Source of the DNA: Cyclobacteriaceae bacterium
GTDB lineage: Bacteria > Bacteroidota > Bacteroidia > Cytophagales > Cyclobacteriaceae
Assembly (NCBI GenBank): GCA_028281285.1
Contig: JANQKF010000022.1
Span: 62,001 to 126,000 of the forward strand
DNA length: 64,000 nucleotides
Direction of reading: 5' to 3'
Position 1 is the stretch's first letter; each line of letters begins with the position of its first letter. Both the position numbers and the translations under genes were made by a program. The notes below the pieces were generated by a model, which saw only the letters and a program-made list of their open reading frames with translations, was not told the DNA's origin and made no database searches. Shown piece after piece: positions 1-64,000 of the stretch.

Positions 1-2067
1 GCCCGGTCCGAATATTCCGGAAACACCTGCTTCATAGAGAAAGTCATAATCGTTTGGAGGAATGACACCTCCGGCAATCACCATAATGTCATCTCTACCT
101 ATTCGTTTCAGCTCATTTATTAATTGAGGAACTAAGGTTTTGTGTCCTGCAGCCAGACTAGAGGCTCCGATAACATGAACATCGTTTTCTGCAGCCTGCA
201 TGGCAGCTTCCTCTGGGGTTTGGAATAGAGGTCCTATGTCCACATCGAAGCCAAGGTCGGCAAAGCTGGTTGCAATTACTTTAGCCCCCCTGTCATGCCC
301 GTCTTGCCCCATTTTGGCTACCATAATCCTAGGTCTTCGGCCATCAATTTCTGCAAATTGATCGGCCAATCCCCGCGCCTTTATGAAATCTTCGTTTTCT
401 TTCACTTCGTTTGAATATACACCGGAAATCGATCGAATCACAGCCTTGTGTCTTCCGAAAGACTTCTCCATCGCCATGGATATTTCACCCAATGACGCTC
501 TGTCCCGAGCCGCTTGAACAGCCAATTCCAATAAATTACCTTCTCCTGATTCTGCAGCTCTGGTCAATGCATCCAGAGACGCTTCAACCCGGGTGTTGTC
601 CCGTTCTGATCGAAGCTTATTGAGCCTTTCAATTTGGGAATCCCTGACTGCAGTATTGTCAACTTCCAGAAGCTCAATATCCAATTCCTCATCAACCTGG
701 TATCGATTAACACCTACAATAATGTCTTTACCTGAATCTATCCTGGCTTGTTTTCTAGCTGCAGCTTCTTCAATTCGCATTTTTGGAACCCCAGCCTCAA
801 TGGCCTTGGCCATACCCCCTAATTCTTCAACCTCTTCAATAAGAGCCCAGGCCTTTTTCATCAATTGGTCTGTCAGGTATTCTACATAATATGAACCTCC
901 CCATGGATCCACTACATCGGTAATACCAGTTTCCTGCTGCAAGTATTTTTGAGTATTACGGGCAATTTTAGCCGAAAAATCCGTGGGGAGCGCAATGGCT
1001 TCATCCAGCGCGTTGGTATGCAGAGATTGTGTATGCCCTAATGCCGCTGCCAATGCTTCAACACAAGTTCTGGTCACGTTATTGAACGGATCTTGCTCTG
1101 TCAAACTCCAACCTGACGTCTGACAATGTGTTCTCAGTGCCAGCGATTTTGGATTTTTTGGGTCAAATTGTTTGACAATTTTTGCCCAAAGCAATCGACC
1201 TGCCCTCATTTTGGCAATCTCCATAAAGTGGTTCATGCCGATGGCCCAGAAGAATGAGAGTCGAGGTGCAAATGTGTCGATATCCAGCCCTGAGCTTACC
1301 CCGGTTCGCAAGTATTCCAAACCATCGGCCAGCGTATAAGCCAACTCCTGGTCTGCAGTGGCCCCCGCCTCTTGCATATGATAGCCAGAAATACTGATAG
1401 AGTTGAATTTTGGCATATACTTCGAGGTATACTCGAAGATGTCACTAATGATTCTCATGGAAGGAGTAGGCGGGTAGATATAGGTATTGCGAACCATAAA
1501 CTCCTTAAGAATATCGTTTTGGATTGTTCCGCTTAGTTTTTCTTTAGGAACTCCTTGTTCCTCTGCTGCAACGATATAGAATGCCATGATTGGAATTACT
1601 GCTCCATTCATGGTCATGGAAACGGACATTTGATCCAGGGGAATTTGGTCAAACAGAATTTCCATGTCGAGGATCGAATCAATAGCAACTCCTGCTTTTC
1701 CCACGTCCCCAAATACTCTTGGGTGGTCTGAATCATAACCGCGGTGCGTGGCTAGGTCAAATGCTACAGAAAGTCCCTTTTGACCAGCAGCGAGGTTCCT
1801 TCTATAAAATGCATTAGAATCCTCGGCTGTGGAGAAGCCGGCATATTGACGAATTGTCCAGGGGCGCTGTGCGTACATACTACTATAAGGACCCCTGAGG
1901 TAGGGAGGAATTCCAGCAACAAAGTCAAGGTGTTCCACGCTATCCAAGTCAGCCGCAGTAAAGACCGGTTTTACTCTAATGCCTTCAGCCGTTAGCCAAT
2001 CATTATTGAATTCCAACTTTTGGGCAGTCCCTGATAGGGGGTCTATTCCGGAGAAATCTGGCTTCAT
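1..2067 (-). CDS. mutB: Methylmalonyl-CoA mutase large (catalytic) subunit, C-terminus cut by window edge
   Basis: Adenosylcobalamin-dependent isomerisation of methylmalonyl-CoA and succinyl-CoA (propionate metabolism), cytoplasmic, partner of MutA. The frame is open for 689 codons from ATG at 2067 to the window edge, so only about 25 residues of a usual ~714-residue protein are missing. The substrate-binding barrel shows [20 protein letters not shown] near the N-terminus and [20 protein letters not shown] further on. The C-terminal B12-binding fold has the base-off cobalamin motif ([17 protein letters not shown] at about 240-330), then [14 protein letters not shown] and AGGVIP. Its ATG overlaps the mutA stop (ATGA, 2064-2067), with AAAGGAG just before it, so the two subunits are translationally coupled. 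Identity is very secure; only the 3' end is unseen. Confidence 0.97.
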
Positions 2068-3206
2068 AACTCCTTTGATTTTAGGTGATCAATAACGGAC
2101 TCTTCCTGGTCCAATTCATTTAATTCAAGAAAGATTGACCATGATTTTCGAATTAACTCGGTAGTCAAGGATTCTATAAAATAGGATCCCGCAGCAGGAT
2201 CAACCACTTTGCCTAAATAGGCTTCATCTTTGAGAATGGAGGAAATATTTCTTGCATTTCGGATCGCAAGATTAGGCTGCTCCTTGAAGGCAGAGTGCAA
2301 TGGTCGAATTAATAATGCATTGCATCCGCCAATTATGGCCGCCATGGCTGATGTGGTAGCCTCCAGAAGATAATTGTATTCATCTTCGGTAGGGCCATTC
2401 CATGAATTGGATGCCGAGAGGATTGAGATTTCCTTTGCTTCAACTTGGGTTCCAAAGCCTTTGAGCATTGAAACCGCCAATGTTCGTAATGCACGTGTTT
2501 TCGCTATTTCAATGAAATAATTTTTACCAAAGCCTACTTCGAATTGAAGGGCTTTGACTATTTCATGAATATTTATGCCGGTAGAAGTTAGCTGTGAAAG
2601 CGTTTTGGAGCCTTTATGCAGAACCTGGGCTAATGAATTGGCAACTCCAAACTGATTTTCCTCCCCCGATAGAGAGACATTGAGTGTTTTGAATGAACCC
2701 AAGCCTTCAATGAATTCAAAGTCAGGCTGCCTTACAAATCCTGTAATCTTGCCTTTATCAATAGTTCCAGAGTCAAGATATTGCTGATATTCATTTAGAA
2801 GGTTTACTTCTGACTCAAATGAAACCGAACAATATTCCATTTGGATATCCTTCAAGAGTGTGTTGAAATTCGGCAGACCTTTCACCTGAAAAACCAGCCC
2901 ATCAGCTCCAGAATTGAGTGCCTCAAGTGCTGAAGCATTGGCAGTTGATTCCTGATCAACTACGATTAATTGATAGTTCACCCAATGCCGCGCCCCATAA
3001 AGGTGAGGTTGGGTAGTGAATGCACCATTTTGTCGATAGCCAATTTGAGGGGTAATATCTTCAGCTGTGTAGATGGGTTCTCCAATCAATCCTTGATGAT
3101 TCCAAAGCAAATCTTCGTATGCCTTTCCTCTCAGATCGGCAACAATTTTTGCTTTCCATTCAGCCTTATTAGTCTTAGAAAATTCTTTGAGAAGGTTTGG
3201 TCCCAT
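2064..3206 (-). CDS. mutA: Methylmalonyl-CoA mutase small subunit (short form)
   Basis: Non-catalytic partner of the mutase heterodimer; first gene of the mutA-mutB operon, overlapping mutB by 4 bases. The protein (380 residues) shows the barrel family signatures [17 protein letters not shown] and [13 protein letters not shown]. It ends shortly after the barrel and has no cobalamin-fold domain, whereas classical small subunits (about 600 residues) keep a degenerate copy of that fold. I see no frameshift: the stop is in the overlap with mutB, so the short form looks genuine. The ATG at 3206 lies about 20 bases below a clear TAnnTTTG promoter element. The role follows from the family; the effect of the missing domain on heterodimer packing is unknown. 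Confidence 0.93.
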
Positions 3207-3225
3207 TTCAAATTTCTTGAGGTCA

Positions 3226-3233
3226 CAAAAGTA
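3226..3233 (-). promoter_or_regulatory. Bacteroidota -7 promoter element for mutAB
   Basis: On the minus strand this reads TACTTTTG, an exact match to the Bacteroidota -7 consensus TAnnTTTG. It is 20 bases upstream of the mutA ATG, giving a very short leader. No well-spaced -33 TTG was found, so confidence is moderate. Confidence 0.5.
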
Positions 3234-3455
3234 AGATTTTTAGACTCAATTTTTGTTGATGATCAATTTGCAAACTGAAAAATTTAGGCAATTGTTGCTT
3301 AATTTGATGAGCAGCGGCATGTAAAATGAAGTAGTCAAATTATTTTTTCGGAAAGCGTGAAGAACGGCTTTCATGTTCATTTTATTTTTCCCATTTTTGT
3401 CTACCCTCCCAAAAATGACGAGGGTATTTTTTTCCAGTTTACTTGATCGAATTTA

Positions 3456-4874
3456 ATGGTTAAAGATGGCGTTTCAGTGTGGGAAGACTGCCTCCAGTTT
3501 ATCAGGGGGCAAGTCGGAGAGCAAAGTTTCAAGACTTGGTTCGAACCCATCAAACCCATAAGTCTCGTTGACCATGTTCTAACAATACAGGTACCCAGTC
3601 AATTTTTCTATGAATATCTCGAAGAACATTATGTGCATGTATTGAGACAGGTGATATTCAATGAGTTGGGTCCTGAAGGAAGATTGGAATATTCGGTTAT
3701 TGTAGATAGCGGTAGCGTGAGAAATCAACCCTATGTGGTTACACTACCGAATCAAAATCAAAACAAATGGGATAAAAAAGGAGCTTCTGATCCGACCATC
3801 AGTAACCCCTTTGAAATGCCTTCATTGGAAGCCGAATCTCGATATTCAAATCTCAATCCCAACTACGATTTCGATAATTACATTGAAGGAGATTGTAATC
3901 GATTGGCAAGATCGGCAGGTTTAGCGGTTGCCCAAAAACCGGGAGTTACCTCTTTTAATCCGTTAATGATTTATGGCGGTGTAGGGCTCGGTAAGACCCA
4001 TTTGGTGCAAGCCATCGGGAATAGGGTGAGCAACGACAACAAGAATAACTTTGTGTTGTACGTGTCATCGGAAAAGTTCACAACACAATTCACCGATGCC
4101 ATTAAGAATAATAGTATTCAAAGCTTTACTAACTTTTATCTTCAAGTCGACACTTTGCTGATTGACGATGTTCAGTTTTTCGCAGGCAAGGAGAAGACGC
4201 AAGAGATGTTCTTCCACATTTTCAATCATCTGCATCAAAATGGCAGACAGATTGTAATGTCAAGTGATCGACCTCCAAGGGATTTAAAGGGACTTCAAGA
4301 TCGACTGCTATCGCGATTCAAGTGGGGATTAACGGCAGATTTGCAGATGCCTGACTTTGAAACCAGGATGGCCATTATCTCTCGCAAAATGCAGTCAGAC
4401 GGTATATTTATTCCTGATGATGTAGTGGAGTATTTAGCGTATAGTGTAGATACCAATGTTCGCGAACTTGAAGGTGTGTTAATCTCTTTAATTGCTCACG
4501 CCACACTGAATAAGACAGATATTAACCTGGAACTTGCGAAGCAGACTTTGAAGAACATTGTTCATGACATTGAGTCAGAGGTTGGCGTAGATTATATCCA
4601 AAAGACTGTAGGAGAGTACTTTCAGATCAGCGTTGAGGATCTCAAGGATAAAACCAGGAAGAAAGAAATTGTAATCGCACGTCAGGTGGCGATGTATCTC
4701 TGTAAAGAATACACCAATCATTCCTTGAAATCGATAGGTTATCATTTTGGAGGGCGTGATCACTCTACTGTTATTCACGCAGTACAATCCGTCAATGATA
4801 TGATGGAATACGACTCAAAATTTGCTCATCAGATAGAGGAGTTGAAGAAGAAAATGAGAATGAAATCAGTATAA
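3456..4874 (+). CDS. dnaA: Chromosomal replication initiator DnaA
   Basis: Replication initiator ATPase that binds DnaA boxes and opens the origin. The 472 residues carry the four expected domains: an N-terminal interaction domain (about 1-85), a short linker, an AAA+ domain with Walker A GGVGLGKTHL at about residue 173 and Walker B LLIDDVQF, and the C-terminal helix-turn-helix with the signature GGRDHSTVIHAVQSV. The length is typical. The ATG at 3456 leads into WEDCLQFIRGQVGEQSFKTW, the usual domain I opening. It is divergent from mutAB. There is no dnaN or recF next door and no cluster of TTATCCACA boxes beside it, so the gene does not appear to sit at the origin here, which is common in this phylum. 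Confidence 0.98.
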   Translation: MVKDGVSVWEDCLQFIRGQVGEQSFKTWFEPIKPISLVDHVLTIQVPSQFFYEYLEEHYVHVLRQVIFNELGPEGRLEYSVIVDSGSVRNQPYVVTLPNQNQNKWDKKGASDPTISNPFEMPSLEAESRYSNLNPNYDFDNYIEGDCNRLARSAGLAVAQKPGVTSFNPLMIYGGVGLGKTHLVQAIGNRVSNDNKNNFVLYVSSEKFTTQFTDAIKNNSIQSFTNFYLQVDTLLIDDVQFFAGKEKTQEMFFHIFNHLHQNGRQIVMSSDRPPRDLKGLQDRLLSRFKWGLTADLQMPDFETRMAIISRKMQSDGIFIPDDVVEYLAYSVDTNVRELEGVLISLIAHATLNKTDINLELAKQTLKNIVHDIESEVGVDYIQKTVGEYFQISVEDLKDKTRKKEIVIARQVAMYLCKEYTNHSLKSIGYHFGGRDHSTVIHAVQSVNDMMEYDSKFAHQIEELKKKMRMKSV

Positions 4875-4875
4875 A

Positions 4876-4901
4876 AAAAGAGGAGCAACTGCTCCTCTTT
4901 T
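4876..4901. terminator. Bidirectional terminator hairpin after dnaA
   Basis: GAGGAGCA (4880-4887) and TGCTCCTC (4890-4897) form a perfect stem, flanked by AAAA on the left and TTTTC on the right. It starts two bases after the dnaA stop and lies between two convergent genes, so the A/T flanks can serve both directions. Confidence 0.85.
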
Positions 4902-4919
4902 CATTTTTACAATTACCGC

Positions 4920-5507
4920 TTAACGGATTTCCACCTTATGTAGAAATTCTTTTCCGAGTACTTCGAGTTTAATGAAGTAGTTTCCTTTGCCAACCTTTGA
5001 AAAGTCATAGCTTCTATTGAAATCGTTGCTTGCAATTGATTCGTCAATGAAGACATATGACTTGTTATCGAATATGGAAAGGTGAGCAGACTCTACTTCT
5101 TCATTAAAAAAGATGCGAGCAATTCCCTCTTCTAATTTCACTATCGGTTTTTGAATACTTATATAAGATTCCGGTTGTAGAATCACTCCTACTTTAGAGA
5201 CTTGTAGTCCAACTACACTATACCTCGAACTGTCTTCGACCTCTACAAAATAGATCCCTGCCTTTAACTGACTTAAATCAAATTGTTTATGGAAGCCTGT
5301 TTCATTCGAATAAGTTTCAGAGTGCAATACCGCCCCTCTTTGGGTAGTAAGACGCACGCTGGCTGAAGCTAAACCGTTTACTTTCAATTGTATCTGTTTG
5401 GCCGATACAGTTTCGACATTCATTACGGGATCAAATTGACCTGCAAAACCGAATGTTGCCACCATGACCATCATGGCCGCAACGATTGTTCTTCTTAGAG
5501 TTTTCAT
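4920..5507 (-). CDS. Small secreted protein with two sorting-domain-like beta repeats
   Basis: A 195-residue exported protein of unknown role. A signal peptide (MKTLRRTIVAAMMVMVATFGFAGQ, residues 1-24) is followed by two similar beta-sandwich-like halves, ending in LSQLKAGIYFVEVE and FSKVGKGNYFIKLEVLGKEF. These endings look like the type A sorting domain of type IX secretion cargo, but here there is little else in the protein. The start at 5507 is preferred over one 23 codons upstream: it begins the signal peptide, follows AAGGA, and the promoter at 5545-5573 lies inside the longer version. It is convergent with dnaA. It could be a periplasmic or surface adaptor rather than a cargo; no enzymatic motif is visible. 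Confidence 0.75.
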   Translation of the reverse strand: MKTLRRTIVAAMMVMVATFGFAGQFDPVMNVETVSAKQIQLKVNGLASASVRLTTQRGAVLHSETYSNETGFHKQFDLSQLKAGIYFVEVEDSSRYSVVGLQVSKVGVILQPESYISIQKPIVKLEEGIARIFFNEEVESAHLSIFDNKSYVFIDESIASNDFNRSYDFSKVGKGNYFIKLEVLGKEFLHKVEIR

Positions 5508-5544
5508 GTCCTTATAATTCTTTAGATGAAAAATAATTACATGA

Positions 5545-5573
5545 CAAAGGTATGGCTGGTCTTCAAGTTCAAA
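5545..5573 (-). promoter_or_regulatory. Bacteroidota promoter (-33 TTTG, -7 TACCTTTG)
   Basis: Minus-strand TTTG (5570-5573), 17 bases, then TACCTTTG (5545-5552), matching TTTG-N17-TAnnTTTG. It lies about 38 bases before the preferred start of the secreted protein gene and supports that start. Confidence 0.7.
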
Positions 5574-5717
5574 CACATGAGTTTTGGCTAAAAAATGTTG
5601 TTAATTAACCATTTTAAAACTCTAACTTTACAATTAGGTTAATATAGAACATTATCTAATCAACAGAGAACAGAATAATTGGAACCCACAGGCCTAATTT
5701 TACATTGTATTGTGGCT

Positions 5718-6608
5718 ATGGAAGAGAAAGCGCTAAAAACAAAACCATCATTAGAGCAGATCAGTCCTGCCTTTGGTAGTTCCTTTTTGATCAGACAATA
5801 TTCTGATGCTTGTAATGGAGAGAAGGCCGATTGGCATTTTCACCCTGAATTAGAATTGATTTATGTCAATGGTGGCAGTGGGAGACGACATATTGGTCAG
5901 CATCTTGGTTATTTTAATGATGGTGATTTGATCCTGATTGGATCGGATTTGCCCCATTATGGATTCACCGATAGACTGACAGGAAATAAACTGGAGACTG
6001 TAGTTCAAATGCGTGAGGACTTTCTGGGTGAAAGATTCTTTGACATTCCCGAAATGGCTCCCGTAAAACGGCTACTGGAATTGGCCAAGAAAGGTATTTC
6101 TTTCCATGGAGAAATCAAGGACAGAGTCGGTGCCAAGATTGAAGAATTGTTGACCCTGGATCAATACGACCGCTTGTTGGGACTTCTTAATGTGTTAAAA
6201 GAATTAGCCAATTCCGAAGAGTACACCGTATTGAATGCTCAAGGTGTAGCTTTGGCCATTGACTCAAAGGACAATGATCGTATGAATAAGGTTTACCAAT
6301 TTATCAGAGATCATTTTCAGGAACATATCTCCTTGGATGAGATTGCCGATGAAGTAAGTATGACTGTTCCTGCCTTTTGCCGCTACTTCAAGAAAATCTC
6401 GAAAAAAACCTTTACGCATTTTGTAAATGAGTTCCGGGTGGTTCATGCTTCAAAACTTCTTGCAGAATCATCTAAGAGCATCACCGATATCAGCTTTGAG
6501 AGTGGTTTCAGTAACTTCTCCCACTTTAATAAACAATTCAAGCTATACACGGGCAAAACTCCATCCGCTTATCGTAATTCCTTTAAGCGGGTAATATCTC
6601 CGGATTGA
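5718..6608 (+). CDS. AraC-family transcriptional regulator with cupin sensor domain
   Basis: DNA-binding regulator of 296 residues. The N-terminal part (about 30-110) is cupin-like, with WHFHPELELIYVNGGSGRRHIG and the DLILIGSDLPHYG turn typical of sugar- or metabolite-sensing AraC proteins. The C-terminal ~100 residues hold the two helix-turn-helix units, with ISLDEIADEVSMTVPAFCRYF and ITDISFESGFSNFSHFNKQF. The start is placed at ATG 5718; a TTG 13 codons upstream is possible but adds no recognisable sequence. It is convergent with the HtrA gene, leaving only three bases between stops. No catabolic target operon is adjacent, so the ligand and regulon cannot be told. Confidence 0.9.
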   Translation: MEEKALKTKPSLEQISPAFGSSFLIRQYSDACNGEKADWHFHPELELIYVNGGSGRRHIGQHLGYFNDGDLILIGSDLPHYGFTDRLTGNKLETVVQMREDFLGERFFDIPEMAPVKRLLELAKKGISFHGEIKDRVGAKIEELLTLDQYDRLLGLLNVLKELANSEEYTVLNAQGVALAIDSKDNDRMNKVYQFIRDHFQEHISLDEIADEVSMTVPAFCRYFKKISKKTFTHFVNEFRVVHASKLLAESSKSITDISFESGFSNFSHFNKQFKLYTGKTPSAYRNSFKRVISPD

Positions 6609-6611
6609 TTA

Positions 6612-8081
6612 TTACCTAAAAATGTATCTCTTGGTGTCAGATCGGCCTTTATTGTCGATAATGTCAATATAAATTCTACCCGAATACTGCTCAATATACC
6701 TTGCCACAGCGGCAGGATCAGCAGCCCATCTTCTATTGATGGCAGAGATTATATATCCTTCTTTTAGGTCTTCTAGTTTGCGGAGAAACCCTGAACGAGG
6801 ATCTATTTTGGTGATTTTAACACCATATTTTAAATCGTATCGGTCAAGCTCTGCCTGAGTGAGTTTTCTCAATTCCGCACCCAGAAAATCGGAGAAAAAG
6901 ATATCATCCTCATTCAATCCTGATTCTGCATCAAGGATGTCAGTATTTCCGAAAACATTCTCGAGTACAAGACTGGATTCGTAAGATCTCCGATTTCGTT
7001 CATACTGGATTGCGATTTCATCTCCAGGAGACAGTGCACTAAGGTACTCATCGAAGGCGGCCTTGTTATTGAGGACTTTGTTGTTGATTTTTACCAAGAC
7101 ATCTCCTGATTCCAAGCCTGCTCTGTCAGCGGCACTTCCTTTCCTGACAGATTCGATTAAAACGCCCTTTAGGTCCTTGAGTCCTTCTCTCTTGGCTACA
7201 TCTTCGGTTATGTCAACCAGCTCGGCACCGGTAAAAGCTTTCTGTACAAACTTGTACTTCTTCAAGTCTTCCACAATCTTCACCACAACATCAGAGGGTA
7301 CAGCAAATCCGTAACCTGCGTAAGATCCTGTTCGGGTGATGATTGATGTGTTTATTCCAACTAATTCACCTTCGGTATTGACCAAAGCACCGCCACTATT
7401 ACCAGGGTTGATGGCAGCGTCTGTTTGAATATAAAGTTCAATAGGGAAGTTTTCTCTGATGGAATTTGACTCACTACCTATGGCAGAAACAATTCCCGCT
7501 GTCACGGTCGAGGTAAGGTTGAACGGATTACCTACTGCTAATACCCAATCACCTACGGCTACATCTGAGCTTTGAGCTATATCTATTGCGGGCAAATCAT
7601 TCGCATTAACCTTTAGAACAGCGATATCCATTTTGGGATCAGTACCAATCAACTCCGCTTTGTAGCTTCTCTTCTCATGCATGACCTCCACTTCGTCAGC
7701 TCCTTGAATTACATGATTGTTGGTTATGATATAGCCGTCAGATGAGTAAATCACTCCAGAACCCGACCCGGTAACCACCTCAGAACCTGTCCTTCCTCTT
7801 CCAAACAATTGATCCATGAATGAGTAGCTGCGTTGATTTCGTCTGATGTTTTTGATATACACCACACTGCTCACAGAACGAGCAGCGGCATCTCTGAAGT
7901 TGACGGGCCCTGCTGCCAGGTTATCGACATTTCTCTCCGGGCGCTCAAAGTTGACATTTTGAAATGCAGGAACTTCCCTGATTATTTCTGTTGGTGCCGG
8001 ACCGATAAATTCTTGATAAATAAAGGCGCCACCAAGTCCGGCTATTAATGCAATAACGATCGTTTTTAATGTGCTTCTCAT
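6612..8081 (-). CDS. HtrA/Do-like periplasmic serine protease
   Basis: Envelope quality-control protease/chaperone of 489 residues. An N-terminal membrane anchor (about 5-24, TIVIALIAGLGGAFIYQEF) is followed by a trypsin-like domain. The catalytic triad is H123 (TNNHVIQGADEVEV), D152 (DPKMDIAVLKV) and S229 (NPGNSGGALV). PDZ1 lies at about 290-385 (KGSAADRAGLESGDVLVKIN) and PDZ2 fills the C-terminus (about 400-489). The anchor is followed by a linker rather than a cleavage site, so it may stay inner-membrane bound, like DegS. In this neighbourhood (rseP, lon and hslU follow within 10 kb) it belongs to a proteostasis block. A TAAGTTTG element about 95 bases upstream may be its promoter. Confidence 0.95.
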   Translation of the reverse strand: MRSTLKTIVIALIAGLGGAFIYQEFIGPAPTEIIREVPAFQNVNFERPERNVDNLAAGPVNFRDAAARSVSSVVYIKNIRRNQRSYSFMDQLFGRGRTGSEVVTGSGSGVIYSSDGYIITNNHVIQGADEVEVMHEKRSYKAELIGTDPKMDIAVLKVNANDLPAIDIAQSSDVAVGDWVLAVGNPFNLTSTVTAGIVSAIGSESNSIRENFPIELYIQTDAAINPGNSGGALVNTEGELVGINTSIITRTGSYAGYGFAVPSDVVVKIVEDLKKYKFVQKAFTGAELVDITEDVAKREGLKDLKGVLIESVRKGSAADRAGLESGDVLVKINNKVLNNKAAFDEYLSALSPGDEIAIQYERNRRSYESSLVLENVFGNTDILDAESGLNEDDIFFSDFLGAELRKLTQAELDRYDLKYGVKITKIDPRSGFLRKLEDLKEGYIISAINRRWAADPAAVARYIEQYSGRIYIDIIDNKGRSDTKRYIFR

Positions 8082-8269
8082 TCCCTAATCACATTTGTTT
8101 ATTCATGTAACTCAAAAAGCGTGCAAAATTGTTCAGATGTTCAATTTGTCAGTCTTAATCGCTTTTCAACCTATCAAACTTACGAATGCCGTCACGGATG
8201 GGGTTCTTTCTGATTGTTAATTAAGGTTAAAATGGTGACATGGTGGAAGAAGACCTTTTTTGAGAGAAA

Positions 8270-8301
8270 TTGACATCGGGGATGCAAAAAAACTATCTTT
8301 G
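8270..8301 (+). promoter_or_regulatory. Bacteroidota promoter for ispC-rseP
   Basis: TTG (8270-8272, inside ATTGACA) is followed after 21 bases by TATCTTTG (8294-8301), an exact TAnnTTTG element. The expected transcript start is near 8308, giving a leader of about 125 bases before the ispC GTG, long enough to hold the small frame at 8378. Confidence 0.7.
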
Positions 8302-8377
8302 CACCCGTTGGGAATTAGGTCCTTTTAAACACACCAATTGCCATTCGATTCGCATTTAGAATTTGCGGAACAAACTA

Positions 8378-8422
8378 ATGACAGAAAAACAGGTTAGTAA
8401 TTGGTTGGCAACCATCAAATAA
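8378..8422 (+). CDS. Possible 14-residue leader peptide upstream of ispC
   Basis: ATG-initiated frame MTEKQVSNWLATIK, ending TAA at 8420-8422, ten bases before the ispC GTG and inside the predicted ispC leader. It has no run of one amino acid that would suggest classical attenuation. It may instead reinitiate or shield the ispC start. It may equally be a chance frame; there is no comparative support from this window alone. Confidence 0.25.
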   Translation: MTEKQVSNWLATIK

Positions 8423-8432
8423 TAGTCCTTTA

Positions 8433-9596
8433 GTGGAGGATTCTCAAAAAAAGAAAATAGCAATTTTAGGTTCTACCGGTTCCATTGGAACTCAGGCATT
8501 GGAGGTGATATCCTCACATTCCGAACGCTTTGAAGCTTCTGTGTTGACTGCTCAGAATAACTTTGAATTGCTTATTCAACAATCCAAAATATTCAAGCCA
8601 AATGCTGTGGTGATCGTCAACGATGATCATTACGAAAAGGTGTTTGATGCACTTGATCCATTTGATATCAAGGTGTATTCTGGAATTAATGCCTTGAACT
8701 CAGTGGTGCAAATGGAGGAAGTGGACTTGGTGATTACCGCCCTAGTAGGTTATGCTGGTCTCCAACCTACTATAAAGGCAATTGAGGCGGGTAAAAATAT
8801 CGGCTTGGCTAATAAGGAAACCCTGGTTGTTGCTGGTGAGTTGATTACAGGTTTGGCAAAAGAGAATAGAGTTAACATCTATCCGGTTGATTCTGAACAT
8901 TCTGCCATTTTTCAATGCATTGTAGGGGAGTTTCACAACAGAATTGAGAAAATTTACCTGACTGCATCTGGCGGTCCGTTCAGGGGAAAAGACCGGGAGT
9001 TTCTCGCGAATGTTACTAAGGAGCAGGCACTTAAACACCCAAATTGGGATATGGGTGCCAAAGTGACGATCGACTCGGCCAGTCTGATGAATAAGGGGTT
9101 GGAGGTAATTGAGGCGAAATGGTTGTTTGGTTTGAAACCGGAACAGATTGATGTCATCGTACATCCACAATCCATTATTCACTCGATAGTGCAATTTGAA
9201 GATGGAAGTATGAAAGCACAAATGGGACTTCCGGATATGAAATTGCCAATTCAGTTTGCAATGACCTATCCCGATCGTTACAGATCGGATTTTCCTAGAT
9301 TTGACTTTTTGAATTACCCTCAGCTTACTTTTGAGAAGCCGGATATGAATACATTTCCAAATTTGGGTTTGGCATTTGAGGCAATGAATCAAGGGGGAAA
9401 TATGCCTTGTATACTCAATGCAGCAAACGAAATCGCGGTTGATAGTTTTTTAAATGATAAAGTCGGATTTTTGCGCATGTCGGATATTGTCCATGAGTGT
9501 ATGCAAAGCATATCTTTTTTGAAAAATCCTACGTATGAGGACTATGTCCTGACGGATCAAGAAACACGAATTAAAGCATTAGAATATATTAATTAA
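8433..9596 (+). CDS. ispC: 1-deoxy-D-xylulose 5-phosphate reductoisomerase
   Basis: Second enzyme of the MEP isoprenoid pathway: NADPH-dependent conversion of DXP to 2-C-methyl-D-erythritol 4-phosphate. At 387 residues it has a normal length. The NADPH-binding start KKIAILGSTGSIGTQALEVI, the metal/substrate region PVDSEHSAIFQC, and ASGGPFRG with TIDSASLMNKGLEVIEA are all present. The start is a GTG at 8433: the family's conserved Gly-rich strand begins only nine residues later and there is no in-frame ATG nearby. The stop overlaps the rseP start (TAATG), an ispC-rseP coupling common in bacteria. Confidence 0.97.
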   Translation: MEDSQKKKIAILGSTGSIGTQALEVISSHSERFEASVLTAQNNFELLIQQSKIFKPNAVVIVNDDHYEKVFDALDPFDIKVYSGINALNSVVQMEEVDLVITALVGYAGLQPTIKAIEAGKNIGLANKETLVVAGELITGLAKENRVNIYPVDSEHSAIFQCIVGEFHNRIEKIYLTASGGPFRGKDREFLANVTKEQALKHPNWDMGAKVTIDSASLMNKGLEVIEAKWLFGLKPEQIDVIVHPQSIIHSIVQFEDGSMKAQMGLPDMKLPIQFAMTYPDRYRSDFPRFDFLNYPQLTFEKPDMNTFPNLGLAFEAMNQGGNMPCILNAANEIAVDSFLNDKVGFLRMSDIVHECMQSISFLKNPTYEDYVLTDQETRIKALEYIN

Positions 9597-10912
9597 TGGA
9601 AACGGTAGTTCAGATTGCGCAATTACTATTGGCGCTTTCAATTTTGATTGGAATCCATGAAGCAGGTCACATGTTGGCAGCCAAGGCTTTTGGAATGAGG
9701 GTGGAGAAATTTTTTATAGGGTTTCCTCCAAAAATATTCGGCTTTAAAAAAGGCGAAACTGAATACGGTTTAGGTTCGATCCCTTTGGGTGGATTTGTCA
9801 AAATCTCAGGGATGATTGATGAATCTTTGGACAAAGAGCAAATGGCTCAGGAACCTCAGCCATGGGAATTCAGGTCCAAGCCGGCATGGCAGCGATTGAT
9901 TGTGATGCTTGGCGGAATCATTATTAATGTCATTGCGGGTATAGTTGCCTTTATTATCCTAACCTACAACACCGGTGATGACTACATCGCTAAGGAGGAA
10001 GTGATGGAACATGGAATTATGGTAGGAGCCGTTGGAGAGGAGCTGGGCTTTCAACATGGAGATAGAATATTGGCGGTTAATGGTGATGACTATGAGCGCC
10101 TATCAGACTTGATTGAACCGGGTGTTTTTCTGGAAGCTGACGGAGGCTGGACAGTAGATAGAAACGGTCGGACTTTCGAAGTTAACTTCCCAAAAGGATT
10201 CATAAACCGGTTGGAGGATATCAATCTGAGAAGAGATTTGTTCGATGTCAGGATGCCTTTTGTGGTTGGTCTTTTTGGAGAAAACTCCAATATAGAAGCT
10301 TCGGGTGTTTTGATAGAGGATCAAATCACTAAGGTGGGAGATACCGAAATTCAATACTTTGATCAAATGAAGGCTGCTTTGGCACCTTTTGCAGGTGGAT
10401 CAGTTTCTATTGATGTAGTAAGAGATGGCAACCCAATGAACTTTCAGGTAGAAGTAAACCCTGACACGACTATTGGGTTTTATCCATTGGCCCTGAATGA
10501 CATTTCAACCAAAAATTATACTTTTGGAGAAGCTGTGACCAAAGGAACCTCTGATGCCTTTGGATCTGTGGTCTTAAATGCCAGAGCATTGGGTAGGTTG
10601 TTTACCGGAGAAATATCAGCGAGAAGTTTAAGTGGCCCAATTGGTATAGTAAAACTCTACTCAAAGAAGTGGGACTGGAATAAATTCTGGCGAAGTACAG
10701 GATTCATTTCTATGGTTCTTGCCTTTATGAATCTACTTCCAATTCCAGCTCTTGACGGTGGTCATGTGGTATTCCTCTTGTATGAGATGATTTCCGGTAA
10801 GGCCCCTTCAGATAAATTCCTTGAGAACGCACAGAAAGTGGGCATGGTGATTATTCTCATGTTAATGGTTTTTGTACTTGGGAATGATATTCTGAAGCTG
10901 TTTGGATTATAG
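9596..10912 (+). CDS. rseP: RIP zinc metalloprotease RseP (site-2 protease)
   Basis: Intramembrane protease (438 residues) that cleaves membrane-anchored substrates such as anti-sigma factors. The zinc-binding HEAGH is at residues 21-25 in the first transmembrane helix and the third metal ligand region LPIPALDGGHVVF is near the C-terminus. Two PDZ-like segments lie between them (about 130-215 and 220-310; for example GFQHGDRILAVNGDDYERL). Overlap with the ispC stop at 9596 indicates cotranscription. The gene is convergent with the OmpA-family gene, with one base between stops. With the upstream HtrA protease it suggests a complete regulated-proteolysis pair, although no anti-sigma factor is encoded here. 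Confidence 0.96.
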   Translation: METVVQIAQLLLALSILIGIHEAGHMLAAKAFGMRVEKFFIGFPPKIFGFKKGETEYGLGSIPLGGFVKISGMIDESLDKEQMAQEPQPWEFRSKPAWQRLIVMLGGIIINVIAGIVAFIILTYNTGDDYIAKEEVMEHGIMVGAVGEELGFQHGDRILAVNGDDYERLSDLIEPGVFLEADGGWTVDRNGRTFEVNFPKGFINRLEDINLRRDLFDVRMPFVVGLFGENSNIEASGVLIEDQITKVGDTEIQYFDQMKAALAPFAGGSVSIDVVRDGNPMNFQVEVNPDTTIGFYPLALNDISTKNYTFGEAVTKGTSDAFGSVVLNARALGRLFTGEISARSLSGPIGIVKLYSKKWDWNKFWRSTGFISMVLAFMNLLPIPALDGGHVVFLLYEMISGKAPSDKFLENAQKVGMVIILMLMVFVLGNDILKLFGL

Positions 10913-10913
10913 C

Positions 10914-12968
10914 TTAGTTACCGTTACCATTTCCCTTTTTCTTAGGAAGTTCTTCCTCACCAAACCCAAGAGATTTTAGCAGGTCTTCATATTTAGAATT
11001 GTCCTTGTAAATCTCAAATTCGACCCTGCGGTTTAATCTGCGATCCTGAGCGGTTTTTTCCTCAGCGACAATTGGTTTTTGGCTTCCATAGCCCACGGCA
11101 TTGATACGGTCTTCAGAAACACCTCCCCTAAGAACAATGTAATCCTTAATGGCATCAGCCCTTTTTTGGGAAAGCGTAAGGTTAAAATTAGGGTCCCCAC
11201 TGGAATCAGTATGACCTGATACGTTGATATTAAAGTCCGGATTGTCGAGAAGAAAGTTGACTACTTTGTTGAGATCAGGCTGCATGTCCGGAAGAATCTC
11301 GGCCATGCCGTTTTCAAATTCTACGGATTGGAATTCAATTTTACTCGACATACGTTCTGTTTTCCCTTCATAATCCGTATCTCCGTCCAGGAAAAACAGC
11401 TCTTCAATCCTGAAAAAGTCGTCCCCTTGAATTACCAGAAGATAGTTTCTTTCATCTATGAGATCAAAATCAAAGGTGCCGTCAGCCCTGAGAAATTTCG
11501 GTGCGACCTCCACACCTTCGTCAAGGTCAATCACTGATACGATGCCCTTCATCGGGTTACCTTGTTCGTCTGTTAGTGAACCTGAGAATCGCGTAGTGGC
11601 TTCAGGTTGTCCACCCATGGGCAAAGGGAAAGAAAAGAGGTCCAGATTCTTCATACTTTCTTCTTCTGATCTGGAGTAGTATATATTGCTGGATTCTTTA
11701 TTGATACTGAAGTAGAACTCGGTTCCGGTACCATTTACCAACGGACCTATATTTATGGGCTCACTCCAGCGATTTTTATCGATTTTATTGGATTTGTAGA
11801 TATCGTAGTCTCCGAAGTTCAGAATGTGACCATTACTACTGAAGTAAAGCACATTGAATTTGGGATGGAAAAAAGGACTGACGTCATTTCCCCGTGAATT
11901 AATTACAGGGCCTAGATTTTGAGGGATTACCCAACGGTCTCTGGAGTTTTTATACGTATAATAAATGTCGGCCAAGCCAAAACCATTTCCTCTATCCGAA
12001 GAAAAGTATAGTGTGTCCTCCGTATGTGAGAGGGTCGGATGAGAATCCCATCCGACAGAGTTTACCCAGCCACCCATGTTTTCGGGTTCCGACCATACCG
12101 AATCTCCCATAAATTTGGCCGTATATAGGTCGCAATTTCCAAAACCATCGGGAGACCCGCATCGTGAAAAGAACAAGGTTTTTCCATCTTTCGAAAGGGT
12201 AGCAGATCCTTCATTGTATTCCGTATTGATATTTTTCATTGCCTCTGCCGCCCTCCAGTACTGCTGTTTTCTGGCCATAAAGAGGTCCTCATTAACAATA
12301 GTGGTGAGACCGTCAGTTTTGGAATTTCGATTAGAGGTAAATATCAGTAAACTATCATTAACCGCTATGGATGGGCCATAGTCCTCATCGCGCGAATTGA
12401 TGGCTCTCCCCATACTCATCAAAACACCACGTGCCGGCCTAAGCGTATCTACTTGTTTACGAAATTCCACAAGTTCGTAGTAATAGTCCAATGGTACATA
12501 ATTCCTTGTACTTGTACCGTTGATTTCTTCGTATCGCTTGGTTATCGAAGCAATGTCCAACCCTTCGCGATGATGTTTGAGTACAATTCGATAAAATGGT
12601 TTTGCAGCTTCGACCGACACTAATTCTTCAGTCAACTTGGCCAGGCGCCAAACCAAGTAGGTCTGATAAGCGAAATTCCGCATTCCAAAGTTATTGACAT
12701 ACTCTCTTAGAATCGGATAGAGCTCTACCCACTTTTCTTCTTTATCCAACTGATTGATTCTGTCCAGGAGTCTCTGGTTGTGATAGAAAACAAGGGCATC
12801 ATATGAAGGCTTCCTGATATTCGGAAAGTCGAGTTTAATGACTTCAACGACATTTGTATCCTTCTTTGCCTCGAGTTTTTCGACCTTTCGTTTTTTGAAT
12901 AGTTGAGCGTTTGCTGTAGAAATACAGCAGATCAGTAGGAGCAGTATGAACCGTCCTGGAATGTTCAT
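10914..12968 (-). CDS. OmpA-family protein with TPR-like, beta-propeller and CRD domains (PorE-like)
   Basis: A 684-residue exported protein. Signal peptide (about 1-21, ending STANA-Q); helical TPR-like segment (about 45-150); a PD40/WD40-type propeller (about 190-450) with repeated TLFFSRCGSPDGFGNCDLY-type strands (LYFSSDRGNGFGLADIYY, LYFSSNGHILNFGDYDIYKS); a carboxypeptidase-regulatory-like domain (about 460-535); and a C-terminal OmpA peptidoglycan-binding domain (about 550-660) with VSGHTDSSGDPNFNLTLSQK and RADAIKDYI. This order matches PorE of the type IX secretion system, and porQ lies 2.7 kb away, but the same architecture also occurs in paralogs, so the PorE assignment is inference. 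The C-terminus ends in a short Lys/Gly/Asn tail. Confidence 0.88.
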   Translation of the reverse strand: MNIPGRFILLLLICCISTANAQLFKKRKVEKLEAKKDTNVVEVIKLDFPNIRKPSYDALVFYHNQRLLDRINQLDKEEKWVELYPILREYVNNFGMRNFAYQTYLVWRLAKLTEELVSVEAAKPFYRIVLKHHREGLDIASITKRYEEINGTSTRNYVPLDYYYELVEFRKQVDTLRPARGVLMSMGRAINSRDEDYGPSIAVNDSLLIFTSNRNSKTDGLTTIVNEDLFMARKQQYWRAAEAMKNINTEYNEGSATLSKDGKTLFFSRCGSPDGFGNCDLYTAKFMGDSVWSEPENMGGWVNSVGWDSHPTLSHTEDTLYFSSDRGNGFGLADIYYTYKNSRDRWVIPQNLGPVINSRGNDVSPFFHPKFNVLYFSSNGHILNFGDYDIYKSNKIDKNRWSEPINIGPLVNGTGTEFYFSINKESSNIYYSRSEEESMKNLDLFSFPLPMGGQPEATTRFSGSLTDEQGNPMKGIVSVIDLDEGVEVAPKFLRADGTFDFDLIDERNYLLVIQGDDFFRIEELFFLDGDTDYEGKTERMSSKIEFQSVEFENGMAEILPDMQPDLNKVVNFLLDNPDFNINVSGHTDSSGDPNFNLTLSQKRADAIKDYIVLRGGVSEDRINAVGYGSQKPIVAEEKTAQDRRLNRRVEFEIYKDNSKYEDLLKSLGFGEEELPKKKGNGNGN

Positions 12969-13059
12969 CTTCTGTCAGTTGAGCTCAGGTGAAAGAAATC
13001 CATATGAATTTAGCTTTTTTTACCTAGTAAAGAAAGACGGACTCTGCCAATGGTTGGTT

Positions 13060-13076
13060 TGGCACAGCGCTTGCAA
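13060..13076 (+). promoter_or_regulatory. Sigma-54 (RpoN) promoter upstream of lon
   Basis: TGGCAC (13060-13065), five bases, TTGCAA (13071-13076) is an exact match to the sigma-54 consensus TGGCACnnnnnTTGCA, with GG and GC 12 bases apart as required. The predicted start is near 13086, about 44 bases before the lon ATG. No ordinary TAnnTTTG element was seen in the same gap. Sequence match is direct; use by RpoN is inference. Confidence 0.7.
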
Positions 13077-13129
13077 TTTAGGGTGGTCACTTGTTTATAA
13101 GGATAAATGTGCCATTGTGGCATTGATAT

Positions 13130-15595
13130 ATGAAGATTGACAATCAGATGATTCAGGGGATTTTTGCGGGGGAATTGCAAGAAGAAGATACTGGCGAGTT
13201 GATTCAAATGATCGCTCCCGATGATGAGGAAGACTTTCAGGGTGATGGACTCCCGGAAGAATTGCCAATAGTAGCGGTTCGGAATACGGTGCTCTTCCCA
13301 GGCGTATTAATTCCTATTACAGTGGGTCGCCAGAAATCAATCAAAGTGGTGAAGAAGGCTTACAAGGGAGATAAAATGATTGGGGTACTTACTCAAAAAA
13401 ACCCCAAAGTAGACGAGCCTTCTGCCGGAGATCTTTATCGAATTGGTACGATCGCAAAAATTGTGAAAATGTTGGTGCTTCCTGACGGAAACACAACAAT
13501 CATCATACAGGGAAAAAGAAGATTTGAGGTGAAAGAATTTCTTTCAGAGGATCCTTACCTACTTGCCCAAATTCAGTTGCTTGAAGAGAACTTTCCTAAA
13601 AGAACCTCCAAAGAGCAAAAAGCCATTGTTCAGTCTATTCGCGACACGGCCAACCGGATAATGAGCTTAAATCCGGAAATCCCAAAAGAGGCACAAGTAG
13701 CCCTTGATAATATCGAAAAGCCCAGTTTCCTGGTGCACTTCCTCTCTTCCAACATCAATGTCGAGGCCAATGATAAGCAGCATTTGCTGGAAATGAATGA
13801 TGGGATTGAAAGAGCCACAAGCCTGTTAGAGCATATGATGAAAGAGCTTCAAATGCTGGAGCTCAAACAGGAAATTCAGAATAAGGTTCACACAGATATT
13901 GACCAACAGCAACGTGACTATTTCCTAAGGCAACAAATGAAAGTGTTGCAGGATGAATTGGGAGAGGACGGTCCTGAAAGAGAAGTTGAGGAACTCAGAT
14001 TGAAGGGTTCCAAAAAGGACTGGCCAAAGAAAGTAGATGACCATTTCAACAAGGAACTTGATAAGATTTTGAGAATGAACCCAATGGCGGCTGAGTATCC
14101 AATCGCCATGAACTATGCCGAACTCATGGTGGAGTTACCATGGGCGGAGTATAGCAAAGACGACCTTAACCTCAAGAAGGCCAAGCGAATTCTGGATAAA
14201 GACCATTTCGGACTGGAAAAGGTGAAAGATCGAATTCTGGAATACCTTGCCGTACTTAAACTAAAGAATGATTTGAAAGGTCCTATTCTTTGTCTATACG
14301 GACCTCCGGGAGTAGGTAAGACTTCTTTAGGGAAATCAATCGCGAAAGCCTTGGGCAGACAATATGTCAGGATGTCGTTAGGAGGTGTTCATGATGAAGC
14401 TGAAATTCGAGGACATCGGAAAACCTATGTGGGGGCCATGCCCGGTAAGGTGATTCAAAACATAAAAAAAGCCAAATCTTCTAATCCTGTGTTCGTGCTG
14501 GATGAGATTGATAAGGTTAATTCCAATTTCAGAGGAGATCCTTCTTCGGCACTATTGGAAGTACTCGACCCTGAACAAAATAAGGAGTTTACCGATAACT
14601 ACCTCGAGGTAGAATATGACCTGTCCAAGGTGCTGTTCATCGCCACAGCGAATTCATTAGATACTATTCAACCGGCACTAAGGGATCGAATGGAAATCAT
14701 TGAGGTTACGGGTTATACCCTTGAAGAAAAGGTGGAGATCGCCAAGAGACACTTGATTCCAAAGCAGAAAGAAGAGCATGGGCTGAAGAGTTCGGATGTG
14801 ACGTTTGATAAGGCAGCGATTACCAAAATCATCGATGCTTACACCAGGGAATCAGGAGTTAGAAACCTGGAAAGGAAGATAGGTTCTATAATTAGATCAG
14901 TTGCAAAGAGTATTGCACTCGAGGAAGAATATCCTAAAAAGGTCGATTCAGACTACATCGAAAAAGTGTTGGGGGGAGAGGTTTTTGACAAGGAGCGATA
15001 TGCCAATAACAAGGTTGCAGGAGTTGTTACCGGCCTGGCTTGGACTGCCGTAGGAGGTGAGATCCTTTTTATCGAGTCAAGCCTTAGTCGAGGCAAAGGG
15101 AAGTTGACACTTTCAGGACAACTAGGAGATGTGATGAAAGAGTCGGCAATGGCAGCACTTTCTTACCTGAAGTCAAAAGCTGAGGATTATGATATTGATC
15201 ACCGGACTTTCGAAAAATACGATCTTCATATCCACGTGCCAGCTGGTGCGGTTCCCAAAGACGGGCCGTCAGCTGGGATCACTATGTTGACTGCTATCTC
15301 TTCTCTGTTCACACAAAGGAAGGTGAAAAACCGACTGGCAATGACAGGAGAGATTACTTTAAGAGGAAGTGTATTGCCAGTGGGAGGAATCAAAGAAAAA
15401 ATACTAGCCGCAAGACGTGCGGGGATTAAGGATATCATATTGAGCAAAAGAAACCGAAAGGACATACTTGAGATCAACGAACGTTATATTAAAGGATTGA
15501 CCATTCACTATGTGGAGACTGCTGAAGAAGTCTTAAATATTGCACTCGAACAGAAAAAAGTGTCCGGGGCGTTGCAATTTGTGGTGGAAGATTAA
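13130..15595 (+). CDS. lon: ATP-dependent protease Lon
   Basis: Cytoplasmic AAA+ serine protease (821 residues) degrading misfolded and regulatory proteins. The N-terminal substrate domain begins near LPIVAVRNTVLFPGVLIPI (about 44-62). Walker A GPPGVGKTS is at 391-399, followed by the AAA lid. The protease domain has catalytic S714 (KDGPSAGITM) and K755 (VGGIKEKILAA), the Ser-Lys dyad of LonA. The start at 13130 gives an acidic N-terminal extension of about 40 residues before the LON domain. It is the first gene of a likely lon-porQ-hslU run and lies 44 bases after the predicted start of a sigma-54 promoter. Confidence 0.98.
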   Translation: MKIDNQMIQGIFAGELQEEDTGELIQMIAPDDEEDFQGDGLPEELPIVAVRNTVLFPGVLIPITVGRQKSIKVVKKAYKGDKMIGVLTQKNPKVDEPSAGDLYRIGTIAKIVKMLVLPDGNTTIIIQGKRRFEVKEFLSEDPYLLAQIQLLEENFPKRTSKEQKAIVQSIRDTANRIMSLNPEIPKEAQVALDNIEKPSFLVHFLSSNINVEANDKQHLLEMNDGIERATSLLEHMMKELQMLELKQEIQNKVHTDIDQQQRDYFLRQQMKVLQDELGEDGPEREVEELRLKGSKKDWPKKVDDHFNKELDKILRMNPMAAEYPIAMNYAELMVELPWAEYSKDDLNLKKAKRILDKDHFGLEKVKDRILEYLAVLKLKNDLKGPILCLYGPPGVGKTSLGKSIAKALGRQYVRMSLGGVHDEAEIRGHRKTYVGAMPGKVIQNIKKAKSSNPVFVLDEIDKVNSNFRGDPSSALLEVLDPEQNKEFTDNYLEVEYDLSKVLFIATANSLDTIQPALRDRMEIIEVTGYTLEEKVEIAKRHLIPKQKEEHGLKSSDVTFDKAAITKIIDAYTRESGVRNLERKIGSIIRSVAKSIALEEEYPKKVDSDYIEKVLGGEVFDKERYANNKVAGVVTGLAWTAVGGEILFIESSLSRGKGKLTLSGQLGDVMKESAMAALSYLKSKAEDYDIDHRTFEKYDLHIHVPAGAVPKDGPSAGITMLTAISSLFTQRKVKNRLAMTGEITLRGSVLPVGGIKEKILAARRAGIKDIILSKRNRKDILEINERYIKGLTIHYVETAEEVLNIALEQKKVSGALQFVVED

Positions 15596-15641
15596 AATTC
15601 AACCTAAATTCCAAGGTTATCCATAAAATGGATTTAAGAAG

Positions 15642-16667
15642 TTGAGAATTCGAAACCTCATAGTGTTAGTAGTGCTAACATCCACCCAGGCAGTTTTCGG
15701 GCAATTGGGTGGGCAAAGGGTTTTCGAGTTTTTGAATATTCCTGCCAACGCAAAGTTGAGTGCATTAGGAGGCGTAAACATCACCTCAGGTCTTCAGGAC
15801 CCCGGTATGGTGACCTCCAATCCGGCCTTTGTAAATGAGACCTGGAATAATCACTTGGTGATCAACAGACTGGGCTATTTCGCAGATATCAATCAGTTTT
15901 CGGTCAACTATTCTCGAGAATTCGAGAAGTACGGCACATGGTCTTTCAATTTGAGTTATCTCGACTATGGCGACTTCCAACAATATGATAATGTTGGTTT
16001 TGCTTCTGGCACGTTTCAGGTGGCTGAGTACGCATTATCACTGAATCATGCTAGGGCATTCGGCCCGTTCAGGGCTGGTGCTGCTTTGAAAATGGTGGTT
16101 TCGGATATTGCATCCTTTGGTGCTTCTGGCATCATGATGGACTTTGGAGGCTTGTTTAAACACCCGGAAAGGGACCTGACAGTTGGAATGACGATCAAGA
16201 ACCTGGGTGTGCTGCTTTCAGACTATACGGAAGAAACAAACAGCCAACTTCCGCTGGATGTGCAATTAGGGGTCTCTTATAAGCCCGAGTTTATGCCATT
16301 TCGGTTTTCGCTGACTGCCCGAAACCTGAATCGTGATAATGTGGTGTTCTTTGATCCATCAGGAAACTCGCTTATCGGTCAGGACGAAGAGCCGGGCTTT
16401 GGTGAAAGGATATTCAGAAGACTGGTTTTCGGGACGGAGTTGTTGATCCATGACAGTTTTCAACTCAGATTTGGGTACAACCATTTACTGAGAAAAGAAC
16501 TAAGATTAGAGAACATAACCGGAGGAGCTGGTTTCTCTTTCGGGTTTATGTTGAAAATTAAAAGATTTGAATTTGCCTACGGCAGGGCGTTATATCACAC
16601 AGCCGGAGGTAGCAATACGATCCAGTTGAACACCGATTTAACCGGATTGATAAAGAAAAAGAATTGA
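15642..16667 (+). CDS. porQ: Type IX secretion system protein PorQ
   Basis: Outer-membrane beta-barrel of the type IX system, in known systems part of the attachment complex that anchors cargo to A-LPS (PorU/V/Q/Z). The 341-residue protein starts with a signal peptide (residues about 1-20, cleavage after QAVFG). It then shows the PorQ hallmark opening GGQRVFEFLNIPANAKLSAL and GGVNIT, followed by barrel strands of FadL/PorV type. Start is TTG at 15642: it begins the signal peptide, and the nearby ATG at 15629 is in another frame. The gene lies 46 bases after lon and one base before hslU. Confidence 0.9.
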   Translation: MRIRNLIVLVVLTSTQAVFGQLGGQRVFEFLNIPANAKLSALGGVNITSGLQDPGMVTSNPAFVNETWNNHLVINRLGYFADINQFSVNYSREFEKYGTWSFNLSYLDYGDFQQYDNVGFASGTFQVAEYALSLNHARAFGPFRAGAALKMVVSDIASFGASGIMMDFGGLFKHPERDLTVGMTIKNLGVLLSDYTEETNSQLPLDVQLGVSYKPEFMPFRFSLTARNLNRDNVVFFDPSGNSLIGQDEEPGFGERIFRRLVFGTELLIHDSFQLRFGYNHLLRKELRLENITGGAGFSFGFMLKIKRFEFAYGRALYHTAGGSNTIQLNTDLTGLIKKKN

Positions 16668-16668
16668 G

Positions 16669-18060
16669 ATGTTAGAAAAGAATTATTTGACTCCAAAACA
16701 GATCGTATCTGAATTGGATAAATACATCATCGGCCAAAAGGATGCAAAGAAGAACGTTGCGATCGCTTTGAGAAATCGATGGAGAAGAATGCATGTGGCT
16801 TCTGACATGCAGAAGGAGATTGTGCCGAACAATATTCTGATGATTGGTGCTACCGGGGTTGGTAAAACTGAGATTGCTCGAAGATTGGCAAAGATTGCGG
16901 ATGCGCCATTTACTAAGGTAGAAGCTTCCAAGTTCACGGAAGTAGGTTATGTGGGTCGTGATGTGGAGAGCATGGTAAGAGATCTTGTGGAGCAATCGGT
17001 GAATCTGGTTCGTCAGTCAAAGAAGGAACAAGTACGGGAAAGGGCTGAGGAAGCGGTGGAAAGTGTCATTTTGGATGCGCTTATTCCTCCGATCCGTCAA
17101 AAGCCGACTTCACCCGGTTTCAGTTCTGAGAATGGCGATGCCGAGAAGATGACTGATGCTGAGTTGAATGAAAAGACCCGAGAGCGATTTAGAGAAAAGA
17201 TCAGGTCCGGTGAGATCGATGAAAGAAAGATCGAGATCAGTGTTCAGGCCAGCGCCAATCCCGGAGTGGGTATGGTAGGAGGAGGCATGGACGAAGTATC
17301 CATGATGAACCTGCAGGACATGCTGAGCAATGTACTTCCAAAAAAGACCAAGAAACGAAAAGTGACCATTGGCGAGGCCAAGAAACTACTTTTAGAAGAG
17401 GAGAGTGCCAAGCTGATCGACATGGACGAGGTAAAGGACGAGGCTATTTCCAAGGCGGAGAACACGGGAATCATCTTTATCGATGAGATCGATAAGATTG
17501 CAGGGGGTAGCAAAAAAGGTGGAGGTGGACCCGATGTGAGCCGGGAAGGTGTACAACGTGATTTACTCCCCATTGTGGAAGGAAGTGCGGTCAACACTAA
17601 GTACGGAGTGATCAACACTGATCATATTTTATTTGTGGCTGCAGGAGCATTCCACGTGGCAAAACCATCTGATCTTATTCCGGAATTGCAGGGGCGATTC
17701 CCAATCCGTGTGGAATTGGACAACCTGACTAAGGATGATTTCTACAGAATCCTTAAGGAACCGAAGAACGCTTTGACCAAACAATACGAAGCCTTATTAG
17801 GCTCAGAGGAAGTTTCTTTGGATTTCAATGACGAGGCCCTTCATGAATTGGCTGAATTAGCCTTTAAGATCAACGAAGAGGTCGAAAACATTGGCGCAAG
17901 ACGACTTCATACGGTAATGAGTCATTTGTTGAACGATATCCTTTTCGATATTCCGGATGAGATTTCTGCGAATGCCAAGATTGTGATTACCAAAGATTTG
18001 GTGAGAGAGCGACTTTCAGATTTGGTGCAGGATAAGGACTTGAGTGAGTTTATACTCTGA
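16669..18060 (+). CDS. hslU: HslU, ATPase subunit of the HslUV protease
   Basis: AAA+ unfoldase (463 residues) that feeds proteins to HslV. The opening LTPKQIVSELDKYIIGQKDA is diagnostic; Walker A (GATGVGKTE) is at about 60-68; the I-domain insertion occupies about 110-250; Walker B is IIFIDEIDKIA; and the arginine-rich sensor region is IGARRLHTVMSHLL. The C-terminal DLSEFIL tail resembles the end that docks into HslV. No hslV gene lies in this window. The start is one base after the porQ stop, so the two are cotranscribed. Confidence 0.96.
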   Translation: MLEKNYLTPKQIVSELDKYIIGQKDAKKNVAIALRNRWRRMHVASDMQKEIVPNNILMIGATGVGKTEIARRLAKIADAPFTKVEASKFTEVGYVGRDVESMVRDLVEQSVNLVRQSKKEQVRERAEEAVESVILDALIPPIRQKPTSPGFSSENGDAEKMTDAELNEKTRERFREKIRSGEIDERKIEISVQASANPGVGMVGGGMDEVSMMNLQDMLSNVLPKKTKKRKVTIGEAKKLLLEEESAKLIDMDEVKDEAISKAENTGIIFIDEIDKIAGGSKKGGGGPDVSREGVQRDLLPIVEGSAVNTKYGVINTDHILFVAAGAFHVAKPSDLIPELQGRFPIRVELDNLTKDDFYRILKEPKNALTKQYEALLGSEEVSLDFNDEALHELAELAFKINEEVENIGARRLHTVMSHLLNDILFDIPDEISANAKIVITKDLVRERLSDLVQDKDLSEFIL

Positions 18061-18177
18061 GTAAGTAACATACCGAATAGACTGTCACTTGGACACGTAG
18101 TGTCGAGATATATATTGTAGAATTATCGAGGGTGTCAACACATTAATTTGATTCCATTAGTACTGAGATTTAAACGC

Positions 18178-19179
18178 TTACAGCCAGCTATCTTTTGTTA
18201 TTCCTCTCCACTTTTCTACTACAGTATTGAAGCTGGAAATTAAACTTCCTCTGAAGGAATTAAACGCTTCATTGTTGTAAATGTCCATCGAAATCCATAA
18301 AAAAGAATCAATCCCATCATTTGAAGTTTCATATCCAGAGTCACCTAAATCATTTAAAATTTCATCATAATGAGGCTTTAGGTTTTTAATGACTGTATCC
18401 ACAGCTTCAAACCCTAACTTGGCTTTAGAAATGTTATCGAAAAGCATCTCCACCTGTTTTTGATCTGGTGATTTATCTGGAAACTGATATTTGATGTATA
18501 TTTTGAAACTTTCTATGTTGAAGTCTTGCTTTAAGTTAAACCCTTTGGAGGATTTGATTCCTTTGTTTAATTGTGAGATATAAGTATCAATACCGTCTCT
18601 TAGCTCCTCAAACTGTTCATCTGCTTCTTCAAATTTTGCACTTAACCTAAATAATTTTCTTTGAAATTTATTCGGAACTTGAGCTGTACTCTTATAATTC
18701 AGCTTATGCTCAATTTCCGCCCATGCGTGCATTAAAATTGTACGCACCTGAATTTCACACTTTAGATCGTCTAACTTTCTATAGTTGGGTGAAGCCAACC
18801 AACTGTTGTTGATTTTGACTATATAGTGCTTTGATCTGTACGCAAACTCCTTTAGGCCCAAAAGGTCTGACTTGTCTTCTTCTTCGATTATAGCAAACTC
18901 ATTTCCAATGACATCGCCAATTCTTTGGATATCGGATGCATAGTAGCAAATGATTCTTATACCGCAAATGTCTTCGATATCTTGAAAGGGTTGATTGTAC
19001 TTTTTGCGATTAACTTTGTCTATAAAGGAGTCAAGTTTCTTAACTCTGTAATAAATGTCCAGAAAAGGAATATCCTGTTCAAGCAAGAAGGTTTGAAGCG
19101 CTTCAACAATGTTTTTCCCAAGCCTGTTGTAATTGTCTTTTCTCAGCTGAAACTCTTTGCTTATTTCGTTTTTGTCCAT
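18178..19179 (-). CDS. Stand-alone RelA/SpoT-domain protein (small alarmone synthetase-like)
   Basis: A 333-residue single-domain pyrophosphokinase-like protein; it lacks the HD hydrolase, TGS and ACT domains of full-length Rel. Synthetase motifs are intact: RVKKLDSF (45-52), DICGIRII (70-77) with the metal-binding Asp70, YRSKHYIV (114-121) and EIQVRTILMHAWAEIEHKL (142-160). The ~120-residue C-terminal helical tail is not one I recognise. It could make (pp)pGpp or, like toxic synthetases, (p)ppApp or modified tRNA. No antitoxin partner is visible on the same strand: the next gene is a SixA-like phosphatase 147 bases upstream. The gene looks more AT-rich than its neighbours, consistent with acquisition. 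Activity and product are inferred. Confidence 0.85.
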   Translation of the reverse strand: MDKNEISKEFQLRKDNYNRLGKNIVEALQTFLLEQDIPFLDIYYRVKKLDSFIDKVNRKKYNQPFQDIEDICGIRIICYYASDIQRIGDVIGNEFAIIEEEDKSDLLGLKEFAYRSKHYIVKINNSWLASPNYRKLDDLKCEIQVRTILMHAWAEIEHKLNYKSTAQVPNKFQRKLFRLSAKFEEADEQFEELRDGIDTYISQLNKGIKSSKGFNLKQDFNIESFKIYIKYQFPDKSPDQKQVEMLFDNISKAKLGFEAVDTVIKNLKPHYDEILNDLGDSGYETSNDGIDSFLWISMDIYNNEAFNSFRGSLISSFNTVVEKWRGITKDSWL

Positions 19180-19326
19180 TACAATTAATCATTAGTGCCA
19201 GTTATTTCAGTTGATCCTGCACTTTTCCCAATCTTATGAAAATTAATATAATGTATTTGTGATTTATTAACCATAAGCGTGGCTATTAACATAATTAGAC
19301 TAAAGATTTATCCTAGTTTATGATAT

Positions 19327-19815
19327 TCACGATTTAGGATAGTCGTAATACACCTTCTTGCCAATGGTGTGTAGAATATCCTTCCAGGAGTTAATATCAA
19401 ATTCAATTCCGCAGATGGCACAGGTAGGCAGATTGTCGAGATAGAAATTACAGAGATCATTGATCAACCAGGTGAAGCCAGGGTTATGACCGAATATCAT
19501 AGCCGAGTCATGCATATCTGAAATATTAGCCACGATTCTCTTTAAGGTGGATGTGCCGGCATGGTAGATATTCCGGTCCTCTTCAATCCGCTGGTCAGGA
19601 TAGCCAATTTTAGCCGCAATTCCTCTGGCAGCGGTAATGGCTCTGTTTGCGGGAGAACTCAGGATTAAATCAGGTAAGATTCCTTCATTGGCAATACGTT
19701 GCCCCATATCCGGAACATCCCTTTGCCCGCGCTTATTGAGCGGCCTGTCAAAGTCGCTTAGGTAGGGATAATCCCAACTTGATTTGGCATGTCGAACAAT
19801 GTAGAGGGTCTTCAA
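19327..19815 (-). CDS. SixA-like histidine phosphatase
   Basis: A 162-residue histidine phosphatase-superfamily protein. It opens with YIVRHAKSSWD, the RHG-type catalytic motif (His9 phospho-acceptor), followed by LNKRGQRDVPDMGQRIA, SSPANRAITAA and the second catalytic histidine in GHNPG. The size and RHAKS form match SixA-type phosphohistidine phosphatases, which act on His-phosphorylated proteins; the substrate here is unknown. The gene stands alone, divergent from the cold-shock gene 93 bases away. Confidence 0.88.
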   Translation of the reverse strand: MKTLYIVRHAKSSWDYPYLSDFDRPLNKRGQRDVPDMGQRIANEGILPDLILSSPANRAITAARGIAAKIGYPDQRIEEDRNIYHAGTSTLKRIVANISDMHDSAMIFGHNPGFTWLINDLCNFYLDNLPTCAICGIEFDINSWKDILHTIGKKVYYDYPKS

Positions 19816-19908
19816 AATTCCTTAAAAATTATAATACGAACTATTTAGTGTCACAACCGTTATAATCACCTAAATTGCAGTATAATATTTTACAATTAAC
19901 AAATTACA

Positions 19909-20100
19909 ATGAAAACAGGTACCGTAAAATTCTTCCTTGATGATAAGGGCTTCGGTTTTATCATCGATGACGAAACTGGGGAGGAATTCTTTGTTCACGT
20001 GTCAGGCACGGTGGATGCAATCAGTAAGGATGACAAAGTCACATTCGACACTGAAGAAGGACGAAAAGGCATTAATGCCGTCAATGTTAAAAAGGCATAA
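19909..20100 (+). CDS. Cold-shock domain protein (CspA family)
   Basis: A 63-residue single cold-shock domain, a nucleic-acid chaperone. RNP1 is KGFGFI and RNP2 FFVHVSG, in a five-strand OB fold beginning MKTGTVKFFLDDKGFGFI. The family commonly autoregulates through a long structured leader; here about 93 bases separate it from the divergent phosphatase gene. It is followed by a strong terminator (20132-20160), so it is monocistronic. Confidence 0.95.
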   Translation: MKTGTVKFFLDDKGFGFIIDDETGEEFFVHVSGTVDAISKDDKVTFDTEEGRKGINAVNVKKA

Positions 20101-20131
20101 TTAAACGAATTATAACTTCTTACATTTACTG

Positions 20132-20160
20132 CCCCTGACCATAGCGTCAGGGGTTTTTTT
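20132..20160 (+). terminator. Rho-independent terminator of the cold-shock gene
   Basis: CCCCTGAC (20132-20139), six-base loop, GTCAGGGG (20146-20153), then seven T. This is a textbook intrinsic terminator 32 bases after the stop. Confidence 0.95.
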
Positions 20161-20215
20161 ATGCTAAAATTTGATTGGTTCCTATTCTTCACATCAAATC
20201 CTTTGGTACTTCATT

Positions 20216-20340
20216 TTTGCCTTGAACCAAAAACGAAGCAAAAAATTCAAGGCTATGGCAAAACCACTAAAATTCAACGCCCAATGCTGAAAACCTTCGA
20301 ACTGGCTAAGCTCAAACAATGAAGGACTCTTTTGCTTGTG
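20216..20340. repeat. Probable Bacteroidota interspersed intergenic repeat
   Basis: A non-coding stretch downstream of the aldo/keto reductase gene. It contains the perfect inverted pair GCCTTGAA (20219-20226) and TTCAAGGC (20246-20253) and, on the plus strand, CTTCGAACTGGCTAAGCTCA. The minus-strand translation (SLFELSQFEGFQ...) resembles short spurious proteins I associate with a repeat family spread across Bacteroidota genomes. That recognition is from memory and not verified; only one copy occurs in this window. Confidence 0.45.
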
Positions 20341-20347
20341 TGAAGGT

Positions 20348-21316
20348 TTATTGATTCCAGAGCCAATCGGCTGTATACCATCCGCCTTCTCTTTCCCAAA
20401 ATTTCCCATTCAAAAACCGATAATCCATATCTAATCGGGCAATGTCGTTCATATTCTGATCAGTCAAAGGAATATTAGCGGCTTCCAGATTTTGTTTCAA
20501 TCGTTCCGGATTGACGGATTTAGGAATTACTGCTGTCCCTCTAGCTTCTGCCCATTTGATCAGAATTTGAGCCGGATGTACACCATGTTCATTGGCAATT
20601 CGCTTTAATGTCGGGTTAACGAATAAATCAGGCTCATCAGCTCCTTTCATACTTGCCGCGCGGTCCCTCGATCCCAACGGAGAATAAGCGGTGTAGTGAA
20701 TGTCATTTTCTCTGCAGAATTCAAAAAGGTCATTTTGGGCGAGCATTGGATGTGATTCTACCTGATTCATTTCAGGCTTTATCATCGATTGCTTCAGGAG
20801 CTTTTTGAGCTTGGGGATATTGAAATTAGACACCCCAATATGCTTAACAAGCCCCCTGTCAACACAGGCTTCCATTGCTTTCCAGGTGGCAGAAACGGGC
20901 ATTTCGGTGATGGGGAAAAAGCCGCTTGCTGTCTGTGGGAAAATTTCATCTTTCTTTTGAGCGATGGGCCAATGAATCAAATAGAGGTCTAAATAATCGA
21001 GTTGGAGGGCATCAAGCGTCTCTCTCAAGGCAGGCTCCACATCTTCCGGAGCATGGAAGCTATTCCAAAGTTTTGAGGTGACCCAAAGTTCTTCCCGTTT
21101 GACATCACCTGCTTTGAAGGCTTCTTGAAAAGCTTTTCCGATTTCATCCTCATTTTGATAGATCCATGCACAATCGATATGGCGATAGCCTATTTTGATG
21201 GCATCTCGGACGGCCTGATACACTTCCCCGGGTTCCGACTTCCATGTACCGAGCCCGATAGCGTCACACTCGTCTCCATTCTTGAATTTCAGTTTGTTCA
21301 TAGCTAGTTCATTCAC
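20348..21316 (-). CDS. Aldo/keto reductase
   Basis: NADPH-dependent carbonyl reductase of the AKR superfamily (322 residues). The (beta/alpha)8 barrel signatures are clear: IGLGTWKSEPGEV; the catalytic-tetrad region GYRHIDCAWIYQNEDEIGKA (Asp and Tyr); the Lys in LWVTSKLWN; the His in LYLIHWPI; the family motif HIGVSNFNIPKLKKLL; and the cofactor-binding VIPKSVNPERLKQNL. An in-frame ATG five codons later (21301) is an equally reasonable start. It is close to eukaryotic-type aldehyde/aldose reductases. The gene is isolated and its physiological substrate cannot be read from context. Confidence 0.93.
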   Translation of the reverse strand: MNELAMNKLKFKNGDECDAIGLGTWKSEPGEVYQAVRDAIKIGYRHIDCAWIYQNEDEIGKAFQEAFKAGDVKREELWVTSKLWNSFHAPEDVEPALRETLDALQLDYLDLYLIHWPIAQKKDEIFPQTASGFFPITEMPVSATWKAMEACVDRGLVKHIGVSNFNIPKLKKLLKQSMIKPEMNQVESHPMLAQNDLFEFCRENDIHYTAYSPLGSRDRAASMKGADEPDLFVNPTLKRIANEHGVHPAQILIKWAEARGTAVIPKSVNPERLKQNLEAANIPLTDQNMNDIARLDMDYRFLNGKFWEREGGWYTADWLWNQ

Positions 21317-21359
21317 TTAAGAATTAAGCTACTAAGAATATTCTGGTATGACAATGCCT

Positions 21360-24023
21360 TTACTCGTTCCGAAGGATTTTTGTAGGATTGACCAAAGCGA
21401 TCTTGACCCCTTGATAACTCACGGTGACAAATACTAAAGCAACAGTTACTACCCCCGCCAGGATAAACGCTAGCGCTCCGATTGAAACATGATAAGCGAA
21501 GTCACTTAACCATTGCTCCAAAGCAAAATAGGCCGCAGGAACTGCCACAGCAAAAGCTACACCGATTAGAATCAGAAACTCTTTCGAAAAGACAGCAATG
21601 ATACTTGGCAAGGAAGCTCCTAATACTTTCCTGATGCTCATTTCCTTGCTACGTTGGTTAACTACATAAGTAGCCAGGCCAAACAGACCGGTACAGGACA
21701 TAATGATGGCGATATAAGTAAAGATGTCGAAAATCGAGGTCGAAGAACGATCAGCTTCATATTGGCGATCCAAATACTCATCGAGAAATGAGTAATTGAT
21801 GGGTTGTTCAGAAAACTCCGCCCAAGTGTCTTCAATGTTTTGAATCGCATTTCTAATGTTGGTAGTATTCAATCGGATAGCGAGTACATTCGAATTGAAA
21901 TTGTTGCCCCCATAAAACATTACCAATGGACTTACTTCTGAGTGCAATGAATAGAAGTTATAATCCTTTACCACACCAATAATTGTGAATTCAGGATTGG
22001 GACCGTTAGGGTTATTGTTGTTACCTCCAAAAAACTTCAAACCTATGGGGGCCTGAACACCCATAGCCTCAACTGTAGCCTCGTTGACCAGAATATTGAG
22101 GGAATCATTGAAGTTGATATCGAAGCTTCGACCCATCACTATTTCGAACTCCATTGTTGTTACATATTCTCTATCGATAGTGAGTGAATTGACACGCACA
22201 TCATCAATTTCCGGATCGTTCACCTCAAAGACAGCACTTCCCAGGAAATCGCCCGGAACACCAAAGGTTTTGCCAACAGCTTCGACTTCACTTAGTTGGT
22301 TTAATCGGTTATAGAAAGCATTATAGTTGTCACCAGTGGAAATGGCTCCTCGGATTACCATAAGGTCCTTTTTATTGAAGCCGAGGTCTTTGTTGAGCAA
22401 ATAATTCATTTGCTGGCCCACAATGATGGATCCCGAGATCATGAAGATGGAGATAATGAATTGTACTACGATAAGCCCGTTTCTAAGCCAAACTCCTTTA
22501 TTGCTGCTTTTGTAATTCCCCTTGAGTACTGTTGATGGTTGTAGCCTGGAAATGACCATGGCCGGATAAAAACCAGACAGGATTCCAATTAACACGATGA
22601 ATATGAGTAAGGAAAGTATCCCTACCGGCTGAATGATGGTGCTGAAGTTTAAGTGAGTTCCCAGAATCTCGTTAAACTTTGGTATTGATATGAACACCAG
22701 CCCTATGGAAAGAACAGAAGCAATAAAACAGATAAATATCGATTCTGTCAGGAATTGGGAGATCAATGCAGATCGTTGTGAACCCATAACTTTTCTTATA
22801 CCAACCTCCTTGGCCCTTTCTGTAGATCGAGCAATGGAAAGGTTAATAAAGTTGATACTGCTGATGGTCAGAATGATTATGGCAATGACCGTGATGATGT
22901 ATACATAGGCGATATCACTGTTTGGTTCTACTTCCACATCCAGGTTCGAACGTAAGTGGATGGATTCGATGGGCTGAAGAAAGTAGTTAAACGAATGTCC
23001 TTGTTCTTTCCAGTCCGTACCTTGTGCCTGAACATAGTTAGCTCCACCGTAGGTTTCGGATAGGTTTGGAAACTCCTTTTCAAATTCCTGAGGGTCAATG
23101 CCTTTCTTAAGCTTAACATAGGTGTACACCCATGGATTAATCCAGCTTCCTTGAGTTATGGCATTGTTTAAGAATTGCAGACTAAAAATGGAGCCGAGAA
23201 TGTCAAAATGCATATGAGAGTTCTCCGGAATATCTTTAATCACCGCGTTGATTTGTATTGGATTGCCACCTGTGCTGATCGTTTTTTCCAATACATCGGT
23301 AGTACCAAAATACTTCATGGCAGTGCTTTCGGTGAGCACTACACCATTTATATTGTCCAAGGCCGTTCGAGGATTTCCCTGGATAAATTCATGTGAGAAG
23401 ACATCGAAAAAGGAGGAATCAGCAAAATGGAATCGTGTTTCTGTGAAGCTCCGATTATTCTCCTGAATGGTTATCGTGATTTCATTATTGAAAAAAAGGC
23501 GATGATGGCGTGTGACGGCTTCCACCTGCGGATAGTATTCTTTCAAAGTGGGGGCAAGCATTATTGACGAGGTGCCGAACATTTTAACCCGTCCCGGATA
23601 TACTCTTTCCAGGGCAATTCGGTGAATCCGATCACTGTCCTCATAAAACTTGTCGTAAGAGGTTTCATAGTTGACATAGATGGCAATCAGCATTACGCTG
23701 GCAATTCCAACGGACAAGCCGAGTATATTGATAAAGGCGTAAACCTTGTTCTTACGCAGATTGCGATAAGAGATTTTAAGGTGGTTTTTAGTCATCATAA
23801 CTCTTGAGTTTCTTTTTCCCTTTTTAAAAATGTGTGGTCGCATTAACCGAAGTACTTGCCACCAATACAGTAGTTTGGCGTAGGTGACTGTTTTTGTTTC
23901 CAGGTTGTCTGCATACTGTTCTTCCAAATCACCCAATACCTCATCAATCCATTCATCTGAACAGAAGAAAGAGAGAAAACGCTGCGCTAGCTGAGGAGGG
24001 TGATATTTTTGGGTTTCAGCCAT
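21360..24023 (-). CDS. FtsX/MacB-like ABC transporter permease with N-terminal prefix domain
   Basis: An 887-residue inner-membrane permease. The first ~85 residues form the small 'permease prefix' domain (PPQLAQRFLSFFCSDEWID, LGDLEEQYADN) found on permeases paired with PadR regulators. Then follow two MacB-type units: TM1 (about 100-120, INILGLSVGIASVMLIAIYV), a periplasmic domain, three TMs (about 385-490) with TERAKEVGIRKVMGSQRSAL, a second TM and periplasmic domain, and three C-terminal TMs with QRSKEMSIRKVLGASLPSII. No ATP-binding subunit is encoded beside it. The start overlaps the padR stop by eight bases. The family exports peptides, antibiotics or lipoproteins, or acts in signalling; the substrate is unknown. 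Confidence 0.92.
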   Translation of the reverse strand: MAETQKYHPPQLAQRFLSFFCSDEWIDEVLGDLEEQYADNLETKTVTYAKLLYWWQVLRLMRPHIFKKGKRNSRVMMTKNHLKISYRNLRKNKVYAFINILGLSVGIASVMLIAIYVNYETSYDKFYEDSDRIHRIALERVYPGRVKMFGTSSIMLAPTLKEYYPQVEAVTRHHRLFFNNEITITIQENNRSFTETRFHFADSSFFDVFSHEFIQGNPRTALDNINGVVLTESTAMKYFGTTDVLEKTISTGGNPIQINAVIKDIPENSHMHFDILGSIFSLQFLNNAITQGSWINPWVYTYVKLKKGIDPQEFEKEFPNLSETYGGANYVQAQGTDWKEQGHSFNYFLQPIESIHLRSNLDVEVEPNSDIAYVYIITVIAIIILTISSINFINLSIARSTERAKEVGIRKVMGSQRSALISQFLTESIFICFIASVLSIGLVFISIPKFNEILGTHLNFSTIIQPVGILSLLIFIVLIGILSGFYPAMVISRLQPSTVLKGNYKSSNKGVWLRNGLIVVQFIISIFMISGSIIVGQQMNYLLNKDLGFNKKDLMVIRGAISTGDNYNAFYNRLNQLSEVEAVGKTFGVPGDFLGSAVFEVNDPEIDDVRVNSLTIDREYVTTMEFEIVMGRSFDINFNDSLNILVNEATVEAMGVQAPIGLKFFGGNNNNPNGPNPEFTIIGVVKDYNFYSLHSEVSPLVMFYGGNNFNSNVLAIRLNTTNIRNAIQNIEDTWAEFSEQPINYSFLDEYLDRQYEADRSSTSIFDIFTYIAIIMSCTGLFGLATYVVNQRSKEMSIRKVLGASLPSIIAVFSKEFLILIGVAFAVAVPAAYFALEQWLSDFAYHVSIGALAFILAGVVTVALVFVTVSYQGVKIALVNPTKILRNE

Positions 24024-24351
24024 TAAATGACAATCGATTCGTAGCCACTTTGGTCCACATGGATTGACGGATGTTCATCAATTCCTCCATCACTTTGTAG
24101 CCCTTTTGACTAAGGCTGTACAGACGCTTGCTTCGCCCTCCACGCTTGCTACTGCTGCCACCCATTTCGGATTTCAGCATGCCTTTGTTCTCCAGACGAT
24201 ATAGAATGGTATGAACTGTCCCTAATGACCAACTCTGACCTGTTTCGTCCTTGATTTCCTTAATGATGCCATAGGCATAGGCTTCTGGCTGAAGGCTACC
24301 CACAGCTAATAAAACAATCTCTTCCTGATTGCTTATCGGTTCGTTTTTCAT
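24016..24351 (-). CDS. PadR-family transcriptional regulator
   Basis: A 111-residue winged-helix repressor. LAVGSLQPEAYAYGIIKEI and WSLGTVHTILYRLENKGMLKSE are the PadR helix-turn-helix, followed by the wing (GGRSKRLYSLSQKGYKVMEE). It overlaps the permease gene by eight bases, so it most likely controls that permease and itself. A 26-base palindrome 12 bases upstream of its ATG (24363-24388) is the obvious candidate operator. The inducing ligand is unknown. Confidence 0.93.
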   Translation of the reverse strand: MKNEPISNQEEIVLLAVGSLQPEAYAYGIIKEIKDETGQSWSLGTVHTILYRLENKGMLKSEMGGSSSKRGGRSKRLYSLSQKGYKVMEELMNIRQSMWTKVATNRLSFNG

Positions 24352-24362
24352 AGTTGTAAGCT

Positions 24363-24388
24363 ATTTGTTTTTTGTACACAAAACAAAT
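24363..24388. promoter_or_regulatory. Palindromic candidate PadR operator
   Basis: ATTTGTTTT (24363-24371) and AAAACAAAT (24380-24388) are perfect 9-base inverted arms separated by eight bases. The site is 12 bases upstream of the padR ATG, where repressor binding would block transcription. PadR binding is inferred from position. Confidence 0.55.
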
Positions 24389-24463
24389 GATCAATACAAC
24401 ATCAAGACGTTTAGAATGGAATAAGGTTGCCTAGAGGAGAATTTAACTTCGGTAAGAATACAA

Positions 24464-24486
24464 TTTATGCAACATCGTTGCAAAAA
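24464..24486. promoter_or_regulatory. Candidate Zur box 1 (before COG0523 GTPase)
   Basis: Core TGCAACATCGTTGCA (24468-24482) is an inverted repeat around a central T at 24475, with A/T-rich flanks. It is about 104 bases upstream of the GTPase ATG. Similar sites occur at 31081, 44679, 44721 and 52065. Confidence 0.6.
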
Positions 24487-24585
24487 CAATTTGAGACAAC
24501 TACTTTTGAACCCCCAATGGTGTGGGGCCAGGGAAAGCTTGGAATAGTGAATGGCTTTATAACCTTGAAATCTTTAATCTGACTT

Positions 24586-25791
24586 ATGTTTAATAAACTA
24601 CCAGTTACTGTACTTTCTGGCTTTTTGGGAGCTGGAAAGACCACTTTGCTTAATCATGTATTGCACAATAAGGAAGGAATGCGCGTGGCCGTAATCGTCA
24701 ATGACATGAGTGAAGTCAATATCGATGCCGAGCTTGTGAAGCAAGGGAATACACTTAGCCGCACGGATGAGAAGCTGGTGGAAATGAGTAATGGCTGTAT
24801 CTGTTGTACACTTAGGGAAGACTTAATTGAAGAAGTAGCTAAGCTTGCTCTTGAAAAGAAATACGATTATCTGCTGATAGAGAGCACTGGAATTTCAGAA
24901 CCCCTACCAGTGGCCCAGACCTTTTGGTTTGAGAGCGATGAGTTAGAAGTAAATCTTTCGGATGTGTGTCAATTGGATACCATGGTCACCGTAATCGATG
25001 CTTTTAACTTTCTGAAAGACTTTGGATCGGCTGATACTATTGCCAGTCGTGAAATGAATGATGAAGAAGGTGACGAGCGAACCATTGTGAATCTGCTCAC
25101 TGACCAGGTAGAGTTTGCAGATGTGATTCTCATAAACAAGACGGACCTCGTAAGTACAGACGAATTGAATCTACTTAAGGGAATGATTACCAAGTTAAAC
25201 CCCAAAGCAAGATTAATAGAGACTCAATTTGGGAAAGTAGCATTGGATAAGATTCTAGATACGGGGCGCTTCGATTATGAAACTACCTCTCAGTCGGCCG
25301 GATGGATTCAGGAATTGGAGAACGAACATACTCCTGAAACCGAAGAGTACGGTATTGGGTCTTTCGTTTTCCAAAGTCAGAAACCTTTTCACCCAGAGCG
25401 CTTTTGGCAATACGTTTCAATGCTTTGGCCGAGTAATATAATCCGAAGTAAAGGACTATTCTGGATTGCTTCGAGGTCCGACCAGGCCTTATCATGGAGT
25501 CAGGCAGGCGGTTCGTTGAGGGCCGATGCTGCCGGGGTTTGGTGGTGCTCTATGCCCTATGAACAGCGAATCCGATATGAGGCATTTGTCGAAAACAGGG
25601 ACGAAATAGAATCGAGATGGGATAAGGATTTCGGTGATCGTAAAAGTGAATTAGTGATCATTGGGCAAGTTCTGGACAAAGAACAGATCACCAAACAATT
25701 GAATGAGTGCCTATGTACGGATGAGGAGCTGTTTATGTGGCGAAATGGCGAACACTTCAAAGATCCCTGGCCAGTCGAACGTTGGGATTGA
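24586..25791 (+). CDS. COG0523/CobW GTPase, ZigA-type zinc metallochaperone
   Basis: G3E-family GTPase of 401 residues. Walker [10 protein letters not shown] is at 12-20, the metal-binding CxCC motif GCICC at 70-74, the Walker B-like [20 protein letters not shown] follows, and the specificity motif NKTDL. The CobW C-terminal domain starts at about 280 ([20 protein letters not shown]) and ends in a segment with NECLCTDEE. The length and C-terminus resemble the longer ZigA/YeiR-like proteins that deliver zinc under deficiency. A palindromic site resembling the other four in this window lies about 104 bases upstream, consistent with Zur control. It is monocistronic as far as can be seen. Zinc as the metal is inferred from family and context. 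Confidence 0.92.
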
Positions 25792-25920
25792 CCAATAGTC
25801 TTTTTAGCTGAGGTTATGAGGATCTGGAATATTAAGAAACAGTAAAATTTCTCAAGTGGCAGTGCATGCCTGTGTTTTACTCCCTATTTTGACCTTAGTT
25901 TGAACTATCTTCGTCTTATC

Positions 25921-26685
25921 ATGAAGCGACTAGTCTCCAAAACAAAGTGGCCAGGGATATGCCTTGTATTGTTGATCTCATGTTCGAGTCCTTCTGAATA
26001 CGATCTGTCCTATTCCTGGTCTCCGGTTAAAATCAGTCCTGACATTGCCGCTTCGGACCAAGTGGAGGCCATAATATCACCTTATAGGAGCCAACTGGAT
26101 TCTATTATGAACGAGGTGATTGGCTATGCTGCTCATGATTTAACCTCACAGGGACAATATGAGTCTACCTTGGGGACCTTTGTCACAGAACTTCTATTGA
26201 CGCAATCGATTTCCGCATATGATCTGGATGTTGATGTAGCAATCATGAATCATCGCGGAGGACTCAGAGCCCCGATAAATCGAGGTCCTATTACACTTGG
26301 TGAAGTCTTTGAAGTAATGCCATTTGAGAATCAAATGATTTTGCTCGAAATGTCAGGCGAAACTTTGTTAGAGGTGGTTGAGCATATTGGCAAATCCGGG
26401 AGGAGCATGATATGGCCAGTGAGCTTTCGTGTGACTGAGTCTGGGCTGAAAAACATTCGATTGAATGGCAAAAGGATAATCGAAGATCAAAACTATATCT
26501 TATCGATCAGTGATTATCTTGCTAATGGGGGAGGTGGTTTCGAGATGTTGAGGCCTCTTAAAAAATTAGACATCAAACCAATTATGTTAAGGGACATGAT
26601 TGTTCAGGAAATCAAACAGCGTGCGGCAAAAGGTGATTCGATAAAAGCAGAATTGGCAAATCTCGTAACCGTTTCAGAACAATGA
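25921..26685 (+). CDS. 5'-nucleotidase C-terminal-domain lipoprotein
   Basis: A 254-residue lipoprotein corresponding to the substrate-binding C-terminal half of UshA-type 5'-nucleotidases. The start at ATG 25921 gives a lipoprotein signal with lipobox LISC, better than a TTG seven codons upstream. Family motifs are the NHRGGLRAPINRGPITLGEV segment, VMPFENQMILLEMSGETLLE, and the nucleobase-binding end YILSISDYLANGGGGFEML. It overlaps the next gene by 4 bases (ATGA), and that gene encodes the catalytic metallophosphatase half, so the two proteins should assemble into one enzyme. Order is reversed compared with the fused enzyme (C-terminal half first). Confidence 0.9.
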   Translation: MKRLVSKTKWPGICLVLLISCSSPSEYDLSYSWSPVKISPDIAASDQVEAIISPYRSQLDSIMNEVIGYAAHDLTSQGQYESTLGTFVTELLLTQSISAYDLDVDVAIMNHRGGLRAPINRGPITLGEVFEVMPFENQMILLEMSGETLLEVVEHIGKSGRSMIWPVSFRVTESGLKNIRLNGKRIIEDQNYILSISDYLANGGGGFEMLRPLKKLDIKPIMLRDMIVQEIKQRAAKGDSIKAELANLVTVSEQ

Positions 26686-27599
26686 AAAGAAGACAATTCA
26701 TCCTACGATCTTTGGCTGCATCTGCTTCCGTGGCAGTTTCACCACTTGTATTGAGCAGTTGTCAACCGAACTTAAACGGACGGAAACTGACCATTCTGCA
26801 CACTAACGATATGCACTCTCATATAGATCCATTTAAGGAAGGACGAAACAAAGGAATGGGAGGGATGGCAGCACGGGCAAGCGCCATCGAGAAAATAAGA
26901 GCGACTGAGGATAATGTGCTTTTGCTTGATGTGGGTGACGTGTTTCAGGGAACTCCTTATTTCAATATGTTTGGCGGAGAGCTGGAATTGAAGCTAATGA
27001 GTGAAATGGGTTATGATGCCACGACTGTCGGTAATCATGAATTTGATAATGGTCTGGACGGACTGGATCATGCGATGCAATTCGCAAACTTTCCTTATCT
27101 CAGTGCTAATTATGATTTTTCTAAAACCATCATTGCTCAAAAGGTCCGATCTTATCAGGTATTCAATAGAGGCGGGGTGAAAATTGGCATATTCGGACTT
27201 GGAGTAGGGCTCCAAGGTATGGTGAACCCGGCTTTGAGCGGAAATACAGTATATCTTGACCCTATTACTGTTGCAAAAGAAATGGTTCAGGAGTTGAAAG
27301 CGCAAAAGTGCGATCTAATTATTTGTCTTTCTCATATCGGTTATGAGTATGGTAATTCGGCTATTCCGTCCGATAAAAGGCTCGCACAAGAGGTGAGTGA
27401 GATCGATGTGATTCTTGGAGGACATACGCATACATTCATGGATGAACCGCTTCTCCTGACCAATAGTGAAGGATATACAACTACGATTAATCAGGTAGGT
27501 TGGGCAGGGATTAATCTGGGAAGAATAGATGTCGAGTTTACAGCAAAAGGGAAGGGTATGGTTGCTTATAACCCTATTCTTCTTTCGAATAAGGCCTGA
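26682..27599 (+). CDS. 5'-nucleotidase catalytic (metallophosphatase) subunit
   Basis: A 305-residue metallophosphoesterase, the catalytic half of an UshA-type 5'-nucleotidase. It begins with a twin-arginine-like KRRQFILRSLAASA and a lipobox (LSSC), suggesting Tat export and lipidation. Metal-binding motifs in order are: LHTNDMHSHIDP, LLLDVGDVFQGTPYF, VGNHEFDNGLDGL, CLSHIGYEYG and ILGGHTHTFM, which together give the complete dinuclear site. It overlaps the preceding substrate-binding gene by 4 bases. Tat export would fit metal loading in the cytoplasm. Nucleotide specificity is inferred from the family. Confidence 0.92.
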   Translation: MKRRQFILRSLAASASVAVSPLVLSSCQPNLNGRKLTILHTNDMHSHIDPFKEGRNKGMGGMAARASAIEKIRATEDNVLLLDVGDVFQGTPYFNMFGGELELKLMSEMGYDATTVGNHEFDNGLDGLDHAMQFANFPYLSANYDFSKTIIAQKVRSYQVFNRGGVKIGIFGLGVGLQGMVNPALSGNTVYLDPITVAKEMVQELKAQKCDLIICLSHIGYEYGNSAIPSDKRLAQEVSEIDVILGGHTHTFMDEPLLLTNSEGYTTTINQVGWAGINLGRIDVEFTAKGKGMVAYNPILLSNKA

Positions 27600-27623
27600 T
27601 CACAGCAAATAAGCATTGAGGAC

Positions 27624-29705
27624 ATGAAGAATACACTTTTCAGCAACCAGCTTCTAAAAATTGTCCTTATAATAAGGCTTGAACTCCTACAAAAATCTTT
27701 GTTTTTTTTCTTATTTGTTGGGTTGTTTTCAACACTTTATGGTCAACAAAGAGCCTATAAAGTGCCTCAATTCGCCAAAGATTGGGGCAAACCGGGTCAA
27801 CACCCGGATCATATTATTTTAAACTATGGACAAAATCCCGCAACCTCTGCAAGTGTTACCTGGAGAACTGCACAAGAAATAGCCGTTGGATATGCAGAAA
27901 TAGCAGTAGCAACAGCTGCTCCAAAATTTTGGAGAAATGCGAAGACTATTAAAGCAAAGACTGAGGTTTTAGATGCTTCCGAGGTAAAAGATGCCAGCGT
28001 GATCTCTAATTATCACTCTGTGACATTTGAAGACCTTCAAGCTCAGACGGTGTATGCTTACAGAGTGGGTGATGGAAAAATATGGAGTGAGTGGATCCAG
28101 TTCAAAACCGCTGCCGATAGAGAGGCTCCGTTCTCTTTTTTGTATGTAGGAGACGCACAAAATTACATTTTGGAGTTATGGTCTAGATTGATAAGAGAAG
28201 GGTACCGGAAAGGGCCAGATGCAAGCTTTATTATACATGCCGGAGACTTGATAAATCATGCACATAGTGAACGTGAATGGCACGAATGGTTTACTGCAGG
28301 CGGCTGGATCCATAGAATGCTGCCTTCCATCCTTGTTCCAGGAAATCATGAGTATGGAAGCCTTTCAACCGAAAGTATAGATAGAAAGCTATCAGTACAG
28401 TGGAATCCACAGTTTACTTTGCCTGAAAATGGTATAGAAGGTTTAGAGGAAACGAACTATTATATCGATCATCAAGGTATGCGTATCATTGCCTTGAACA
28501 GCTTAGAAAAGTTTGAAGAACAGACAGAATGGCTGGAAAAAGTGTTGGCTGACAACCCTAATAAATGGACAGTAGTTACCTATCATCATCCTCTATATTC
28601 AGCTTCTGACGGAAGGGCCAATGACGAATTAAGGAGCTTATGGAAGCCTTTGTTTGACAAATATAAAGTCGACCTTGCACTACAAGGGCACGATCACAGT
28701 TATGCCAGAGGACGTGTTGAGCCTTATTTGGCTGAGGGAGAAGAGAATGTCCTGGATGGCTTGAATATGAGGGATTATACCGGAACGGTGTATGTGGTAT
28801 CTGTGAGTGGTGGTAAGATGTACACCTTAAGGTCAAATGCCTGGGATGATTGGGATGAGGCCGAGCGCGATCGTGCGGCAGAAAATACACAGCTGGTTCA
28901 GCTAATCGATGTGGATGGAGATAAACTCTCCTACCAGTCGTTTACCGCTACAGGTGAGCTCTACGATGCTTTTGATTTGATCAAACAACCAGACGGAAAA
29001 CCGAATAAATTTATAGAAAGAAGAGGTTATGCCATCGATGAGAGACGGCACGACAATACGATTTCTTATGATGATCAATTACCTCCTGATGTCAAAACGG
29101 AAATCGAAAAAAAATATGAGAGTTACGAGATCGTCAGCGTAAGGCTGGTAGATAATGCCGAGCACAAAGGGTATTACGCTCAGCTTAGAGATGGTAGAAA
29201 TAGGCTTGACCTGACCATTTCCTCATCGGGTGAAATACTCAAAGCCATCAATCAACAATTGAGGTATTCACAAAGCGAGGTGGAATACAATTCTGATAAT
29301 CAACTCTTGACCTACAACCTCAGGCTTTTCTTAACTGATGTAAACGAAGCGCTTGGGTTAGATCCCCAAAGCAATGAGCTGGCTTTCGGCCAATCCGATG
29401 AGTCACCTCGTGCCAATCGAATGCTATTAGACTATCTCAACCAATTATTTCATATAAAAGTCAATGGACAAGACATGCAGCTGCAGATTAAATCAAAGCA
29501 ACTATCCGGGGAAGGAGATAACACTGCCTTATCGGTTTACTTTGAATATCAGCAATCATCACCATTGACATCGCTGGAAATCAAAAATGCAGTTTTTACC
29601 GATCTCTTCCCTAACCAAAACAATATCGTCTATGTCAACTTCGACAAAAAATCTAAAGTTCTGGTGCATAATAAGAAAACCCATACGCATCAATTAGACT
29701 TTTGA
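27624..29705 (+). CDS. Purple-acid-phosphatase-like enzyme fused to PepSY-like and DUF6702 domains
   Basis: A 693-residue exported protein. A long signal peptide ends near STLYGQ (about 41). An N-terminal Fn3-like domain (about 50-155) is followed by a metallophosphoesterase domain with FLYVGDAQNY, IIHAGDLINHAHSE, LVPGNHEYGS, VVTYHHPLYS and LQGHDHSYARGR, the full purple-acid-phosphatase ligand series. Residues about 485-540 form a PepSY-like segment (DVKTEIEKKYESYEIVSVRL). The last ~150 residues are a DUF6702 domain (LFLTDVNEALGLDPQSNELA, SGEGDNTALSVYFEYQQSSP) closely similar to the separate protein at 32563. The first ~525 residues closely resemble the paralog at 33802. No frameshift is needed to explain the fusion. 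Confidence 0.9.
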   Translation: MKNTLFSNQLLKIVLIIRLELLQKSLFFFLFVGLFSTLYGQQRAYKVPQFAKDWGKPGQHPDHIILNYGQNPATSASVTWRTAQEIAVGYAEIAVATAAPKFWRNAKTIKAKTEVLDASEVKDASVISNYHSVTFEDLQAQTVYAYRVGDGKIWSEWIQFKTAADREAPFSFLYVGDAQNYILELWSRLIREGYRKGPDASFIIHAGDLINHAHSEREWHEWFTAGGWIHRMLPSILVPGNHEYGSLSTESIDRKLSVQWNPQFTLPENGIEGLEETNYYIDHQGMRIIALNSLEKFEEQTEWLEKVLADNPNKWTVVTYHHPLYSASDGRANDELRSLWKPLFDKYKVDLALQGHDHSYARGRVEPYLAEGEENVLDGLNMRDYTGTVYVVSVSGGKMYTLRSNAWDDWDEAERDRAAENTQLVQLIDVDGDKLSYQSFTATGELYDAFDLIKQPDGKPNKFIERRGYAIDERRHDNTISYDDQLPPDVKTEIEKKYESYEIVSVRLVDNAEHKGYYAQLRDGRNRLDLTISSSGEILKAINQQLRYSQSEVEYNSDNQLLTYNLRLFLTDVNEALGLDPQSNELAFGQSDESPRANRMLLDYLNQLFHIKVNGQDMQLQIKSKQLSGEGDNTALSVYFEYQQSSPLTSLEIKNAVFTDLFPNQNNIVYVNFDKKSKVLVHNKKTHTHQLDF

Positions 29706-29780
29706 TACTTTGATCAGATTTTGGATATCCAGCAATGAAACTATTGCGATCGTACGTAATATGAAGAGGCCAATACTCGG

Positions 29781-30278
29781 CTAGTTTAGTCTCAGGTACT
29801 CAGTACAAATCAAATCGGAATAGATTTTGGTAAAAGCATTGTTCTGTTGATTGTAAACCATACCATTGATTTCAACCGATTTTTCCAACAACCATCTTAG
29901 CTCAAGACTCAATTCTTTGATTTTCTTATTCAAATGATAGGATAGCAACAAGTGTTGTTGATTGCAGGTCTGCCAACACTCTTCCGCATATTCCTTTTGT
30001 CTCAAAAGTTGATTGTAAAATTTGGTTAACCCCCTGATCATTGAAAACTCCTGGTCGCCAAGGGCATCAAGTATTATTCGATTATTGTCTGAAAGGATAA
30101 AGGTGATTTCAGTGATATTTCTGGTTTCTAGAAGTTTAGTTATCTGCCCCACTATATTTGAATCGAATGTCATCGAATTGCCAAGAGAAGTACAAAAGTA
30201 GTTTTCTTGATAATTCTCATTATCAATAACTCTTTCCAGGTAATCAGTGGGGCAGACAAAGTATAGGTGACCCTTCAT
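29781..30278 (-). CDS. Uncharacterised protein cotranscribed with LCIB-type carbonic anhydrase
   Basis: A 165-residue cytoplasmic protein I do not recognise with confidence. The N-terminal half (HLYFVCPTDYLERVI, YFCTSLGNSMTFD, EITFILSDNNRIILDAL) looks alpha/beta. Its arrangement, a Cys-bearing strand then a helix then another strand, loosely recalls a beta-carbonic-anhydrase fold. The C-terminal half is helical (QQHLLLSYHLNKKIKELSLE). It begins 19 bases after the LCIB-like gene stop, so the two form an operon probably controlled by the palindrome at 31081. No catalytic motif can be assigned; a zinc-linked role is suggested only by context. Confidence 0.7.
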   Translation of the reverse strand: MKGHLYFVCPTDYLERVIDNENYQENYFCTSLGNSMTFDSNIVGQITKLLETRNITEITFILSDNNRIILDALGDQEFSMIRGLTKFYNQLLRQKEYAEECWQTCNQQHLLLSYHLNKKIKELSLELRWLLEKSVEINGMVYNQQNNAFTKIYSDLICTEYLRLN

Positions 30279-30297
30279 TCGCTGACTCAGAAGTGTG

Positions 30298-31011
30298 CTA
30301 GAGACTTTTGAGGTCCATCACTTCAAAATTTCGTGCATCAAAGTAGTCATCCAGTCCATAATCGGTGTTGATAATGATACCTCCCAAAAGGGTGACTTTA
30401 TCCACAGGGAATTCATCTTTGCACGATTTTATATGCTCATGAATTTTTTTGTCAATAATATCGTATGTGGCATCAGTAATGGCCTTGGCTTGATTATCAC
30501 TATTGAGGACTTCCTCCCTATAGGGCAACAAGCTTTCCTCCAACTTCATTTGTTGGTAGTCATCATCGTTCAAAATCGGTCGATATCCTTGGTCTTGAAG
30601 TCGGCTAAGTGCCAGCATTAGTGCTCCGCATGAGTTGCCTGTGTCTTCCTGACGAGGCCGATACATTTTGCCTAATTCACCATCAAGAGTGATCCCAATG
30701 TGTGGCCCATAAAAAATAAAGGCACTTCCATCATCGGGAATATGATGAGCAAATGCCGTCATGCCTGTCTGTCCTACAAAGGGTAAGCCTCCAAGCCCTC
30801 CCATGATGAATGGGCCAAACAATACATTGAAGAATGTAGTGGAAGGGACGTTAATATCATCTGAACATACCGATGTGGCCATTAACACCTTGGAAATGTC
30901 AATACCGTGCTCGATTTGCATTTTCCCGAGGTAGTGGATTGAAGTGTCTTTAGCATCCATTGCCTCAGGAAAAAACCCCTTAACAATCCTATCAAACTTT
31001 CTCTGTAGCAT
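30298..31011 (-). CDS. LCIB/C-type (theta-class) carbonic anhydrase-like protein
   Basis: A 237-residue protein of the limiting-CO2-inducible B/C carbonic anhydrase family. The family blocks are clear: MATSVCSDDIN (44-54), MGGLGGLPFVGQTGMTAFAHH (70-90), YGPHIGITLDGELGKMYRP (101-119) and GNSCGALM (125-132). C49, H104 and C128 are the expected zinc ligands. The Arg usually found just after the Cys-x-Asp pair in family members I recall (CRDEITR) is a Val here, so activity needs testing. The start at 31011 is fixed by a stop codon two codons upstream. It heads a two-gene operon and lies about 70 bases downstream of a candidate Zur box. Reversible CO2 hydration is inferred. Confidence 0.85.
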   Translation of the reverse strand: MLQRKFDRIVKGFFPEAMDAKDTSIHYLGKMQIEHGIDISKVLMATSVCSDDINVPSTTFFNVLFGPFIMGGLGGLPFVGQTGMTAFAHHIPDDGSAFIFYGPHIGITLDGELGKMYRPRQEDTGNSCGALMLALSRLQDQGYRPILNDDDYQQMKLEESLLPYREEVLNSDNQAKAITDATYDIIDKKIHEHIKSCKDEFPVDKVTLLGGIIINTDYGLDDYFDARNFEVMDLKSL

Positions 31012-31080
31012 AGTCTAAGTCTCTTTTTAGTTCTAAAAATTGGTTTTGAATAAGAGGGTTCAATATAAAACTATTCTCTG

Positions 31081-31103
31081 TTTTTGCATCATTGTTGCAA
31101 AAA
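31081..31103. promoter_or_regulatory. Candidate Zur box 2 (before carbonic anhydrase-like operon and dipeptidase)
   Basis: Core TGCATCATTGTTGCA (31085-31099) with T/A-rich flanks; 11-base arms matching at 10 positions around the central T at 31092. It lies about 70 bases upstream of the LCIB-like gene (minus) and 175 bases upstream of the dipeptidase (plus), so it could serve either. Confidence 0.65.
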
Positions 31104-31277
31104 CGATTATTAGTGATTATTCTTGAATCGGCAAATCCGTGCTGAAAGATGCTCTTATTTACTGCCATCGGTAACATATTTATGGCACACCAATTAGATA
31201 ACTGGCTGCATTGACATTCGCGGATTTGAAATTGTAAAGAAATGTCCACGACTTTTTAATCATCCAAACCTTTACTC

Positions 31278-32543
31278 ATGCTTACTATTAAAATCAAGAA
31301 TATTCCTGTCTTATGTCTTTTGATTGCACTGGTTGTCAGTGGTTGTTCAGGAAATCAAACAGCTAATGAAACGGAAGAAGAGTTGATTGAAAGAGCTCTT
31401 GCAATTCATGATCGAATACTAACACTTGATACGCATGCCGATACACCGTTGCGTATGATCCAGCCAGGTTTCGACATGGCTGAGCGTCATGATCCTAACG
31501 AAACAGGCTCAAAGGTGGACTACCCAAGGATGAAAGAAGGTGGGCTAGACGGTATTTTCTTTGCGGCATTTGTTGCGCAGGATATTCGTGATGATGATGG
31601 CAACTCTCGCGCCAAGGCCCTATGCCTTCAGATGATCGATTCAATTAGGACATCCACCGAAAGAAATTCGGACATCGTAGGATTGGCCCTCGACCCAGAC
31701 GATGCCTATGCTCTTGAAAAGGACGGTAAGCGCGCCATTTATATTGGCATTGAAAACGGTTATCCGATCGGAAAAGATATTTCCAATGTCGAGCTCTATT
31801 ATGAAAAAGGGGTGCGTTATATCACATTGGTACATTCCTCAAATAACGACCTTGCGGATTCTGCCACTGACCCGAATGGTGCTGAGCATGGTGGGATCAG
31901 TGACTTTGGGGAGCAGGTAGTTAAGGAGATGAACCGTTTAGGTATTATGGTCGATGTTTCGCACGGCAATGACAGTGTATTTTATGATGCGATTGCAATG
32001 TCTGAAGCTCCGATTATCGCCAGTCACTCGAATGCCCGCGCGGTAACCGAACATAATCGAAATATGACTGACGAAATGTTGAGATTAATGGCGAAGAATG
32101 GTGGAGTTGTGCAATTGACCATGCTAGGTATATATCTAAGGGATACACCACCAAACCCTGAGAAAGAAGCTGCTATGGACTCACTTCTTAAAAGTTTGAA
32201 ACCCCGCGATCAGATGACGCAAGAAGATGCAACTGCTGCCAGACAAGCGTTCAATGATATTAACGCGAAATACCCAGATCCACCGGCTACTGTCAAGCAT
32301 GTTGTAGATCATATTGATCATATTGTTAAGATAGCCGGTATTGACCATGTCGGTATTGGGTGTGATTTCGATGGAGGTGGCGGAATTGAAGGTGTATGGG
32401 ATGCGAGTGAAGTGATGAATATTACCATTGAACTTGTAAGACGAGGCTATTCTGAAGAGGACATTGAAAAAATCTGGGGTGGAAACCTGGTTCGAGTCTT
32501 TAAAGAAGTTCAGGCAATTGCAAAAAGGATTCAATCCGAATAA
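31278..32543 (+). CDS. Membrane dipeptidase (peptidase family M19), lipoprotein
   Basis: Zinc dipeptidase of 421 residues, exported as a lipoprotein (lipobox VSGC, cleavage before Cys23). M19 features: TLDTHADTPLRM (first metal site HxD), the bridging glutamate in YIGIENGYPIG, MVDVSHGND, IASHSNARAVTEHNRN, and IGCDFDGGGGIEGV near the C-terminus, ending with the family's IWGGNLVRVF. It is probably attached to the inner or outer membrane facing the periplasm and cleaves dipeptides. It is divergent from the LCIB-like operon across a 266-base gap with the palindrome, and its own zinc dependence fits a zinc theme, although regulation is inferred. Confidence 0.95.
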   Translation: MLTIKIKNIPVLCLLIALVVSGCSGNQTANETEEELIERALAIHDRILTLDTHADTPLRMIQPGFDMAERHDPNETGSKVDYPRMKEGGLDGIFFAAFVAQDIRDDDGNSRAKALCLQMIDSIRTSTERNSDIVGLALDPDDAYALEKDGKRAIYIGIENGYPIGKDISNVELYYEKGVRYITLVHSSNNDLADSATDPNGAEHGGISDFGEQVVKEMNRLGIMVDVSHGNDSVFYDAIAMSEAPIIASHSNARAVTEHNRNMTDEMLRLMAKNGGVVQLTMLGIYLRDTPPNPEKEAAMDSLLKSLKPRDQMTQEDATAARQAFNDINAKYPDPPATVKHVVDHIDHIVKIAGIDHVGIGCDFDGGGGIEGVWDASEVMNITIELVRRGYSEEDIEKIWGGNLVRVFKEVQAIAKRIQSE

Positions 32544-32562
32544 TTTAGCTTGGTAAATCTAT

Positions 32563-33087
32563 ATGACCTTGTACAGATTACTGTTTTTCCTGGTTACCTT
32601 GGGGATATCTGTACCAGCAGTATCAACGATGCCTCATCCATTGAGGCTATCACTTTGTGAGATTGAATATGAAACTGATAAGAAGCTTGTTACAATCAAT
32701 CTAAAGCTTTTTTTGACCGATGTGAATGAGGCCTTGTTGTTCGATCCGCAAAACAAGGAACTGGCCTTCTGTCAGCCGAACGAATCGGACAAAGCGGAAC
32801 CCATGTTGTTAAACTATTTAAGTCGGTTCTTTTTTGTGAAGGTTAATGACAAAAAGGTTGATCTGAAGATTAAATCCAAAAAGTTGAGTGGGGAAGGGGA
32901 TAATACAGCGTTGTGGGTGTATTTCGAATATGAGCAATCTTCACCATTGTCATCCTTAGAAATAAAGAATGCTGTTTTTACCGATTTATTTTTCGATCAA
33001 AACAACATTGTGTATGCCCACGTCAATGGAAAATCAAAGAGCCTGATGCTGAACAAGAAAAAGACAACCCACAAAATCGAATTCTGA
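32563..33087 (+). CDS. DUF6702-family exported protein
   Basis: A 174-residue protein with a signal peptide (about 1-24) and one DUF6702 domain (LFLTDVNEALLFDPQNKELA; SGEGDNTALWVYFEYEQSSP; LSSLEIKNAVFTDLFFDQNN). The domain is closely similar to the C-terminal domain of the fused phosphatase at 27624. Function is unknown. In this phylum such proteins are often encoded next to HupE-like membrane proteins, and here HupE starts two bases after the stop, so the pair is presumably a functional unit in the envelope. The dipeptidase gene lies 20 bases upstream and may be cotranscribed. Confidence 0.85.
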   Translation: MTLYRLLFFLVTLGISVPAVSTMPHPLRLSLCEIEYETDKKLVTINLKLFLTDVNEALLFDPQNKELAFCQPNESDKAEPMLLNYLSRFFFVKVNDKKVDLKIKSKKLSGEGDNTALWVYFEYEQSSPLSSLEIKNAVFTDLFFDQNNIVYAHVNGKSKSLMLNKKKTTHKIEF

Positions 33088-33088
33088 G

Positions 33089-33673
33089 ATGCTTCCATTT
33101 GATTTTTATCTGAAGTTGGGTTTTGAGCACATTTCTAACCTGGCAGGCTATGATCACATACTCTTTTTGATTGTGCTATGTGCCGTGTACAAAATCCAAC
33201 AATGGAAAAATATCCTGATTTTGGTGACGGCCTTTACCCTTGGACATAGTATCACATTGGCCCTTGCTTCTCTTGATATCTTTACACTTCCTTCCAACAT
33301 TATCAAGTTTCTGATTCCAGCTACCATTTTCATTACGGCCATCCACAATGCCGTTGGTTCGGATTTGACGGAACGAACTTCCAAGATGAATAAAAACTAT
33401 GCCATGGCCTTGTTTTTTGGGTTCATTCACGGCATGGACTTTTCGAATTATTTCAAAGCACTATTGACCGATTCAATTTCGATAGTAACGCCTTTATTGG
33501 GCTTTAACCTGGGTATCGAACTGGGGCAATTGCTCGTAGTTCTGTTCATTGTAGCTGTGGCATTTCTGTTTCTCAATGTTCTCAAAGTCAAACACCGTGA
33601 ATGGAATTTGTTCATTTCAGGGGCCGCAGCCGGGTTGTCCCTGATTTCTATGTTTGACAACAAGTTTTGGTAG
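33089..33673 (+). CDS. HupE/UreJ-family membrane protein
   Basis: A 194-residue integral membrane protein with about six hydrophobic segments. HupE/UreJ-type polar residues lie within the helices: GFEHISNLAGYDHILFLIVL, TLGHSITLALA, ITAIHNAV, FFGFIHGMDFSNYF and NLGIELGQLLVVLF. Related proteins are metal (nickel/cobalt) permease candidates; metal and direction are not established here. It is coupled to the preceding DUF6702 gene (two-base gap) and 128 bases before the second phosphatase. In this window a transition-metal role is plausible but inferred. Confidence 0.88.
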   Translation: MLPFDFYLKLGFEHISNLAGYDHILFLIVLCAVYKIQQWKNILILVTAFTLGHSITLALASLDIFTLPSNIIKFLIPATIFITAIHNAVGSDLTERTSKMNKNYAMALFFGFIHGMDFSNYFKALLTDSISIVTPLLGFNLGIELGQLLVVLFIVAVAFLFLNVLKVKHREWNLFISGAAAGLSLISMFDNKFW

Positions 33674-33801
33674 GTAATGGTCCGCTTGGCTTATACAACT
33701 CGACTTTATGAATTACACACTTTGAGAAATAAAAATTTCTTAAACCTGATGTCTGCATATTTTCTTTATTAAGAACTAATTTTCGAAAAAGATTCTGCCT
33801 T

Positions 33802-35388
33802 ATGCCTAGTGAAAAGCTATTCAGAAAAATCCTGACCCTTTGTATATGCATTGGATTGACTTGTACCCTTCATGGACAACACAGAGCCTACAAGGTGCCT
33901 CAGTTTGCCAAAGACTGGAGTAAGCCTGGACAACATCCGGATCATATTATTTTAAACTATGGTCAAAACCCTGCGACTACTGCCAGTGTAACCTGGAGAA
34001 CAGTCACGGGTATCGAGATTGGCTATGCAGAAATAGCGGTGGCCACTGCGGCTCCAAAATTCTGGCGAAATGCTAAGACGATCAAGGCGAAGACTGAAAC
34101 CCTGGATGCTTCCAATGTAAAAGACGCGCAAGTCATCTCAAATTATCACTCGGTAACCTTTAATGATCTTGAACCAGAAACATTGTATGCCTATAGAGTG
34201 GGAGATGGCCAGATATGGAGTGAGTGGATACAATTCAAAACGGCCGCTGATAAAGAGGCTCCATTCTCCTTTCTATACGTTGGTGATGCTCAAAACTACA
34301 TACTTGAGCTATGGTCAAGGTTGATTAGAGAGGGATACCGCAAAGGACCGGATGCGAGTTTCATTATTCATGCTGGCGATATGATCAATCATGCTCACAG
34401 CGAACGCCAATGGCACGAATGGTTTACTGCTGGAGGATGGATTCACCGAATGCTACCTTCTATTTCTGTTCCTGGAAACCATGAATACGGTTCTCTTACG
34501 GATGAGAGTAGAGAGAGGCAATTGTCAGTTCAATGGAATCCGCAGTTCACCCTACCGGAAAATGGAGTAGAAGGCCTGGAAGAGACGAACTATTATGTGG
34601 ACTATCAAGGTATGCGTATTATTGCCTTGAATACCCTTCGAAAGCTCGAAGAACAAACCGAGTGGTTGGAAAAAGTCCTTGCGAATAACCCCAACAAGTG
34701 GACTGTTGTTACCTATCATCACCCTCTTTTTTCAGCCTCCGGAGGCAGAGACAACAAACAACTAAGGGCTCTTTGGAAGCCTCTGTTTGATAAATATAAA
34801 GTCGACCTGGCGCTCCAAGGACATGACCATAGCTATGCGAGGGGTAGGACAGCTCCCTATTTGGCCGAAGGGGAAAGCAACATTCTGAATGGCTTGAACA
34901 AAAGGGACTATACCGGAACTGTTTATGTGGTTTCTGTAAGTGGCGGTAAGATGTATTCACTCCGATCCAATGCCTGGGATGGTTGGGATGCTGAACGTGA
35001 TCGGGGGGCAGAAAACACACAGTTGGTTCAGCTAATAGATGTAGATGGAGATAAACTGTCATTTCAATCTTTTACTGCTACCGGAGAACTTTATGATGCT
35101 TTTGATTTAATCAAACAACCTGATGGAAAACCAAATAAATTCATTGAACGAAGGGGGTATGCGATTGATGCCAGAAGACACAATAACACGATTCCTTATA
35201 ATGATCAGCTTCCTTTGGATATCAAATCTGATATTGAATCCAAGTATCCTGATTTAAGAATTTATAGGGTCACAATCGTAGATAATGAAGATTTGAAAGG
35301 TTTCTACGTAGAGTTAAGAAAGGGCCGGGAAAGAGTAAATCTATCCGTTTCAGTATCGGGTGAGATTCTCAAAGAAGAGAGGGAATAA
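33802..35388 (+). CDS. Purple-acid-phosphatase-like metallophosphoesterase (unfused paralog)
   Basis: A 528-residue exported protein, paralogous to the first ~525 residues of the protein at 27624 (for example, both share RAYKVPQFAKDW, HPDHIILNYGQNPA and the whole catalytic core). Signal peptide about 1-25 (cleavage near LHGQ); Fn3-like domain; metallophosphoesterase motifs FLYVGDAQNY, IIHAGDMINHAHSE, SVPGNHEYGS, VVTYHHPLFS and LQGHDHSYARGR; then a PepSY-like tail (DIKSDIESKYPDLRIYRVTI), ending at GEILKEERE just where the paralog continues into its DUF6702 domain. Substrate unknown; extracellular phosphoester hydrolysis is inferred from family. Confidence 0.92.
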   Translation: MPSEKLFRKILTLCICIGLTCTLHGQHRAYKVPQFAKDWSKPGQHPDHIILNYGQNPATTASVTWRTVTGIEIGYAEIAVATAAPKFWRNAKTIKAKTETLDASNVKDAQVISNYHSVTFNDLEPETLYAYRVGDGQIWSEWIQFKTAADKEAPFSFLYVGDAQNYILELWSRLIREGYRKGPDASFIIHAGDMINHAHSERQWHEWFTAGGWIHRMLPSISVPGNHEYGSLTDESRERQLSVQWNPQFTLPENGVEGLEETNYYVDYQGMRIIALNTLRKLEEQTEWLEKVLANNPNKWTVVTYHHPLFSASGGRDNKQLRALWKPLFDKYKVDLALQGHDHSYARGRTAPYLAEGESNILNGLNKRDYTGTVYVVSVSGGKMYSLRSNAWDGWDAERDRGAENTQLVQLIDVDGDKLSFQSFTATGELYDAFDLIKQPDGKPNKFIERRGYAIDARRHNNTIPYNDQLPLDIKSDIESKYPDLRIYRVTIVDNEDLKGFYVELRKGRERVNLSVSVSGEILKEERE

Positions 35389-35404
35389 TTCCCAACAAGA
35401 CAAT

Positions 35405-35434
35405 AAAAGGACTTCGAAGCCAATAAGTCCTTTA
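35405..35434 (+). terminator. Probable terminator hairpin after the second phosphatase gene
   Basis: AAAGGACTT (35406-35414) and AAGTCCTTT (35425-35433) form a perfect 9-base stem with a 10-base loop, 17 bases after the stop codon. The T-tract is limited to the stem's TTT, so strength is uncertain. Confidence 0.55.
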
Positions 35435-35513
35435 CCATTGATATAATCTGTCGATTATTAGTTGAATGTAAGTAGCTAAAATTGGCAGAGAGACCTTAAT
35501 ATTTAAACCGATC

Positions 35514-38500
35514 ATGAGAAAGCACTTCATAACCCTGGTAACACTTTTAATAGGCATAACTCTTATAGGGCAAACATCGGAAGACTACTTCAAACCGCTT
35601 AAATACCGAAATATAGGACCTTTTAGAGGGGGGAGATCCGTAACCGCCAGTGGTGTTGTGGGAGACCCACTCACATACTATATGGGCATTACTGGAGGCG
35701 GTGTATGGAAAACGGAAGATGCGGGCCAGCAATGGACGAATATCTCCGATGGCTTTTTTAAGACGGGTTCTGTTGGTGCTGTTTCTGTTTCTGAATCACA
35801 TCCGAATATAATTTATGTTGGTATGGGAGAGCATGCGCCCCGAGGAGTAATGACTTCTTATGGCGATGGGGTTTATAAGTCAACAGATTCCGGGAAGAGC
35901 TGGACGAAAATTGGTCTTGACGCCACACAACATATTGCTCGTATCGTGATCCATCCTACAAACCCGGACATCGTATTTGTGGCAGCACAAGGAGCACTTC
36001 ACGGGCCAAACAAAGAAAGGGGAATTTACAAGAGTACCGATGGTGGCAAGAATTGGAAACAAGTTCTCTTCGTTAACGAATCAACCGGCTGCAGTGAACT
36101 TTCCATGGATATGAATGCCCCAAATACCCTTTATGCTACCATGTGGGAACACGAGCGCAAACCGTGGAAGGTAATCAGTGGCGGGGAAGGAAGTGGAGTA
36201 TACAAAAGTACTGATGGTGGAGAAACCTGGTTTAAGATTGAAAACGGACTTCCTGATGAGATGGGTAAAATGGCAATAGTAGTAAGCAGAGCAAACTCGG
36301 AAAAAGTCTATGCCCTGATAGAAAGTGACTCTGAAAAGGATTTAGGAGGACTATTTGTCTCTAATAATGCCGGAATGAACTGGTCAAGAATCAGTGATGA
36401 TAATAGATTGACACAACGTTCTTGGTATTATACTGAGGTATTTGCTGATCCCAATGATGAACATACGGTTTATGTGCTCAGTGCTCCGGCTTTGAGATCA
36501 ATTGATGGTGGTAAGACCTGGGAGCGAATTACGGGAACACATGGTGACTTTCATGACCTCTGGATTAATCCAAAAGATTCGAAAAACATGGTTATTGCTA
36601 ATGATGGTGGTGCAGCCGTAAGCTTTAATCAAGGAAAATCATGGTCGACACAAGCCAATATGCCGACAGCTCAGATTTATCGCATTAATGCTGATAATCT
36701 CTTCCCATACAATATCTATGGAGGGCAACAGGATAATACTTCCTTAAAAATCGCTAGCATGAATATGGGAAGAGGAGGTATCACTGAAAGTAATTGGACG
36801 GCTTCGGCAGGAGGAGAGAGTGCCTTTCTCGCCTTTGATCCGGACAATCCAAGATACGTGATGGGAGGAAGCTATCTCGGCACCATTGAGATTATGGATA
36901 TGAATACTGGAGCCAGCACCAATGTCATGCCGGCCCCAATTCAGTATTTAGGTCGTGAGGCACGCGATATGAGATACCTCTACAACTGGAATGCACCAAT
37001 CATCTGGTCACAACATGAACCTGGTACCTTCTACCATGCTGCACAGCTAGTGCTTAGAACCAGAGATAATGGGGTTACCTGGGAAGAAATCTCTCCTGAC
37101 CTAACGCGTAACATTGACGAGAAGCAAGGCAATGGTGGTGGACCGTATACCAATGAGGCGGTTGGAGCAGAGAATTATGGTACCATCGCCTATCTTGTAG
37201 AATCCCCACATGAAAAGGGTGTATTTTGGACTGGAAGTGATGACGGATTAGTACACATTACCAGAGACAATGGTGAATCCTGGCAAAATGTGACCCCTAA
37301 AGGACTCGAGGAGTGCCTGGTCAATGCGATTGAAATTTCACCCCATGAACCTGGAACCGCTTATATCGCAACGGCACGATATAAATTTAATGACAAAACA
37401 CCTGGACTTTACAAAACGACTAATTATGGCAGGTCTTGGACCAACATTAGTGAGGGCATTCCTTACGGGGCCTATACGCGGGTCGTAAGAGAGGATAAAG
37501 ACCGAAAGGACCTGTTATATGCCGGGACAGAAACAGGCATTTACCTTTCATGGGATGGAGGAAAGCAATGGGAATCTCTCCAGTTGAATATGCCTGTTAC
37601 CCCAATCAATGATTTAATGGTACATCATGGAGATTTAATTGTAGCTACCTCTGGTAGGTCTTTCTGGATTCTCGACAATTTGAATCTATTATCACAGTAT
37701 AATGGAGCGAGTAAAAGCAAACTCTACAAGCCCGAGGATTTAGTGTATGGCAGCTGGGGCAGTCCTTTGAATGGCAATGGTTCTAATGGCACTAATCCAT
37801 TCACTGGTGTCAATCCGGCTAGTGGTATCGTGATTTATTACGAGTTGGCCAAAGAAACCAGTGGTGATATCAAACTGGAAGTATTTGACTCCCGGAATCG
37901 ACTAATTAATACAGTTTCCTCAGCATCGATTAAGGGTTTTCAGCGGTATGCGGGAGGACCGCCATCCTCCCCAAGGCTGACAAAAAAGAAGGGCTTAAAC
38001 CGGTTTGTATGGGATACGCGATATCCAATCATGCCGGGCATACCTACAGCCTATATTGAAGCAAGCTATCGTGGGCATAAAGTGCCTCCAGGGACATATG
38101 AGCTGAGACTGACCATGGGAGATGAGGTACTTAGTACAACAGCTACAATTCTGGATAATCCTATACATGAGATGGCTGAAGATCAGCACCAGGTTTATGA
38201 TCAATTTATGACCGAAATGGAGGCCGAGCTCACTAATATGCACAACACAGTAAACAAGTTGTATAAGATCCAAACTCAGCTTAAGTCGATCATTGAAGAA
38301 CTGGATAATGACGACCTCAAGCAGGAAGGAAACAAGCTCATAAAAGACCTCGATGCCTGGGACAAGGAAATGGTTCAGAGAAAATCAAAAGCCTATGATG
38401 ACGTGGAAAATTTCCCGAATAAGTTTACTGCTGAGTACATGTTCCTGATCAATCAGACAGAAAGCTCTATTCCCAGGGTAAATCAGCCTTCAAGGGACCG

Positions 38501-38627
38501 TAGGCAAGAGCTGGAAACGCGTTGGGCAACACTTAAACAACAGGCCGATACATTCATGGACCAAACCATTCCAGCCTTTAACCGAAAACTTTGGGATGCT
38601 GGAATTGGGGCCATTCGGATGAAGTAA
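35514..38627 (+). CDS. VPS10/sortilin-like BNR-repeat propeller protein A
   Basis: A 1037-residue exported protein. Signal peptide about 1-20 (ending LIGQ). The N-terminal ~700 residues form a sortilin-like propeller with many Asp-box repeats ([50 protein letters not shown]). A beta-rich domain follows, with the motif [12 protein letters not shown], and then a helical coiled region (about 890-1020). It opens with the family start [20 protein letters not shown]. The length matches protein C at 44901 exactly. No protease or glycosidase catalytic motif is recognisable, so 'glycosyl hydrolase' labels often given to this family are not supported by sequence. It probably binds peptides or proteins at the cell surface. 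Confidence 0.87.
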
Positions 38628-38881
38628 TTCAGGTCTGACTCCACTCTCTAAATGGAAGGTAGTACTGGTTTTAGACAGCAAAAAAGAGGCTCTGACCATA
38701 GTATCGGTCAAGGTGAGAAGTAGCTGAAAAAGGACTTCTACTTTGTAACAAATGCTTTTTACCAACGTCCAGTTTTATGCGAACTGGTCTTAAAACCGCT
38801 GATCTGTGTAGAGACCCGTACGTTTTAAATAAATTTATAACAAACCCTTTCTTAATAGTTTTAACTCCAATTTTGACGCTT

Positions 38882-39643
38882 ATGAAAACTAAAAGAATCT
38901 TTGCAGCGATACTGCTGACTTTATTGAGTAATGCCGTAGTGGCACAGGACATTACGGTAGATGAAATTATTTCGAATTACCTGGAAAACATTGGTGGAGT
39001 TGATGCCTGGAAAAAGGTGAAATCGATCAAGTTGACTGGCAAAGTGAACCAGCAAGGTCTGGAAATCCCATTGGAAATATTCACGCTTTCTGACGGAAGA
39101 CAATACACGAAAATTACGTTTCAGGGCATGGATATTATGCAAGGCGTTTATGATGGAGAGAGCCTTTGGTCTACGAATTTTCAGAGCATGAAAGCTGAGA
39201 AATCTGATGCTGAAACCACGGAGAACTTCAAGCTTGAACTTAACGACTTTCCCGACAATTGGATAGATTATAAAGAAAAGGGATATGCAGCTGAATTAGT
39301 AGGTACTGAGACCATCGATGGTAGCGAAACGTACAAGGTCAAGCTCACAAAAGAACCACAGACGTTTGACGGCAAGCAAGTGGAAAATGTGACCTACTAC
39401 TATTTTGACACAGAGGTTTTTGTGCCGCTTGCAGAAGACAGTGAGGTGAAGGTAGGACCTCAGGCAGGGGTGGTGCAACGGATCACCTACAGCGACTATG
39501 ACGAAGTAGATGGATTGTACTTTCCATTTTCTCTTACACAGGGAGTCAAAGGAGGCGCTTCACAACCGCTGACCTTTACTTCTATTGAGGTGAATGTTAC
39601 GGTAGATGAATCGGTTTTTGCTTTCCCGGAGAGTGGCAAGTAA
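38882..39643 (+). CDS. LolA-like outer-membrane lipoprotein-sorting family protein
   Basis: A 253-residue exported protein. The start at ATG 38882 begins a clean signal peptide (MKTKRIFAAILLTLLSNAVVAQ); an in-frame ATG 35 codons upstream would bury it. The mature part has the open beta-barrel pattern of LolA/LolB-like proteins: ENIGGVDAWKKVKSIKLTGK, QQGLEIPLEIFTLSDGRQY, MDIMQGVYDGESLWSTNF and YYYFDTEVFVPLAEDSE. It ends 25 bases before propeller protein B and is probably cotranscribed with it. Lipid or lipoprotein handling is a family inference; sequence similarity to true LolA is remote. Confidence 0.78.
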   Translation: MKTKRIFAAILLTLLSNAVVAQDITVDEIISNYLENIGGVDAWKKVKSIKLTGKVNQQGLEIPLEIFTLSDGRQYTKITFQGMDIMQGVYDGESLWSTNFQSMKAEKSDAETTENFKLELNDFPDNWIDYKEKGYAAELVGTETIDGSETYKVKLTKEPQTFDGKQVENVTYYYFDTEVFVPLAEDSEVKVGPQAGVVQRITYSDYDEVDGLYFPFSLTQGVKGGASQPLTFTSIEVNVTVDESVFAFPESGK

Positions 39644-39668
39644 CAGAGGCTCTTAATCAGAAAATTAT

Positions 39669-42600
39669 ATGAAGAGATTAGTAGCATTTTTTGCCCTATT
39701 GTGCCTGGGACTAGGCCTGAATGGCCAACAAAAAGAGATTGTACTAAAGGGCAAGGAGCTTTTTGGAGATATGCAGGCGCGCCAAATTGGACCTGCACTC
39801 ATGAGCGGCAGAATCATTGATATTGAGGCTCACCCGACCAATAATCGGATATTGTACATTGGTACTGCCGGAGGAGGTGTTTGGAAATCAGCGAATGGAG
39901 GTGCTTCATTCCAACCTATATTTGATGAACATAGCCAATCGATTGGAAAAGTTAAACTGGACCCTACAGACCCGGACAATACCATTTGGGTAGGAACTGG
40001 AGAAATCTGGACTCGAAATAGCGTTTCCGTAGGAGATGGTCTATACAAGTCAACGGATTCTGGTTTGAATTGGGAGAAAGTGGGCTTTGAAAAATCTGAA
40101 CGAATTTCAGGTATAGAAATACACCCTGAAAACAACCAGGTGATGTATGTTGGCGTGTTAGGTGCACTATGGTCTGATAGTGAAGAGAGAGGGGTGTTCA
40201 AAAGTACTGACGGTGGAAAGAGCTGGGAAAAAGTGCTTTATATCGATCCAACTACCGGCTGCGGAGATTTGATCATGGACCCAAATGACCCAAATGTGCT
40301 CTACGCTTCCATGTGGGAATTCAGGAGAACAGGTTGGTCCTTCAATTCGGGAGGAAATAACAGTGCCTTGTACAAGTCTACAGATGCTGGAAAAACCTGG
40401 AATAAGATAGATAGCGGTTTTCCCGAAGGCAAGATGGGGCGTATTGCCGTGGCTGTTGCTCCTTCAGATAGCGATAGACTTTATGCAGTATTGGAAACAG
40501 AAGATGAAAGCAAACGTGGCCTTTATGGATCTAAAGATGCTGGAGGTAGCTGGGAATTGTTGAATGGAGACTTTGGTCTGGTAGTGAGGCCTTTCTATTT
40601 CAGTCGCATTACGATTGATCCCCGAGACCCTGATGTAGTGGTTAAAGCTGGCCTCACCGGTTCCATTAGCCGTGACGGTGGTAAAACATTTAAGAATCTT
40701 GGATTCATGCACTCAGATATTCATGACATTACTTTCGACCTTCACAACAGTGACCGTATGTATGTGGCCACAGATGGTGGTCTGTATCGTAGTTGGGATG
40801 GGGGTACTACTATGGAAATAGTTGCTAATCTTCCATTGTCGCAGTTTTACCAAATCAGCGTAGACAATGCCGAGCCATATAATATCTATGGTGGTCTGCA
40901 GGATAATGGTTCCTGGTACGGTCCATCTGCTTCTCCAGGCGGTATAGAAGCACGTGATTGGAATGTAGTTGGTGTAGGTGATGGTTTTAGAGTATTGAAA
41001 CATGCAGAAAAACCCATTCTTTACTCAGAAATGCAAGGCGCCCAAAATGTATGGCGCTATGATACGGAAAAACAAACCACTAAGACGATTCAGCCATTAC
41101 AGGTACGTGGCTATGATGACTTGAGGTTTAATTGGAACGCCCCAATGGCCATGAGTGAAGCTCAACCAGATCGTTTTTACATGGGAAGCCAATACCTGCA
41201 TAAATCGGAAGATATGGGTGATACCTGGGAAATTATTTCACCTGATCTCACTACCAATGATAAGTCAAAGCAGAATCAGGCAGAGTCCGGAGGGATTTCG
41301 GTAGACAATTCAGGAGCCGAAAACCATTGTACCATTTTCACAATTGCTGAATCGCCACTAAATGAGCAAGTGATATGGGTGGGTACTGACGATGGCAATA
41401 TCCAGGTAACCAAAGATGGGGGTAAGTCATGGACGAATACGACTGGTAACCTCACTGGTATCCCTGCTAATACATGGGTTTATCATATTGAGGCAAGTGT
41501 GCATGGTGAAGGGACGGCTTATGCGGTACTTGAAGGGCACACTTCTGGAGACATGAATCCTTATGTTGTCAAAACCACTGATTACGGCCAAACCTGGAAC
41601 TCCATTGTTTCTGATGATATCTATGGATTTGCCAGAAATATTCAGGAAGACTATGAGAATGAAAATCTGCTTTTCCTGGGTACCGAATTTGGTCTTTACA
41701 TCACTATTGATGGAGGTAAGAATTGGACACAGTTCACTAATAACATGCCTCCTGTTGCAGTCCACTTTGTTGACCTTCAGAAGCAGACCAATGATCTTGT
41801 TATGGGCACACATGGACGAGGAGTAATCATCATTGACGATATCAGTCCGTTAAGACAGCTGAGTCAGGAAGTGTTGGCCAAGAATGTACATTTCTTTGAT
41901 CTGGAACCTTCTATCATCAATGAGTCCAGTACTTTCGGTGGAACAGCCAAGGAAATGGAATTCGTTGGTGGGAACCCTTCTAACAGCGCCAAAATCATCT
42001 ATTATCTTAAGAAGAAGCATATTTTCGGAAAGATGAACATGGAAATACAAACCATGGACGGGCAAAAACTAGTGGACCTTGCTCCGGGTAAGTCCAAAGG
42101 CATCAATGTAGTAACCTGGAATGGCCTTATTAGGCAGCCTAAGCTGGCCAAAGGTAAGACACTCGCTTTTGGTGGCTTTACAGCTCCACGTGTTCCTGCA
42201 GGAGATTACAAAGTTGTGATGAACAAAGGCAAGGATCGCTTTGAGACCGTAATCACGCTTAAGAATGATCCGAAATCATCGCTTACCGATGCTGAACGAA
42301 AAGCCAATAATGAGATTACTATCAAACTCTACAACATGTCTCAGGAGTTGGCCTACCTGGTATATGAGATAGATGAAATATTGGCAAAAGCTGAAGAGGT
42401 AAAACAAAACGGAGGCGATAAAGCCACCAAGGAAGTGATCGATGACCTGACAGCGTTGAAAGAGGGTCTTGTCATTACTACAGGCGACAATTATGTGGCT
42501 TCTGCTGAACCTCAACTGCGTGAGAAATTGGCTGACTTGTACAGCAAAGTAGCCAGTACTTTCGATGCACCGACTTCCTCAGAAATGGATAACCTTAACC

Positions 42601-42746
42601 TACTGGAGGAGCGCTTCGAAAAGGCTAAACTTGATCTTAGTGTGATCAAGTCTAAGAAAATGGGCCGAATGGAGCGCTATATGAAGGTTAATGACATTGT
42701 CGAAATTCTTCTAAAAAGCTATGAGGAGTTCATAAATGACAAGTAA
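39669..42746 (+). CDS. VPS10/sortilin-like BNR-repeat propeller protein B
   Basis: A 1025-residue exported protein, paralogous to proteins A and C but more diverged. Signal peptide about 1-20 (cleavage after GLNG). Asp-box repeats include GGGVWKSANGGASF, GLYKSTDSGLNW, GVFKSTDGGKSW, ALYKSTDAGKTW and YGQTWNS in the propeller; then a beta domain (INVVTWNGLIRQPKLAKGK) and a C-terminal helical region (about 870-1020, rich in Glu/Lys). It lacks the family's usual WDxRYP form, having TWNGLIRQP in that place. It is cotranscribed with the LolA-like gene. A convergent gene and a hairpin (42814-42845) close the unit. Confidence 0.86.
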   Translation: MKRLVAFFALLCLGLGLNGQQKEIVLKGKELFGDMQARQIGPALMSGRIIDIEAHPTNNRILYIGTAGGGVWKSANGGASFQPIFDEHSQSIGKVKLDPTDPDNTIWVGTGEIWTRNSVSVGDGLYKSTDSGLNWEKVGFEKSERISGIEIHPENNQVMYVGVLGALWSDSEERGVFKSTDGGKSWEKVLYIDPTTGCGDLIMDPNDPNVLYASMWEFRRTGWSFNSGGNNSALYKSTDAGKTWNKIDSGFPEGKMGRIAVAVAPSDSDRLYAVLETEDESKRGLYGSKDAGGSWELLNGDFGLVVRPFYFSRITIDPRDPDVVVKAGLTGSISRDGGKTFKNLGFMHSDIHDITFDLHNSDRMYVATDGGLYRSWDGGTTMEIVANLPLSQFYQISVDNAEPYNIYGGLQDNGSWYGPSASPGGIEARDWNVVGVGDGFRVLKHAEKPILYSEMQGAQNVWRYDTEKQTTKTIQPLQVRGYDDLRFNWNAPMAMSEAQPDRFYMGSQYLHKSEDMGDTWEIISPDLTTNDKSKQNQAESGGISVDNSGAENHCTIFTIAESPLNEQVIWVGTDDGNIQVTKDGGKSWTNTTGNLTGIPANTWVYHIEASVHGEGTAYAVLEGHTSGDMNPYVVKTTDYGQTWNSIVSDDIYGFARNIQEDYENENLLFLGTEFGLYITIDGGKNWTQFTNNMPPVAVHFVDLQKQTNDLVMGTHGRGVIIIDDISPLRQLSQEVLAKNVHFFDLEPSIINESSTFGGTAKEMEFVGGNPSNSAKIIYYLKKKHIFGKMNMEIQTMDGQKLVDLAPGKSKGINVVTWNGLIRQPKLAKGKTLAFGGFTAPRVPAGDYKVVMNKGKDRFETVITLKNDPKSSLTDAERKANNEITIKLYNMSQELAYLVYEIDEILAKAEEVKQNGGDKATKEVIDDLTALKEGLVITTGDNYVASAEPQLREKLADLYSKVASTFDAPTSSEMDNLNLLEERFEKAKLDLSVIKSKKMGRMERYMKVNDIVEILLKSYEEFINDK

Positions 42747-42813
42747 AATCCATTCGAGGCTCAGGTAAAGAAAGAGACTTTTCGGCTCACTGGAGGTGAG
42801 ATAAATATTATGT

Positions 42814-42845
42814 CAGGTGATCTTAATGAGATTTAAGATTGCCTG
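42814..42845. terminator. Probable bidirectional terminator between convergent genes
   Basis: CAGGTGATCTTAA (42814-42826) pairs with TTAAGATTGCCTG (42833-42845) at 11 of 13 positions, including the whole ATCTTAA part, with a six-base loop. It is followed by GCATTTTCTT. Position between two convergent stops supports termination. Confidence 0.5.
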
Positions 42846-42894
42846 GCATTTTCTTAAAAAGGCAGTTTACCTGGAGAAAGGTCTGACAACTCTG

Positions 42895-44094
42895 TCAACG
42901 TTTCTTGCCAAAAAGTAGAAAGTCCTGAGAGCCACGATTGCTTAAGAAGAGGTCTTTTATTGCATCACCATTGAAATCGACAAAATCGATATCGAAACCT
43001 CTTCCTTTGATGCTTTCAGGTAATATCGATCCTGTAGCATCTACGAATTTGCCTTTTCCATCATTCAAATAAACGCTGAAAGGAGTGAGGCCTCCGAACC
43101 TTGCCCCATTTGTATTCCCGGTCATTATATCAGCGTCACCATCATTGTCTATGTCCAGGAACGCTACCCCAAAACACCGGTTGTCATCTTTCGGCAGGTG
43201 ACTTTCCGTGATATCGGTAAAAAAGCCTTTTCCATCGTTTAGCAACAACCGATTTTGTCTTGGCGCGGTTTGTACGAATGCCTGAACATTGCCATATAAA
43301 ATATCCAGGTCACCGTCACCATCGATATCAGCTACATCTACTTCTCTTGTTTCTTCCGGAGTGGCTCGATAAGTTAATCTAGCAGCAGACTGATCTTTGA
43401 AAAAGCCTTTCCCGTCATTGATCAGAATTCGGTTGGCATCTTCGTTTCCGATCAACAAATCCTGGTCCCCGTCATTGTCGATATCTCCGAGTGTGAGATC
43501 TTGAGTTACATCTGTGAATTCACCAAATCGTTCTATGGTTTCGTCTTTGAAATAACCTTTGCCATCGTTGATGAGGACATTATTCTGACCATTGTTTCCA
43601 ATCAAAATATCCGGAGCACCATCAAGGTTTATGTCAAAAACGACTACCGAATTGGAAGTACCGGTTACAGGAATTCTATCACCAGCATCCGAAAAAGTAC
43701 CATCACCATTATTCAGGTACAGCTCATTAGTCTTGTCGTCTTCACTTACTACTATGATGTCTGGGTCACCATCCAAATCAAAATCTGCAATACCGATGTC
43801 TTCACTGTCATGGTTAATCTGGGGTATGCGACTTGCACTTTCATTAGTGAACTTTCCAGTGCCATCATTAATGAGCAGAATATTCGGCCTGTGCTCATTG
43901 GCAATTAAGATGTCCATATCTCCATCCTGATCTAAATCAGCGATTGCTGCATCCATGGAAAGCAATTGTAAATCCTTAAAAGGCAAGTTTGTGGTGGTGA
44001 CATCCTTAAAGAAAGCGGTGGATTCATTTGGTTTTTGACAATAGCCGGCCTGGAAAATCCCAAAGGCTATGGAAAGTACGAATATTCTTCTCAT
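42895..44094 (-). CDS. FG-GAP/VCBS-repeat seven-bladed propeller protein
   Basis: A 399-residue exported protein with a signal peptide (about 1-19). It is made almost entirely of seven integrin-like repeats, each with a calcium-binding loop: DLDQDGDMD, DFDLDGDPD, DINLDGAPD, DIDNDGDQD, DIDGDGDLD, DIDNDGDAD and a degenerate DFNGDAIKD. Between loops the strand ILINDGKGFFKDQ-type recurs. Seven repeats fit one closed beta-propeller. No type IX sorting domain or catalytic motif is seen. Likely a calcium-stabilised surface or periplasmic binding protein. A perfect 14-base palindrome (44175-44188) sits about 80 bases upstream and could be a regulatory site. Confidence 0.88.
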   Translation of the reverse strand: MRRIFVLSIAFGIFQAGYCQKPNESTAFFKDVTTTNLPFKDLQLLSMDAAIADLDQDGDMDILIANEHRPNILLINDGTGKFTNESASRIPQINHDSEDIGIADFDLDGDPDIIVVSEDDKTNELYLNNGDGTFSDAGDRIPVTGTSNSVVVFDINLDGAPDILIGNNGQNNVLINDGKGYFKDETIERFGEFTDVTQDLTLGDIDNDGDQDLLIGNEDANRILINDGKGFFKDQSAARLTYRATPEETREVDVADIDGDGDLDILYGNVQAFVQTAPRQNRLLLNDGKGFFTDITESHLPKDDNRCFGVAFLDIDNDGDADIMTGNTNGARFGGLTPFSVYLNDGKGKFVDATGSILPESIKGRGFDIDFVDFNGDAIKDLFLSNRGSQDFLLFGKKR

Positions 44095-44174
44095 CGGATC
44101 AATGGATAGATTTAATATGAACTTACGGGAGTTTAAACCCTGAATGTAGCTGAATTTATATGTATGGCGAACTT

Positions 44175-44188
44175 TTGTTTATAAACAA
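44175..44188. other. Perfect 14-base palindrome upstream of the FG-GAP gene
   Basis: TTGTTTATAAACAA is fully self-complementary and lies in the 158-base gap between the FG-GAP gene start and the merC stop, about 80 bases before the FG-GAP ATG. It may be an operator or part of a merC transcript end; chance cannot be excluded in AT-rich sequence. Confidence 0.3.
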
Positions 44189-44252
44189 TTGTGTCACTTG
44201 GCTCTTGCACGAATCAAGCTATAGGAAAGGATGTAGTTTGATTCTTCTTTGA

Positions 44253-44663
44253 TTATTGGGCTTCGGTGGTACAACATTCCGCTGTACACTGACAGTATTT
44301 TTGGTTATAAAGGTGGAGACCAGCAATCACTAGTGCAGGAAGGTAAACCGATGCCTCTGGCAGGGGTACTGCTTCGAAAGTTTCATTGAAGATAGCGATT
44401 ACCATAAGTGCCCATGTGCTCCATAGTGCAACTCGCATCCAATTTTTGGTGGTAGTTTTAGTAGCTAGGTATATGGCCAAAAATGAGATGATCACAAAGA
44501 GATAATCTATCATTTGATACCATATGGGTGCTTCAACATGCCCCGTCACTGAGCCTGCCCCTGCTAAAAATAAGAAGGGTGTAGCGATACAATGTATAGC
44601 ACAAAGACCACTTGTCATGGCACCCATGATGTCGGGCTTTGAGATATTCTCTATTCGGATCAT
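44253..44663 (-). CDS. MerC-domain membrane protein
   Basis: A 136-residue protein with four hydrophobic segments. It shows the MerC signature MGAMTSGLCAIHCIATPFLF, with the Cys-x3-Cys pair in the first helix, and a cysteine-rich end (YCQCTAECC). The ATG at 44663 is chosen: a TTG eight codons upstream would fall inside the palindrome at 44679-44701, which ends 16 bases before this ATG. MerC proteins were named for mercury uptake, but members in this phylum lack the mer operon; here position directly behind a Zur-like box suggests a role in zinc uptake or sensing. Metal is inferred. Confidence 0.85.
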   Translation of the reverse strand: MIRIENISKPDIMGAMTSGLCAIHCIATPFLFLAGAGSVTGHVEAPIWYQMIDYLFVIISFLAIYLATKTTTKNWMRVALWSTWALMVIAIFNETFEAVPLPEASVYLPALVIAGLHLYNQKYCQCTAECCTTEAQ

Positions 44664-44678
44664 GAATAATAAATCTAC

Positions 44679-44701
44679 TTTTTGCAATATTGTTGCAAAA
44701 A
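44679..44701. promoter_or_regulatory. Candidate Zur box 3 (immediately before merC)
   Basis: Core TGCAATATTGTTGCA (44683-44697) with TTTT/AAAA flanks; 11-base arms match at 10 positions around T44690. It lies 16 bases before the merC ATG, an ideal place for repression. Confidence 0.7.
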
Positions 44702-44720
44702 TAAAAAAGTCGTCATCTTC

Positions 44721-44735
44721 TGCAACATAGTTGCG
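44721..44735. promoter_or_regulatory. Candidate Zur box 4 (between merC and propeller protein C)
   Basis: TGCAACATAGTTGCG: perfect GCAAC/GTTGC arms around ATA, centred 38 bases from box 3. It is weaker in the flanks than box 3. It may give cooperative repression of merC or reach the divergent gene at 44901. Confidence 0.5.
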
Positions 44736-44900
44736 TATGATTTGATGACCGGAAAAGTCAAATGGACGAGAACCTATGAGAACTTTACCTGATATTTTGA
44801 GGTCAATGAACGCATTTGTATTTGCTATTTGCCATCACCGAAAATTCGATTCTCTTCAATCAGGGAATTGATTATATTCCTAACATCAACCTTAATTGCC

Positions 44901-47900
44901 ATGAAAAAAATTCTAAGCCTAACACTTCTAATCTGCCTCATCTGCTTTTCTTCCGAAGCTCAGAGACGCAAGGCCAAAAAACAGGATAACACCTTAGCCT
45001 ATGAAGAAAAACTCTATGAGGGTATTCAGTGGAGGTCCATCGGTCCTTATCGTGGTGGTCGGGCTGGTACTGTGAGTGGAGTCGTAGGAAATAACAACCT
45101 CTACTATATGGGTACTGCGGGTGGGGGAGTTTGGAAGACTGAGGATGCGGGTAACTCCTGGACATGTATCTCCGATGGCTACTTTGGCGGATCTATTGGT
45201 GCAGTGGCTGTTTCGACTTCCGATCCTAACGTGATCTATGTAGGTGAAGGAGAACAAACGCTTCGAGGTAATGTCTCATCCGGAAAAGGCCTTTGGCGAT
45301 CCACAGATGGTGGTGAAACCTGGAATTTCCTTGGTTTAGAAGAATCAGAGCATATTGCCAGGATCAGAATTCATCCTACGAATCCGGATATTGTATATGT
45401 GGCTGCCATAGGAAATCTTTGGAAACCTAATGAGCAAAGGGGTGTCTTTCGATCTACCGATGGTGGCAAAACCTGGGAGAAGATTTTATACGTAAGTGAT
45501 AAGGCAGGAGCAGGAGACCTGATTCTCGATCCAAACAATCCAAGGATTATCTATGCCGCTTCCTGGCAAATGAAAAGAAACGGATACCGCATGGATAGTG
45601 GAGGGCCGGATAGTAAGCTATTCATGAGTAGGGATGGAGGCGATAGTTGGACTGAGATTACCAAGAACCCTGGCCTTCCGGAGGGGCCCTGGGGTATCGT
45701 TGGTATTGCAGTTTCACCTGTCAATTCCAAAAGAATCTGGACGATCATAGAAGCTGAAGATGGTGGGGTATTCCGATCAGACGATGGGGCAAAAACATGG
45801 AGAAAGGTCAATGAAAACAGAGCTCTGCGTCAAAGAGCATGGTACTACAGCCGTATTACCGCGGATACTCAAAATGAAGACATTGTTTACGTGATGAACG
45901 TAAGCTACGGTATATCAAGAGATGGAGGCGAGACTTTCGAACTAAGAAATGCGCCCCATGGCGACCATCATGATCTCTGGATTGACCCCAACAACAATCA
46001 ACGAATGGTTATTGCTGATGATGGAGGTGCCCAGGTATCAAATGATGGCGGTGAAAACTGGACGACTTATCACAACCAACCTACAGCTCAATTTTATCGA
46101 GTAACCACAGATGATGTATTCCCTTATAGAATTTACGGTGCGCAGCAAGACAACACTTCGGTAAGAATTCAGCATAGAACTTCTGCAAATAATATCAACG
46201 AAAGGCATTGGGAACCTTCAGCTGGAGGTGAAAGTGCCCATTTGGCACCTGATCCGAAAAATCCGGAGGTGGTATATGGAGGAACCTACAAGGGCTATAT
46301 GATGCGCTTGGATCATTCAACCGGGCAAGTGAGGTCTACGAATGTTTGGCCAGATAACCCTGCTGGTTCAGGTGTTGAAGTAATGAAATACCGATTCAAC
46401 TGGAATTACCCGGTATTCTTTAGTCCGCACGACCCAAACAAGTTGTATGCGGGTTCAAATTTCCTTCATGTTTCTACTAACGAGGGTCAATCCTGGGAAG
46501 TGATTTCCCCTGACTTGACACGGGGAGAACCCGAGACGCTTAAATCTTCAGGAGGACCAATCACACAGGATAACACGGGAGTAGAGTTCTATGGGAATAT
46601 CTTTTCGGGTGAAGAATCAGAACAGGAAGAGGGAGTGATCTGGGTAGGTAGTGATGATGGCTTGGTGCATGTGACTCGAGATGGAGGAAAAACCTGGAAG
46701 AATGTTACACCTCCTATGTCGCCAAAACAGAATATGATCAATTGCATTGATGTCAATCCTCACAAAAATGGTGGGGCTTATGTCGCGGCAACTTCCTACA
46801 AATTCGGGGATTATACACCTTATCTCTATAAAACAGAGGATTATGGCGAAACCTGGCAATTGATCACTAATGGAATCAAGTCTACCAACTATACTCGTGC
46901 CATAAGAGCGGATCTGATGCGTGCAGGCTTGTTGTACGCAGGTACTGAGTGGGGTATGTATATTTCATTTGATGACGGAGAATCCTGGCAGCCCTTTCAG
47001 CTCAACCTTCCAATAGTCAGTATTCGCGATTTACATGTGAAGAATAATGATTTGATTGCGGCAACGCACGGAAGGAGTTTTTGGATGATCGATGACTTAA
47101 CTCCATTGCACCAACTTTCGGATGAAGTAACGAACGCAAGTCATTATCTCTTCAAGCCCAAGGACAGCTATCGAATGCAAGTTGGCGGTAGAGGAGGTGG
47201 AAAGTCTGTTGGACAAAACCACCCTAATGGTGTAATCTTTAATTTCTATCTCAACGCACTAAATGAGAATGATGATGTCTCTTTGCATATCCTGGAAATG
47301 GATGGTGACACAATTCAATCATACAGCAGCAAATCCAAAGACCGAAAAACCAGACTAACCGCAAAATCAGGAGGCAATACTTTTGTTTGGGACATGCGCT
47401 ATCCTGGATTTACAGAGTTTGACGGTATGATTCTGTATAGTTCGCCAAATAATGGCCCTAAAGCAGTTCCTGGAACTTACAAAGCTGTGTTGTCTGTAAA
47501 CAATGAGCCAGTGTCTCAAGATTTTAACATCGTTAAGGATCCTCGACTGCCAAATACTCAGGAAGATTACCGAAAGCAATTTGATTATCTGATTTCTGTC
47601 AGGGATAAGGTGAGTGAGGCCCATGAGGCAATCATCCGTATCAGAAAGACGAGAGACATTTTGGAGTATATCAAAGAGAAGGTGGGAGAGACCAAGTCAG
47701 CTGAAGAAGTGGTGAAATTGACCAACGAACTGGATGCTGAAATGGGGGTTATAGAGAACAACATTCATATGACCAAAAATCAGAGTTATCAGGACCCACT
47801 AAACTTTGGAATTCGAATAAACAATCGAATCGCATTCTTAATGGCCGATCAGCAAAGAGGCGATTATCCTCCAACTGATCAGGCTGTTGAATTCAGGGAT

Positions 47901-48014
47901 GAGGTATTTAAAGAGCTCGACAAAGAGCTATTGAATTTGAATTCGCTGCTCAACGAGAAAATCACAGCAATCAACCAAAAGTTGAGTCAATTGGGGATTA
48001 AGATGATCAATTAG
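44901..48014 (+). CDS. VPS10/sortilin-like BNR-repeat propeller protein C
   Basis: A 1037-residue exported protein. The start at ATG 44901 begins the signal peptide (MKKILSLTLLICLICFSSEA); an in-frame ATG 24 codons upstream adds non-signal sequence. The opening WRSIGPYRGGRAGTVSGVVG, the Asp-box repeats ([49 protein letters not shown]), the FVWDMRYPGFTEF motif and the C-terminal helical region make it the closest of the three propeller proteins to A. It is divergent from merC; two palindromes lie in the shared 237-base gap. A zinc-controlled surface protein is possible but inferred. Confidence 0.87.
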   Translation: MKKILSLTLLICLICFSSEAQRRKAKKQDNTLAYEEKLYEGIQWRSIGPYRGGRAGTVSGVVGNNNLYYMGTAGGGVWKTEDAGNSWTCISDGYFGGSIGAVAVSTSDPNVIYVGEGEQTLRGNVSSGKGLWRSTDGGETWNFLGLEESEHIARIRIHPTNPDIVYVAAIGNLWKPNEQRGVFRSTDGGKTWEKILYVSDKAGAGDLILDPNNPRIIYAASWQMKRNGYRMDSGGPDSKLFMSRDGGDSWTEITKNPGLPEGPWGIVGIAVSPVNSKRIWTIIEAEDGGVFRSDDGAKTWRKVNENRALRQRAWYYSRITADTQNEDIVYVMNVSYGISRDGGETFELRNAPHGDHHDLWIDPNNNQRMVIADDGGAQVSNDGGENWTTYHNQPTAQFYRVTTDDVFPYRIYGAQQDNTSVRIQHRTSANNINERHWEPSAGGESAHLAPDPKNPEVVYGGTYKGYMMRLDHSTGQVRSTNVWPDNPAGSGVEVMKYRFNWNYPVFFSPHDPNKLYAGSNFLHVSTNEGQSWEVISPDLTRGEPETLKSSGGPITQDNTGVEFYGNIFSGEESEQEEGVIWVGSDDGLVHVTRDGGKTWKNVTPPMSPKQNMINCIDVNPHKNGGAYVAATSYKFGDYTPYLYKTEDYGETWQLITNGIKSTNYTRAIRADLMRAGLLYAGTEWGMYISFDDGESWQPFQLNLPIVSIRDLHVKNNDLIAATHGRSFWMIDDLTPLHQLSDEVTNASHYLFKPKDSYRMQVGGRGGGKSVGQNHPNGVIFNFYLNALNENDDVSLHILEMDGDTIQSYSSKSKDRKTRLTAKSGGNTFVWDMRYPGFTEFDGMILYSSPNNGPKAVPGTYKAVLSVNNEPVSQDFNIVKDPRLPNTQEDYRKQFDYLISVRDKVSEAHEAIIRIRKTRDILEYIKEKVGETKSAEEVVKLTNELDAEMGVIENNIHMTKNQSYQDPLNFGIRINNRIAFLMADQQRGDYPPTDQAVEFRDEVFKELDKELLNLNSLLNEKITAINQKLSQLGIKMIN

Positions 48015-48108
48015 GTTTTTTATAACCTGTTGATGATTTGGACACTTACTTTATAAATAAAGAGGCTGACATTTCGCTTTGCCCTGTCATGTGATTTTGT
48101 CTCTCCAT

Positions 48109-49023
48109 TCAATTATTTGCATGGGAATTGACACTGATTTTGATTGCTTTTTCGAGTAATGATGGCTCACTCCCCGGGCCAATTGCCAGCAATTTTGGAC
48201 CGGTGGTTGGTATGGAGTAAAACGGTCTGACGCGTATTTGACGATCCGGAGTACGCTCGAAGTAGGTATATCCAGCTTCCTTTCCGATTCGAGTGCATCC
48301 CTTTACTCTAAGGATGCTTCTTGGGAGTGCCTCGCAAATCGCATAAATACATTCTTCATTCGGCAAGTCAGGTAGGTCGACAGAACAAGAAGACCAATGT
48401 GCTTTCAAATGGTCAAGTTTTTTCGCCTTGTTTTCAGATGGCAGAAGTTTAGGCAACAGGGCAACATCAACCTCGTCCATAGTGATTATGTCTGCAACCG
48501 GATTGAGCGTTTTAATCTGTTCAATTACCGCTGCTTGGCGATCTTTAGATGAGTTTTCAGTATGAGTTAAAACAATCAAGGAAGATACCTGAATCTGATT
48601 TGCCTCAAGTTCGTTGTGTTTGTCACGTTTTTGCCAATTCTTGACATCAACTACTGAAACTTGTATAGGGGGTAAAAAGCGATCGTTGATACCAACTCCA
48701 AGGAAGCCCATTAGCGAACACGCATCTGAAGTTCCATTGGCTTCGATCAGAGTTATGCCATTCTTTCTTTCCGGAATAGTGTTAACAAAGTACCTGAGTT
48801 CATCAATTCCGCTGCAGCAAATACAACTGCCATTCAGCGGAATGAGGTGTTTTGGTTCGAGCTGATCAATAAATTGTTGTGCATCCAGACTGGCGTTTTC
48901 ATAATCATTGAGTATGATGTATGGTTGCCAACCTTCCTTTAAAAAATTGGTGGTTAGGTATTTTAGCAAGGTGGTTTTGCCGGCACCTAAAAAACCCACT
49001 ACAGTAACAATGGCTTCCATCAC
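48109..49023 (-). CDS. Second COG0523/CobW-type GTPase
   Basis: A 304-residue G3E-family GTPase, shorter and diverged from the one at 24586. Walker [10 protein letters not shown] is at 10-18; the CxCC metal motif is SCICC at 66-70; LIEANGTSDACSLMGFLGVG takes the place of the usual ESTGxxxP loop; and a CobW C-terminal-like segment contains ILRVKGCTRIGKEAGYTYFE. The guanine-specificity motif (NKxD) is replaced by LTHTENSS, which is unusual. It begins 20 bases after the S9 peptidase stop, so it is the second gene of an operon with a Zur-like box upstream. ATG is doubled (MM), leaving the exact start open by one codon. Confidence 0.87.
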   Translation of the reverse strand: MMEAIVTVVGFLGAGKTTLLKYLTTNFLKEGWQPYIILNDYENASLDAQQFIDQLEPKHLIPLNGSCICCSGIDELRYFVNTIPERKNGITLIEANGTSDACSLMGFLGVGINDRFLPPIQVSVVDVKNWQKRDKHNELEANQIQVSSLIVLTHTENSSKDRQAAVIEQIKTLNPVADIITMDEVDVALLPKLLPSENKAKKLDHLKAHWSSCSVDLPDLPNEECIYAICEALPRSILRVKGCTRIGKEAGYTYFERTPDRQIRVRPFYSIPTTGPKLLAIGPGSEPSLLEKAIKISVNSHANN

Positions 49024-49043
49024 TTAGCTCAGTAATAGCTCCT

Positions 49044-51887
49044 TTACTTCCACTTTGGTAGAGTTCTTTTACCTTGCTCTTCCTTGTTTGGAGTATATGG
49101 AAGCTCCTCAGTCATCCATTTCTTTATTTCAGCCCCTTTCAGGTAATGATCGAAATAATCCATTAGTCTTATTTGAATATCAAGTCGGTTGCTTTCTTTT
49201 CTCAAACCGTGACCTTCACCCAGGTAAGAGAGAAAAACCACAGGCTTTTTCAGATAACGCAGGATGCTGTAAAAGCCGAATGAATGTTCCCATTGGACTA
49301 CCTTGTCGGCCGTGCCATGGAACAACAATAGGGGAGTGTCCATAGTGGCAGCGTTAAACACCGGTGATTCAGATATATACATTTGAGTATTAGCCGTTGG
49401 GTCTTCAGCGAGCCTTCCTTGTCCGGTCATATAATAGTCTTGTTCATTACTACCGTCTCTGACAATATCGATATTGAATCCTTGCACCAGGTTACTCACA
49501 CCTGCACCTGCAGCAATGGCTGCAAACCGGTTGTTTTGAGTTGACATGTACATTCCGCAGTGTCCTCCAAAACTAAACCCCTCATAGCCAATTTTCTTTT
49601 CATCTACATAACCCAATTCAATTACTTCTTCAATAGCCGCATCGATGGATTCATGCATGTCAGAATGGGGTGTTCCAACATTAAAATGGATATCGGGTCT
49701 AAGAAAGAGATACCCTTGAGAAACGTAGAGCATTTCCGGTACCGAGGCTCCGTTTAGGTAAGGGATAGCATAATTGTACATGCCGGATGAGAGTTTCTCG
49801 TAAGAATAGACGATCATTGGGAGTTTATCCCCAACCTTATAGCCATCGGGTATACTTAATATGCCTTGCAATGGCACTCCATCATCGTTGGTATAGTTGA
49901 TAAGAATGCGTTTGCCCCAATTGTACATTCCCTGTTGTGGATTGGTATTGGTTATTTTTTTGGGTTTCGAAAAATTGCTTTTAGTCAAATAAGCTTCCGG
50001 ATAATTTTGATAGTCACCCTTTTTGTAAATAATCGCATCTGATTTCTCACTTTTGATTATCCCATAGCTACGGTAGGGGTCTGCATACCCAGAAGGCCCG
50101 TAGATGAGTTCCTTAAGTTTTCCTTTTTGTAAGTTATAATAACCAGCATGTTTGTTTTGTGTATTGAAGGCATATAGGAAGTTTGAGGAGGAAAGATCAA
50201 TATAGCGATCCTCGATCTCCGGTTCGGATTTAAAACTGTAGTCTTCAAACCGAAATTGAATTGGATCTTTGGCTGTAACACTGGCCGTGAGATTCTGGGC
50301 CGTGGAACTATCATCTAGTGGCAGAAGCCATAGATCATGCTTGTGGTTAACAATCACCGCATTTTGATCTTTGACCCAACCCACAAAGCCATAACTGGGA
50401 GTTTGGCCATACAGATCATACTCTTTGTTGACAAAAGAAACATTCAGCCCCTTTGAAATATTCCGCTTTGAATCGCTAGAAAAATCATGGTGCCAAAAGT
50501 GTCCTGCATCCCACAGAATTGCGCTCTCACCATCAGGAGAAACTTCAGCACTTATTCTCCATCCTGAGTCATACTTCTTATGAATAAGTTTTTTCTCTCC
50601 AGTCATTAGGTTGACCCGGTATAGGTCGTCCTTATTGATGTCCCAGTCAGAAATGTATTCACGGTTGTCCGTACCAATTGCCCACTTATCTGTGCCCTTA
50701 CTTCGGATCAGCCGTTGGAGCTCGTCACTTGTTAGTTGAATCAGCCGATTTGAGTTGGGAAAAAATACGGCATCAAAGACTTTATTCGTAGTGTTTTCGC
50801 TGTCCATGATTCGTTCGGAAAGCAGTTTTTTGTCTTTCCAATGCCATACCTGCACTGTCGATCCTTCTTTGCCATCTTCGTGTACAAGATCTTCCTCTTT
50901 ATCTTCCCCGTACTCTCTGATTTTAATAAATAGGCGTTCACCATCATTGCTCCAGGTTATGCTATTAGAGAATCTTCCTGACTTAACAGCTGGCCCCATA
51001 TTTTCTGGCAGACCTTCCATATCGCTTACCGGGTGCTCTCTGGTCTGGTAAGTGTCGGTGTCAATTCCGGATACTAAAACCACCTTCATATTAGCGTAGT
51101 CGATCTTATCCTCGGCTTTGTTGTACTTATAAGCGGCAAGCGCATTTCGTTCATTGTTCCATGCCAGGTTCGAATAAATGAAACTGCCGGTTTGCAGGGC
51201 CCTAGTGGTCATTTTGGCTGCGTCATAAAGGTAAATTCCATTCCCACGTTTATCCTCCGATGTGATGGTGTATGCGATATAGGTTGACTTTTCATCTACG
51301 AGGTATTCGCCAATGTTACCGATATAATGCTCTCTTCGATTATCTAAATCATAGACCAAAATATTGTCGTCATCGCTGGTGACAAAGTAGTTGCTGTCCT
51401 CAAGAAACTCATAGCTTACATTAGCTTCGTACTTGACCGCAAAACCAGATTCCAGATGCCTGAGCTCAATGAATATCTTGTCATCACTATCCTCGCCCTC
51501 CTTGTCATCTTCCTTTTCTTCGGTAATGCGATATGCGATCCAATCCGATTCTTCAGAGAATATTGGATCACTCCCTTTCGGTATTTTATACTTGACCTGG
51601 CCCCTGGCATTACTAATGTAAAGCACATCGGTTTGGTTGTCTTCCGTATAGAGCACCTTCACTTTTTCTGTAGCACCGTCCTTGGCTGTATCCTTTTTAT
51701 CAGGTGTATCGAATAGACTATAAAGGGTGGTATACCATTCACCATTGTCCGATAAGGTCACTGAATGAGTCCTCCATTGCCTTATATCATCAAATGAAAG
51801 AGGCACTTTATTCGTTTGAGCACTAACATTGTTGTTTCCTCCTATTACCAGGAGCACGATTAAACTAAACGGGACAAAAGATCGCAT
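49044..51887 (-). CDS. S9-family (prolyl oligopeptidase-type) serine peptidase
   Basis: A 947-residue exported peptidase. Signal peptide about 1-23 (VSAQ). A long beta-propeller-like region (about 30-660) is followed by an alpha/beta-hydrolase domain with nucleophile S772 in GFSFGG, D861 in HGTADKVVQWEHS, and H893 in LGEGHGLRKE. The propeller holds an acidic insert around residues 120-135 (EEKEDDKEGEDSDD). It resembles dipeptidyl-peptidase/acylaminoacyl-peptidase members that trim peptides outside the cytoplasm. It is the first gene of an operon with the second CobW GTPase; a Zur-like palindrome lies about 180 bases upstream. Confidence 0.92.
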   Translation of the reverse strand: MRSFVPFSLIVLLVIGGNNNVSAQTNKVPLSFDDIRQWRTHSVTLSDNGEWYTTLYSLFDTPDKKDTAKDGATEKVKVLYTEDNQTDVLYISNARGQVKYKIPKGSDPIFSEESDWIAYRITEEKEDDKEGEDSDDKIFIELRHLESGFAVKYEANVSYEFLEDSNYFVTSDDDNILVYDLDNRREHYIGNIGEYLVDEKSTYIAYTITSEDKRGNGIYLYDAAKMTTRALQTGSFIYSNLAWNNERNALAAYKYNKAEDKIDYANMKVVLVSGIDTDTYQTREHPVSDMEGLPENMGPAVKSGRFSNSITWSNDGERLFIKIREYGEDKEEDLVHEDGKEGSTVQVWHWKDKKLLSERIMDSENTTNKVFDAVFFPNSNRLIQLTSDELQRLIRSKGTDKWAIGTDNREYISDWDINKDDLYRVNLMTGEKKLIHKKYDSGWRISAEVSPDGESAILWDAGHFWHHDFSSDSKRNISKGLNVSFVNKEYDLYGQTPSYGFVGWVKDQNAVIVNHKHDLWLLPLDDSSTAQNLTASVTAKDPIQFRFEDYSFKSEPEIEDRYIDLSSSNFLYAFNTQNKHAGYYNLQKGKLKELIYGPSGYADPYRSYGIIKSEKSDAIIYKKGDYQNYPEAYLTKSNFSKPKKITNTNPQQGMYNWGKRILINYTNDDGVPLQGILSIPDGYKVGDKLPMIVYSYEKLSSGMYNYAIPYLNGASVPEMLYVSQGYLFLRPDIHFNVGTPHSDMHESIDAAIEEVIELGYVDEKKIGYEGFSFGGHCGMYMSTQNNRFAAIAAGAGVSNLVQGFNIDIVRDGSNEQDYYMTGQGRLAEDPTANTQMYISESPVFNAATMDTPLLLFHGTADKVVQWEHSFGFYSILRYLKKPVVFLSYLGEGHGLRKESNRLDIQIRLMDYFDHYLKGAEIKKWMTEELPYTPNKEEQGKRTLPKWK

Positions 51888-52273
51888 ATGAATTCAATTT
51901 ATACAGGCTTCTAAATCTATTATTTATTTTACGATAAGTGAGCTTTTTCTATATCCATTCCAATGGTTGGTTTGATGGCCGTCATCATAGTCTGGTCAAG
52001 ATTCAATTTTGTTCCTTTTTATAGCCACAACCAGTGAAAGAGTCTCAATATAGGGCTAATTCCATTATATGCATCGTTGTTGCATAAACTGAATTCATTG
52101 TTTAACAGCACTTAGAGTCAATCAATTTGGATGATTGAATATCCCAAACTGGACCCAAGCAAGGTTTGAGATCACTAAATCGAGACTAAAGGCAAATAAC
52201 TTAAGATTAACCCATTCATCGGCACTGACTTTTTGCAATACAAAAATCAATCACCAATGTTAGGGACATTTAA
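51888..52273. other. Intergenic region upstream of the S9 peptidase operon
   Basis: A 386-base gap between the rRNA methyltransferase stop and the S9 peptidase start. It contains the palindrome at 52065-52087. I see no longer coding frame, RNA gene or convincing TAnnTTTG element; the half next to the methyltransferase (52090-52273) is featureless to me. Confidence 0.5.
52065..52087. promoter_or_regulatory. Candidate Zur box 5 (before S9 peptidase-CobW operon)
   Basis: Core TGCATCGTTGTTGCA (52069-52083) around a central T at 52076, with TATA/TAAA flanks. It is about 180 bases upstream of the peptidase start, the most distant of the five sites, and the weakest in arm symmetry beside box 4. Confidence 0.5.
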
Positions 52274-53680
52274 TTACTTCTTCAGTTCAAGTAAAATAAC
52301 ATTCTCTACATGATGGGTCTGGGGAAACATGTCGACAGGTTGGACTTTGGTGACCTTATACTTGATATCAAGTAGTGCCAGGTCGCGAGCCTGTGTGGCA
52401 GGATTGCAGCTGACATATACGATTTTTTCGGCTTCAATCTTCAGGAGCATATTCACCACATCCTGATGCATTCCGGCCCGGGGTGGATCGGTGATGATGA
52501 TATCTGGTTTTTCATGACGACTCAAAAAATCATCATCGAGTGAATCTTTCATGTCACCTGCGTAGAATTCAGTATTGGTGATTCCGTTGATTTCAGAGTT
52601 CACTTTGGCATCTTCAATAGCTGCTTCTACATACTCCAGGCCGATGACTTTCCTGGCTTGTTTGGCAACAAAATTTGCAATGGTCCCTGTTCCTGTATAC
52701 AAATCAAAGACGACTTCATTGCCTTGCAAATCAGCAAAATCTCTGGCCACTTTGTACAACTCATAGGCTTGAGCGGCATTAGTCTGATAGAATGACTTTG
52801 GGCCTACTCGAAATTCGATACCCTCCATTTCCTCGGTGATGTAGGGCTCACCATGATAGACTTTTACCTCAAGGTCATGGAAGGTTTCATTGGCCTTACT
52901 GTTGATCACATATTGGAGTGAGGTAATCTGAGGGAATTTGGTCTTCACGAATTCTAATAGATCCAGATTTCTATCTTCTTCCAGAGCGAATTGGACAATA
53001 ACCATCCACTCGTTTTTTACAGAATTTCTGACGACCAGATTTCGCAACGAACCCGTCTTCTTCTTCAGATCATAAAAGGGGAAATCATTTTCGCGGCAGT
53101 AATCCTTAACGGCATTTCGAATAGCATTCGAGGGATCGGGCTGATGATAGCAATTGTCAATATCCAGTACCTTGTCGAAACTTCCAGGTATATGAAAACC
53201 CAGTCCTCTACGATCAATTTCATCTCCACTTTCAATTTCATCACGTGTCAACCATCTCCAATTGGAGAAAGTGTATTCAAGCTTATTGCGATAGAACCGG
53301 ATGTTTTCTGAACCACGAATAGTTGAGATTTCAGGGAGATCGATTTTGGCAATGCGTTCCAGGTTATCGACCACCTGTTGATGCTTGTACTTTAGCTGGA
53401 TGTCATAGGGGATATGCTGCCATTTGCAGCCACCGCAAGTTCCAAAATGTTGGCAGAATGGCTCTACTCTGTCTTCAGAATAGGTATGGAATTTTACAGG
53501 TGTAGCTTCAATGAAATTGGGTTTTTTCCGGGTGATTCGTACATCTACAACATCTCCCGGGGCCACTTTTTCAATAAAAACCACCTGTTCATTGACTCGT
53601 GCAATGCACTTCCCTTCAGCGGCAATTCCCTCGATTTTTACCTGCTCCAGAATCTTCTGCTTTCCCCTGTATTTGGCCAT
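52274..53680 (-). CDS. rlmD: 23S rRNA (uracil-5-)-methyltransferase, RlmD/TrmA family
   Basis: SAM-dependent RNA m5U methyltransferase (468 residues). An N-terminal TRAM domain (about 8-65) is followed by the iron-sulfur cysteines in FCQHFGTCGGCKWQ. The Rossmann methyltransferase domain has VFDLYTGTGTIANFVA, ITDPPRAGMH and the catalytic Cys in YVSCNPATQARD. RlmD is the usual annotation for such proteins in this phylum; the exact uridine modified cannot be told from sequence. A TATCTTTG element ends six bases before the ATG, so the transcript may be nearly leaderless. Confidence 0.93.
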   Translation of the reverse strand: MAKYRGKQKILEQVKIEGIAAEGKCIARVNEQVVFIEKVAPGDVVDVRITRKKPNFIEATPVKFHTYSEDRVEPFCQHFGTCGGCKWQHIPYDIQLKYKHQQVVDNLERIAKIDLPEISTIRGSENIRFYRNKLEYTFSNWRWLTRDEIESGDEIDRRGLGFHIPGSFDKVLDIDNCYHQPDPSNAIRNAVKDYCRENDFPFYDLKKKTGSLRNLVVRNSVKNEWMVIVQFALEEDRNLDLLEFVKTKFPQITSLQYVINSKANETFHDLEVKVYHGEPYITEEMEGIEFRVGPKSFYQTNAAQAYELYKVARDFADLQGNEVVFDLYTGTGTIANFVAKQARKVIGLEYVEAAIEDAKVNSEINGITNTEFYAGDMKDSLDDDFLSRHEKPDIIITDPPRAGMHQDVVNMLLKIEAEKIVYVSCNPATQARDLALLDIKYKVTKVQPVDMFPQTHHVENVILLELKK

Positions 53681-53685
53681 GGCTG

Positions 53686-53693
53686 CAAAGATA
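53686..53693 (-). promoter_or_regulatory. Bacteroidota -7 element directly before rlmD
   Basis: Minus-strand TATCTTTG matches TAnnTTTG exactly and shares its following CA with the ispC promoter. Its distance to the ATG (53680) predicts transcription starting at or next to the start codon. No clear -33 element was found. Confidence 0.5.
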
Positions 53694-53712
53694 GAACATT
53701 GAATGCGTCTGC

Positions 53713-54594
53713 CTATAAAATCGTAGTAGTAAGAATTGGTATTAAGGTATATACAACAATCAAGGCCATTGCCGGAGGGTCAATATGGGTATCAGCATGG
53801 TTCAAGAAGAGGCGAGCACTCACTTCAGCGAGAAGGGATGCCAGAAGCCCAAATCCAACTCCCCACCATAGATTACCCGTCATTACCGTTCCGTATTCAG
53901 CAGCAAGTACGATATGATGGCTCACTGGGATTTTAGCTCCGGTTTGAAAAAGAATCAATGAAATGGCCGCAAAACCAAACACAATTCCTGTAGAATCCGG
54001 AAGTGCCTGATTGATATATGCTGCCGGAAGGGCAAAAGCCAGGCCCAATACCACTACTTGAGAAAAACGCAAACTCCATGGGCTCCATTCTGCTGTGGGA
54101 TCAAACTTCCAGCGATTTCCATGTACAGGGCCTGTAACCCCTGCTTTCCCAAAGACAAGCCGCACCACAAAGGCGGACAAAATTAGGGCAAGTGAAATCG
54201 AATTCGTTGCCGGATATTCTTGAATCGCTGGCAGCATTTCAATACCTCTTAGAAAAAGCTCACCCAATAAACCAAACGAACCAGCAATCATAAGAATGGA
54301 GAGATCACTTAGGCTGATAAGAGGAGTGGTTATATTTCTTCCGCTATCCAGTTTGCCTTTTCTGGTGGCATAGGCTGCAGCTGCAACGGCCCCTCCAAAG
54401 GTGATATGCGGACTTAAAAATGGTCCCCAGGTTATGGTTTCGTTAAAGCTCTGGTCACCGGTAATCATTCCATAAACAGTGCCAACAACACAAGAAACTC
54501 CGCAGAGAACAAAAGCGTTCAGTCCACCAAGACTTGCTCCAATGATTCCTCCCGCAAAGGCAAAAATGAGATAGGTGATTTCAGAAAACTCCAA
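53713..54594 (-). CDS. Multi-pass membrane protein of unknown function
   Basis: A 293-residue protein with about eight hydrophobic segments (for example ITYLIFAFAGGIIGASLGGL, LSILMIAGSFGLLGELFL and VVVLGLAFALPAAYI). Short conserved-looking loops include WGPFLSPHITFGGAVAAA and GPVHGNRWKFDP. It looks like a permease-type fold of unknown family. It starts three bases after the polyketide synthase stop, so it is the third gene of the sfp-PKS operon, and product export or a lipid-linked step are possible roles. That link is inferred only from spacing. Confidence 0.78.
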   Translation of the reverse strand: MEFSEITYLIFAFAGGIIGASLGGLNAFVLCGVSCVVGTVYGMITGDQSFNETITWGPFLSPHITFGGAVAAAAYATRKGKLDSGRNITTPLISLSDLSILMIAGSFGLLGELFLRGIEMLPAIQEYPATNSISLALILSAFVVRLVFGKAGVTGPVHGNRWKFDPTAEWSPWSLRFSQVVVLGLAFALPAAYINQALPDSTGIVFGFAAISLILFQTGAKIPVSHHIVLAAEYGTVMTGNLWWGVGFGLLASLLAEVSARLFLNHADTHIDPPAMALIVVYTLIPILTTTIL

Positions 54595-54597
54595 GTG

Positions 54598-57500
54598 CTA
54601 TTTTTTGTCTACAATCGTTGCTATTTCGGCTACCGTAGGATTGTCCATAATATCTCTGATGGACAAATTCTTGCTGAATTCCTTTCGCAGCTTATTGACT
54701 AAGATAGTGGCTAATAGTGAATGCCCACCAATCTCGAAGAAATTATCATGTCTTCCGATTTTGTCAATCCCAAAAAGATTTTCCCAATTTTTGGCTACTC
54801 GCTTTTCTGTATCTGTGGTGGGTTTGACATAAGACATCGTTAATTCCGGGCGCGAGAATTTTGGCTTATTCTCTTCTGCTGCTTGTTGAGAGTCACGCTC
54901 TTTAAAGAACTCCCGTTTGATCCAAAGATCGATCTTACGTTGCAAATCACGAGTGGAAATAGTGATTATCGGACTGCCTTTGGATCCCAGTATCCTCTTA
55001 AGGATTTCCTGTCCTTCCTTTGAGGTAATTCCATTTTTCAACTCATTGTCGAACCACTCCTTCAGTTCTTTGGGTACATAGGTTTTTAACCCCATACCGG
55101 TTTCTCCCCACATGTCCCAACCTACTGAAACAATATTTCCTGCTCCTTTTAGCTTGGTGTTGGCTGCAATCGAATCCATGTAGTGATTAGCCGAACAGTA
55201 GTCAGTCAAACCGACACCACCTAATACTGAAGCAATGGATGAGCAGAATAGCATATAATCCAGTTCATGCGCCTTGAATAACTTCATCAAGACATCTGTT
55301 CCTTCAATTTTGGGAAGCATCACCTTTTCTACATCCTTGGGTTCACGTAACTGCATAATACCTTCGCCTGGAATTCCAGCAGCATGAACGACTCCCGTTA
55401 TGGAACCAAATCTCTTTTCTGCTTTCGCTATTCCGGCTTTCATCTTCTTTAGATCGGCTATATCACTTTGAATAAAGTGTACTCGAGCACCCTTTTTTAT
55501 CAGTCGTTTGAGCCTCTTGATTTTTTGCCTTGTGATATCCGAGACCGGGTGTTTCTTCAAGTAAGTCTCCCAATCTTTTTGAGCTGGAAACTTAGATCTG
55601 CTGGTGAAAATGAGGACCGGTTTTGAATGTTGACAGAAAAACTCGGCCATCACCAAGCCAAGGCCACCTAAACCACCAGTGAGAAGGATCACAGCATCTT
55701 TCCTTAATGAAAAGGATTTCGTCTTATCAATCGGGTGTTTTTCGAACTCCTGTACCCAGCGATGTCCATTTCGATAGGCGAGAATCTGCTCTTCCATTCG
55801 CCCTACTGTTTCATTGATCACCTTCTCAGCCATTTCTTCGGCTGAGCAGTCATCATCTTTTAGGTCCAAATGAACACTGCTTACATTCGAGAACTCTTGA
55901 GGGATCACTTTGATAGGACCAATGAGTTCTGATGCTCTATGATTGACCGCTTCATTGCCTATCACCTGGTAAGCCTGATCGGTCACTACAGTAAGGTTTA
56001 AATCCTTTATGTAATTGTACTTGCCGAGAGTTTGCGCAAAAAACAGAAGACTATGAAACCCTTGATAATCCCCTTTTTTCCTTTCACCGATACTGTAATC
56101 CCAAAGGTGGATCACATGATGCGGAAGCTTCTTGAGTTTTTGTAATCGTTCAAAAAGAAGCCCGTAGTCTTCAAGCTTATTCGAGTCAATAACATATTCG
56201 AAATCAGAGATTTGCTCAAATTTGTCGCCCTTATAGACTCTATAAACACGTTGCTTTCCACCTTTGAGTGCTTGGTGAACTTGATCAGAGAGTTCGTTAT
56301 TTGTGGAGAAGATTAGCCAGTTTTTAATTCCCTTGAATTTGATTTCAGCTTCTCGTTTTATACTTCTTTTCCAGGTAGGTGTATAAAACCACTCTTTCAG
56401 GTCAGGATTCTTTACGAAGGCTTCTCGTTGTGACTTTTCAGCCTTCTTTGGACTTGGTGAGAACTTTTGTCGTTCAAATGGATAAGTGGGCAAAGGAATT
56501 CTTTTGGCACCTTGAACCCTTAAGCCGAACCAATCCGGATCAAACCCGTTTTGCCATAATCCGCCAATTGCATTCAGCGTTGCAGCCTTTGCATCGGCTC
56601 CTGATTCGTGACCACTTGGGAGGGTCGGGAATATCGGTTGTTTAGTGTGGGCGTTCTTATTCATTTTAATGAGCCCGGTAAGTGTATTTCCAGGTCCCAC
56701 TTCCAGTAACAGGTAATCATCATTCTTGATCAACCCATGAACAGCTCTCGAAAACAGCACGGGTTGCCTAATGTTTTTTCTCCAATAATCCGCGGAACTT
56801 AAAATACCGCTTCGCACAACCTTCCCGGTTACTGTTGATATCATATCAATCTTTGGAGATTTCGGGACAACCACCTCCTTGAAGGCCAATTCAAACTCAT
56901 CCAGTACCGGTTCCATGAGATGCGAATGAAAGGGATGAGAAGTTTTCAACGATTGAGCCACAATTCCCTTCTCTTTAAGCAATTGTTGCAGCTCACCAAT
57001 TGCTTCCGATGCCCCGGAAATCACGGATAGAGAAGGCGCATTCACCGCAGCCAGTGATAGGTCTTCGGACAAGTATTCTTTGAGTTCTTTTTCAGATAGT
57101 GTTACAGCCAACATATCTCCTGAGGGTTGTTGCTGTATTAGTTTACCGCGCGTTGCGATCAATGTTAGTGCCTCTTCAAGTGTAAACACCCCTGACAGAC
57201 ACGCAGCTACATATTCACCAACACTGTGGCCTACTACAGCATGTGGATTGATGCTCCAGCTCTGTAGTAGCTTTGCCATTGAATAAGAAATTGAGAATAT
57301 CGCAGGCTGTGCAAACTGTGTTTGAGCCAGTCTGGCTTCCTCTGTTTTGGTCCAGTTTTTTGGAAAGATTAACTCCAATAATGAGAAACCTGCTTTTTCC
57401 TGAATAATGGCCTCACATGCGTTCAGCGAATCTTTGAAAACGGATTCCTGTTCATAAAGGTCTTTGCCCATTCCAACATATTGGGAGCCTTGACCTGGGA

Positions 57501-59079
57501 ACAAGAAGGCAATTTTCTTGTCCGATCGCTCGGATGTAGTGAAAGTCTGTTTTTGGAGTTTCGAGATGAGCTCATCAATATGTGAAGCAACTACATGTGT
57601 TCTATACTTAAAATGCTTTCGACCCTCATTAAGTGAGAGAGCCAGGTCACCAATATTGGTTTCGGAATGAGACGAAAGAAAGGATTCAAGATCCTTTTTA
57701 CGTTGTTGTAGGGCCCAATTCGAACGTCCTGAAATTGTGATCAGGTTCGGGTTTGGAACTTGACTTACTGTCTCCGGAGATGGTGGAGCTTCAAGAATCA
57801 TATGTGCGTTTGTTCCTCCAAAGCCAAAAGCACTTACTCCTGCTCTTTGAGGAGCATTGAGTCCCTTAAAATCTGTCAATTCCGTTCCGACTGTGAAGTA
57901 TTCAGGGCTATAGTTGATTTCCGGATTGATCTGGTTGAAGTTGAGATGAGGTGGAATTTTCTGGTTTTCCAAGGAAAGTGCCACTTTGATCAATGCTGCA
58001 GCGCCTGCAGCGACATTAACATGACCAATATTTGTTTTCACTGAGCCGATTTTTCGAAAACCAGGTTCGGTAGGGCCATAACTATTCACCAGTGCATTGG
58101 CTTCAATGGGATCACCAACCATAGTGGCAGTTCCATGAGCCTCTAAATAGCCCACAGTTTTGGGGTCAACCCCCGAACTTTTGAGTGCAGTTTTGACTAC
58201 GGCTTCCTGCCCAGTCTGGCTAGGAGCTGTGTATCCAATTTTGTCGTTGCCATCGTTATTGATGGCTGATCCCTTGATTACCGCGTGAATATGATCACCA
58301 TCTTGTAGAGCAGCATCTAGTCGTTTGAGCACAACCACGCCAACTCCATCGCCAAATACGGTTCCACTGGCATTTTTGTCAAATGTTCTACAGTGACCAT
58401 CTTGGGATACCATCAATCCGTCTCGATAATCATACCCTGCTTTCATTGGCCAAGTGAGCGAAGCGCCACCAGCCAGGGCCATGTCGGTTTCTCCCTTTTG
58501 AATGGATTGACACGCTAAATGCACAGCAACCAAGGATGTGGAACAGGCAGTCAGTACGGTGAATGCCGGTCCATTCAAGTTCATGTTATGGGCCACACGA
58601 GTTGCTGTATACTCCCTGAAGTTGAGGATGAAGGTGTCGTACTGCTCAGAGGGTTCCGGGCCGATTTCATCATTGAGCATGTTCAGCCAAGCTTGATTTT
58701 CGTTTGCTCCGAAGAATGCACCAACTTTGGCTTCTGTTTTTTCCAGATTATAAGAGGCACTTTCCAAGGCTTCATGAGAGCATTCGTGGAGAAGCCGGAT
58801 CTGAGGATCCATTTTCATGGCATCTCTTGGAGGATAACCAAAGAAGTCAGCATCAAAGTAATCGCAGTCTTCCAAATAGCCTTTTGATCTGACATACTTG
58901 TCGGATTCGAGATGCAGTGGAGGAATACCCTGTTCGATAAGTTCCTTTTTTGTGAACTTGGAAATGGATTCTGTCCCATTGACGAGATTTGACCAATACT
59001 CATCAATATTCTTAGCCCCGGGGAACCTGCATGACATACCAATGATGGCGATGTCTTCAAATTGTTGGTTGTTGTTCAT
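54598..59079 (-). CDS. Single-module type I polyketide synthase (KS-AT-KR-ACP)
   Basis: A 1493-residue synthase. Ketosynthase about 5-430 with C179 (LTACSTSLVA) and both histidines (YLEAHGTAT, NIGHVNVAAG). Acyltransferase about 525-830 with S619 (GHSVGEYVA) and HPFHS, the pattern usual for malonyl-CoA. A structural reductase half (about 920-1130) precedes the active ketoreductase (about 1140-1310) with LTGGLGGLGLVMAEF and Y1294 in DYCSANHY. The carrier domain is at about 1415-1490 with S1454 (IGGHSLLA). No dehydratase, enoyl reductase, thioesterase or terminal reductase is present, so one beta-hydroxyacyl extension with trans or hydrolytic release is expected. The LDD motif of B-type ketoreductases is absent (AGIPGEG). 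It lies nine bases after the Sfp gene. Confidence 0.94.
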   Translation of the reverse strand: MNNNQQFEDIAIIGMSCRFPGAKNIDEYWSNLVNGTESISKFTKKELIEQGIPPLHLESDKYVRSKGYLEDCDYFDADFFGYPPRDAMKMDPQIRLLHECSHEALESASYNLEKTEAKVGAFFGANENQAWLNMLNDEIGPEPSEQYDTFILNFREYTATRVAHNMNLNGPAFTVLTACSTSLVAVHLACQSIQKGETDMALAGGASLTWPMKAGYDYRDGLMVSQDGHCRTFDKNASGTVFGDGVGVVVLKRLDAALQDGDHIHAVIKGSAINNDGNDKIGYTAPSQTGQEAVVKTALKSSGVDPKTVGYLEAHGTATMVGDPIEANALVNSYGPTEPGFRKIGSVKTNIGHVNVAAGAAALIKVALSLENQKIPPHLNFNQINPEINYSPEYFTVGTELTDFKGLNAPQRAGVSAFGFGGTNAHMILEAPPSPETVSQVPNPNLITISGRSNWALQQRKKDLESFLSSHSETNIGDLALSLNEGRKHFKYRTHVVASHIDELISKLQKQTFTTSERSDKKIAFLFPGQGSQYVGMGKDLYEQESVFKDSLNACEAIIQEKAGFSLLELIFPKNWTKTEEARLAQTQFAQPAIFSISYSMAKLLQSWSINPHAVVGHSVGEYVAACLSGVFTLEEALTLIATRGKLIQQQPSGDMLAVTLSEKELKEYLSEDLSLAAVNAPSLSVISGASEAIGELQQLLKEKGIVAQSLKTSHPFHSHLMEPVLDEFELAFKEVVVPKSPKIDMISTVTGKVVRSGILSSADYWRKNIRQPVLFSRAVHGLIKNDDYLLLEVGPGNTLTGLIKMNKNAHTKQPIFPTLPSGHESGADAKAATLNAIGGLWQNGFDPDWFGLRVQGAKRIPLPTYPFERQKFSPSPKKAEKSQREAFVKNPDLKEWFYTPTWKRSIKREAEIKFKGIKNWLIFSTNNELSDQVHQALKGGKQRVYRVYKGDKFEQISDFEYVIDSNKLEDYGLLFERLQKLKKLPHHVIHLWDYSIGERKKGDYQGFHSLLFFAQTLGKYNYIKDLNLTVVTDQAYQVIGNEAVNHRASELIGPIKVIPQEFSNVSSVHLDLKDDDCSAEEMAEKVINETVGRMEEQILAYRNGHRWVQEFEKHPIDKTKSFSLRKDAVILLTGGLGGLGLVMAEFFCQHSKPVLIFTSRSKFPAQKDWETYLKKHPVSDITRQKIKRLKRLIKKGARVHFIQSDIADLKKMKAGIAKAEKRFGSITGVVHAAGIPGEGIMQLREPKDVEKVMLPKIEGTDVLMKLFKAHELDYMLFCSSIASVLGGVGLTDYCSANHYMDSIAANTKLKGAGNIVSVGWDMWGETGMGLKTYVPKELKEWFDNELKNGITSKEGQEILKRILGSKGSPIITISTRDLQRKIDLWIKREFFKERDSQQAAEENKPKFSRPELTMSYVKPTTDTEKRVAKNWENLFGIDKIGRHDNFFEIGGHSLLATILVNKLRKEFSKNLSIRDIMDNPTVAEIATIVDKK

Positions 59080-59088
59080 TTAGAGTTT

Positions 59089-59802
59089 TCAGTGCGAGAT
59101 AGCATCTATAATATCCTGAATATCAATGATGGTTACCTCTTTTTTGATATTTTTTGACCTTGTACAGACCGTAAGACTATAATCGGGATCAATCTCCAGG
59201 GGAACAAGGTTCCAGTCATCAACTTTGTTTTTTCTTATGAATAGAACAATCCCATTGGATCCGAATTGGATTTCCAAAGAGCCGGGAGAAATGGGGCCAC
59301 TTATACCATAACCCAAGGCTTTCAGATAGCTTTCCTTTGCGGTCCAAATACTATAAAACAAAGATGCTCTCTCTTTGACAGGGGTTGCTTGAATAAACTC
59401 CTTTTCATTGTTGTCCAGAAGGTAATTCACTTCCTCCAGATCAATGGTATTCTTCTTCTCTATATCAATTCCGATTTCGTCTGTGTCTAAGGCACAGACG
59501 ACCCAGGCTCCGGAATGCGACAGATTAAAATGGAGATTTTCTGAATTTCTTACAGCAGGTTTGCCATTTTCGGAAACCTCATAACGAAAGCTTGAGGGGC
59601 TCAATTCGGTTTTCTCACAAATTAAATACCTTACCAGAGCATTGGAGATTAATGACCTAAGTTGATCTTTCTCAAATCTAAAGGATTCAACTTTCTGGAT
59701 GATATCATCCGAGAATGAACTTTTGAGATCCGAAAGATTGAACTTTGGCTCTTCCGGAATATTGATTGAGAATACTTCAACTTCTACCATTACTAAGACC
59801 AA
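59089..59802 (-). CDS. Sfp-type 4'-phosphopantetheinyl transferase
   Basis: A 237-residue enzyme that moves phosphopantetheine from CoA to carrier proteins. The two family motifs are present: IGIDIEKK (Mg-binding Asp) and WTAKESYLKALGYGIS (Glu and Lys catalytic residues), plus the preceding FNLSHSGAWVVCA. It starts a three-gene operon with the polyketide synthase (nine-base gap) and the membrane protein and surely activates the synthase's Ser1454. The start could be at 59802 or at the ATG four codons later (59790). The arsC stop lies 35 bases upstream on the same strand, close enough for read-through. Confidence 0.93.
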   Translation of the reverse strand: MVLVMVEVEVFSINIPEEPKFNLSDLKSSFSDDIIQKVESFRFEKDQLRSLISNALVRYLICEKTELSPSSFRYEVSENGKPAVRNSENLHFNLSHSGAWVVCALDTDEIGIDIEKKNTIDLEEVNYLLDNNEKEFIQATPVKERASLFYSIWTAKESYLKALGYGISGPISPGSLEIQFGSNGIVLFIRKNKVDDWNLVPLEIDPDYSLTVCTRSKNIKKEVTIIDIQDIIDAISH

Positions 59803-59837
59803 AGTACTGGCTTTGGCTTATTTTCTCCAACAGTTTT

Positions 59838-60251
59838 CTAGAGCTCGTTGGCAACGAATTCTTCAGAATAATCTCTAATCATATCTCGAACTCTTCGGAA
59901 TTCTGAAAGAATTTCATCTTCAGTCCCTGTGACCTTTGCCGGATCAGGAAAATTATAATGGAATTTATCGGCTGATGAAGGGAAAACCGGACACCGTTCC
60001 TTGGCATTATCACATACGGTAATCACTTTGTCAAAAGGTTGACCAAAATATTCATCGATGTTATTGGAGGTGTGATTGCTTATATCTACTCCATCTTCAG
60101 CCATCACTTTAATTGCTCTCGCATTGACACCATGTGTTTCCACTCCTGCACTAACTATTTGTGCCTTATTTCTGGCAAAGTGTCTTAGGTAACCTTCTGC
60201 TATTTGTGAGCGGCAAGAATTTCCAGTACAAAGCACTATAACCTTTTTCAT
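59838..60251 (-). CDS. arsC: Thioredoxin-type arsenate reductase ArsC
   Basis: A 137-residue low-molecular-weight-phosphatase-fold arsenate reductase that reduces As(V) to As(III). The P-loop is VLCTGNSCRSQ (nucleophile Cys8). The second and third redox cysteines are in VCDNAKERCPVFP, seven residues apart, as in the thioredoxin-dependent S. aureus/B. subtilis type. Its ATG overlaps the aquaporin stop (TAATG). It is the last gene of arsR-arsI-aqp-arsC. The product arsenite could leave through the aquaporin. Confidence 0.95.
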   Translation of the reverse strand: MKKVIVLCTGNSCRSQIAEGYLRHFARNKAQIVSAGVETHGVNARAIKVMAEDGVDISNHTSNNIDEYFGQPFDKVITVCDNAKERCPVFPSSADKFHYNFPDPAKVTGTEDEILSEFRRVRDMIRDYSEEFVANEL

Positions 60252-60928
60252 TATTCTGTTGATTTTGCGTTAATGATCTTCCAGACGGGAATACTTAAAA
60301 GCGCTCCTAATATGGGAGCGACAATATAAATCCAGAGGCCGGCCAAATTTCCGATTGCCAGGGCAGGACCTATTGACCTTGCCGGATTCAAAGATGCCCG
60401 TGTAACCGGACCTGCGAAAAGTGCTGCTACCATTATGTAAAACCCGATGGCGATGGCAGCTACAATACCTTCTTCCTTCGATCCGTTTGCAACATTAAGG
60501 ATTACGAGCATCAGAATAAATGTGATGATAGTTTCTACGATAAAGGCTTGGGTCTCGGAGCCTGAGAACAAAGTCATACCAATTTCCTGACTCTCCGGAA
60601 AGAGAGATGTGAGTACAAGGCCGGCTGTGGTTGCCCCTAGGATTTGGGAAACTATATAAGTTGGAACTTCATTGAGTTTCAGTCTTCCTGTGGCCCAAAA
60701 GCTGATAGTAACGGCTGGATTAATATGACAGCCAGAAATTTTTCCAAGGCTATAGATCATGATCATGACTATTGCTCCCCAAACAATTCCAACCCCAACG
60801 TGCGTCACGGTACCACCAGTGATTTCGTTGACCGTCATGGCACCACAACCACAGAAGACCATGATGAAGGTTCCGACAAATTCTGCTAATGGCTTAGATA
60901 GTTTAGCAGCAACCACTGTCTGGCTCAC
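60251..60928 (-). CDS. MIP-family channel (arsenite-associated aquaglyceroporin, AqpS-like)
   Basis: A 225-residue major-intrinsic-protein channel with six transmembrane helices and both NPA boxes: CHINPAVTIS and SLNPARSIGP. MIP channels can pass uncharged arsenite. Lying between arsI and arsC it takes the place of the ArsB or ACR3 pump, as AqpS does in Sinorhizobium meliloti. The start at 60928 overlaps the arsI end by 26 bases. It could also act as a water or glycerol channel, but the context makes arsenite the favoured substrate. Confidence 0.93.
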   Translation of the reverse strand: MSQTVVAAKLSKPLAEFVGTFIMVFCGCGAMTVNEITGGTVTHVGVGIVWGAIVMIMIYSLGKISGCHINPAVTISFWATGRLKLNEVPTYIVSQILGATTAGLVLTSLFPESQEIGMTLFSGSETQAFIVETIITFILMLVILNVANGSKEEGIVAAIAIGFYIMVAALFAGPVTRASLNPARSIGPALAIGNLAGLWIYIVAPILGALLSIPVWKIINAKSTE

Positions 60929-61409
60929 AAGTCACTTTGTTTAGGTCTGAAAGTCTAATTCGTTTTTTCTCCACTTTTGGAGGCATGCAACAAGCGGTTG
61001 CTGAGGAGTCCTCAAATCGAGGGTCGTTGAAGCTGGTATCGTGATGGAAATAGTAGACTTCCCATTGATGCCCATCAGGGTCACTAACCCAAAACTTGTC
61101 CTGATTGGCATAGCAGCAATTCGTACCTATTTCTTCCTTCTGTACGAGGTTTTTGTCACGAGCTATGGTAAGAAGAGCGTTGAGCCTTTCTTCAGTTTCA
61201 ACCTGGAATCCGAGATGGCCAAAGTTTGATTGAACACGGTCTTTATTTTGAACGAAACTGATAATCAAAGAAGGTTTCTCCAGCACATATTTGGCATAGT
61301 CGGCCATCACCTTATCAGGACCTTGACCAAAGAAATTAGTATAGAACTGAACTGTATTCTGCACGTTTTTAACATAAAGGCTTACGTGCATCCTGGGGAA
61401 GCTAGACAT
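60903..61409 (-). CDS. arsI: ArsI/CadI-family C-As lyase-like dioxygenase
   Basis: A 168-residue vicinal-oxygen-chelate protein. Metal-binding HVSLYVKNVQNTVQFY, FGHLGFQVETEE and WEVYYF match ArsI, the non-heme-iron enzyme that cleaves the carbon-arsenic bond of trivalent organoarsenicals. The adjacent cysteines in TNCCYANQDKFWVSDPDGHQ correspond to its arsenic-binding pair. The C-terminus carries further cysteines (TACCMPP, CEPDSGCC). It overlaps the aquaporin gene by 26 bases. CadI-named homologues exist, so cadmium is the alternative association, but the operon is clearly an arsenic one. Confidence 0.9.
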   Translation of the reverse strand: MSSFPRMHVSLYVKNVQNTVQFYTNFFGQGPDKVMADYAKYVLEKPSLIISFVQNKDRVQSNFGHLGFQVETEERLNALLTIARDKNLVQKEEIGTNCCYANQDKFWVSDPDGHQWEVYYFHHDTSFNDPRFEDSSATACCMPPKVEKKRIRLSDLNKVTCEPDSGCC

Positions 61410-61426
61410 AGTGTGATTTTTACTTC

Positions 61427-61442
61427 ATTGCAATATTACGAT
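61427..61442. promoter_or_regulatory. Candidate ArsR operator between arsR and arsI
   Basis: ATTGCAAT and ATTACGAT form an imperfect inverted repeat (6 of 8) 18 bases upstream of arsI, overlapping a near-consensus -7 element TAATATTG on the minus strand. ArsR binding is inferred from position. Confidence 0.35.
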
Positions 61443-61460
61443 AAAAGAATTCAAATTTTT

Positions 61461-61790
61461 TTAACAGCATTCAAAATCTGGATTAAATCCTTGAAACAGG
61501 GAGTCGAAAGTACCCTGAATCTCTTTCCATTTTTCCGGGTTGATGCAATAGGAGATGCTGGTGCCCTCGATGGTGCCTTGAATGATGCCTACTTCCTTTA
61601 ATTCGCGCAAGTGCTGAGAAATTGTGGCTTGGGCCAATCCAAGTTCAGCTACAAGATCACTATTAATGCATGCATTTGCCTTAATGAGGTGCTGTACTAT
61701 GGCTATTCGTGCGGGATGGGCCAGAGCCTTGGCCATGGCCGCAAGTTGGTTCTGTTTAAGGGTAAAGTTTTCGGTTTTAGTTACTCCCAT
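61461..61790 (-). CDS. arsR: ArsR-family metalloregulator
   Basis: A 109-residue winged-helix repressor. KALAHPARIAIVQHLIKANA is the ArsR entry helix, and LVAELGLAQATISQHLRELK is the recognition helix pair. Cysteines available for As(III) are in KANACIN and the C-terminal FECC, a placement different from the ELCVCDL type of E. coli, as in independently evolved ArsR proteins. The start at ATG 61790, immediately after the rny stop, is preferred over a TTG four codons upstream. It is followed after 51 bases by arsI; it presumably represses arsI-aqp-arsC and itself. Confidence 0.92.
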   Translation of the reverse strand: MGVTKTENFTLKQNQLAAMAKALAHPARIAIVQHLIKANACINSDLVAELGLAQATISQHLRELKEVGIIQGTIEGTSISYCINPEKWKEIQGTFDSLFQGFNPDFECC

Positions 61791-61791
61791 T

Positions 61792-63357
61792 TTATTTGGC
61801 AAAGTTAACCGCCCGCATTTCCCTGATCACGGTTACCTTAATCTGCCCGGGATACTGCATGTCCTTCTCGATCTTCTGAGAAATATCAAATGACAGCTGA
61901 CTGGCTTGGGTATCGGTGACAGATTCTGAGTCGACCATGACACGTAACTCACGACCTGCCTGGATCGCATAGCACTTATTTACACCGTCAAATTCAAGTG
62001 CCAGGGCCTCAAGTTCTTTAAGTCGTTTGATATATGATTCCATGATCTCCCTTCTGGCTCCAGGTCGTGAACCAGAGATCGCATCACAGGCCTGAACCAA
62101 CGGAGAAATCATTGTGGTCATTTCAATTTCATCATGGTGTGCCCCGATGGCATTGCATACTTCAGGATGTTCCTTGTACTTTTTGGCGAGTTCCATTCCT
62201 AGCAGGGCATGTGGCATTTCAGGTTCTTCCGGCCACACCTTCCCAATGTCATGAAGAAGGCCGGCCCTTTTTGCTCGTTTGGCATTCAGACCTAATTCAG
62301 ATGCCATAGTGGAACAGAGGTTGGCCACTTCTCGAGAGTGCTGGAGTAAATTCTGACCATAGGATGACCGGAATCTCATTCTTCCCACCATTTTGATCAG
62401 TTCGGGGTGGAGCCCATGTATCCCGAGATCTATCACAGTCCGTTCGCCTATCTCAACAATTTCTTCTTCGATGTTTTTGGTAGTCTTCGAGACTACCTCT
62501 TCGATTCTGGCAGGGTGGATCCTACCATCCTGAACCAATCGATGTAAGGAAAGGCGTGTTATTTCCCTTCTGACTGGGTCAAAACCTGAAATAATAATTG
62601 CCTCAGGAGTGTCATCAACGATAATCTCAACACCGGTTGCTGATTCCAGTGCACGGATATTCCTTCCTTCCCGGCCTATAATTTTTCCTTTGATGTCGTC
62701 ACTTTCAATATTGAAAATCGAAACACAATTTTCAATGGCATGTTCAGTGGCTGTTCTTTGGATCGACTCAATTACTATTTTCTTAGCTTGTTTAGCCCCG
62801 GAAAGTTTAGCTTCATCTATGATGTCCTTGACCAGGGCAGATGCTTTGGATTCCGCCTCATCCTTCAATGTTTCAATGAGTTGTTCTCTGGCTTCGTCTG
62901 CAGAAAGCTGCGCCATCTTTTCCAAGGCCTTCACCTTTTCCTCTTTCTTTTTCTCCAGGTCGTCCTTTCGTTTCTTGACTATTTCGAGTTGAGTTTCGAG
63001 GTTTTCCCTCATACTATCAATTTCGTCTTCTCTGCGCTTGATTTGCTCAGCCTGTTTTGACAAGTGAGATTCCCGTTGCTTTAGCTTGTTTTCGTTCGAG
63101 ATGATTTGGTTTTTCTTACGATTGCTCTCTTCCTCAAATTGGGATTTGAGCTTCATGTATTTTTCCTTGGCCTCAAGGATTTTATCTTTTTTGATGTTTT
63201 CAGCCCTTAATTCGGCTTCCTTAACCATTTGTTTTCCTTTTTCTTCAAGAAGCTCTGCTTGTTTGGTATTGAACTTTTGCAAAAGGAAGCGGCCAATTAG
63301 AATTCCTACAACCAAGGCACCTAATCCGGCTATTAGAATAGTTGTGATGTCTCCCAT
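61792..63357 (-). CDS. rny: Ribonuclease Y
   Basis: Membrane-anchored endoribonuclease for mRNA turnover (521 residues). An N-terminal transmembrane helix (about 5-25) is followed by a long charged coiled coil (about 30-200), a KH domain (about 210-270, [17 protein letters not shown]), and an HD domain with [20 protein letters not shown] (metal-binding His-Asp) and [11 protein letters not shown]. It ends with the family's [14 protein letters not shown]. Length and order are standard. It lies 51 bases after zapA. Confidence 0.97.
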
Positions 63358-63408
63358 ACTTATATATATCTATGCAGATATAGAGGAAGCGGAGTGAAAT
63401 CGAGTAGG

Positions 63409-63696
63409 TTAGGAGAGGGCGTTTGAGATTATCGTTTCCAGCTGAGAAATCTTTTCATCAGCACTGACATTGAATTCTGAGACTTGATCTTCGGTTGCCA
63501 TTTGTTGATTTAAACAATCAAATGCCACCATAGCCAATAAGTCTTGTTTGTCGTCTATTCCGAACTGTTCTCGGTAATTCTTAAGTTTCTCGTTAATTAA
63601 TTTGCTTGCTTTTCTCACCCGCTCTTCATCAGCAGGCTTCACCTTCATCGGGTAATCCCGATCTCCTATTTTTATTTTTATTGATAGTATATCCAC
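63409..63696 (-). CDS. zapA: Cell division protein ZapA
   Basis: A 95-residue FtsZ-ring stabiliser. It has a small beta-rich head (SIKIKIGDRDYPMKV), the arginine/lysine helix EERVRKASKLINEKLKNYRE, and a C-terminal coiled coil that forms the tetramer. It lies seven bases after the coiled-coil gene at 63704 and upstream of rny, an arrangement usual in Bacteroidota. Confidence 0.92.
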   Translation of the reverse strand: MDILSIKIKIGDRDYPMKVKPADEERVRKASKLINEKLKNYREQFGIDDKQDLLAMVAFDCLNQQMATEDQVSEFNVSADEKISQLETIISNALS

Positions 63697-63703
63697 GTTC
63701 TGG

Positions 63704-64000
63704 TCATTGGCTCAAATGAGCAATGCATCTATCTATTTCTCTAATGTACTCGTTTAACTTATATTTCAACTCAGTAGCTTCTTCCTTCTCTACTGTTGTA
63801 CTTGATACAATTTTAGTGATTTTATCCTGATTTTGAAAGCTGGCTATTTGCTCTGAAAGTCCTTCAATTTCGATTTTGAGCCCATTATTCTCAGCATTCA
63901 AGGCATCTCTTTCCTTTTTTATCGCTCCATAGGCATCCAGCAACTCCTGGATTCTTTGTTCCAGATTTGCCAATCTTTCGGATAGCGATTTTTCAGTCAT
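63704..64000 (-). CDS. Small coiled-coil protein upstream of zapA
   Basis: A 98-residue, nearly all-helical protein. Heptad patterns run from LSERLANLEQRIQELLDAYG through ENNGLKIEIEGLSEQIASFQ; a short break is followed by another helix (EEATELKYKLNEYIREIDRC). The size and coiled-coil nature recall ZapB, and the zapA neighbour makes a divisome role likely, but no specific ZapB signature can be claimed. The ATG is the last three bases of the window. Confidence 0.75.
   Translation of the reverse strand: MTEKSLSERLANLEQRIQELLDAYGAIKKERDALNAENNGLKIEIEGLSEQIASFQNQDKITKIVSSTTVEKEEATELKYKLNEYIREIDRCIAHLSQ

What the first reader, a model, noticed from the sequence alone, without database searches (positions are those of the whole stretch)
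24464..52087. A ~28 kb zinc-starvation island defined by a recurring TGCAACA-T-TGTTGCA palindrome
Five intergenic palindromes share the same core around a central T: 24468, 31085, 44683, 44721 and 52069. They sit before a CobW/COG0523 GTPase, an LCIB-type carbonic anhydrase operon (and divergent M19 dipeptidase), merC (twice), and an S9 peptidase-CobW operon. Two COG0523 GTPases, a MerC and several zinc enzymes in one stretch fit a Zur regulon. The palindromes are seen directly; the regulator and zinc response are inferred. Including VPS10-like proteins and an LCIB-type enzyme in such a regulon would be new to my knowledge.
Basis: partly seen in the sequence, partly recalled or inferred. Interest (0 to 1): 0.8.

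Follow-up and report, generated by a model that had tools for sequence, protein, structure and literature searches.

The report
Zinc-starvation regulon with new carbonic anhydrases
Five matching DNA palindromes in this marine bacterium look like switches of a zinc-shortage programme that is shared by many ocean Bacteroidota, and among the switched genes is an algal-type carbonic anhydrase next to a carbonic-anhydrase-like protein that seems to have no zinc site.

Summary
The five palindromes are real and are the window's five best sites: 7-1-7 inverted repeats, consensus TAWWTGCAACA-N-TGTTGCAWWTA. Comparative scans make them the likely operator of a Zur-type (zinc uptake regulator) system. A box lies 13-19 bp before a ZIP zinc transporter gene in 14 of 15 tested genomes of the genus, before merC in 21 of 30 loci and upstream of ZigA-like GTPases in 17 of 25 (reversed-pattern control 0 for both), and before LCIB-type carbonic anhydrase or at its operon head in 37 of 67 named Bacteroidota loci by matrix. 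Box density follows a Zur orthologue. The regulator is probably an unlinked canonical Zur (contig C40); a sensor-eroded paralogue (C38) sits among boxes. My paper searches found no Bacteroidota Zur box and no Zur control of LCIB. Tandem boxes keep 38- or 17-bp steps. The orphan gene after LCIB (29781-30278) is predicted to have a beta-carbonic-anhydrase fold without a conserved zinc site. The '28 kb island' is one cluster of a genome-wide regulon and its middle (35.5-44.1 kb) has no box. The zinc response is inferred, not measured.

The parts
24468..24482 (.). Palindromic box 1 (30.3 bits), between PadR/MacB genes and the ZigA-like COG0523 gene
24586..25791 (+). COG0523 GTPase close to zinc metallochaperone ZigA (NCBIfam NF038288: 577 bits, cut-off 600)
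24016..24351 (-). PadR-like regulator, divergent from box 1; followed by a MacB/FtsX permease (21360-24023); membership uncertain
25900..29705 (+). Possible continuation of the COG0523 operon: 5'-nucleotidase C-domain, metallophosphoesterase, purple-acid-phosphatase-like + DUF6702 (after a gap of about 108 bp)
   Evidence: operon membership inferred
31085..31099 (.). Box 2 (30.2 bits), shared by divergent LCIB and M19 operons; about 74 bp before the LCIB start
30298..31011 (-). LCIB-type (theta class) carbonic anhydrase, PF18599; Cys49, His90 and Cys128 align with PtLCIB4/6kfs
29781..30278 (-). Orphan protein (165 aa), relatives follow LCIB in many loci; predicted beta-carbonic-anhydrase fold; no invariant His and one invariant Cys
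31278..33673 (+). M19 dipeptidase - DUF6702 - HupE/UreJ_2 operon; same order beside LCIB in a Saprospiraceae MAG (L324)
44683..44697 (.). Box 3 (27.1 bits), at the merC ORF start, just upstream of the start suggested by the alignment
44721..44735 (.). Box 4 (15.1 bits, weak alone), 38 bp from box 3, the commonest tandem step of this regulon
44253..44687 (-). MerC-family membrane protein (true start probably downstream of the ORF start)
44829..48014 (+). VPS10/sortilin-like protein, divergent from merC; possible member
52070..52084 (.). Box 5 (27.0 bits), 183 bp before the S9 peptidase start
49044..51887 (-). S9 (prolyl oligopeptidase family) peptidase, first gene of the operon after box 5
48109..49023 (-). 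Second, shorter COG0523 (CobW N-domain) GTPase in the same operon

Best explanation
The palindromes are operators of a Zur-type repressor. When zinc is plentiful, Zn-loaded Zur dimers (P0002, contig C40) bind the 7-1-7 boxes at or close to the promoters and hold the genes off; when zinc falls, Zur releases them. The derepressed set brings zinc in (ZIP, TonB receptors, probably MerC, HupE and ABC systems), allocates it (ZigA-type COG0523 GTPases) and replaces or re-equips zinc-dependent functions (LCIB-type carbonic anhydrase and its beta-CA-fold partner; FolE and PhoX in operons of relatives). Tandem boxes 38 or 17 bp apart suggest cooperative loading of two dimers. A second Zur-like protein (P0001), itself behind boxes and lacking sensor ligands, probably tunes or shuts down the response. 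Shown here: the boxes, their conserved positions before zinc genes, the presence of the regulators, co-occurrence. Inferred: zinc as signal, repression, binding, cooperativity, the role of the paralogue.
For: merC: box within 400 bp upstream in 21 of 30 loci (15 exact; own genome included; 30 of 34 matches had loci), reversed control 0 of 30. ZIP: 27-bp matrix window ends 7-13 bp, the 15-bp core about 13-19 bp, before the start in 14 of 15 genus genomes with a detectable ZIP, scores 18.0-29.1; two of these sites were in the matrix training set; two more genomes by coordinates. ZigA-like COG0523: box within the 1.5-kb flank upstream in 17 of 25 loci (8 within 400 bp), control 0. LCIB: pattern within 500 bp in 13 of 69, control 0 of 69; by matrix 24 of 67 direct and 13 more at the operon head, with 17 hits in one 20-bp bin (60-79 bp from matrix end to start). 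58 relatives: 226 boxes against 17 control; 0.90/Mb in 47 genomes with a Zur orthologue, 0.30/Mb in 11 without, P=2e-4 (P=0.002 outside the genus). The best PDB matches of P0002 are M. tuberculosis FurB/Zur and E. coli Zur. Boxes lie at or within 31 bp of three Fur-family paralogues, and 6, 17 and 190 bp upstream of the Zur gene of three more distant genomes. 7-1-7 boxes and COG0523, FolE2, carbonic anhydrase and DUF1826 members are reported for other Zur regulons (PMC6103462 and PMC2770081, passages).
Against: No expression or binding data. The 30 best-scoring Zur loci, including the own one, have no box. Zur presence and box counts do not match perfectly: for example G051 and G038 have 5 and 3 strict sites without a Zur hit, G052 and G058 have Zur and 0 strict sites. 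G011, with the most similar Zur (88%), has 1 site and no box before ZIP. 30 of 67 LCIB loci have no detectable box. Of the 30 best-scoring ZIP loci of the order only 6 carry a pattern match, 3 of them from the genus, so about 3 of 26 outside it. A stricter pattern over 296 Bacteroidota genomes hits 25 genomes, 32 sites against 11 in the control. Some boxes precede genes with no evident zinc role (DUF5916, LVIVD/Ppx, subtilase). P0002 scores far below NCBIfam's Zur cut-off (38 against 167 bits). ZIP, COG0523 and HupE families are not all zinc-specific (recalled).
Confidence: 0.88

Rival explanations
1. The boxes belong to another Fur-family regulator (Fur, PerR or a Mn/Ni/Co sensor) and the genes answer to a metal other than zinc.
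For: Fur-family proteins bind similar inverted repeats (recalled); the genome has four Fur-family genes; HupE/UreJ and CobW relatives are also linked to Ni and Co (recalled).
Against: The boxes lie before ZIP in 14 of 15 genus genomes and before ZigA-like genes. P0002 resembles Zur most among solved structures and its presence tracks the boxes. No box with up to one mismatch lies in the fetched stretches around the C9 and C10 Fur genes.
Confidence: 0.07
2. The motif-linked divergent paralogue (P0001, C38) is the main regulator, and the canonical Zur serves other sites.
For: Autoregulation and adjacency are typical of local regulators; P0001 lies among boxes.
Against: Paralogues of this kind were found in nine genomes, while 48 of 59 genomes have a match to canonical Zur. 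Of 10 paralogues, 9 lack Cys80 and none has an acidic residue at 108.
Confidence: 0.1
3. The boxes are mobile-element, terminator or other structural repeats with no regulator.
For: Palindromes in intergenic DNA can be such repeats; neighbouring sites occur in tandem.
Against: Positions relative to start codons are conserved across genomes (ZIP, LCIB); the targets are non-randomly zinc-related; conservation fades outside the core and its flanks of about 4 bp.
Confidence: 0.02

Closest known systems
Zur regulons of other phyla (review PMC6103462, passages seen)
   Same: 7-1-7 palindromic boxes; zinc import, COG0523/YciC chaperones, GTP cyclohydrolase and carbonic anhydrase members
   Different: Box sequence TGCAACA-N-TGTTGCA; an LCIB-type carbonic anhydrase, MerC, ABC-2/DUF3526, M19-DUF6702-HupE and a beta-CA-fold partner as members; a second sensor-eroded Zur paralogue. 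The review text has no word beginning 'Bacteroid'
ZigA zinc metallochaperone (NCBIfam NF038288)
   Same: Window COG0523a matches over the full length, E=1.5e-173
   Different: 577 bits, just below the equivalog cut-off of 600; 0 of 59 genomes searched pass it
LCIB/LCIC carbonic anhydrases of algae and diatoms (PtLCIB4, 5b5y; 6kfs)
   Same: PF18599; Cys-His-Cys and the Ser next to the first Cys align with PtLCIB4
   Different: Behind a putative zinc box in marine Bacteroidota and often followed by the orphan beta-CA-fold protein
P. aeruginosa PA4063-PA4066 Zur operon (recalled, not tested)
   Same: ABC ATPase + FtsX/MacB permease + DUF3299-like protein + His-rich protein; 5 of 19 proteins in a scanned set match DUF3299 weakly, best E=0.003 (the call does not name the members)
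   Different: Different box; DUF3299 similarity is marginal

Membership tests
Zur (regulator P0002, contig C40) | Fur-family by sequence | tested here: met
   PF01475, 46 bits, cut-off 23
Zur (regulator P0002, contig C40) | Structural Cys4 site and sensor Cys/His ligands | tested here: met
   In P0002 all present; in the 47 sequences I grouped as canonical: Cys4 47, His93 47, His95 47, Cys80 42, acidic 108 36; ligand roles by analogy to E. coli Zur, recalled
Zur (regulator P0002, contig C40) | Closest solved relatives are Zur proteins | tested here: met
   2o03 FurB/Zur and 4mtd Zur rank first and second of six
Zur (regulator P0002, contig C40) | Passes NCBIfam Zur equivalog cut-off | tested here: not met
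   38.1 against 167 bits; the model is probably of the enterobacterial type (recalled)
Zur (regulator P0002, contig C40) | Zinc-dependent operator binding | not testable with these tools
   needs purified protein
Zur regulon | Conserved palindromic box before a zinc importer | tested here: met
   ZIP in 14 of 15 genus genomes; about 3 of 26 outside the genus
Zur regulon | Box before zinc metallochaperone (COG0523/ZigA) | tested here: met
   17 of 25 loci, control 0
Zur regulon | Box density depends on presence of Zur | tested here: met
   0.90 against 0.30 sites per Mb, P=2e-4, with exceptions
Zur regulon | ZnuABC or zinc-free ribosomal protein paralogues under the box | not tested
   not searched
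Zur regulon | Derepression under zinc limitation | not testable with these tools
   needs RNA-seq or reporters
Zur (paralogue P0001, contig C38) | Intact sensor site | tested here: not met
   Cys80->Tyr, His93->Lys, His95->Tyr, 108->Pro; Cys4 kept
ZigA equivalog | NCBIfam cut-off 600 bits | tested here: not met
   577.2 bits over the full length
LCIB (theta) carbonic anhydrase | PF18599 and metal-ligand residues | tested here: met
   173 bits; Cys49, His90, Cys128 aligned with 6kfs/PtLCIB4; ligand roles recalled
beta-carbonic anhydrase (gene 29781-30278) | beta-CA fold | tested here: met
beta-carbonic anhydrase (gene 29781-30278) | Conserved Cys2His zinc ligands | tested here: not met
   One invariant Cys; no invariant or nearly invariant His in 24 sequences
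beta-carbonic anhydrase (gene 29781-30278) | Sequence-level similarity | tested here: not met
   hhalign against the single sequence of E. coli Can: probability 0.1%; no beta-CA in a PDB profile search at E<=10

The most novel reading that the evidence does not exclude
Under zinc starvation marine Bacteroidota make a paired carbonic-anhydrase module: an LCIB-type enzyme supplied with zinc by a ZigA-type chaperone, plus a beta-CA-fold protein that lacks the usual zinc site and acts either as its obligate subunit or as a metal-free carbonic anhydrase. The module is controlled by a two-Zur circuit in which a sensor-less Zur paralogue, made only in starvation, competes for the boxes.
Probability: 0.25. 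Interest if true: 0.85.

Novelty: new variant of a known kind. Interest (0 to 1): 0.7.

Why it matters
My searches of the held papers found no described Zur operator for Bacteroidota (listings), a dominant group of marine polymer degraders (recalled). A box defined at base level gives a direct route to the regulon in dozens of marine genomes. It links zinc shortage to carbonic anhydrase choice (LCIB) and, in relatives, to PhoX phosphatase in the same gene runs, which bears on zinc-carbon and zinc-phosphorus co-limitation in seawater. The orphan beta-CA-fold protein without a zinc site is a testable candidate for a zinc-sparing enzyme or subunit, and the sensor-eroded Zur paralogue for a starvation-induced antagonist.

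Tried and rejected
Considered and rejected: iron, PerR or other Fur-family control; mobile or structural repeats; a purely local 28-kb island; mercury resistance (no mer partner among the annotated neighbours of the window merC; mer genes were not searched for).

Negative or weak results: no box in the 30 best Zur loci. A strict pattern (which finds only 3 of the own genome's 13 sites) hits 25 of 296 Bacteroidota genomes, 32 sites against 11 in the control, so many single hits there may be chance. Overlap of the box with a TAnnTTTG -7 element (consensus recalled): 13 of 118 sites on the promoter side against 4 on the other, only suggestive. A MerC alignment gave no searchable stretch. hhalign of the orphan against E. 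coli Can found nothing. Paper searches for MerC+Zur, PhoX+Zur+carbonic anhydrase, Zur regulon+Bacteroides and the motif letters showed nothing relevant in the rows listed (10 of 91, 2 of 2, 0, 20 of 7,962). Rows dropped: one search used 118 of 176 unique intergenic sites (51 divergent and 7 without a near gene left out), L243 gave no ZIP hit, two of 25 loci had no P-loop found and count as misses, two of 69 loci lacked a full LCIB ORF; alignment A4 left out two short orphan relatives of 25. In some searches distances are counted from the matrix end; the 15-bp cores lie 6 bp further off. Training sites and fetched genomes were recounted.
Full report
OBSERVATION. The five palindromes are present at the stated places (the last starts at 52070) and share a 7-1-7 inverted repeat. 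They are the window's five highest matrix scores; four stand clear of ten random windows, the fourth box (44721) does not by itself. Genome-wide, the strict symmetric pattern TGCAWYRNYRWTGCA occurs 13 times in 5.16 Mb, its reversed control 0 times.

WHERE ELSE IN THE GENOME. Outside the window, boxes lie before a DUF5916 gene (C1), a MacB permease (C4), the LVIVD/Ppx pair (C3, one base off the strict pattern), a TonB receptor (C40) and, on C38, a lipoprotein-Fur-paralogue operon (two boxes, 17 bp apart), a small secreted protein gene that is perhaps DUF3299-like (one mismatch), an ABC-2/DUF3526 transporter operon (two boxes, 40 bp apart) and a ZIP zinc transporter. One of the 13 strict sites (C13) lies inside a gene. 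So the window holds one cluster of a genome-wide regulon. Within the 28 kb, the genes from 35514 to 44094 have no box of their own.

RELATIVES. In 58 relatives the strict pattern occurs 226 times against 17 for the control. Sixty regions around boxes were fetched from 20 of these relatives. The recurrent targets are the ABC-2 transporter, merC, an operon MerC - small secreted protein - His-rich lipoprotein - COG0523, a lipoprotein, TonB receptors, GTP cyclohydrolase I, and Fur-family paralogues. These loci were chosen because they hold a box, so they show the kinds of target, not rates.

RATES FROM GENE-FIRST SEARCHES. merC: 21 of 30 loci have a box (at most one mismatch) within 400 bp upstream, 15 of them exact; control 0; the own merC is one of the 30. 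ZigA-like COG0523 (E<=1e-60): 17 of 25 with a box upstream within the 1.5-kb flank, 8 within 400 bp; control 0. ZIP: in the genus 14 of 15, scores 18.0-29.1 where the 99.9th percentile of shuffled LCIB upstream regions was 12.8, the 15-bp core about 13-19 bp before the start as extrapolated from tblastn; two of these sites were in the training set. Among the 30 best-scoring ZIP loci over the whole order only 6 have a pattern match, three of those from the genus. Canonical Zur gene: 0 of 30, which also serves as a negative control; in three more distant genomes (G024, G023, G052) a box lies 6, 17 and 190 bp before it. LCIB: 2 of 8 in relatives; in 69 loci of named genome records the pattern lies within 500 bp in 13 (8 exact), control 0, and anywhere in 31 loci against 1. 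With the matrix, 24 of 67 have a direct box and 13 more have one at the head of the operon; 17 hits fall in the single 20-bp bin 60-79 bp from matrix end to start (core 6 bp further), against at most 3 in any other bin. The matrix threshold (5.3) is the 99th percentile of composition-shuffled upstream regions. 30 of 67 have no box that I can detect. The contig lengths of DIYO01000001 (Roseivirga sp. UBA6052), DIYF01000008 (Roseivirga sp. UBA6061) and DMST01000135 equal those of G003:C1, G009:C92 and G020:C264, so the genus of the window is one that NCBI labels Roseivirga (inferred).

LCIB NEIGHBOURHOOD. Within 4.5 kb of LCIB (67 loci; labels by best BLAST match to window or regulon proteins) the commonest are the orphan 165-aa gene (25), COG0523 (21), M19 (13), merC (10), the small secreted protein (10) and Zur-like (8). 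Anywhere in the loci there are relatives of a PhoX in 14 (13 of them at 74% identity or more, the query included), of DUF1826 in 9, of DcuC and M20 in 13 each, of DinB in 15, and of HupE and DUF6702 in 14 each. A Saprospiraceae MAG (L324) has the same divergent layout as the window: HupE-DUF6702-M19, boxes, LCIB-orphan. DUF1826 is shown in Zur-regulated COG0523 clusters by Haas et al. 2009 (PMC2770081, figure legend seen). PhoX is, from recall, a zinc-independent phosphatase. Of the 14 PhoX loci, six (L262, L292, L301, L303, L306, L311) have a matrix-scored box (6.0-25.0) before an unbroken same-strand LCIB-to-PhoX run and a seventh (L257) has one at the operon head (18.3); by the plain pattern only L292 and L301 do. 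PhoX control is a good lead, not a result.

REGULATORS. Four Fur-family genes exist. P0002 (C40) has the full sensor and structural ligand set and resembles solved Zur proteins most. A match at E<=0.001 occurs in 48 of 59 genomes, own included; 47 of 58 relatives pass E<1e-20, and these carry 0.90 strict boxes per Mb against 0.30 in the other 11 (P=2e-4; outside the genus P=0.002). P0001 (C38) belongs to a set of 10 divergent paralogues from nine genomes, which I grouped from the tree; all keep the four structural Cys, nine have lost Cys80 and none has an acidic residue at 108. Among the 47 others Cys80 is kept in 42 and an acidic 108 in 36. For L079, L081 (5237) and L083 a box lies at or within 31 bp of the start; for G000, G007 and G009 boxes precede the lipoprotein-paralogue operon; in G002 a box lies 208 bp upstream; in G012 and G027 boxes lie downstream, before the next operon; G021 showed none. 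The DNA-recognition helix (DRxTxYR) is shared by P0001 and P0002, so both may bind the same boxes: the paralogue could be a starvation-induced tuner. That is inference.

BOX GEOMETRY. The consensus from 118 one-sided sites extends to TAWWTGCAACA-N-TGTTGCAWWTA. Of 37 distinct box pairs within 120 bp in all fetched sequence, 20 are exactly 38 bp apart and 7 exactly 17 bp; the control pattern gave none. The merC pair of the window (44683, 44721) has the 38-bp step. This suggests cooperative binding of two dimers, untested.

LITERATURE. In the listings I saw I found no Bacteroidota Zur box, no MerC-Zur link and no bacterial LCIB under Zur (some listings were cut, e.g. 15 of 248 and 10 of 17). Passages were seen in PMC6103462, PMC2770081, PMC9976891, PMC11960050, PMC6613475, PMC7215798 and PMC12891040; no paper was read whole. 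Subscription papers and databases such as RegPrecise were not searched, so absence here is limited.

VERDICT. A Zur regulon with a lineage-specific box and unusual members: a new variant of a known kind. Zinc dependence is strongly implied by the targets but not shown.

Noticed in passing
window 29781-30278 (-): Orphan partner of LCIB with a predicted beta-carbonic-anhydrase fold and no conserved zinc site.
   Followed up: yes
L035:6947-7393 (contig C38): Zur-like paralogue with eroded sensor residues inside a cluster of boxes; present in several relatives.
   Followed up: partly
L292:8304-9989 and 13 further LCIB loci: Relatives of a PhoX-type alkaline phosphatase encoded near LCIB in marine Bacteroidota, in six loci in one run behind a matrix-scored box.
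   Followed up: partly
window 31278-33673; L324; L282: M19 - DUF6702 - HupE/UreJ_2 set conserved beside LCIB; HupE is a candidate metal transporter.
   Followed up: partly
window 54598-59802: Type I polyketide synthase module with a phosphopantetheinyl transferase near the zinc cluster.
   Followed up: no
L110:5080 and L128:4860: Boxes near an alpha-L-fucosidase gene and before a subtilase gene, with no clear zinc link (chance or extracellular scavenging).
   Followed up: no
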